A stretch of 64,000 bases of DNA from Amphibalanus amphitrite (Eukaryota; Arthropoda; Thecostraca; Balanomorpha; Balanidae): positions 1,054,001-1,118,000 of the forward strand of contig NW_024881568.1 in assembly GCF_019059575.1 (NCBI RefSeq), in the 5' to 3' direction. The notes beneath the pieces were generated by a model. The model did no database searches. It had not been told where the DNA came from and worked only from the letters and a program-made list of their open reading frames with translations. Every line of letters begins with the position of its first letter. Position 1 is the stretch's first letter. Below are positions 1 through 64,000 of the stretch, in pieces. The translations under genes and the position numbers were made by a program.

Positions 1-302
1 TCGCTACTTTTGCAAAACAGCTTGAACACCCTTGACTTTTCACGTGGCACGTGCCACGACGGTCACTGAGACGTATCAAAAGTAGTCACTTACGGGGTAG
101 AAGGGATGGGGCTACCCAACAAAAAAGACCGCAGGCCAATCGGTCCAGCGGTTGCTGAGATATAAGCCTCTCAAAAGCGTTACAGGCCGGGCCGGGCCGG
201 GCCGGGCCGGGCCGGGCCGGGCCGGGCCGGGCCGCTCATACTGAGATTTTTCCGTTATATTGAAAAGACTTCGCTTCGCTCGCTGCGCTCGCTCGCTCGT
301 AA
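1..302. repeat. Left arm of a long inverted repeat
   Basis: This stretch reappears as its reverse complement at 4337-4619. It may begin before the window. It holds a perfect 16-bp palindrome around CACGTG (43-58), a (GGCCG)n run of about 50 nt (185-234), and a TCGCT-rich inner edge. The arms differ mainly in the length of the GGCCG run and scattered substitutions, so they are old enough to have diverged. Whether the arms are ends of one 4.6-kb foldback element or two opposed copies of a short repeat cannot be decided here. Confidence 0.85.
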
Positions 303-2791
303 TCATCTACTTTTGACCCGAACGCTTATTCCTTCTTGTATTATTTTATAGATAAATGTGTTGCTAATTTTAAGCGAATACGTTTTATACCTATTATTCG
401 CAACGCCTCTGCGATTAAATATATGAGAATCGTTTGTTAATACTTTTCTCATATATTTACCTTTAAAATATATCATGTGTCGTCATAAATCATGCGTAAA
501 ATTCATTTTTATATTATTAGCTCTATCATACATTTTTGTTTTTGATAATTTCATATACACTGAACAAAATATCCCGGTACAATTAGGTACGTCCGGCTAT
601 TGTTGGTTCGCTGATCGTTATTCTTTTTGCTGGTTCTCGTTATGAAAATTCAGGAAATAATATCGAGAGCTAACACAGTAGAGCTACAATTCGAATGTAA
701 TTGACTCTCTGAAGGTGGACTATAACGGTTGAAAAAGTGATCCCATATATTAAATATGACAGGTTCTATAGCGATTAGTCACACACTCGCATTATTTTAC
801 ATTTCCTGTGTCATTATTCTGAGCGCTTTTCACTGTAAAATTCGGAAAGGTTTCTTCATTCGGTTGTAGTCTCCTTGCGGTGGTATGAAATTGCTTAGCA
901 AGTATCTGAAGAAGCATTGCTTAGTTTCATTTCTCAGTGAAACATATTCCCATCATTTGCCGCTACCTCCGCTCGTGTGATCAGCTGTGCTCGCTTCAGT
1001 TCTGTCCCCATGGTGCCACCCCGCTCGCTGCTGATGGCCCGCTCACTTTCGCTAACCATATTTGCCGGCTGCCGTCCGTCCGCTCCTTCCGCGAATCATA
1101 CGCGCCGCGGGAGGCAGCTTTCACTTTTGACGACTATTTCGGTCCGCGGCGACAGGGAGCAACGGCCGGCCACAAAACGCTGTCCGCGAGCGGCGCAAAG
1201 GGTTCGGTCCGCACTACCTACAGCCGAGGACGGGCTGGAAAACACCCCATATACCGGGCACGTGTCGCGCGCCGCAGCCGGCCGGCGCACCGCCTGTTCC
1301 GCTTCCCGGTCGGCACAGGTGGGGCGGCGCCCGTTCGGCCGCCTGCCCGCCTGCCCGACTGTTTGCCGATCCATATTTTTGTCATTGCGGAAGGCGCGGC
1401 GTCACCGAGCGGCGCCGGGGGGTGGCATGTCGCCGGCCGCTGACGAAAACAGACGGCGGCCGCAGCGCCTCTGGCGGAGATCGCCGGCAGCTCGTGTAGC
1501 GTCGGACCGTGTTGGAACTTCGTCATGAGGTCTTTAGCAATCAGTTCCGGATTATGACTGCCTCGTGGCTTTCAGAAATCAGCGTCCAAATCTGTTGGAA
1601 ACGCGGATAAAGACTCTTCGGTGAAGGCGGGGGAGGAGACGCTCTGAGGCGTTATAAATCGGTAACGGTCACGGCTTATTTCCCACGATCAGGCGAGACG
1701 TTTCAGCGAAAGGATTCCACTCCACGCTCTTATCCCTCTTACGGGTCTGACTTGTGGCCATGCTGCTGCTTGCTTGTGTTCTGATTAGCCTGTGGCCGAT
1801 TTTTCCGGCACTTACCATTCATACGCGGGCGGCTTCTCTTCCGGTTCGCTCAGATGGGTTCCGCGGTCGTGTTTCCATTACCTATTTTTTTATGCAGGGT
1901 TTGTGATTATTAGGGTAGAACATGTAATCACCTATACTAATCATGAGGTGCGGAATAGCTCACCATATTCTCTCTTGAACGAAGAACTGAACTAAACTCA
2001 TGACGTTGGATCATGACCCAGGGCTTCCATAAAGTCGTATCGTTGGTCGGCAAGTCCATTTAGGTATTTCTGTAATGAGGATTTCAATGCTTGTTACGGA
2101 ATTCTAAACGTTACCTTCTTTTACACGATAGACAGGTAAAGGTTCGCATTTCAGCTCTTCGACCTTATCAGATATATCTACCTAACTGGCGCACTCCATC
2201 ACCCGAGACACCGAACATTTTGGGGACCGGGCAGCCAATGAGCGGATTCCGTATTTAGCCCTCGGTTTCCTTTTCAGCGGTCAGTAACCCTTTCTTCCGC
2301 TTCCTCCCCTCCATGGCACCGATCGGGGGTCAAAAATCGGATCACCAACGCGGAAGTGGCTGTGTGTGTGCGTGTTTTCCGATGGATTTTACCGGCACAA
2401 CCGGAGCCTGTTTACGTGGCCCACTTCTGGCGCGGCGCGGCGAAAGCGCGGGGAGGCGCGGGCGCGCGCGAAAGGGGAGCAGGCGGGGTGCGTGTGTGCG
2501 TGAACGGCCGATAACCGGGTCGGTGGCGGCGCGCCGAACGGTCCGCCGACAAACAGTGTGCGTGCCGGGCGCGGCGGCGGCCAACGGCCCGGCCGGTCAC
2601 ACAGCCGGCCTGGGACGGTAAACGGGACACCAGATAGGTGCCGCGGGCGGGACGGCGACTTACCGGACGGCACCGGGTTACAGACGGCACCGGGTTACAG
2701 ACGGGTGCTAAGCGAGATACAGGACGGGAGAAGTGATATTTAGAGCAATGATCAGACCTGACATCGCGACTGCACGGTGTTCGAGCTTATT
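303..2791. other. Non-coding DNA upstream of hunchback
   Basis: I recognise no conserved protein here. Two GC- and CpG-rich islands (about 960-1530 and 2290-2740) stand in otherwise AT-rich DNA. The open frames inside them overlap on both strands and look like composition effects. A hunchback promoter or 5' UTR exon could lie here, but no TATA box, initiator or splice donor was strong enough to call. Confidence 0.4.
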
Positions 2792-2795
2792 TTAA

Positions 2796-3279
2796 AGGGA
2801 CCCTCCCACCTTAACATTAGATTTTAGTTGAGATAGCCAAAATGGGGTCCCTGGCTCACAATTACCGGTTTCGGCACTCACAACATCGAGAAATGCCTTA
2901 AATCGGAAATATTGAATTTCAAAATTGCAGCATTTTGATTCAGAGGGGCTAATGCTTAGGAATACCCCTCTGAATGTGTGACGTCAGCGCAAATATCTAA
3001 CGATTTTTAAATGTTTGACTAAAACGTTTTGTAGCACGAGGTGGTATATGCTATTTGCGCGCAACATCTGCCGCAAACGCCGCACTTCTAAAATAAAGTC
3101 GCTAGAAACAGCGGAGATCCCAAAAAAAGTAAACAAAAGTAAAAGTCTAATATCTTGAAAAACCGGTGAATTTTTTTCGGTGAAATTTGGTAGATACATA
3201 TTCGTTTTCGCTCTTTCTGAACCGAGCGACATCACTTTCATGCCAATTCATAAACTTTTTTGAAGGTGGGAGGGTCCCT
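2796..3279. mobile_element. TTAA-flanked MITE, 484 bp
   Basis: Perfect 17-bp terminal inverted repeats, AGGGACCCTCCCACCTT and its complement, are flanked on both sides by TTAA (2792-2795 and 3280-3283). There is no coding capacity. The TTAA duplication is the hallmark of the piggyBac superfamily, so a piggyBac-like non-autonomous element is the best reading. It contains a TGACGTCA-like half site near 2980. Its right TTAA is shared with the next element. Confidence 0.8.
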
Positions 3280-3283
3280 TTAA

Positions 3284-4205
3284 CCCGCGAGTTGCTGGGG
3301 GGGGCGTTAAACGCCCCCACTTTTTTCGCCGGGCCATAGCATAAAAACGGCGCGCCGCAGGCGCGCCAAATTTTGGGTACCTGTAGGGAATTGATTGAAG
3401 TTTATTGTGACAAAGTTTCAAAAAAATCGGTCGGAAAATTTTTGGGATATCGAGGTTTTAGTGACGTCATGATTTCTGAGTTTTCGACCAAAAACGGCAT
3501 ATGTTCAAAAAATCATATAAAATCACAGAATAGACATACAGACATGCTGTAAACGCCATTAGACTGCCAATACCATGATCAATCAAATGGCTATCTTCGA
3601 TTATTGATTATCGTTCCGCATTTTCCATAATCTTGAACTGAATCTTGGCAATTTTTCGTGACTACTTCATGACCATGATACATGAATTTCTTAAATTGAA
3701 CTTTTTGAGCCAAACACGTACACATATGATAAAATAAATGTCACCATCGTGTTCTACGCCCCAAATTACCCATAAAACATGTGTCACAGGCTGCGAATAT
3801 CAGTTTTGATTTTCGGGGATATGTGCCTACCCGGTTGACCTGACCTTGACCCTGACCTATGCTTGACTGACCCCTACATGGAGCTGACACTCTTGTAGGC
3901 CTTATAAGATGGATTGTGCACCGTTTTGACAGAGTTTATGGCGAGAGGCGCCCATTGCGAAGTCCTGAAGTCCATGCTACTGAAAGCCCGATTTCAGGTG
4001 TTTGACCTGACCTTGACCCGACCTGTGACCTCAAAATTGAACTTTAAAGTACTCATCTGAAGCGTCTCGTCGCGCTCTTTCGTTTGCCGCCTCGTGCGTT
4101 TCGCTGCGCCTATTGGTTCTCGAGTTATCGGCTGGGGGCGTTTAACGCCCCCCCCCCCCCCCCCCAGCAAACGGTGGGTGGCGAAATACCCCAGCAACTG
4201 CCGGG
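3284..4205. mobile_element. piggyBac-like non-autonomous element, AGGTCA-rich
   Basis: TTAA (3280-3283) is followed by CCCGCGAGTTGCTGG. The other end reads CCAGCAACTGCCGGG followed by TTAA (4206-4209). Inside both ends lie G or C runs and a GGGGGCGTTTAACGCCCCC-type hairpin. The interior has TGACGTCA at about 3463, and TGACCTTGA (the complement of TCAAGGTCA) at 3841-3849 and 4008-4016. No transposase frame is present. It belongs to the same group as the elements at 26619, 44096, 46750, 55737, 57013 and 61546. Confidence 0.8.
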
Positions 4206-4336
4206 TTAAGCACACAGATATATAGGTAGCTCAACGCAGTTAATAGCGATTTATATTTGCATAATTATGTAATGCTTTCTAAATCATATGGGGGGTGAAA
4301 AACCAGCGAAAAACAAGTTTATTACATCACCGGTTG

Positions 4337-4619
4337 TTACGAGCGAGCGAGCGCAGCGAGCGAAGTGAGTCTTTTCAATATAACGGAAAAATCTCAGTAT
4401 GAGCGGCCCGGCCCGGCCCGGCCCGGCCCGGCCCGGCCTGTAACGCTTTTGAGAGGCTTATATCTCAGCAACCGCTGGACCGATTGGCCTGCGGTCTTTT
4501 CTGCTGGGTAGCCCCATCCCTTCTACCCCTTAATTGACTACTTTTGATACACCTCAGTGACCGTCGTGGCACGTGCCACGAAAAGTCAAGGGTGTTCAAG
4601 CTGTTTTGCAAAAGTAGTG
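4337..4619. repeat. Right arm of the long inverted repeat
   Basis: Reverse complement of 1-302, with the same palindrome at 4565-4580 and a shorter GGCCC run of about 35 nt (4404-4437). Its outer half runs directly into a second, weaker copy of the same unit (AGAGGCTCATATCTCAGCAG, about 4625), which starts the degenerate array that follows. Confidence 0.85.
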
Positions 4620-5170
4620 ATTTTGAGAGGCTCATATCTCAGCAGCCGCTTGGGCGATTGACTTGCGGTAATATTTGTAGGGTAGCAGCATCCCTTCTAC
4701 CCAAAATAGGATACTCTCGATGCATGTGTGTCACCCCCAGTGCACGTGCAAAATACAACAATAAGAGGTGCCAAATTTGTTCCCATTTCAGTAACTCGGT
4801 AATTACTGGGGCGATTTTGCTGAAACTTGGCATACAGGTAGGCACCCACCAGGCAATGCATTCCCATGTGTTGCGGTTAGGGTGCTACTGCACGTGCGCA
4901 CGTGCAGGGGGCGTTTCCAGATCTCGAGAACGGCTGGGCCGATTGCGCTCAAATTTGGTACACGGTTGGAGACCAGTTAGAAGGGTGCCGTGCAAAAGTC
5001 ATTTTGGACCCCGTTTGCACGTGCGCACGTGCAGAATGCCGCTTCCAGATCTCAGGAACGGCTGGGCCGATTGCGTTCAAATTTGGTACACCGCTAGCGA
5101 CCGGTTAGAAGGGTGCTTTGCCCAAGTCCGTTGGAAGTACCCTCTCGCCCTTCCGCACGTGCAGGGCTCA
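4620..5170. repeat. Degenerate tandem array upstream of hunchback
   Basis: A motif of the form ATCTC..AACGGCTGGGCCGATTG followed by TTGG(T/C)A recurs near 4450, 4635, 4795, 4920 and 5050. The last two units are most alike and lie 127 bp apart. Each of those is preceded by the palindromic double E-box GCACGTGCGCACGTGC (4890-4905 and 5017-5032). The array ends about 300 bp before the hunchback start codon. The long open frame through it (4544-5221) comes from repeat periodicity and has no recognisable domain. Confidence 0.65.
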
Positions 5171-5478
5171 CTATCTCGCTCGCTCGTTCTTCGCCCAAAA
5201 GGCGTTTTACTGGTAAGATAACGTGTTGTAAGTCAAAGATGAGAGGGCTATAAAAAATACATGTCGCTAGGACTAAAAACGCATGCGAAAGTGTCAACAT
5301 TCCCAATATCGTAACTCATTTTCAACCTCGTTCCAAATGTACCGTCTCAGTTGCTGATTTATCAAGTCAGCCAGGTCGGACAGTTCATTGGCTCGCTGAT
5401 GGAGCGGTGTGGTGTGTCCCGTCTCTGACCCGCGCCGTTCTCCGGCAGGTACTCTCTGCTGTCTCGCCAGCCGCGCCC

Positions 5479-8043
5479 ATGCTGGAGGAACCGCTGAAGA
5501 TGGCCTCGAGCCATGACCACACGGGCGGGCCGACCGGCGGCTACCAGGCTGGCCTGCACTCGCCGCCGCCAGCAGCGCCGCCGTCACCGCCGCCAGAGGC
5601 GCCAACATCGCCGCAGCAGTACCCCTCGCCGGCCGAGCCGCCGCGGCCGCGAGAGACCAGCTCACCCGACTACAGCCTGTACGGGTTCGGCGCGGGCCAC
5701 GGCGGCTTCCCGGTACCCGTGTACCTGGACAAACCCCGGGAGGTAGAGGAGAGGTCGGAGAACGGCCACCCGGAGCCGGCGCCCAGCCCGCCGCCGGCCT
5801 CCAACGGCCACCACGGCAGCCCGCGGCCGGCCGCGGAGCGCGCCGGCTCGCCGCCGCCGGTGGAGCCGGGCTCTCCGCCCGCCGACTGGCCGCGCACCGA
5901 CTCGGTGCTTCGGTTCGGAGACCGTCTCCACCCGCCCCCCTCGGCAGGACCGGAGCGGACCGGTGACGGAGAAGGAGACTGCGAGACGGGGACCGAGGAG
6001 CTCGGATCGCGGACCAGCAGCTCCCCGCCGGCCCCCGGGACTGAGACCGACCAGCGGCCCGAGGGAGACACCGCGCCCGCGCCCGGCTTCAACGCCCTGC
6101 AGCGGCTGCAGCACGCGCTGGAGCAGAACGGCACGTTCAGCGTCTACGGCGAGGAGTCGCCGAACGGCGGCGGCGGCGGCGGCGGCACCGAGATCTACCA
6201 GTGCCACCTGTGCACCTACACGGGCAGCTCGAAGTTCCACTTCAGCCAGCACATGCACTCGCACTACGACTTCAAGTGCTCGCAGTGCGACTTCAGCACC
6301 CACTCCAACGTCAGCCTCAAGGAGCACATGAAGACGGAGCACAACATCGAGATCAAGGACTACATGGACGAGCCGGGGGTCCGCGTGCCGCGCGTCAACG
6401 CCTCCGGGAAGGTGCGCCTGCACAAGTGCAAGTTCTGCGAGTTCAAGACGGCCACACAGGTGGAGCACTGGGAACACCTGAAGGGCCACATCGCTCCTGA
6501 GAAGCGCTTCTGGTGTCACGTGTGTCCGTTTATCACAGACGTCAAACACCACCTCACCTACCACCTGCGTAACCACTTCAACTCAAAGCCGTTCAAGTGC
6601 AACAAGTGCGAGTACTCGTGCGTCAACAAGTCGATGCTGAGCTCGCACATGAAGTCGCACACCAACTTGTACCAGTACCGCTGTGGCGACTGCAACTTCG
6701 CCGCCAAGTACGCCAACGCGCTCAAGAACCACCTGCGCAAGGAGAAGCACCGGCCGGGCATGGTTCTCAACCCGGACGGCTCGCCCAACCCGTTCGTCAT
6801 CATTGACGTGTACGGCACGCGACGCGGACCCAAGATCAAGAAGGACGACAACGGCATGCCGATCCTGCCGTCCTCGTTGCAGGAGAACTACGTCAACTTT
6901 ATCCAGACGCAGAACAAGTACATTACGAGTCCGACTAACCCGTGTAACAACTTCAGCTCGCCGTACCTGAAGTCAGAGCCGCCGCTGGACGCTGGCGAGG
7001 GGAAGCTGGCGCTGCCGCGCGGCTACATCCGCTGTGACATGTGTCCATACAGCACGCCGGACCGGGAGCAGCTGACCCGGCACATGATGAACCACATGAC
7101 GCCCGACAGCCAGCAGCCCGAGGAGACCTCGCCCGCCTCGTCCAAGTCTGGGGACGAGGTCCGCGAGCCGCCTCCACCCCCACCGCCGTCCGGACTCGGA
7201 CGGATGGAGCTGCTGCGCAGCGCGCTGGCACAGCCCGTGCGCCTGCCGACCAGCCACCTGTCGATGACGGCGTCCCCACCGCCACCGCCGCCGCTCCCGC
7301 CGCCGCCCCCACCACCGGCGTACCGCCGCCCGGAGCCCAGCGAGCCAGCGGCGCCGCGGCTGCCGCAGTACGACTCCCTGGCGGCCCACCGGGTGCGCGA
7401 GTACTTCAGCCGCGCGCTGCAGTCGCCGCTGCTCTACAACCTGTCGATGGCGGCCGGGCTGAACGGCGCGCCGCCGCCGGCCGCCGGCTTGCCGCTGCCC
7501 TTCAGCATGACCCGGCCGCCGCCGCAGCCGGCCCCGAGCCCGCCGCACACGCGCGTCGTCTCGCCGCGGCCCAGCTCGCCGCCGTTCTACGAGCGTCCGC
7601 CGCCCCAGAGCGAGTCACCACAGCCGAGCTCGCCGCCCGCCGAGCGCGGCGACGTAGCGCTCGACCTGAGCCGACTCGGCAAGCGCTCGAGCAGCGACGA
7701 GTCTCCTCCTCCTCCAACCAAACACCGGCGCAAGGGGCGCGCGCAGAAGCTGGAGCTGATCTCGCAGCGCCTGCAGGAGGCGGGCGGCTCTCCGCAGCAC
7801 TCTGCCGGCAGCCGGGAGCGCAGCAGTTCTCCGGAGCGCGGCGGCGAGGAGCCGACTGACTGGCGCTCCGGCGCGCACACCTGCCACAACTGCGGCATCG
7901 CCTTCAAGGACCTGGTCATGTACACCATGCACATGGGCTTCCACGACTACCGGCGCCCGTTCAGCTGCAACAAGTGTGGCGAGCAGTGCCGGGACGCCAT
8001 CGCCTTCTTCCTGCACATCGCGCGCGTGCCGCACTCGTCCTAG
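5479..8043 (+). CDS. hb: Hunchback, C2H2 zinc-finger transcription factor
   Basis: Gap-gene DNA-binding repressor/activator of anterior patterning and neuroblast timing, acting in the nucleus. The 854-residue frame has nine C2H2 fingers. Two N-terminal and four middle fingers form one block (residues about 240-425; first Cys 242). An extra finger lies near 519-540, and the terminal pair (CHNC..., CNKC...) occupies about 802-850. The block is followed by the Hunchback basic box [18 protein letters not shown] (438-455). Linkers are Pro/Ser-rich with homopolymeric PPPP runs. An ALDLS sequence (727-731) resembles a CtBP-binding PxDLS motif. I place the start at ATG 5479, because a pyrimidine tract and CAG at 5468-5470 look like a splice acceptor for a 5' UTR intron. 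The frame itself is open from 5407. ATG 5500 has a better Kozak context and is an alternative. The coding region is intronless, as is usual for hb. Family assignment is near certain; the start is not. Confidence 0.95.
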
Positions 8044-9424
8044 GAGCGGCCGGCGCCTGCTGTGTCGCCGGCCCGGTGCCTAACCGTCGTCTCGTCACAC
8101 CACCGCGTGCCTCGAGCTCAGCTGCTGTGTCTCAGTGTCTCACCATTGCAGCCTCACCAGTCCGAGTTGGCTGGATCTTGTTGATTGTTTTCTTTTTATT
8201 TCTGATAGTATTTTTGTTGGTCGGTTTTGAAAGCACGACGGCCAGTAGTGTTAAAAAGAGTTTGCATATCTTGCCTGCATTTAATCGTGTAAGTCATGTA
8301 TTGTTTATTTATGCGTTGTCGCTGTATTTGTATTTTTATGGTGGTTGTTCCTGAATATCTAGTCTGGGCATGGCATCGTTGCTAGACTTCTTTGAAACGA
8401 AGGCAGTGACCTCTTTGTATCTTTATATCGACTGATGTTATTTTTCGTATGGTTGAACTTTATTTATAGGATATCTTCAAACCTTCGACGATATTGTGGC
8501 CTTGACGTTAGTGCTCTGAAGTTCATTCCCGCCTCAGACTTTATTTCGGGTTCCGACTTGATGCTGCTACAATAGTCTTTTGTAAATATTCTTGACGTTT
8601 TTCTTGTGCCCAAGTGGTATGTATTGCATTGATTGACCTGAAGCCAGGTACTTCACAGTCCAACGTATTTGTATCGTTTGATACACAGTGTGCATGCATG
8701 TATTGTAAATGTTAGAATAGGCATTCAAGGATATCTCAGGGATTCGCAGGGATTTTGTGTGCACGTTTAGTTACACTAAGTGCATTTCCCGTGAGCTCAC
8801 TGGCATTTTATCGAATCGATCTCTGGAACTGGCATTTCCCCTGTGGCACTGTCTCTGCCGGATACGGCCACCTGCTCATAGTGTATGATCTCCACAGAGC
8901 GTGTTCGCCGCCCTCCTCTCACTATAGGTATTAGTACCTCTGGGTAGTTCCACCCCTGTACGCGGGGAGAGCGGTACCGTACTGCCGCCGCCGTCCGAAC
9001 CAAGTCCAGACCTCGCACCGCTCCCAGTACAAAGGTTGACCCGCGCCCGGAGTGTCATCCCCGTCCCCCGAGCGACCGCGATGTCTCGGTGTTTGTCTCA
9101 TGATTGTCTCCGGGGAGACAGGCGCCAGGGCGGTGTTTGTCTCGATCAAGATCGCGCCGGATCTAACGGGCCTTATTGGTTGCCTCTATGCATCTCAGGA
9201 AGTTCAGTTCCAGTTGATTTGGCCGCTGGTGTGGAGCGGCGTGAACAATGTGTACAACGTACTGACAGAAACGGGTTTTCATTGCCAAATGTGTGAACAG
9301 TCGGCGTGTGAGTGTGGGTGAGTGCTTGCATCGTTTTGTAATTTCCTAGATCTGGATGTAAGATTGTTTATTCTTTTGTGGTTGGTGAATGGTAGCTCTC
9401 TAGTATGCTAACTTCATGAATAAA
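8044..9424 (+). other. hb: hunchback 3' UTR with poly(A) signal
   Basis: AT-rich, T-rich DNA follows the stop. AATAAA at 9419-9424 is the first good poly(A) signal in sense, giving a 3' UTR of about 1.4 kb. There is no conserved frame in it; short open frames near 9050-9320 have no recognisable domain. It contains candidate Pumilio/Brat sites, listed separately. Confidence 0.6.
8581..8588 (+). promoter_or_regulatory. Candidate Pumilio site in the hb 3' UTR
   Basis: TGTAAATA matches the Pumilio consensus UGUANAUA exactly. Nearby are GTTGT (box A / Brat-type) at 8315-8319 and 8344-8348, and ATTGTA (box B core) at 8702-8707, which overlaps TGTAAATG. In Drosophila, hb mRNA is repressed through Nanos response elements made of GUUGU and AUUGUA boxes. 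Here the boxes are scattered rather than paired, so function is inferred. Confidence 0.4.
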
Positions 9425-10184
9425 CCGGCAAACCGTTCGGACTGTTTCTGGGGATATCACAGCGCCCGCTTGCGGGACTGGGTCTTGGTAGAACAACGCT
9501 AGCTGCTTTGCGTGATTGTAATTTCGTATTGTGGTAAGAGACAGGTTGTGGCTAATTTAACGTTCAGTTAAATAGACGTTCAATGAAATAGATCGATGTC
9601 GTTTGTGGTACTTTCAGAAGCAGGTTATAAGTGACATATCATATGGACAAGGTCATCTTCACCAGTGTTCTTATGAGGGTTCTTTCGTAGCCCCATGCAG
9701 AAAACAAATGGCTTGTTTCATTTATTATTGCACATACTTTCGGCGTCATTGACTATAGATATTATCGCACATATTGAGCCACCACGCGGTGGAAAACAGC
9801 AATTTCTACTAAAAGCATCCAGCGAAGCGATTTTCTCTTATATAAAAGCTACACTGTAAAACCTGCACCATCAACACCAAACATTGGACACAAGCACGAG
9901 TCTCGAACATGATCACATCGGACAGACGCTGCTGTCACCTGGAGCCGACACCTCGCAGCTCCAGTACACAGTTATCACGCTAGGTGGCACTCAAGTCGCG
10001 CGCGCCGCGCTCACCCGCTCACCGTATTATGTGCGGCTTCTCACCGCATCGCAGCTGCCGAAAAGTCAACCGCTCACCACAACCCGAACTCGCTGGACAG
10101 GGCCTCATGTCACAGTGGCCCGTGTCCGTGTCCGTGTCAGTGACCCGCGGCCGTGTCAGACGGCGGGCCGGCGCCGGCGCGGGG
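9425..10184. other. Convergent intergenic gap and transporter 3' UTR
   Basis: TTTATT at 9721-9726 is an AATAAA on the minus strand, about 460 nt past the transporter stop. It is the best candidate poly(A) signal for that gene. The two genes are therefore tail to tail with roughly 300 bp between signals. Nothing else was recognised. Confidence 0.5.
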
Positions 10185-33982
<23,798 letters not shown>

Positions 33983-35759
33983 GGCGCGTCGGGCCCCTCT
34001 GCGGCGCGGTGGCGGCGGCAGAGCTGGCGCAGCGGCGGCGCGGGCGGCGCGGCTGGGACTGGCGCGCGCGGCACCTGCCGGCACGGACGGGGCGAGTCAG
34101 CGGTGCGGGGCGGCCGCGGCACGGTACAGAGCCAAGGCGAGAGGGCTGGCTCCCCGTGACCGCGCGAGGGGGGGAGGGAGGCGGAAGCCGGGGGGCTGCT
34201 GAAGCGAAAATATAGCGTCGTTAAATGGATCGCTCTCAGATAAAAACACACTGCTAAATGCGAGACGGGATTTGTTAGCGCCAGTTCCCACGATAGACGA
34301 GCATGATGAAACGGCAGCACGGAATTCATGTCTCACGACTCCGGAGCAGGGCGCGAGACTGTGCATGCGATTGACCTTTGCACGCTGATGGTTTGGTTTG
34401 CTGCTGGCAGAAATAGGCCAGCGAAGGTGACGCGAAAGCCGGTAGAGGGCTGCGCTCGCCGTATATGGGTTACTTGCACGAGGAATAAGGTGCGGCCTGA
34501 ACACCAATTGTCACGAGCGTCCCTGGACCACTGCCTTCCGCAATGGTCAGGGTGGATTAGCGACAGGCCACAACAACGCGTCTACGCTGCTTACAAACAC
34601 GAAACAATTTCAGAAGAATGAGAATGAAAAAAACGCTCGCCCCCCATAAAACGCAACATCATCAGAATGTTCGATAACTAGGCGATAACTGGCATTGCGC
34701 AAAATGACGCGGTTCGGGGAGGAAAATTATTTTACGCAATAATGGCCGTTCAGCAGGATCACAATAGAGCTTGTGTCGACATGTTTGAGGTCAATTTTAC
34801 GAATGACATGAATATGTGAGTGTGACTGTGGTGAAAGTTACCTATTCGGGTGACAAGGTCCACATAAGATGGCAATGGTAATATATCAGTAAAGTGATGC
34901 TAACCTTTCGTTAGATGGTTTCGTAGATGTAACATTCGCACATCTTTCTGAGCTGCAATGCTCTGTGCATGCCGTTAAAAAAACGCCGTTCTGTCCCCAT
35001 TATCTACCGAACACACCAAACGAACACCCCGCACACCGAACACCCCGCACCAAACACGCCGCCAATTTCAAACGAGCACGCGGCGTGCGATCCTGATGGT
35101 ATCGATTATGGCATCGGTGGACCCTCCCCTCCCCTCGCGCGGGCGTCCCTGTGTGCTCCCCGGGCCGTCCCTCGCGATAGGGGGCGGTCTGGCTGACAAA
35201 CAGCCGCGTACCATACCTACAGCACACAGGCAGCCGACGAGATAGGCCGGGAGGCGGCGGGTGGCGCGCGGGAGCTGAAAGGGCCGGCCGGAGAGGGTGA
35301 TTATTCAGCCCGGTGACGCCGGCCAGGGGCCGGTGGGACTGAGAATGAAGCACAGAATGCACTAATGCACAGATATGCTTCAAAGTACCATGACTAAAAT
35401 GTTAATGAAGATTGCTTGATAGCCATACATGAGAGAGGTTCACTTTGTCGTATATATCGTGTTATACAACCAAACTGGACTGCATTAGCGACAACTATCA
35501 GCTATTTCCGCCTGCAGGCCGATCATATCTCAACAGGTAAGATGACTGCTCAGCAGGATGTTTGGTTTGGTCGTTGTCCTTGAAGCGAGCTCGACCACCG
35601 CTGCCGAAGGAAGTTCAGGCACAAGGAAAAACTCTGAGAGATCCTTAACCGACTTCTCGGCCGAATGTGAGCCGTGCTGGGCCGGACCTGCCACTTCCGC
35701 CCCTGCACCCCCACTCCAGCCTTTCCCGCCCGTCCCTGAACGGTGGAGAAGCGGCCATC
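33983..35759. other. Transporter 5' flank
   Basis: The first 220 bp (33983-34200) are GC-rich and probably hold the 5' UTR and promoter. The rest is ordinary non-coding DNA. TATATTTT on the minus strand (34214-34207) is a weak TATA candidate without a good initiator at the right distance. Confidence 0.35.
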
Positions 35760-36765
35760 GGAAACTGCAACGTAGCACACGAGCATACCCAGAAGACTAC
35801 AACGTGGCACACGGGCCTAACTAAGAGACTACCGCAGCACAGAGACTTTACCAAAACCAGAGACTGCTGTGGATCACACAGGTCTATCCAGGGGACGGCA
35901 ACGCGGCATGGGTCTAACCAGGACACTACATAGGTATCCGTAACACACGGGTCTAACTAAGATATTACAGCAGATGCAGCAAGTCTATCCAAGAGACTGG
36001 CAACGTGATTCACGGATCTATAACCAAGAGACTGCAACGCAGCACACAGAAGTAGCTTAGAGACTGCAACGCATCATACACATATAACCAGTCTGCAACG
36101 CGGCAGACACATCTGACATAAGTCTAGCCAGGAGACTGCAATGAGGCACATAAGACTAAACAGGAAACTATACCGTTGAGCACATGGATCTAGCCAAGAC
36201 ACTACAAAGTACAAACGTGGGTCCGTAACCGAACGAATGTAGGTGTGGCCACAGGAATCTAACAAGGAGACTGCAGCGTATCACAAATGTCTGGCCAAGA
36301 GACTGCAGCGTATCACAAGGGTCTAACCGAGAGACTGTAGCGTATCACAAGGGTCTAACCGAGAGACTGCAACGTATCACAAGGGTCTAACCGAGAGACT
36401 GCAGCGTATCACAAGGGTCTAACCGAGAGACTGTAGCGTATCACAATGGTCTAACCGAGAGACTGCAGCGCATCACAAGGGTCTAACCTAGAGGCTGCAA
36501 CGTAGATCATGAGTGAAGTCAAGAGACTGCAGCGCAGCAAAGGATCTAGCCACGAGACTGCAACGCGGCACAAACGTATAGCCACGAGACTGTGCCAGTT
36601 CACAGGGGCCTAACCAGCTGCAACGCAGCACATAGGTCCAGCCAAAAGACTGCAGCGACCACTATACCCAAACGAATCTATCCAGGAGGCTGCAACGTGG
36701 CATATAGGTATAGACAGGAAGCGACTGGCAACGTGGCACTCAGTGTAATCAGGAGACTGTCATGC
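35760..36765. repeat. 32-bp satellite array, about 30 units
   Basis: Unit of the form GGTCTAACCGAGAGACTGCA plus GCGTATCACAA. The centre (36290-36490) is nearly homogeneous at a strict 32-bp step (36319, 36351, 36383), while units diverge toward both edges. Short open frames inside are shadows. Confidence 0.9.
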
Positions 36766-39700
36766 GACACATGAAGCTTCATATGGAACGTTAGTGGACG
36801 GACAGTATCGTCTTCCAGCACGGCTCACACTGATTTTAAGTTGTCACTGATGTACATATATTCTCCTTCGTATCTATACCTACCGTATCCGTAAACGACG
36901 CTCTAGCACGGCGTCATTTTTACGTACATGAGTGAATGCTTTGCCGAAAGAGAAAACAATAAACTATGAAATAAATTTCTCAAATCAGGCCTGATTTTAC
37001 ATGGTAGGAAATGCTTTAACACCGTCTTTGCATAGGTACATTTTTATGGCATGTTGTTGGAAAGAAAATATTGCTTCAGCCCCTCGCTTCCAGCATCCTG
37101 TAGCACCGACTTTCTTTGGTCAACTCCTGCATGCGCCTCTGACCAGCGAAAGCATGACGATTACCTTCACGGTTTTTTAATGTACACCCCCGGCTCGCAA
37201 GAGACTGGTCGGACTGGAAAGACTGCCGAGTTTCCTCATGACAGCATGCCCATGCCTACCTTCAGCTTTTGCATTGTTTCCAATGCCAGTCTAAAACACT
37301 CCGCACCGTAAATAACATTTCAATCAGCGTTACCATTAAAGCTTAAACAAATACCGTTGGCATATCAGCGGGCCCCCACATGCTATAAGGTAGGACCCAT
37401 GTGCACAGTGAAATCAATAGACGGCCTGCTGTAAACGTCCCGTCCCGCAGTCTGATCCCTGATTTCGCCTTCAGATATTCGTAGAAGCAGAGCAGGATGC
37501 AACCAGTAGCGACTGGTTCAGCGATTCGCTTCAGGCTTTATTGTGCTCGGACCAAACCGGTCTAGCAACCTTCCTCCTATGCATTTAGCAAGGAGGCCAG
37601 CCGTGACGTCTGTGAGGGCCCTGGTGGTAGCGAACAGAACGAGTAGTGTCGCCTGATACCACTAGACGGCGCTGCCCAATCCCTTCTTGTGACTCTTGCT
37701 GAGCATTGAGTAGGCACTAGGCATATCTCGATGTTCATTGAGCAATAGAGCATTCAGATGCATAGACATGGCATATGGAAAATGGATGCTTCACTGTCGG
37801 AAGTAGGCATAGATCTTCTGGCCTCATTATCAAGATGGTAGGTAAGTAGGTAGGTAGGCTGTTACGAGCCTATATACGGCCTTAGTTACGAGGTTCCCTT
37901 GTAGGTATAGGCATTGGTTTACCAGTCGCATTCGCGAGTGGTAGCGTCATTCAGCTTTCCTGATACCTGACGTCAAACGTACCATATTTGAGAGCATAAG
38001 AACAATGGAAACCTGAATCTTATATGGACATACGGATAGTGGTGGAAAGTCACCCACGTCCCACACTCCACAATCACCCGCAGTTTCACAGATTCCTATT
38101 ACGACGCTGCATTACGGCACAGAGCGGCAGAGTAAGGTAACCGGGCACTTGCTACGCACATCACCCATGACCTACAAATTTCAGCTGCGTGTACCATTTC
38201 CACAGCTGCAGACGCCGCTACCCCGTCTGCTAGCCCAGCCGGCCGCCGCCCGCCGCTCGTCCCGCTACACAGCCTGTTGTTACCACAGAGGTCGCACAGG
38301 TGGCTGTCTCTCAGTGCTGGCTGCAGCCCGCACGGCTGGGTCGGCCGCGGCGGCTGCGAAAGGCCCGTCACCTCAGAGCTGCCCTCACGGCGGCATTAGA
38401 GTGGACGGCTCCATCCGCTGCAGTAGCCGATGCGGTAACCAGACCGATGGCATATGTCGGCATATGGTGGACAAACTGGGATGGAACAGGGCGAATTAAC
38501 TGGGGAACATTGCACATCCTGCAATTCATTTAATTATCTGTGATAATTGAAAGAAAACGAATAACAGATTATCAACGACTTTGTTATTGATGCGTGACAT
38601 AAAAGCTACGGCTGAAAAACGACGTGGTATTCTTTAAAAGATTTCAAAATCAAAACGCAAATTCAGATATTAAACGGACTTCGGAAGACGAAAGTCGGAT
38701 GAATAACATTTTGGCGTCCTAAATCGTGCGGAAAGCTGTAAGTTTTCAGAGTTTTGGAAGTTCAGAAACAAACAAATACAGACGATAAATCGATTTTCGA
38801 TAGGTAAGGTATGTATTGTTCGCTTATCGCTTTTCGCTTCTCTCATTGCGACTGCAATGTCGTACCGATATACTATCGGCAAGAAAATATGTTTTGAAAT
38901 ACCCTGTGTTCCTACAAAGATAGAACATATCCCTTCATTTCTATACCTATTGCTTTGCACGGCAGTCCTGCCACCGCACTATTCCTTGACAGGTCAATTA
39001 CTGCAAAAGTCGTTTGCAGTTGTCAAAGTCCGCTACCTCTGGATGTGATTAGCTCCGCCACTTATCATTGACCCACATATTTCGGCCATCCTGCAGGAGC
39101 AGAGCGGATGACGTTTCCTGAATTACCGTCTTACCACCGAGCCGCGGCGCGACGGTGCCTGGCCTTGGATCAGTCATGCTATGACAGCAGTCAGTGAGCG
39201 GCAAACGGCGATAAGTCGCCGCTGCATGAAGTTTCCCGCTGACCCATTGGCATCGATGCAGCGTCTTAGAGGCGGATATAACCGATTTGCCCTCGCCCGA
39301 GCGGACATTTTGCCATCTCCCCAACAATCCGGCTCAAGGACTAATGGTGCTAAAACCGGCTGCGAGCCTTAGCGCAGGCTCTGCTTTCTTGAAACCGGTA
39401 TTTTACGCGCCGCCATTGGCGACTGGAAGCAGTGTGGTCACAATATTTCCAGGCGATGGGCCCATGCTGGGACAGTTGAAAAACCAGTCGGACAAAGTCG
39501 AGAAGTGTCTTTGGAAAGAAATGGTAAAACTGGTCATGACAGGCATGTGTGATAAACCTGCTGTGAAAATGTTTTGCCTATCTATCTCTCCCGAAGAAGA
39601 TTTGGTTTTCATTCCAACACGATTATTTTCGATAAGGAAATGCTTTCTTTAGCAAAATAAATGTTTTATAAGCAGACATGGACATACAACGTATTGTCTG

Positions 39701-41000
39701 AGCGTTCATACTCGTATACAAATCGCGTTCTTTAAGTTTTTATCCCTGACGTGGCGGACGACCATGCTCGTTCAATCAATAATTTGATGGCAGACCGTGG
39801 CGATACTGAGTTCGGTCCTGCCATGGTGTGCATAGCATATGTACAACAGGACCGCTTTGTTCCACGGTTCGATGCTGACTGCTGACAGATGAACATTAGA
39901 CAGTCTGCGACAGATCTGGCGCACTATCACCGCGCGGCTGGCGCAGCCCGTGCCGCTCACATGCGAGCCAGAGCTGTCAGCTGCTGATAGCAGCTCGAGT
40001 TTCCCGTGACTAAATTGAGCGTACATGACAGTCTGCAGCTATTGGATATCATATAACGTAATGAGAGCTGCACTAGCCGACACGCAATGGATGATATGTG
40101 ACCATACAGTTATCGGGCTTCGAACTTTGGCGGATTCAATTCAATGATCGTGGCATAAGGAAAACGGTGCTTGATGTTGCTGCTTCATTCCTGAAAATCG
40201 TATGTGAAGCAAATGCTAGAATTTACACTTGAATTTCACAGGCTACGTCGCACTAATTCCTCGAACGGATCACACAAGAGTTTAGAAGAGATATCAGGCA
40301 TACTCAATAAGACCTTCCAGCATTGGCGATCAGTTATCTAGATGACATTAAAGTGGCTCCACATTATTACGGGGACGAATGAATCGTTCCCTAAATGTCA
40401 GCCTTCGTGCTAGTAGGTAGTTCAGATGAGTACAATTACTGCCACCGTTACTCTGGTATTTCAAAGATAACTAATGCGATTCGTCTCATGTTTAGCTTTG
40501 GCAATAAATGGTTTTCAACTTCATGAGGAAGGAATACAGCTGCTGGATTTAAATCAGCGAATAAAGTTTTCTCTGGATATTAACCCCCGTTCTGAGTCTC
40601 ACTGTGGCCGGGCGGGCCGGCCGTTCCTCGGTGCCACCTGCCGCCACCCGCGTCACTTTGCGTGACGGCGTCACGCCGGCTGCCAGTCGGGCGTCACGCG
40701 GACTGCCAGTCGGGCGTCACGTAACGCGCCCCGCTGGCGGCGAGATCGATACATGCACTGCACCGCCGCGGCCGAGCTGAGCCCGCGACAGCGACGGTGT
40801 CGGGTCGCTGCCCCGGCGCTCCGCTGTTATTAGGGTCACACCACACAGTCACACACACCACCGCACTGGGCAGTCGGTCGGCCTGGGGAGCGGGCAGACT
40901 AGACCCTCCGGCCCGCGCGGCCGGAGAGGGGCGGCCACTCCCTGCAGTGGCTCCATGGCCCAGCGTGTAATGAGATCGCACTGACGCTGTTATAGATGGC
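36766..41000. other. Intergenic DNA without recognised genes
   Basis: Only short, unconserved frames occur. The longest (39287-39652, 121 codons) starts with no useful context, has no recognised domain, and lies in ordinary composition. A small GTAG repeat occurs at 37838-37858. GC rises around 38.2-38.5 and 40.6-41.0 kb. Confidence 0.4.
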
Positions 41001-41013
41001 ATCCTCCCTTTCT

Positions 41014-41180
<167 letters not shown>

Positions 41181-41442
41181 CCTCCAATCCTTGTTCGATC
41201 GACGATCTATAATCCGCTGTGCAACTGACCGCGGGATGGCCTCGATTACCTCAGTGCATTCACAATAATCTGTGAGTCATCCAACCACGGTTACCTACTC
41301 CAGGAATGAAGGCGTCCGGTGAATGCGAGCGGGGTTTAATAAATCACCGACCTAAGGGCGCACTTTCGACGCTTTGAACGGCTTACTTCAAGCGGTGGAA
41401 GTGTTTATATTTCGAAAATAGCATTGCAAAACGTGCCTTTTG

Positions 41443-41485
41443 TCACACTTAAGTGGGTACGAATATTGTACCCACTTAAGTGTGA
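41443..41485. repeat. Perfect 18-bp-arm palindrome
   Basis: TCACACTTAAGTGGGTAC, a 7-nt spacer (GAATATT), then its exact reverse complement. It could extrude as a cruciform, or be a solo end of an element. Each arm contains CACTTAAG, which resembles NK2-class homeodomain sites. Confidence 0.9.
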
Positions 41486-43703
41486 ATAACTAAATGCAAA
41501 CAAAAAGTTACCCAGTATCTTAATTTTATTTCATGTAGGTACTACATGATTTGATCCTTACGTCAAGCAGGAGAAAGAAATAAATTCAGCTCTGTTCAGA
41601 GACAAGCAGTGAAATCTAAAGGTTTTGGCATTAAATACCGTCCATGTTGGTGTGTCGTAATCCCGATGTCACATATTGCTTTGCAGCGACGGTCCCTCCA
41701 ACTACCACGAACAACACTGCAGTGCGGAAGTGCCGTGCCGTGTGGGGAAAGTTCCCTCCGCCCTCGAAGTGGGAGGGGCCGGACCGGGCGGCGGGCGGAG
41801 GGGTCACACCAGACCGCCGTGACCGGTGACCCGACAAACTCCACGTCTGTCACGTGCTATGATCGTCGTACGTGACCAGCCATGAATTGGCCAGCGGCCC
41901 GCTGAAAACGGTCACCGCAAACTGACACTGCACTCAGCGTACGTACGTGTTTGTGCCGTTTGAACTGTGAATGAGTCCAATCTTCAGCCAATAATACAGC
42001 ACGCGGCCTAAAATCAACTTTTGCTGTGTTAAATGCAATACAAATGGTTTGCCTTGGAACACGTCTAGTCCATTATAATTTGTTTATATCCCATGTAACA
42101 CGTTTTAACGCAATTAGCTGCATGATATTTGATACGTTACTCACTGGAATCATCCTTCTTAGTCGTTCGGCATTTGAAACATGCAGGTCTAGCCTCTGCG
42201 CTGCTCTCCAGCCTGGTGCAGGGTGCGCACTGCGCAGCCCGCACCCCTCTGCCTCGCGTAGAATCGGATCGGCCTGTCCCTGACTGACCGCTATATGGGA
42301 CTTTTCCACTGTCAGCGAACTCGGTAAAAGTATGCGCTGATTGTGGGCGAGCGAATGACGTGCATACAGTGCACCAGACACCGCGCACTGCACACACTGC
42401 ACACACGGCACACCGAGAGAACTTTCCTCGTATGTTGCAACGATTCACTGCTCAGTTCCGCGTCTGGTTATGGGAAACTTCAGACCTTTGAACTCAGTGT
42501 GTGAAATTGTATTGGTAAATTATTTCTGATTATTAATCATACGTAGATAGGTACTGTTTTGATCAGTGGAATATTTTGAGAATTGAGATAGAATTTGGTT
42601 GTCAGAAAAAGAAGACCTATCGAATTGCACACATGGAGAGAGAGAAGGGACGGGTCAGACAACGGTGTGCAGGGTGGCCAAATCCCACGACTGCCGACCT
42701 TATCAGCTCCGGCATCCAGATCTCCCGCGGCGGAGTCCTTGACGGCGCGGCGGCGGCGGCGGCGGCGCGACGCACGGCGCTCAATCTGACGCGGCAGCGG
42801 CGGCGGCGCACCTGGCACGGCCCGCTCGCCCAGCAGGACCCGGGTGGGAGTCAATACGGGAAAGACGGCGTTGTTTTCACCACCGCGGCAGGGCGGTCCG
42901 TTAGCTGAGCATTGCAGAGCGGCCGGCAGGACCTCCAGAACGGTCTCTACCGGAGGGTATATCGGGAACGCCATCATAAAATGGCGGAGGGAAGCCGACC
43001 GGATAAAATGCGTCAAACAGCGGCACTCCGGTCTCTGCAGCGGCCGTCGATGCCATCAGATAACCGGGCGAGCCAATACACCATAAGCGTAACTTTATAT
43101 CTCTTTGTGGGTGCTCAAGCACCCCCAATCCTGAGCTCAGCACCCCCTGCCTTCTTAAAGCACCCCCAGCCTCCTCAAAACATTCCCAGCTGACTCAAGG
43201 CCCTCAATAATCAGAAGGTCCATCTCCTAGTACTGTAATGAGCCCAGTGAATCATGCAAATACTATGCTTACTCAATTCAGTGACTAAGAGAATATACAT
43301 TGAATAAATCACCACAAATTAAGATGCATGATATTTGTGTTAACATTACATCTGATATTATCAGGGGCCCGGGAACGACTTTCAAGTTGGGGGGGGGGGG
43401 CGAGCCTAAAATACCTGACATGCATATAAAACAGTGGCATAGCTAGGGGTGTAAGGGGACACGTTTCCCCTCCCCCCATCGGATTCAAAGGGACCCTTGG
43501 GTCCGAGAGGCCCTGCGGCGCCATTTGACCGCTGAGGGTTAACGATGGCCATATTTCTACTCAGAAGGGCCCCGTGGGGCTCTTTAGAGCACCTCATGGG
43601 CCCTAAATAGCCACACTAAGGTCTCCATAAGGGCCCCACGCCGACTTCTGAGGGCCTCTTGCGGCTTTTAAGGACACCTCGGTGGTCTCCAAAGGCCCGT
43701 TAA

Positions 43704-43884
43704 GCCTGAAACAGACTCTTTCCGCAGTCAGGAAATCGCATGCGAGAGCCTATTCAAATACATGGAAGCACGCTCGCATCAATCGCACGCACCTCCCGCG
43801 AGCGATTGCTGCGAGAGGAATTACAATGTTTTTGAATAGGCTCTCGCATGCGATTTCCTGAACGCGGAAAGAGTCTGCTTCAGC
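43704..43884. mobile_element. Hairpin MITE with about 52-bp inverted repeats
   Basis: GCCTGAAACAGACTCTTTCC through GCGAGAGCCTATTCAAA returns inverted at 43830-43884 with a few mismatches. The central spacer of about 75 bp also has its own CGCGAGCGATTGC inverted pair. There is no coding capacity, and no clear target duplication was found. Confidence 0.75.
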
Positions 43885-44095
43885 CTTTACTGGCCTCTGA
43901 GAGGTCTTACCGGCCAATGAGGGAAAGTTCTAGGGGCATTTCCCACTTGTGATGGTCCCACACTTATTTTTCTGAGGGCCCCATAACGGCAACTATGGGG
44001 CCCTTATCGGCGCCTATGAGGGCCCACGGCCCCACACCGGTGTCTCTGAGGGTTTCACACCCCCAACTCCGAGTGCCTACACCAGTGCCTATTAA

Positions 44096-45279
44096 CCCGC
44101 GCCCCGCTGGGGGGGGGGCAGAATCTGCCCTCCCTCCCGTTTTTCGCCAATAACTTCTAAACGCGTTACGCCAGCGACGTCAAACTTTCAGTACCTTATC
44201 ATACATCAATTTGACACGTTCCCTGAAAATTTGAGCGAAATCCGTCGGAAATTTTTTGAGAAATTGACGTTTTAGTGACGTCATGTTCGCCATTTTCGCC
44301 TAAAAAACGGCAAAATTTCAAACGCCGCTAACTTCTTCATTTTTAAAGGAATCAGGACGTAACAAAAAAGGTTATACGTGATTCTACTTTGTCTATCAAA
44401 TGGCTATCTCGGTTTTTTGAAAATTTTGGATTTTGGCCAAAAATTTTCCAAAAAACTGACTTTTTTGGGAAAATATTTATAAAATCCAAAATTTTGAGTT
44501 TATCGAAAAAACCGGAATATATGTCAAAGAAGTGGTCTATGTGCACCTACATACCAATTTTTAGAAGAATCGGTTCAAAAATGTGGGAGTTATTCAAAAT
44601 TTTATGACGTCACGACACACAAATTTTTTGAAAAAAAAATGATTTTTTTTTGGAAGTTCTAGACCTCGTACGGAAATACAAATAGCACCATTCGATTCGC
44701 CGTGAAAAACTGCATCGGATAGACACCTTTTTAGGCCTTAACAACCAACTTCAAAATTTGACCCCTCTTGACCTGACCTTGACCTGACCTCGACCTGAAA
44801 TTCATCCAGAGGTGGTCCATATCACTTATTGAGTGTGCCTATTGAATTCTATGAGTAAAATGACCCATAAAACATGTGTCGCACATGCCCTTTTCTATAT
44901 TTTGTTTTTGGTGACCTGACCTGACCTGACCTGACCTTGACCTTGACCTTTGAATGACATTGTGTGCAACGAATATTGTCTTGGTAGTCTAAGAACACGT
45001 TTTGGGCAATCAGTCTCCGTCCATTCTTCGGCAACTACGGTGCAAGGCCGATACTGTAGAAACTTGCATTTTGTACCCTTGACCTGACCTTGACCTGACC
45101 TCTGACCTACTTAAACAAAAATATTTGGGCTCTTAAGATCCGCCTTGTTGAGAGCTTTCGATTGCCGTTTTCCCCGTCTTTCTACGACCATCGGTTCGGA
45201 AGTTAGACAGGGGGGGCAGAATCTGCCCCCCCCCCCCCCAGCAGGGCGCGTATGGCTGAATAGCCCAGCGGGGCGCGGG
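44096..45279. mobile_element. piggyBac-like non-autonomous element
   Basis: TTAA (44092-44095), then CCCGCGCCCCGCTGGG; the right end CCCAGCGGGGCGCGGG is followed by TTAA (45280-45283). It is 1184 bp. It has G runs inside both ends and the same CAGAATCTGCCC on both sides. TGACGTCA occurs at about 44276 and 44607, and a run of TGACC(T/TTGA) units at 44911-44948 contains overlapping TGACCTTGA. No transposase. Confidence 0.88.
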
Positions 45280-45965
45280 TTAAAGCCCTATATCGGCGGC
45301 TCTGAGGACCCACCCAACACCTGCGCATCTAAAGGCCACCCACTGATGACTTGAGGGCCCCACAACGGTGACCCTGAGGGCCCCACCGGCGTCTGACAGT
45401 ACCATGCCGGTCTCTTAGGACCCCGCAGGACTTCTTCTGCCGGCCTAATAAGGACCCCTTGCCGGTCACTGAGACCCCCTGCCGGCTTGTAGAGAGTTCG
45501 CGTCAGCAGCTCTAAAGGCCCCACACCCGTCTGTAACGGCTCTACACCAGCGTCTATGAGGACCCGGAGCAACGCCTGTAAGGACCCTCATCGGCGCCTC
45601 TGAGAGAATCACACTAGCACCTCTGATCGCCCACACCGGCACCTGCATGGCGGCCCCACACCGGTGCCTCCCTTACCGGCGGCTCTGAGGGCCCTACGCC
45701 GGTGATTCTGAGGGTGCCACCGATAACTGAAGGCACCACACAAGCCCTTAGTGTAGCTGAGCTTTAATCCCATACCGGCCCTCCGAGGGCGCCACGTCAG
45801 TGCACTCATTGCCCCACACCCCTCCCTCACACCCGGAGCGGGTAAACTGTGTTATACCTATAGCAACGATTTTACCACCGTTGTACGTTATGTATTTCTC
45901 AAAGTTGACTCAAAATGGTCCAGTACCAAATCTGGCCTGCCAAACTTATGGCCAAGGTCAGGCCC

Positions 45966-46251
45966 AAACACGTTTTGGGCAATCAGTCTCAGTCCATGAC
46001 TCCATTCTTCGGCAACTACGGTGCAAGGCCGATACTGTAGAAACTTGCAATTTGTACCCTTGACCTGACCTTGACCTTGACCTCAAACTTTAAATTAAGT
46101 GCATGTTTTTAGTTATTCGTGATGAGATCTTTCGATTGGCGTTTGAATTTTCCAAATCAGACCAATAGTTCGGGAGATAACAGGGGGGTAAAATTTTTCC
46201 CCCCAGCCCCGCGCGTTCGGCTGGAGAGTGGAGGCCCCAGCCCCGCGCGGG
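45966..46251. mobile_element. Truncated piggyBac-like element (right end only)
   Basis: ACACGTTTTGGGCAATCAGTC through the TGACC cluster matches the right third of 44096-45279. It ends CCCCGCGCGGG followed by TTAA (46252-46255). The left part is missing or too diverged to place. Confidence 0.7.
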
Positions 46252-46606
46252 TTAATGCATTGGGTGAGCCAAAATTGTTTTACAGTGGCGCTATTAAAAC
46301 AAGCTCTCGAACCGATTTAACATCATTTCTTGCATGATGCCTGATGGCTACAGTAAAAAAGAACAGCTAAAAAAAACTACAAAAACTATGGAATGCCTTT
46401 CTGAAAGCTATTGAGCACCCCCAATGATTTTTGGAAAACTACACCCATGCAATACACTGCGCAAATGCGCGACACCCTTCGACGAGAACCTGCAGGAATT
46501 GATTTAATACCGTGCTCTTATATAATATTCAAAGAAACTTCACAGTAGGTACCTACATATATTCGACCAATGGTCATGTCAATATAAAATATATGCAACA
46601 GTACTA

Positions 46607-49600
46607 CCGTAAAGTGGGGCTATTTGAGACAGTGCACAGTGGGGATTTTTCCGATTTAGCACGTATTTATTCGTAGAGGGCAAACCATAGGTAGAATTGT
46701 AGCCAGATTGTGCACAGATGTTGGCTGGTGTGTCCTGGTGAGAATTTTACCTGTAAATGTGCATAATCAACATAGTATAGGGGGTTCAATTGGACCCCCC
46801 GCTCAGCCGTTTGGCCCCTGATCAAGCTAGAGCTTCGCGGAAAAGTCAAGCGTGCTGCCTATGACGAAATTAGGCCGAATATATCCAATTTCAAAGTCCA
46901 AGGTCATAAGCTGACTTTCCAAGTCAGTTTAATGACCCAACTAAAGTTGGAAAATCGAGACCTCTTGAAACTTCGCAAAGTTAGGGTGTTACGGGGTATT
47001 TTGGGGTGCTGATCACGAATTTCATGTTAGTTTTGATCACAGACGATGTCTTTATGCATTTAGGCCAGGTCGGGTCAGGTCAGGTTAGATCAATTAGTAG
47101 GCGTCCTGCCGGCCATCCATAGAAGTGTCACCTACTACTGATAGCTTCGTAACATGGAACGAAGGCACTAGAACTACTTCGTAAATATTCAAATGGCTGC
47201 TAAAATCGAAATCAGCACCAAAAACTACCCTAGAAACAAGTAAAACTCGAAAAAGTGAACCAAGGTCACCAAAAGGTCAATGACCTTGACTTGACCTTCA
47301 CGTGACCTTGACACCCACCATTATGCATGGCACCAACATCATTTCACATATTTGAACGTTTAAAACCACAAAAAGACTGGAAACCGCGGATAATGTGAGC
47401 TGGCATACGCCGAATCGCGATTCCGGCCAAACATGGTCTCGAGAAATATGCCACAGGTCAAAGGTCAGTTGGGTCAGAGTCATGAAATTTTTAGTTTAGA
47501 TGTAGAATTGATGATCTCGAGGGTACCGAAAGTTTCGGCGCGATCGGCCGCTTTTTGCGCGAGTAATTTGCGGAAAACCATTGGGTTTTATCCGACCCCT
47601 TCCCCCTCCCCCTCCCCACAAGTGCGATGGTTAATAAGGTTACGGTATGTATAATTTACGCTTGTCATCCTATTCCTAATGAATGTGTCTCAGAAAATAT
47701 GCATCATATAAATCACGAAGTAAAATTATTCGCCTATGTCCGGAACATACCTATATCGTGCTGTTTGCCCTAGCGCTCCTCGAGTGGGGTGTTAAGATAC
47801 TCTAATGTGAATATTCCGTGTTCAGGCAAGTTTCGGCAGCCAAACTAGGCGTTGTCTTGTGCAGAAGAAAGTGGCGAATTCGATAGGATATATTTCGGAG
47901 TGGAAAAGTGTGGAGAACATTGTTGATTTCCTACATTTATTTAGAATACCATTCCTTCAATATGGTGTCTGTAAGGGTTTTTTTTGTAAAGGGCATTTTT
48001 GTGACCTTAGTAAGGTTGTGGCATACTTTCCGTTTGCCATTCCATTCCTAATAAAGGTGCCTTTCAGACGATATGCAACTTTAAGACCTCGCAAGATTAA
48101 AACCAACAGGACAGGACAATGAAATTGAGCTATACTTTCGGGCCTTGCTGAGCCCATTGAGTAATCACGCATGAGTGTGAACTTTGGGCGCATTTTTCCT
48201 AGTTTTACTGTGGACATACAGATAAAACAATGCCATATATGAAAAATTCAGACATTTCTTAGCCCTACTGACACAAAAAATAAACCAAAATCCAAAAAAT
48301 ATTTTTTGAATTAATAGGCGCTAGATGGGAAAAATCCCCACTGTGCAGTGAGGCTATTTGAGACAGTAAGGTAATGGTATAGTAAAATCGCTGTAAAATG
48401 AAAACCGTTTGATGTTTTTTCATCATTTTTGCTTAGGCTAATGTGGGATTGAACAGTGAATGCTCTGAATAACCTTTTTGAAAATTTCGAAAAGTTCTGA
48501 AAGAAATTTGCAATAAAATACGAAATACAGAAAAACGCACAATTTAAGTTGCTCGAAAAGCACCCCTACCTGCAGTTTAAAAACGTTGAAGTTTTAACAG
48601 CTTCGCCACTGTATCTATCGTTACTACCTTTTTGGTTATAGGCTAAGCACATTTTTCATGAAAATATTATATATTGTTAACGGTACTGCCGATTGCGTAA
48701 CCCATTGTATCAGAATCCCGATGATGCCCACGTCAAACCTCAACGGATATGCCAATTAGCTGATGATAAAGGTGATTGGGTGCACCCGAGAAGACTTACC
48801 ACCATCCACCTGAAGTGCATCGAACGTTCGACATAAGCAACACCGGTGAATCGGTCGTGGTCATAAACGTGCAGTGGGTTCATGGTAGGTACTTTTAGCA
48901 GCAAGCAATATTTACATGTTCGTAGTGTAACATAATAACCCTTTAGCTGGTGACCAAACTAGTTATTCTGATGAATATGTGCTTAAAATGTGCTTCATCA
49001 GTCACTGACTCATTCGACAATCAACATATGTCTACCTTGGTTGACCAAAAAGCACCATTGAATGTTACTTAACACATGAACGTACTGTTAGATGAGCCTA
49101 TCCAAGTACTTGATGTGGTAGGGTAACCGGCCAATTGATACAGCATGCAGCGATCGAAGAAAATCGGCATAAAATCAAAACCGTTTAACATTTTTCTGTT
49201 ATTTCTTCGAATGGAGATGTACAATGGAAGAAACAATCATGCAGACCATTCACTCAAATGTTTTGGGAAACCTTTTGCCTTGTTTGATTCATTACAGTGT
49301 GCTTCATAAGGTAGCGAGACTGTCTCAAATAGCCCCACCGACTTTCGGTATATCTGTTTTCCTGTCACAGGGGCTATATACAAAAACTTACTTTCAAAAA
49401 TTTATTGTCGATGACTTTAAAATAGTCCTTGATGATCATCCTGTCAGTTTGAAAGCTATGGGTCACATCATATTATGATAGCCTTAGCATATAGTGATGC
49501 AATTTTATACCCTACCAAAATGAAGTGTCCTACGAAAAAGGAAAAGATTGAATATAAAGGTCATATAACAGTCTTTGAAAAAACAATTTTTGCCAAAATG

Positions 49601-49901
49601 ATCAAAATTCAATTTCCAAATGCATGGCGTTTAAAAAATTATCTCTAGCGTGACCGATGTTCTTTAATTTCTTTGCAACTAAAACTGTCTCAAATAGCCC
49701 CACCCTATGGGGCTATTTGAGACAGGCTTTAACATAAAAAATAACCTTAATCATTATTACTAGCTGAACCAAAATACACCTTTATGAAAGAGCTTACAGA
49801 AAACTACATTTTTGCAATTTACATGCTATAAGAAATATGAACCATCTTTAAGGGAGAGGCCAAAAACTGTAAAATCCGTTTCAAATAGCCCCACTTTACG
49901 G
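46607..49901. mobile_element. TA-flanked element, 3.3 kb, with nested insertions
   Basis: Terminal inverted repeats begin CCGTAAAGTGGGGCTATTTG and are flanked by TA (46605-46606 and 49902-49903). The GGGGCTATTTGAGACAG block recurs internally at about 48351, 49320, 49686 and 49714. A second inverted pair (TGCACAGTGGGGATTTTT at about 46631 and its complement at about 48331) suggests an element inside the element. No transposase frame was recognised. Mariner-like by the TA flanks. Confidence 0.75.
46750..47630. mobile_element. Diverged piggyBac-like element, nested
   Basis: The interior closely parallels 57013-57905 (AAGCTAGAGCTTCGCGG near the left end, AGTGAACC..AGGTCA in the middle, GCGCGATCGGCCGCTTTTTG near the right end). 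Left flank TTTA, right end GTGCGATGG followed by TTAA (47631-47634). Many AGGTCA units. Inserted in 46607-49901. Confidence 0.7.
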
Positions 49902-49903
49902 TA

Positions 49904-50689
49904 CTCCAAACTACCATCTAACATCGTAGGTACGGGAACCTTCGCTCCTGATCCGAAGTGCCATCCAACCATTACTTCTTATATCATTTCGGTACTATTC
50001 CACTGCCTCTCCTCGTCATGAGGCGGCGGTCGAGCGGCGTCGCAGTTTTACCGGGGTTTCCAGTTGCCCGCAGAACCGGTCCCAGCCACCGTCATCGGTG
50101 ATATGTGGTCGCAAACCAGTCTCCGGCTTAGTGTGTTTGCTCATTGCCTCTCTAGAACTCTGCACACGTCTCTCTGTTAGCCCATCGGCCTGCGCGATGT
50201 CATGACAAGAGTCCGACTCTGGCGAGCCAGTTGGCTGGTTGGAACTGATTAGGAAGAGTTATCCGTGCATTTACATATAAACAATTTACCGGTAACCGCT
50301 GTCTATTCACAGCAACTCTTGAAATACACACGACAAAGCAGGTAGATGTGCCAATGCTCCGCCTATTTATGCTTTATGAACGGAACGAATTTCAATTTTT
50401 AGCTTCCGACTAAACAGGAAAATAGCATTTTTGTAGTTTCCGTCACTCATGATGAACGACGTGATGTATATCGCCAATTAGAGGGACGGTCCGGTGCCGG
50501 TCCAGCCACAGTGCTGTCTCCGACCTCATCTCGTGACAGCCGGAGGCAGCGGCAGTCGCCACATACAAAAAGGCCGTGCCAGGCGGACCCTGGCACAGCC
50601 GGAGAGGATGCCAGCCTGGCACAGCCGGAGCGCTGACAATGGGCGGACCAGCCTCCGGCGGACGGGAACTGATCGCGGCTGCTGCAGGG
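49904..50689. other. Intergenic DNA without recognised genes
   Basis: Nothing recognised between the 3.3-kb element and the next minisatellite. Confidence 0.4.
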
Positions 50690-50945
50690 GAACAGGAGAC
50701 GGCAGAGCTGACAGCCTCACATCGGGAGACGGCAGAGCTGACAGCCTCACATCGGGAGACGGCAGAGCTTACAACGGAGACAGCGGAGCTGACAGCTCAC
50801 ACGGGAGACGGCAGAGCTGACAGCCTCACATCGGGAGACAGCAGAGCGCACAGCCTCACACGGGAGATAGCGGAGCTGACAGCTTCACATCGGGAGACAG
50901 CAGAGATTACAGCCTCAATCGGAGACGAAAGAGCTCACAGCAGAG
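50690..50945. repeat. 30-bp minisatellite
   Basis: About eight units of GGGAGACGGCAGAGCTGACA plus GCCTCACATC. Because 30 is divisible by three, it gives a repetitive frame (ETAELTASHR) that is not evidence for a gene. Confidence 0.85.
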
Positions 50946-51579
50946 CCTAGCGCTTAAGCTTGAATGGTTCTCAGACTGATCATTTTGTCTGGTCGATGGA
51001 GCAGTATGCTTACTTGGGTTAAGACTTTGGAGATGGCAAAATGCAGCGGGTCACTTGCACACATTTACTGAATAAGGTTGCAGAGAGAGCCCATTTCTGG
51101 CACCGAGCGCAGCACCTTGGTCATCGAGTGGCCACCTCAGAGTCTTATCGCGGCATTCTGAGTCACTGGTAATTTATTGCTATGTCCTCAATGCGCAATA
51201 GCTTTGACGTTCGGAAATAAAGAGATCCCAGTAAGCCGATAAGGAGACGTGCATCCATACAGCTTCATGGAAAACTTCCAAGATAAGCAGCACGAACTCC
51301 AAAAATGGTCGCGCACCGTTGAACGATAAATCGCCTCTCGATCGCCTATTTCATCCACCGCAGCCTCGTACCGATAGAGCAAACCGGGCTGGACGTGAGT
51401 GGACTGTCGAACCTCCTTATAATGCCCCTAGTGCCGCCGAGTGTATACCAAAGCTGCTCGCATGCACTCGGCGTCCCACACTGGGCCTCCATCAACTCCG
51501 GTCACGTCACCGGCGTCTGCGCGCATTGCATCAGCCGCCGACGTCTCGCCGGGCGGGGTCTGAGCCAGACATGTGCATG

Positions 51580-52340
51580 GATCCGAGTGATGGATCTATG
51601 ATCTCAGTGGATCTCGAAGCAAAGTACAGGCTGGGATCTATGATCCCACCGGATCCGGCGTGAAAAATACATCTTGGATCTATGACCTTATATGATCTGA
51701 CGATTATTTAAGAACATGGATCTATGATCTGAGTGGATCCCACCATGCACCACATTTGAAACCATGTTTTAAAGGGTTTCTATGCCAATAAGTGACACAA
51801 AACTGTGGATTATGACGTGTGATCACATAAAATCACTAAAACAGAATGTTTGTGAGTTGAAACAAGTGCTTTTTTGGGATATATGTGTTGACAAAAAATA
51901 AGTGAGGATCTATGATCTCACTGGATCTCAAGCAAAATATGAGACTCGGATCTGTGATCCCTACGGATCTCTCGATAAATTACAGAGCTGGATCTATGAT
52001 CCCGTCGGATCCGAGATCAGGATCCGTGGGATCAGATCCCAGATCCATTTTCTCGGATCCATGCACATGTCTGGTCTGAGCCATCGGCCGTCGCCGACCG
52101 ACAGACAGCCGATTAGTCCCATCAACCACCGAAGTCTCATCAAGTCATTAACGTCCTACCAGCCGCCGACATTCGTCGCATCAGCCGTCGAGGTCCGTCC
52201 TATCAGCCACCAACGACTGCCGGGACAGCGCCCCACCGTCCCGCCATCCGCCGACGTCCCATCAACCGACCCCGTCCCACCAGCCGCCGACCGACGTCCC
52301 ATCATCCACTGAGGTCCCATCAACCACCGACGTCCCACCA
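51580..52340. repeat. GATC-rich and CCATCAACC-rich repeats
   Basis: 51580-52060 repeats TGGATCTATGATC-type blocks (GGATCTATGATCT, GGATCCGAGATC). 52080-52340 repeats CCCATCAACCACCGACGTC-like 21-bp units. Both are degenerate. Confidence 0.65.
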
Positions 52341-52599
52341 GCGCGCCGCCCTACTGCACCAATCCTATATGAGCGCTGTGTGACAGTCGCCCAGTCAAGG
52401 GCAGTCCGAGCAATAGCCCCCCAGTCACCAGCACGCTATTCGCCAAAACTGGCTGTCCGGGAAGGCCAGTACTAGCGCTGTATGTATGTCGGGTGACCGG
52501 ACTGAAAGGCGGCGGTGACGTCAGTGACGAGCAGGACCAGCGCCATAGACGGATAAATAAGGCAGACGCGAGGCGTCGAATGTCTGCGGGAAAATGCAT

Positions 52600-53440
52600 T
52601 AGGCGTGGAGTCGCTGAGAGTATAGATAAGAGATGGACAGATGCGACATATAATACACTACATTAGCTGCAGATAAGTTCATGTTTCAGCGTATAAAAGT
52701 TCCCGATGTAATATAATTATCTGGGTGTACCTAATGTCGTCATTGACGAAGGTGATCGCAAAGGTCACGACCCGTCACGATAAAACGCACCAGTCAATTT
52801 TCCAATCTGCAGTACCCAATCGATCTAGTTATGTTGTCGCAATGCGTATTCTCCCGTCATGGACTGGGAACTGACTCACGCAGCCTCTGTTAATGTGTCT
52901 CACATATCCTCCAAATGATATTTGACTAAAATAAATACCAAATACGGTATTCAAAACCAATAACCCATGAAATAATCGCATATTATATTTGAACTACGAA
53001 CGGACAAATGCTCAAAGCTTTTCAGGATTTGAATTTTCAAACGGCAGATATAGGGCCAACAATCGGGCAGAATCGCATACCAAAGCGACGCCTCGGTCAC
53101 CTTTCTGAAGTGCTGCATCATTCACAGGTGCACACAGACCCGTGTGACACTGCCGAACGGTCCCACACGTGCAGTGTCCAATGCAGATGTGTCTGCCGGC
53201 CGTGCGTCGGCCGCTCGCTCGTGCTTTGTTCGCGGCTGGGCCGGCCGTCCGCTGTGCTGGCGAGTGGACCAAACCGAACCGGTCCGGCGGGCCGGGCCGG
53301 GCCGGGCCGGGCCGGGGCCGACGGACGGCCCATTTGGCCACTGGTGCCGGCCACTGCTCTCTTCTGGGCTGCTCCGAGAGAGAGAGAGAGGCGCCCAGGT
53401 AGGTGACCAGGTTTCGCCGGTCTACCGTGAACGATGGTGC
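52600..53440. other. Intergenic DNA without recognised genes
   Basis: No conserved frame. A short GGCCGGGCCGGG run at about 53289-53316 resembles the GGCCG run in the inverted-repeat arms at 185 and 4404. Confidence 0.4.
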
Positions 53441-53455
53441 AGACGCAGCGGGGGT

Positions 53456-53557
53456 AGAGGAGAGGAGAGGAGAGGAGAGGAGAGGAGAGGAGAGGAGAGG
53501 AGAGGAGAGGAGAGGAGAGGAGAGGAGAGGAGAGGAGAGGAGAGGAGAGGAGAGGAA
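53456..53557. repeat. (GGAGA)n microsatellite
   Basis: About 20 copies of GGAGA/GAGAG, followed by more degenerate purine-rich DNA to 53620. Confidence 0.97.
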
Positions 53558-53619
53558 AAGGAGATGAGATGAGAGCAGGGGAGAGGAGGTTGGAGAAGAG
53601 GGGACGAGACGATGCGAGA

Positions 53620-55732
53620 CATGCTGGGAGTACAGAGGACACGAGATAAGACGAGAAACCAGCCCAAAATGCTTAACAGATCTCAGCGGGATAAATGCTA
53701 AGTTGCTAAGATATACTGGTTCCTATGTCGAAATGAAAAGATCCGTTGATCGCATAATCAGCGACGGACAGCTGCAGACGGGGGCTGAGCTGGGTTACGA
53801 TACACAGACGGGGGCTGAGCTGGGTTACGCTACGCAGACGGGGGCTCCGGTCCGGTATGCAGATCAGGCGCGGAGACGGCGTGGCGTCTCCACTCTGACA
53901 GGATCTGTTCACACACCGACCGGACCGCACGGCCGAGCAGCGACCCAGCGTGCGTGTAGCCTCTGATTCAGCGGAACACACGACGCGCGCACTCCGACGC
54001 CGCAAACGGCGCCTACGTAACGAGTTGGTCACACCGCGCAAAAACGCTCACCTGGTACTGCGGCGGTCTCAGGAGGCTGCGACTCCAACTGTCGGAGAAC
54101 TCTGCTGGCTCACTCACACTCAACGCTCACTCTATCACAGCCGACCTCCACACCACTTTTCTATCCTCACTGTACACTGTATCTCTCAGCGTAAAATATC
54201 TCGCTCTCGCCTCTCCTGGGCGTCGTCTGGATACATTGGCGCGGCTCGGCTGCCTTCGGCCGGAGCTCACCTCGCCCACTGCTGCGGGGACGTCGGTCGT
54301 CCGCTCACTGCTGCGGCGGCCACCGCCGGCACGGCAGCGGCGGCGGCGGCGGCGGGACGGCCGGGGCCGAGCCTTTTGTGGTGATTCGTAGTCCGAATGC
54401 CGCGCGGGGCGAACCGCGATGGCCTGCCGCTGCACGAGCAATACCGAGCGACATGTATGTTAGTTTGGATATTTATTTAAAAAAAATGTTTTGTGAAATT
54501 CGGATAAATTATGAAGCCCCACGGGCGATTAATTGAACTGTTTTTTTTTTCTGCAAAAGACATTTATTTTAAACATGACATTATATCCAGAAAACAAAGC
54601 ATTTAGCTTCGCCCCGTGCATTGAAAGTGCATCTATTACAAAGTTAACAAAATTTTGAAAATTGAAAATCGAACATGACGTCACTCTGACGTCATTTCCG
54701 GCCGACCTATGATAGATACGAAGTTCAAATTTTGACACAAGGTGTCAAATTGATGCAGCATATGTACCTACTGAAAGTTTGGCGGCGATACGTCAAGCGG
54801 TTTAGAAGTTATTGCAGAAAAACGGGAGGGGGGCTATATGAATAGCCCCCCTCAAGCCTCTTCGGCACACCAAAACCACACGCTTATTTCTCTTTTGGCT
54901 CAAAACTCGGCAACGCATTCCATACACAAATCAGGACAGGAAGCCTCCCATTAAATGCCAATCTCTACCAGCTCCAGAAACTCTCCACCCCTCATTGCGT
55001 TTGTCACAATGAACCAGAAACAATAGGTATAGAACGTGTGCAGTAAAGCTCTCATGCCCCGCCAGGACGGTTTCGCTGGCGCCGCCTCTGCGACTCCGTG
55101 CAGGCGGCACCGTGCAGGGCATGGCACGGGCCGGCCGGCCGGTGGAGAACGGTGCTGCGGCCAGCGGAGAAAGGTGCCGACCGCGACCGGCACTCGGCGG
55201 CGACCCTCGGCGGCGGGTCGGACTGGGCCGGCACCGGGGCGGGGCAGGGGAGCGAGAGGGGAAGACGGAGGTGGCAACGGGAACTGGAAATTTTTTCATC
55301 ATTACCCAGCCCACATAGGTAGGTGTCAGCTGTGATAATAGGCATTCGCTTTCTGTGCGTTCGTGTGCTGAGACTATCCACCGAGTGCCGAGCGCCTGTC
55401 GCGCGAATCATGCCTGTCGGCCTCAAATGTTAACTCAAACAAGCCTCGATAGCAAGGGATGGGCAGATCACGCTCCCTATATAACCCTCGCCCGTATCGA
55501 TCAGACCCTCCCCACTTCTTCCGACGAGTCAGCTCTGCGGAACGATCTCGAGCTTCGTGGAAAACAACGAGCGTCTTGAAGAGAAGAAGCCTCAGGAATT
55601 GTAGTAATTTTCGACAAGGTAAACCTTTCAAACGATCGCTTCGTAATGGTCGACAATTGCTAAGAGAAACAGACAATAGGATGGATAAAACGTACCAATA
55701 AGTCTAAGAAAATTGATATCGTTGACCCACGT
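53620..55732. other. Intergenic DNA with repeat fragments
   Basis: A 32-bp tandem (ACGGGGGCTGAGCTGGGTTA) runs at 53778-53850. About 54530-54870 shares a short block with the TTAA elements (GCGGTTTAGAAGTTATTGCA, TGACGTCA twice near 54675-54695, a GGGGGGCTAT hairpin) and is probably a decayed copy. No gene was recognised. Confidence 0.4.
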
Positions 55733-55736
55733 TTAA

Positions 55737-56643
55737 CCCTCGCCCGCACATGCCATTTTCCCATCCTAGAACGCACATGGGGGGATGGTTGCCACCCCCC
55801 CCCCCCCCGCGCCATTTCGTTCCTGTTGGAGATAGAGCTTAGCAGTAAAGACCAAAAAGATTCTTTGGGAAGAGACGAATCCAATGATACCCAGTTTTAC
55901 CTTCTCAGGTCAGTCATTGACCTTCCAGGTCACGTCAAACTAAAAAATGTTGCTGTTTTGGGTCACCGTTGGATATCAAGTGCGCTGCTTATCAAATACC
56001 GATGACGATGCTGTTTTCTGGTGCCAAGCCAGCTAGAACCTCTTTGTCACACTACCCGACCAGAATTTTGCTGCTGAGGTCATTTCAGGTCAAGTTAGGT
56101 CAAGGTCAATTATATGTGTTTGTATGTCTGTGTGTGTCTGTGTGTATACTGATGTGTGCACCGATTGTTTTTGGGTCCATATTACATGAAATCATGATCT
56201 GAGAAGCTTTTACCAAAAATGCAGTCAAAAAACTTCACAAAAAGTAAATTCAGCTTGCCTAAAACGCAATTATCTTAGATGACCTAGGTTGACCTTGACC
56301 CTGACCTTGACCCCTGTACATCGTCGAACAACATGTTCCATGATAGGTGGGAGGTAAGACTGGCAAAAAAGGCCGAAATCAGGGTGTCAAAAGCTCACAA
56401 GGCCCATGGCAAGCGCAAGATGTTGAAAATTGGCCATTTGGGTCATGACATGACCTAAAAAACAAGGTCATATCTCCGAAACCAAAAATCACAGAAACTT
56501 GAAATTTTCAGTGGACATCAAGAAAGGATAGAGAAGCAGCTATACCAAAAATCAGCCTTCTAGCTCTAAAAATGTTGAGTGCAGAGCAGAAAGACTACCT
56601 GGGGGGGTGGCAACCCCCCCCCCCCCCCATGTGCGGGCGAGGG
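55737..56643. mobile_element. piggyBac-like non-autonomous element, copy B
   Basis: TTAA (55733-55736), then CCCTCGCCCGCACATG; the right end CATGTGCGGGCGAGGG is followed by TTAA (56644-56647). It is 907 bp and is the inverted near-identical partner of 26619-27524. TGACCTTGA occurs at 56290-56298 and 56302-56310. Confidence 0.92.
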
Positions 56644-56655
56644 TTAATTCCATAA

Positions 56656-58079
56656 GCGTAGGAACCATGGGTGCAAGGGTGCAGCTGCACCCACAATATT
56701 TCTCTAGTGGGTGCAGACAATGTATTCTGCTCCCACAATAATCTGAAACAAAAACCCCTTTTCTCATCAACACTACTTCCCATGTAGCACGGCAAATTCA
56801 GGATATGTTGCCTACTATCCATCTTTCGAGGCATTTGCTACTGTGATGGTCTTCAAAACTTACATTTATGCTGAAAAAAGGGAAATGGAGCATGTGATTG
56901 AACACAGTTATCGAACCGATAACCCACTGTCAAAATGTTTAGCCCGATATCCTCGAAAATGGCTAAGTTGGCCGCTTTTACTTTTTGCGGTAGTCAATAT
57001 TGACAATATTAGCCCTCGAATGTGTGCGGCGTTTTCCAGCTTCTAATGTGTAGGGGGAGGGGGGTCGGTCGGACCCCCTGCCGTTCGGTCCCTTATCGAG
57101 CTAGAGCTTCGCGGAAAAAACGAGAGTATTGCCTGTGACGAGAGGAAGCCGATGATACCCAATTTTAAGGTCCTAGGTCAATGGTCATTGGTTGACCTTC
57201 CAGGTCAGGTCAATATTCCAAAAGTCGGGAAAATCGGGAACTGCTAGAACTGCGTAAAGTGAAGCTGTTATCGGGGTTTTCGGGGTGCTGATCACAAATA
57301 TTTGATGTTAGTTTTGATCACAGATGATTTCTTCATGCATTTAGGCCATATCGGGTCAGGTCAGGTCAGGTCAACCATTAGGCTTCCTACCGGCAATCCA
57401 TAGTAGGTGTCAACTACCACTGACGGCGTCGTAGCATGTTACGAAGGCACTAAAACTACTTCGTAAACGTTCAAATGGATGCTAAATTCGAAATCAGCCC
57501 GATAAACTACCCTAGAAACATTTAAACTCGAAAAAGTGAACCGAGGTCATCAAAGGTCAATGACCTGACCTGACCTTCAGGTGACCTTCACACCCACCGT
57601 GATGCATGGGAAGAACATCATTTCACATGTTTGGACGTCTACAATCACAAAAAGACTGGAAACGCGCGGATAATGTGAGCTGACATACGCCAAATCGCGA
57701 TTCAGGCCGAACATGGTCTCGAGAATCAGGGCACAGGTCAAAGGTCTTTTGGGTCAGGGTCATGAAATTTTCAAAGTAGGTGTAAAACTGATCAACTCGA
57801 CTCGAGGTAAAAGTTTTGTCGCGATCGGCCGCTTTTTGCGCGAGTTATTTGCGAAAAACCATGGGGGGGGGGGGGGTTCATCCGACACCCCTACACATGC
57901 GAGGGTCAATGCTTCCAAATGCACTTATCGGTCGGTACCTTTTCGACATGGTACACCCTCAAAGCTCGCAACGAGCCTTCGCTCGGGTGTCGCTCCCTAC
58001 CCCCCCCCCTTCCCCGCTTCACCGGCCATGGCTGGATTTCTGTACCCATGCACCCACAATGTTCCAGCCGTTCCTACGC
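56656..58079. mobile_element. Short inverted-repeat element, interrupted copy
   Basis: Ends GCGTAGGAAC (56656) and GTTCCTACGC (58070-58079). It matches 59590-60195 in inverted orientation (GGGTGCAGCTGCACCC, the CGAGGCATTTGCTACTGTGA block, the CCATGGCTGGATTTCTG block). A TTAA-type element (57013-57905) sits inside it. Without that insertion it is about 530 bp. No coding capacity. Confidence 0.75.
57013..57905. mobile_element. piggyBac-like element nested in the 56656 element
   Basis: Ends CCCTCGAATGTGTGCGG and CACATGCGAGGG. Flanks TTAG and TCAA are diverged from TTAA. AGGTCA repeats lie at about 57356-57373. It shares its interior with 46750-47630. The inverted sister repeat at 59590-60195 lacks this segment, so its insertion is directly visible. 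Confidence 0.8.
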
Positions 58080-58913
58080 CCATGTTTAATTCAATTTTTA
58101 AGCCCTTCAAGCAGTCAACGGGATAAACTTAGCTACGCCTCTCATGGACAAAAGTCACTAAATACAAACAACCATCGGGTTACAGGATGCATTCAATGAT
58201 GAATCAGAGAAGGGACCTCGCGGACCATCTTCACACCTACCTTACGCTGAAGACATCTCAGGCTATTAAAAATCTTGACTCAAGAGAGCATTTTTTGCTG
58301 GAACTTTTGATAGGCGCGCTAGAACGGTGAAAAAACTTGAATGCGCTCAGCTCAGTGTTACAAATTTATTTACATAGTCAGGTCTATTCTCTATAGATCA
58401 GGTTTATATATCGGTCAGGTCATGACCTTTCTCGGCCAGGTCATGACCTTGATCTTCTGTCAGAATTTCGAGTTGACCTTTAAGGATTTACTTAAAGATG
58501 ATTGGACTAGGCTCGACGCGAAAAGCACAATACCGATGTCCGTTACAATGAACGCCATTCAAGCTTTGAGTCAAAAGTTACTATTTTGCAGCTAAAAAAG
58601 AAACTCAATTTGGACGTTTTAATGCACCGTTTAGGAAAAATATCGAAATAGGCCAAAGTAAGCATTTTTCTTACCTCAGGTGACCTGAGCTTTGGCCTGA
58701 CCAAAATAACATTTGCACTTACCTACCTACTTTATCACGATTTTATTAACTCTTTCACACGCCGCTTACTTGTGATTGTCATGTAACTAATTGTAATTGT
58801 TCTTCCGTGACGCAGAAGCCGTGTTGGAGGGTGGACGTAATCATCCCATTCCACCCCACCCCGATGTGTTTCGATGGGACCGCTGCTCTGGTACAAACTA
58901 CAAAGCTATTTAA

Positions 58914-59577
58914 TCCGCGCCGAACCGGGCGGACGTTTGGATGCTCCCTCCCGTCTAGCTTGGGTACTGGGCATGGTATTGGGCCTAGTGACACACGGTA
59001 GGTAAATGGTGTTCGAAAGAGCGTTATTAAAAGTAATAATAGAAGTTCTTCAGTTAAAGCTTAGATTATGTCAATAAGTAACCCACCAGAGGTCATCAAA
59101 GGTCACATTTCGCCTACCTATTTCAACGCTTCTTGACGAATCGGCGCATAACTTTGGAGCGAATAAAAGAGAGCGCCGCCGAAAAGCGCATTCGGATAGC
59201 CATTCAAAACACTTAGAGTAATGCCCTCAGAGTTTAGGTCTAAGGTCAGCGGTTAACCTACAGAGGGCAAAGACCTGCACGACGTTAATTTTACTGGCGT
59301 AGTCTTTTTTCGTCGAGACGCGTCGAATAAATAATTGCTTGATGCCTATTTTTTTTTTTCACTCGGCCATCGAGCGGGAGCGGGGAAGGGCAGCCCCCTT
59401 TTTTCAGCATTATTCTTAAAGCACACCACGCAAGCATACAAGCATACATGCATTTTAGCATGCGTGTTATCGGCGACCCGTCTGACCAGACCGGGACGGT
59501 GCCCCCTGACGGTTTTTTTCGCGATTGCTGAAAGCCAACGGGGGCGCGTTGCTCGGCAGCCCCCAACGGGGCGCGTG
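58914..59577. mobile_element. Possible TTAA-flanked element
   Basis: TTAA at 58910-58913 and 59578-59581. Ends TCCGCGCCGAACC and ACGGGGCGCGTG are only loosely inverted. The interior has AGGTCATCAAAGGTCA (59090-59105) and a GGCAGCCCCC run near each end. Probably a diverged member of the group. Confidence 0.5.
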
Positions 59578-59589
59578 TTAAAAGGGCCC

Positions 59590-60195
59590 GCGTAGGAACG
59601 GCTGGAACATTGTGGGTTGTGGGTGCATGGGTGCAGAAATCCAGCCATGGCCGGTAAAGCGGGCAGGGGGGGATAAGGAGCGGCACCCAAGAGCGGAGGC
59701 TTATTGCGAAGTTTTGATGGTGAACCATGTCGAAAAGGTATCGATTAGTGCGTTTTGAAGTATTGATAATGTCAATAATTCACGCAACTGTAAATTGACT
59801 ACCGCAAAAAGTACAAGCGGCTAACGAAGCCATTTTTGAAGATATCGCGCTACTTTTGACAGTGGGTCACCGGTCATCGGTATGTGTTTAATCCAGTGGT
59901 TTAATAGAGTTCAGTGGTTCAATCGTATGTGTTCCGTTTCTTTTTTTCTTTCTTTTTTACTTGAGCACAAATGCTTAGTTTTGAAGATAATCACAGTAGC
60001 AAATGCTTCGAAAGATGGATAGTGGGCAAAATATCCTGAATTTGTCGTGCTGCATGGGAGGATAGTGTTGATAAGGAAAGTTTTTCTTCTTTTTTTTTTT
60101 TTTGTTCCAGATAACTGTGGGTGCCGAATACATTGTCTGGACCACAGGATAATTATTGTTGGTGCAACTGCACCCACTGCATCCATGGTTACTAG
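59590..60195. mobile_element. Short inverted-repeat element, uninterrupted copy
   Basis: Begins GCGTAGGAAC (59590-59599) and reads as the reverse complement of 56656-58079 without the 893-bp insertion. The right end is eroded. The T/A homopolymers at about 60092 and the frames across this copy have no recognised meaning. Confidence 0.7.
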
Positions 60196-60393
60196 TTACT
60201 ACTCTTATGGGCCCATCAATAGCACTTCGGCGATACCTATCGCCTAGAGGCTGCAATGGGGCCCGGCTTAGAGAACGGTGTCAGACCCTCAGAGACCGGC
60301 GTTGGATCCAAGGCTCAGCGAAGGGCCTCAAAGGCGGCCCCAGATGGGGCCCCAGAGATTTGGGCCCTCAGAGGCAAGTGCATGACGCCCAAA

Positions 60394-61506
60394 GGCAGGG
60401 GTGTAATTTTGTATCTCTTTGTGGGAGCAGATGCGCCCACAATCCTGAACTATGTCCCCACAACGATGAAAATGCACCCGCAAGTCTTTTACAAGCGTCC
60501 TTTCGAGAGCACGACGCCCTTCGCATGCTCTAACGGCGTCCTCCTGACCGTCTCGCGTTCCTGGATAATATAGCGCTTTTAATCGATCGGCGCCATTCTG
60601 GGAGAACGACGGCCTTTTGACAGCACTGCGCCATTCTCATGGTCTAACGGCGCCCTCCTGACCGTCTCGCGCTCTTATGTCTCTGCCCATCGTGCATCCC
60701 TCGACTGTTCGGCGTCCTTCTGCCCTCTCAGCGCCCCTGGAACATACAGCGTTTTCAATCACCCGACGCCCTTCTAGGAGAATGGTGCCCCTTTTCATCG
60801 CCCTCGTCACCTTCTGGCGCCCCTATGTCCCCACCAATTTAGCACTATTGACTGTTAGACGCCCTTCTGGCCTCCCAGCGCCCCTGGACCACATAGCGCT
60901 TTCAATCACTCAGCGCCCTTCTAGGAAAATGGCGCCCTTTTCATGGTCTCACGGCGCCCTCGTAACCGTCTGGCGCCCCTACGTCCCCACCAACTTAGCG
61001 TTACTGACTGTTCGGCGCCCTTCTGGCCTCTCAGCGCCCCTGGACCATATAACGTTTCCACTCACTCGGCGCCCTTCCAGGAAAATGGCGCCCTTGTCAT
61101 GGTCTCACGGCGCCCTCGTAACCTTCTGGCGCCCCTTTGGCCCACCAACTTACCACTGCTGACTGTTCGGCGCCCTTCAGGCTACTCAGCGCCCCTGGAC
61201 CATATAATGTTTTCATTCACTCGGCGCCCTTCTAAGAGAATGGCGCCCTTTTCATGGTCTCACGGCGCCCTCGTAGCCGTCTGGCGCCCCTCTACATTTT
61301 TAACGCCCTTCCGGTCACTTTACACTGTTAACCGTGCATTTGTTTAGTCAGACATGTCACTTGAAGCGCCTTTTCGGCTAGCAATGCTATCAAATTCGGT
61401 GTTAATTTAGGCTCCCACATAAATAATATCCATTGCGCCCCAAGGCGGTCTGGCACCCCTGCAGCTGAGCACCCACAATCATTTGAGGAAAAATTACACC
61501 CTTGCC
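60394..61506. mobile_element. Element carrying a GCGCCC minisatellite
   Basis: Ends GGCAGGGGTGTAATTTT and AAAATTACACCCTTGCC (imperfect 17-bp inverted repeats), followed inward by GTGGG(A/T)GC...CCCACAATC at each side. Its core is the 155-bp minisatellite listed next. The edges match those of 43090-46455. No transposase. Confidence 0.65.
60705..61330. repeat. About 155-bp tandem repeat rich in GGCGCCC
   Basis: Four units starting CTGTT(C/A)GGCGCCCTTC at 60705, 60852, 61008 and 61163, with a diverged unit upstream (60535-60700). Each unit carries about six (C)GGCGCCC or AGCGCCCC blocks, so GGCGCC palindromes recur every 20-30 bp. The 160-codon frames over it are shadows. Confidence 0.85.
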
Positions 61507-61545
61507 CAAAGGTAGGTCTTGCCCCCCCCCCCCCCGAGAACTGAA

Positions 61546-62750
61546 CCCGCGCCGGGCCGTCCCCGCCCTGCGGTTTTTCGCAGATATCTCAAAAACGGCG
61601 GCGCACAGCGCTGCTGTTTTTTGCACACCTTTTTGTGCATCTTTTCACACACGTGAAAATTTCAGCCCCACGTTGCTCAAGGTCATGTTACCAAGTCACG
61701 CCAAGTGACCTCACCGCAGAAAAAAAAAATAGAATGCTCGTCATGGCAACACCGACTGAATGATCATTGCCTTGAAACTTTCAGCGATTGATAAGAGTAA
61801 CAGTACCTATCATTTACAAAACGTACCTATGTCTCGGAATTTTGATATCGGTGACCTATGATCAGGTCAATTTTGCGGCCTCTCCATTATTAATCAATGG
61901 GATAAAATTGAAATGCGTTTCTTTTGCAGGAACGCCATTCTAGACACTCTCAAACATCGGGATGCAGGTAAAATTGACACACTGAACCGGAAATTGGAAA
62001 ATGGCACCTGTGACCCCTCGTTATGTCCCCGAGGTCATCTCAGGTCACGAATAGCGTCTAACAGGTTTTCGCTAATAACTTCTGATTGAGGCATGCTAGA
62101 GCAATGAAAACGCCTTAGATGTGTTCGGCTCGACGATGCCGATCGACTAATATGCAACATGAACTTTTCCGGTCAGGTCATGACCTCAACCTGAGGTCAA
62201 ATTTTCAAGTTGACCTTTCAAGGCCAAATTAGGTATAGTTCATTCAAAGCGTCTCGACGAGAAGAACACGATGCCGGCAAAAGTGATGTCGTGGCTCTTT
62301 TTTTGAGTCAAAACTTATTGCTGAAAAAAAACATAAAAAACATTTTTTCGTGAAAACGGCTATTTTTGGAGTTTTTTCCCTCTGGAGGCTAAACCGTTAG
62401 CCTGGGCTCAAATCTGAGGACATGGCGAAAGAACGTTAAAAGAGCTATCGAATGCGCTTTTCCGCGGCGCTGTAGCTCTATATCGGTTCCCGAGTTAGCT
62501 GTTGGCAGTTTCCAAAATGTTGAAATAGCCAACATTTTACCTTTGGTGAGTCCTCTGGTGACCTGACCTTTGACCTGACCAAAAAATGGCCGACGTGTTT
62601 CGTCTTTATTTTGGATGTTCTTTCGATTGCCCTTACCGTGTGTCGCTACTCGCTACCTGACCCAGGAGCAGAGTTAGAAGGGGTGTTTAGACACCCCCCC
62701 CCCCTCCCTCGGCCCGGCGCGGAAGTCTCGGAGCACCGGCCCGGCGCGGG
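61546..62750. mobile_element. piggyBac-like non-autonomous element
   Basis: Ends CCCGCGCCGGGCCG and CGGCCCGGCGCGGG. Flanks are TGAA and ATCA, so a TTAA duplication, if present, has decayed. Interior: AGGTCA/TGACCT at about 61860, 62030, 62185-62215 and 62560-62580, and a C run near the right end. 1205 bp, no transposase. Confidence 0.7.
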
Positions 62751-62829
62751 ATCATAGGGCCATCAGTGGCAGGTGTAGAGACCTCATAGGCCAGTTGGGG
62801 CCTATAGAGGCCTGTTTGGGGCCCCTCAG

Positions 62830-63145
62830 AGTCTCAGTATCTAGCCGATCGGCTGGGTGTCGGTCCGACGTCGCGGCTGTGCCTCGGGTTGATATAGCGG
62901 GGAGACGTCGGCTGAGCGTCGGGTTGACAGCGGGGAGATGTCGAGCCGACGTCGGCCCGACCGTCATCTCGGCTCAACTTCGGCGAACGATCTCGGCCCG
63001 ACGTCGGCCCGACGTCGGCTGGACCTCGGCTGGACGTCGAGTATAGGTATGCGGATTGCGGACGTTCCCGCCGTCCAGCCGACGTCGGGCTGAGCTTGGA
63101 CCAAGGCTATATGGTTGGACCGATGTTGGGCCGACGTCGGCATGT
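62830..63145. repeat. Degenerate GACGTCGG repeat
   Basis: Blocks such as CGGCCCGACGTCGGC and GGCTGGACGTCG recur at roughly 10-25-bp steps. The GACGTC palindrome occurs many times. Open frames here are shadows. Confidence 0.7.
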
Positions 63146-64000
63146 TTACTGGGTTTCGCTTGGTACCGCGTTTGTTTCCGTAGCTGACCCTTATTTGCGG
63201 TGTTAGACAGGGAGCGAAAAACGTCCCCCAGGACTGTGATGGTTAGGATTGCCCCCGGGTCAGGCCGGGACCGGTTAATAAAAATAATTCATAGCTCAGG
63301 CGAGGTTCACGCCTGTTGTCCCTAAAAGCGAAGAAAAGCGATTGTGAAGTCAAAGTGACTCTTTCTGGGTGATAAAAGGGACGTCGAATATGGAATAAAC
63401 CATATTCCAGCCAATAGCCATTATAGAGTTCAGCCATAATAGCCATCAAGATTCCTTTACTACTCCAAGATTCCTTTATAGCCATCGTAGTCGAGTTCAG
63501 TAGGAATAAAATATGATACCAGTTTGACGGACATGCAAGTTATCTTTTGTTTCATCCGCGCAGTTTTTGTCGTCATTGCTAATGCCGCGCATTTCCCCAA
63601 AGGAGAGTGAGTTTTGGTGAGTTTTGAATAATTTTAAATTTGAATAGAAGTATGATCAAGATCGTGACATTAATTGGGTGAACTGAAGCTGCATAAGGTT
63701 AAATAGAATATTCGTGGTTATTTTTCCTTGATTTCAAAACGAAAACAAAAAAAATGCAACAAATGAAAATGCTCTTTCCCAAATGTGAACACAAAAAAAA
63801 ACAGCAACCAACCAATTCAAATTCCAAACCGTCCTGTGGTCTGTAGGTGTTGTGTTGTTGTGTAACAGCAAAACGTAATTAATTTCTGGTGATTTCCTTT
63901 GTAATTATAGCAATAATTACTGGTAAAATAACAAGTAAGTATTGAAAAGTCCCATGTACGGTACCTAGGTAGAGTACTTCACTTTGACTTACGACGGATA
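63146..64000. other. AT-rich intergenic DNA
   Basis: No gene, RNA or clear repeat was recognised to the end of the window. Confidence 0.4.

Follow-up and report, generated by a model that had tools for sequence, protein, structure and literature searches.

The 64-kb stretch of an arthropod genome that we analyzed (hereafter the window; 52% GC) harbors nine copies, one of them truncated, of mini-elements carrying clusters of the half-site AGGTCA (Table 1). The elements are 664-1205 bp long, related copies are 81-99% alike, and the longest open frame within the bounds of seven of them has 94 codons. A Pfam scan of 10 of the 24 frames of at least 60 aa inside seven elements revealed no transposase. 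Being short, multicopy, bounded by inverted ends and devoid of coding capacity, these elements qualify as MITEs, and the start coordinates assigned to them in an initial annotation of this DNA were confirmed. That annotation had also placed one copy upstream of hunchback and another in a transporter intron. Element 3284 indeed stops ~1 kb short of a long C2H2 zinc-finger open frame, which we take to be hunchback, whereas the intron placement was not demonstrated: one stretch matched Pfam SNF, and among the other frames of the same scan, the two beyond position 27524 yielded no match. Scanning of the window for Rfam families (at the gathering threshold) and tRNAs likewise gave no match.

Table 1. 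Features of the window. Strand denotes the orientation that places the duplicated-motif end first; expected AGGTCA counts are means over 500 dinucleotide shuffles of each element.
Feature	Position	Strand	Flanks (left/right)	Palindromes	Half-site clusters	AGGTCA observed/expected	Remarks
Element 2796 (non-member)	2796..3279	.	TTAA-flanked		absent		AGGGACCCTCCCACCTT inverted ends; Kolobok/T2-like
A 3284	3284..4205	-	TTAA/TTAA	3300-3318, 4134-4152	3836-3858, 4003-4031	6/0.41	lone GGTCA ~534 nt from duplicated-motif end
C2H2 zinc-finger open frame	5254-8043
Pfam SNF match	16312-16701	-
B 26619	26619..27524	-	CTAG/CTAG	26634-26654, 27455-27477	~26793-26812, 26956-26983, 27155-27186, 27326-27356	13/0.64	inverted near-copy of 55737: 812 nt at 99%; 95.9% over 919 columns
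A 44096	44096..45279	-	TTAA/TTAA	~44112-44134 (one mismatch), 45210-45232	44769-44790, 44912-44949, 45080-45108	16/0.54
Truncated A-type fragment 45966	45955..46251	-	TTAA right side only		46061-46083	5/0.14 (over 45900-46251)	duplicated-motif end kept; inner limit approximate; 118 columns at 90.7% to 44096
C 46750	46750..47630	+	TTTA/TTAA	~46780-46799	near 46901-46937, 47073-47082, 47263-47308, 47455-47476	9/0.36	decayed ends; 81% to 57013
Relic	54725..54851	.		54828-54851 (yet another version)			like short-end side of 44096, 78% over 110 columns
B 55737	55737..56643	+	TTAA/TTAA	~55779-55801 (one mismatch), 56601-56620	55907-55932, 56077-56108, 56280-56307, 56451-56470	12/0.54
C 57013	57013..57905	+	TTAG/TCAA	57060-57078 (duplicated-motif end only)	57175-57212, 57354-57373, 57544-57587, 57735-57762	14/0.51
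Relic	~58380..58780	-			AGGTCA/TGACCT at 58417-58479 and 58681		limits approximate; related to 61546: 71% over 119 columns, 91% over 33
D 58914	58914..59577	.	TTAA/TTAA	clear palindrome absent	half-sites 59090-59105, 59243-59248	3/0.21
A 61546	61546..62750	-	TGAA/ATCA (decayed target site)	62680-62697 (duplicated-motif end only)	61677-61711, 61852-61869, 62032-62047, 62175-62216, 62559-62576	13/0.52

A single piggyBac group that includes element 2796 was rejected on the grounds of its ends and content, while the nine half-site copies retained their membership. Element 2796, which has one TTAA in common with 3284, contains neither AGGTCA nor GGTCA and starts with AGGGA beside TTAA. Since AGGRR next to TTAA marks Kolobok/T2 elements (PMC6004289), we consider it another type of element; judged from its flanks and tips, it shares TTAA and AGGRR with T2-MITE/Xmix of Xenopus (Kolobok) as described there, whereas the half-site elements start with CCC.

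Assignment of the latter to the piggyBac superfamily, as non-autonomous members, is well supported by their ends. All had been credited with TTAA or near-TTAA flanks; comparison of the four-base flanks, with the right end of 46750 taken one base further out, uncovered TTAA on both sides of four of the nine copies (3284, 44096, 55737 and 58914) and on the right side only of two (46750 and the truncated 45966), whereas 26619 alone has exact CTAG/CTAG and two copies (57013 and 61546) have TTAA on neither flank. On this basis, we regard the target site as the TTAA of piggyBac. The CCCT tips of 26619, 55737 and 57013 fit the hallmark CC[C/T]T (PMC2872659), to which the CCCG tips of 3284, 44096, 45966 and 61546 do not strictly conform; those of 46750 and 58914 are decayed, and we nonetheless count CCC/GGG tips as a trait of the group. 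The two ends are asymmetric. On one of them, the duplicated-motif end, the tip motif is repeated ~27 bp inward, with an offset of 26-28 in seven of nine cases (34 in 45966; unrecognizable in 46750), and no repeat offset common to the eight opposite ends was found. A G/C palindrome follows the repeated motif, beginning at bp 43-54 on seven of the nine duplicated-motif ends, and another begins 15-17 bp from the tip on four of the eight opposite ends, being missing from the expected place in 61546, 58914, 46750 and 57013. Taken singly, three of the repeated tip motifs are unremarkable, since 36 (3284), 22 (58914) and 40 (55737) of 500 shuffles did as well; for 46750, 154 of 500 did. An element-blind scan of the window for G4...C4 palindromes found 10, eight within elements and one in a relic, versus 0-3 under 30 block shuffles.

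In offset and position, this geometry matches that reported for Trichoplusia ni piggyBac (PMC7351741), which strengthens the piggyBac reading beyond the TTAA flanks and CCC...GGG ends on which the initial annotation had based it. As described in that source, T. ni piggyBac targets TTAA, carries a palindrome at bp 17-33 that is bound by a CRD dimer, and has a stretch of its right end (RE bp 34-63) nearly identical to LE bp 7-35. Its LE35/RE63 ends thus resemble those described here in the target, in the short-end palindrome at about bp 17-33, and in the other end, where tip-side sequence is repeated with a 27-bp shift and then followed by a palindrome. Conversely, the letters differ in our elements, whose G/C-rich palindromes come in several versions within one window, half of whose short ends are without a clear palindrome, and which combine the lack of a transposase gene with a phased half-site interior. 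Nor is the plan universal in the superfamily, since the piggyBat ends depart from the 27-bp repeat (PMC11707139).

The initial annotation had proposed counting half-sites against shuffled elements, and this comparison places AGGTCA far above composition, at 3-16 per copy versus 0.14-0.64 expected. In eight copies, 26619 being excluded because it nearly duplicates 55737, there are 78 AGGTCA in 7,008 bp versus 33 in the remaining 55,602 bp of the window, from which 2796 and 26619 were also masked. Of the six-letter words counted, AGGTCA shows the strongest enrichment (18.5-fold). Within the series of its one-letter variants, GGGTCA reached 3.7-fold, CGGTCA 0.2-fold, and the others listed at most 2.5-fold; moreover, among the 65 sites that do not follow another GGTCA start by 1-6 nt, 60 have a purine before GGTCA. 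Clear enrichment is thus confined to purine-GGTCA variants, as expected for nuclear receptors, and the proposed identity of the half-site is therefore backed. The same does not hold for its refinement to FTZ-F1/ERR-type sites. Eleven of the 14 TCAAGGTCA in the eight copies lie within GGTCAAGGTCA, the other three being too few to judge, so that they are mostly by-products of tandem half-sites, and we rejected them as circular proof of FTZ-F1/ERR specificity. TGACGTCA, reported for two copies, was found there (one in 3284, two in 44096), but also once in the non-member 2796.

When measured from the duplicated-motif end, the clusters lie near 185, 350, 550 and 720 nt, with a best period of 174-178 bp. 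The first cluster of at least two sites is centered at 170-194 nt in all eight oriented copies, a count that omits 58914, the orientation of which is ambiguous: interior likeness to 61546 points one way and the duplicated tip motif lies at the opposite end, and orienting by this motif places its one multi-site cluster at 480, a misfit. For the 18 clusters of at least two sites in five copies, a period of 178 gave R = 0.88, reached by 0 of 5000 random placements; with seven copies, 0 of 4000 random placements and 0 of 4000 rotations reached the observed phase. With single-site clusters included, the phase is reached in 55 of 4000 or 32 of 5000 random placements. Cluster spacings are 154-208 with one gap of 381, 61546 is without a cluster near 370, and in 3284 and 44096 GGTCA does not occur past ~540 nt. 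The slight rise of GC at the cluster centers was attributed to the motif itself. Half-site clusters are thus phased from one end, about one nucleosome apart, a pattern recognized post hoc, within a single 64-kb window whose nine copies amount to about two independent lineages. Along with two more relics and the repetition of the tip motif at one end, this phasing goes beyond the initial annotation.

The copies fall into at least two lineages, A/D and B/C, without detectable interior similarity; comparison of A with B/C at like-numbered clusters gave a mean z of 0.54 over 20 pairs, none at p <=0.01. The representatives 44096 and 61546 are alike around clusters 1 and 3, which leaves effectively two independent lineages. 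From B to C, which are 71% alike over about the first 200 nt, GGTCA was kept at 7 of 16 sites versus 37 of 653 control 5-mers. From 57013 to 46750, retention of GGTCA (10 of 18, p = 0.11) and AGGTCA (6 of 14, p = 0.30) was hardly above controls; in the reverse direction it reached 10 of 12 (p = 0.002) and 6 of 9 (p = 0.03), and column identity in this pair was 91/111 in sites versus 616/812 outside (p = 0.19). The proposal that the motif is maintained for a reason is therefore favored by cluster position and by the B-C comparison, but weakly by the 46750/57013 pair.

The interiors could instead be descendants of a single ancient element or satellite whose unit was 170-180 bp, in which (GGTCA)n persists by slippage and gene conversion with no selected binding. 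The likeness of B and C fits this origin, as do the commonest steps between neighboring half-sites, 5 bp (22) and 6 bp (16), mostly in direct orientation; since many half-sites overlap at 5-bp steps, adjacent ones cannot all be bound simultaneously, a point against the receptor reading given below. Satellites carried or seeded by MITEs are also known, with Xstir, miDNA4 and pearl as examples given in a review (PMC9659126). However, once half-sites were masked, units within an element were no more alike than background (33 pairs, mean z 0.49, one at p <=0.01). A relic of the pearl or Xstir type, with alignable tandem monomers, was accordingly rejected. Furthermore, both orientations occur together with 10-16-bp steps within several clusters of B, C and 61546, a mixture that slippage does not readily produce, and the purine preference before GGTCA also argues against this origin, which we consider doubtful.

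We find it unlikely, in turn, that the GGTCA clusters are internal sites at which the transposase or a partner enhances or brakes transposition, rather than host receptor sites. Subterminal repeat arrays occur in many systems, and an inner transposase site restricts the activity of piggyBat, according to PMC11707139, so that repeats in the interior are not necessarily sites for a host protein; besides, the clusters register better to the duplicated-motif end, phase being poorer when measured from the short end. Nonetheless, they extend more than 700 nt inward, and GGTCA is constant while tips and palindromes vary by subfamily, which would require one DNA-binding specificity to stay fixed and the other to change. 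Finally, that the enrichment is real but free of any spatial rule, phasing being chance plus common ancestry in one window, strikes us as quite improbable: independent lineages are few, the rule for orienting copies, the definition of a cluster and the range of periods were fixed after the positions were seen, and the rotation test with three representatives is weak (reached in 147 of 4000), but random placement of three representatives reaches the phase in 1 of 5000 and the first multi-site cluster keeps its place in every oriented copy.

The element anatomy, half-site enrichment, variant specificity and phasing observed directly in this window are best explained as a whole, tentatively and somewhat short of an even chance, by trans-mobilized piggyBac mini-elements that attract a nuclear receptor of the host at intervals on the scale of the nucleosome. 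Unseen piggyBac transposases would move the elements in trans, reading subfamily-specific ends built on one plan, i.e., a tip motif, repeated ~27 bp inward on one end only, and a palindrome to which the dimeric C-terminal domain would bind. The clusters would most likely be occupied, in germ-line cells or the early embryo and at about one per nucleosome interval, by a host nuclear receptor able to bind half-sites singly (e.g., of NR5/FTZ-F1 or ERR type), and the bound receptor would keep both the element and its ends open to the transposase. Receptor binding, nucleosome register and the benefit to transposition are what we infer here, and the elements may in this manner exploit a protein of the host to maintain access to their own DNA. 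In mouse, NR5A2 binds TCAAGGCCA in SINE B1, and nucleosomal DNA at entry-exit sites, as reviewed in PMC11202083. A bolder and doubtful extension is that lineages without interior similarity converged on, or kept, an end-registered nucleosome-scale half-site array, through which the element, by way of a host pioneer receptor, would create chromatin of its own that is open and regularly spaced; scattered copies would provide genes such as hunchback with nearby arrays already bound by receptor.

Parallels exist in other systems. Coral CMITEs are also TTAA mini-elements of piggyBac type, and their families combine diverged terminal repeats with a common interior; as described in PMC2872659, they measure ~100 bp and their interior of 75 bases is conserved at the sequence level, whereas our elements are several times longer and what A and B/C have in common is a spaced short motif. 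Mouse SINE B1/Alu with NR5A2 sites are likewise mobile elements bearing pioneer nuclear receptor sites. They are retrotransposons, however, for which the relevant passages of PMC11202083 do not mention a phased array, and binding was shown by CUT&Tag. In the open-licence PMC literature, nothing was found joining AGGTCA with MITE and piggyBac, and nothing was evident on AGGTCA nuclear-receptor half-sites and nucleosomes in transposable elements. Three patterns searched in viral contigs, possibly with the window's own genome excluded, gave 0 matches each; a GGTCA repeat sought in bacterial and archaeal genomes returned at least 119 stretches, the 80 listed being all bacterial or archaeal by title, which we regard as chance.

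The several palindromes that share one geometry within 64 kb constitute a natural data set on the divergence of piggyBac end recognition. Should the register prove general across the genome, these mini-elements would contain a spaced binding array rather than filler, they would serve as a natural means of probing how receptors and nucleosomes are spaced, and a route would open to the standing question of why some non-autonomous elements multiply so well.

The comparison with shuffled elements proposed in the initial annotation, run with 500 dinucleotide shuffles per element, revealed an excess of AGGTCA in all nine mini-elements (one a truncated fragment), which carry 3-16 motifs per copy versus 0.14-0.64 expected; the clusters described there were thus confirmed. 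The pooled count leaves out 26619, which repeats 55737 almost identically in inverted orientation; the other eight copies contain 78 AGGTCA in 7,008 bp versus 33 in 55,602 bp outside. No other six-letter word counted at least 12 times is as enriched as AGGTCA (18-fold). Of the 33 outside motifs, some belong to a relic at ~58380-58780 and others to short tandem repeats around 15578 and 17390. A tenth proposed member (2796-3279) was discarded as a half-site element by its zero AGGTCA and by AGGGA tips adjoining TTAA, which fit Kolobok/T2 elements as described in PMC6004289. This element adjoins 3284, with one TTAA common to both, and the junction looks as though one had inserted into the other's target site.

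A purine precedes 95 of the 100 GGTCA sites in the eight copies, and 60 of the 65 sites (46 A, 14 G) that have no other GGTCA starting 1-6 nt upstream. Among one-letter variants of AGGTCA, the sole clear rise was that of GGGTCA (3.7x), followed by AGGGCA (2.5x), with CGGTCA at 0.2x. We take purine-GGTCA in these elements to be a nuclear-receptor half-site. Steps between neighbours in seven copies are mostly of 5 bp (n=22) and 6 bp (n=16), then of 10-11 bp (n=15). The extended TCAAGGTCA sites noted earlier do occur (n=14), but 11 of them are by-products of 6-bp tandem half-sites.

We then counted distances from the duplicated-motif end, that is, the end repeating the tip motif ~27 bp inward, with clusters defined as at least two GGTCA and a 40-nt cluster gap; the orientation rule, this gap and the period range were fixed after the positions had been seen. 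In this 64-kb window of one genome, 18 clusters in five copies yielded a best period of 178 bp (R 0.88, 0/5000 random placements), and three representatives (44096, 61546, 55737) one of 176 bp (R 0.87, 1/5000). Adding single-site clusters gave R 0.74 (0/5000) and 0.66 (32/5000), respectively. Read by its own duplicated motif, 58914 has its sole multi-site cluster off register; its orientation is ambiguous, and similarity to 61546 suggests the reversed reading, which the seven-copy set adopts. Against 4000 random placements and 4000 rotations, seven copies scored 0 and 0 for clusters of at least two sites, and 0 and 1 with single sites; the representatives scored 1 and 147, and 55 and 150, respectively. 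Measured from the opposite, short end, these values were 145 and 1144 for the representatives (1394 and 1653 with single sites) and 29 and 416 for the seven copies. Exceptions to the register are the lack of a cluster near 370 in 61546 and of any GGTCA past ~540 nt in 3284 and 44096, and off-register single sites occur at 416 in 44096 and near 90 in 61546. Among the open-licence papers listed, no title or abstract opening described phased half-sites in piggyBac mini-elements. For mini-elements of this type that differ between families more in their tips than in their interiors, the nearest precedent is the coral CMITEs (PMC2872659).

Half-site elements, with cluster centres in nt from the duplicated-motif end, and other features of the window
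Position	Group	Cluster centres	Remark
3284	A	191, 354	
44096	A	186, 350, 504	
45966	A	180	fragment
61546	A	about 181, 562, 720, 890, 1055	1-nt difference between two measurements
26619-27524	B	193, 356, 559, 716	
55737-56643	B	194, 358, 561, 718	
46750	C	170, 328, 536, 716	
57013	C	182, 351, 553, 738	
58914	D	480	reversed: 184, single sites 332 and 572
43-219, 4404-4580			177-nt inverted repeat, 97% complementary, flanking the 2796/3284 pair
2796-3279			Kolobok/T2-like TTAA element, ends AGGGACCCTCCCACCTT
11285-11653			tandem array, 74-bp units
25167-25188			G4...C4 palindrome outside recognised elements
36218-36537			tandem array, 32-bp units
55656-55727			72 nt flanking 55737, match to 61546 interior (74%, blastn)
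60652-61265			four tandem copies, unit ~156 bp, shortly before 61546

As for kinship, blastn joined 44096, the 45966 fragment and 3284 in group A, and aligned 61546 with 58914 (two stretches, of 105 and 55 columns, 72-76% identical) and with the 58380 relic. The C pair is 81% identical, and B and C have their first ~200 nt in common (71%). In masked comparisons, cluster surroundings were similar between 44096 and 61546 (cluster 3, z 8.2; cluster 1, z 4.1), but comparing A with B/C revealed no such similarity: across 20 like-numbered pairs the mean z was 0.54, and no pair reached p <=0.01. The two B copies lie in opposite orientation and have different exact 4-bp duplications (CTAG versus TTAA), a difference that points to separate insertion events, one of them into a non-canonical target; 55737 looks as if inserted into an older 61546-type relic.

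The claim that the motif survives between diverged subfamilies held in part. Between B and C, 7/16 (or 7/18) sites are kept versus 37/653 (655) control 5-mers, in a global alignment that may be attracted by common motifs and partly within the similar first 200 nt. From 46750 to 57013, GGTCA is kept at 10/12 sites versus 37% of control 5-mers (p 0.002) and AGGTCA at 6/9 (p 0.03), but the reverse direction gave 10/18 versus 39% (p 0.11) and 6/14 (p 0.30), and site conservation by alignment column did not differ significantly in this pair (p 0.19). By these comparisons, clusters persist longer than the sequence around them, with turnover of individual sites.

The ends follow a common plan in differing letters: at one end, tip motif, spacer, second tip motif and then a G/C-rich palindrome. 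The second tip-motif copy lies at offset 26-28 in 7/9 duplicated-motif ends (B counted twice) and at 34 in 45966, could not be recognised in 46750, whose ends are decayed, and has no common offset among eight opposite ends; single copies were matched by 0-40 of 500 shuffles (154 for 46750). On duplicated-motif ends the palindrome starts at bp 43-54 in seven of nine and at bp 31 in 46750, and is absent from 58914. On opposite ends it starts at bp 15-17 in 3284, 44096, 26619 and 55737, and is missing there from 61546, 58914, 46750 and 57013. Its cores differ (GCGTTAAACGC, GCAGAATCTGC, GTGGTTGCCAC, GTGTTTAGACAC, GTCGGTCGGAC). A window-wide scan returned ten palindromes (eight in elements, one in a relic at 54828, one at 25167) versus 0-3 in 30 block shuffles; that at 25167 may mark another decayed end. 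PMC7351741 describes bp 34-63 of the Trichoplusia ni (T. ni) piggyBac right end as approximately a copy of left-end bp 7-35, shifted by 27, and a CRD dimer bound to a palindrome at bp 17-33. Because the tip-side repeat shifted by ~27 bp and the palindrome geometry agree with this plan, we call the elements members of the piggyBac superfamily, although, unlike in T. ni, the palindrome is missing from four of the eight opposite ends. Of the 24 open frames of at least 60 aa, 10 were scanned; these revealed no transposase and gave one below-cut-off match, to a domain of unknown function.

The elements would be moved by a transposase produced elsewhere, for which, by analogy with T. ni piggyBac, the palindrome and duplicated tip may serve as docking sites. 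A host receptor would be recruited to the interior at intervals of nucleosome length, 177 bp being about one nucleosome repeat. According to a review (PMC11202083), mouse SINE B1 contains a motif recognised by NR5A2, a receptor that also binds nucleosomal DNA at entry-exit sites, though its contribution to genome activation is disputed. In this proposed mechanism the receptor, the chromatin effect and the benefit to the element are inferred: recruitment would maintain access to the element at the times and places at which new insertions can be inherited.
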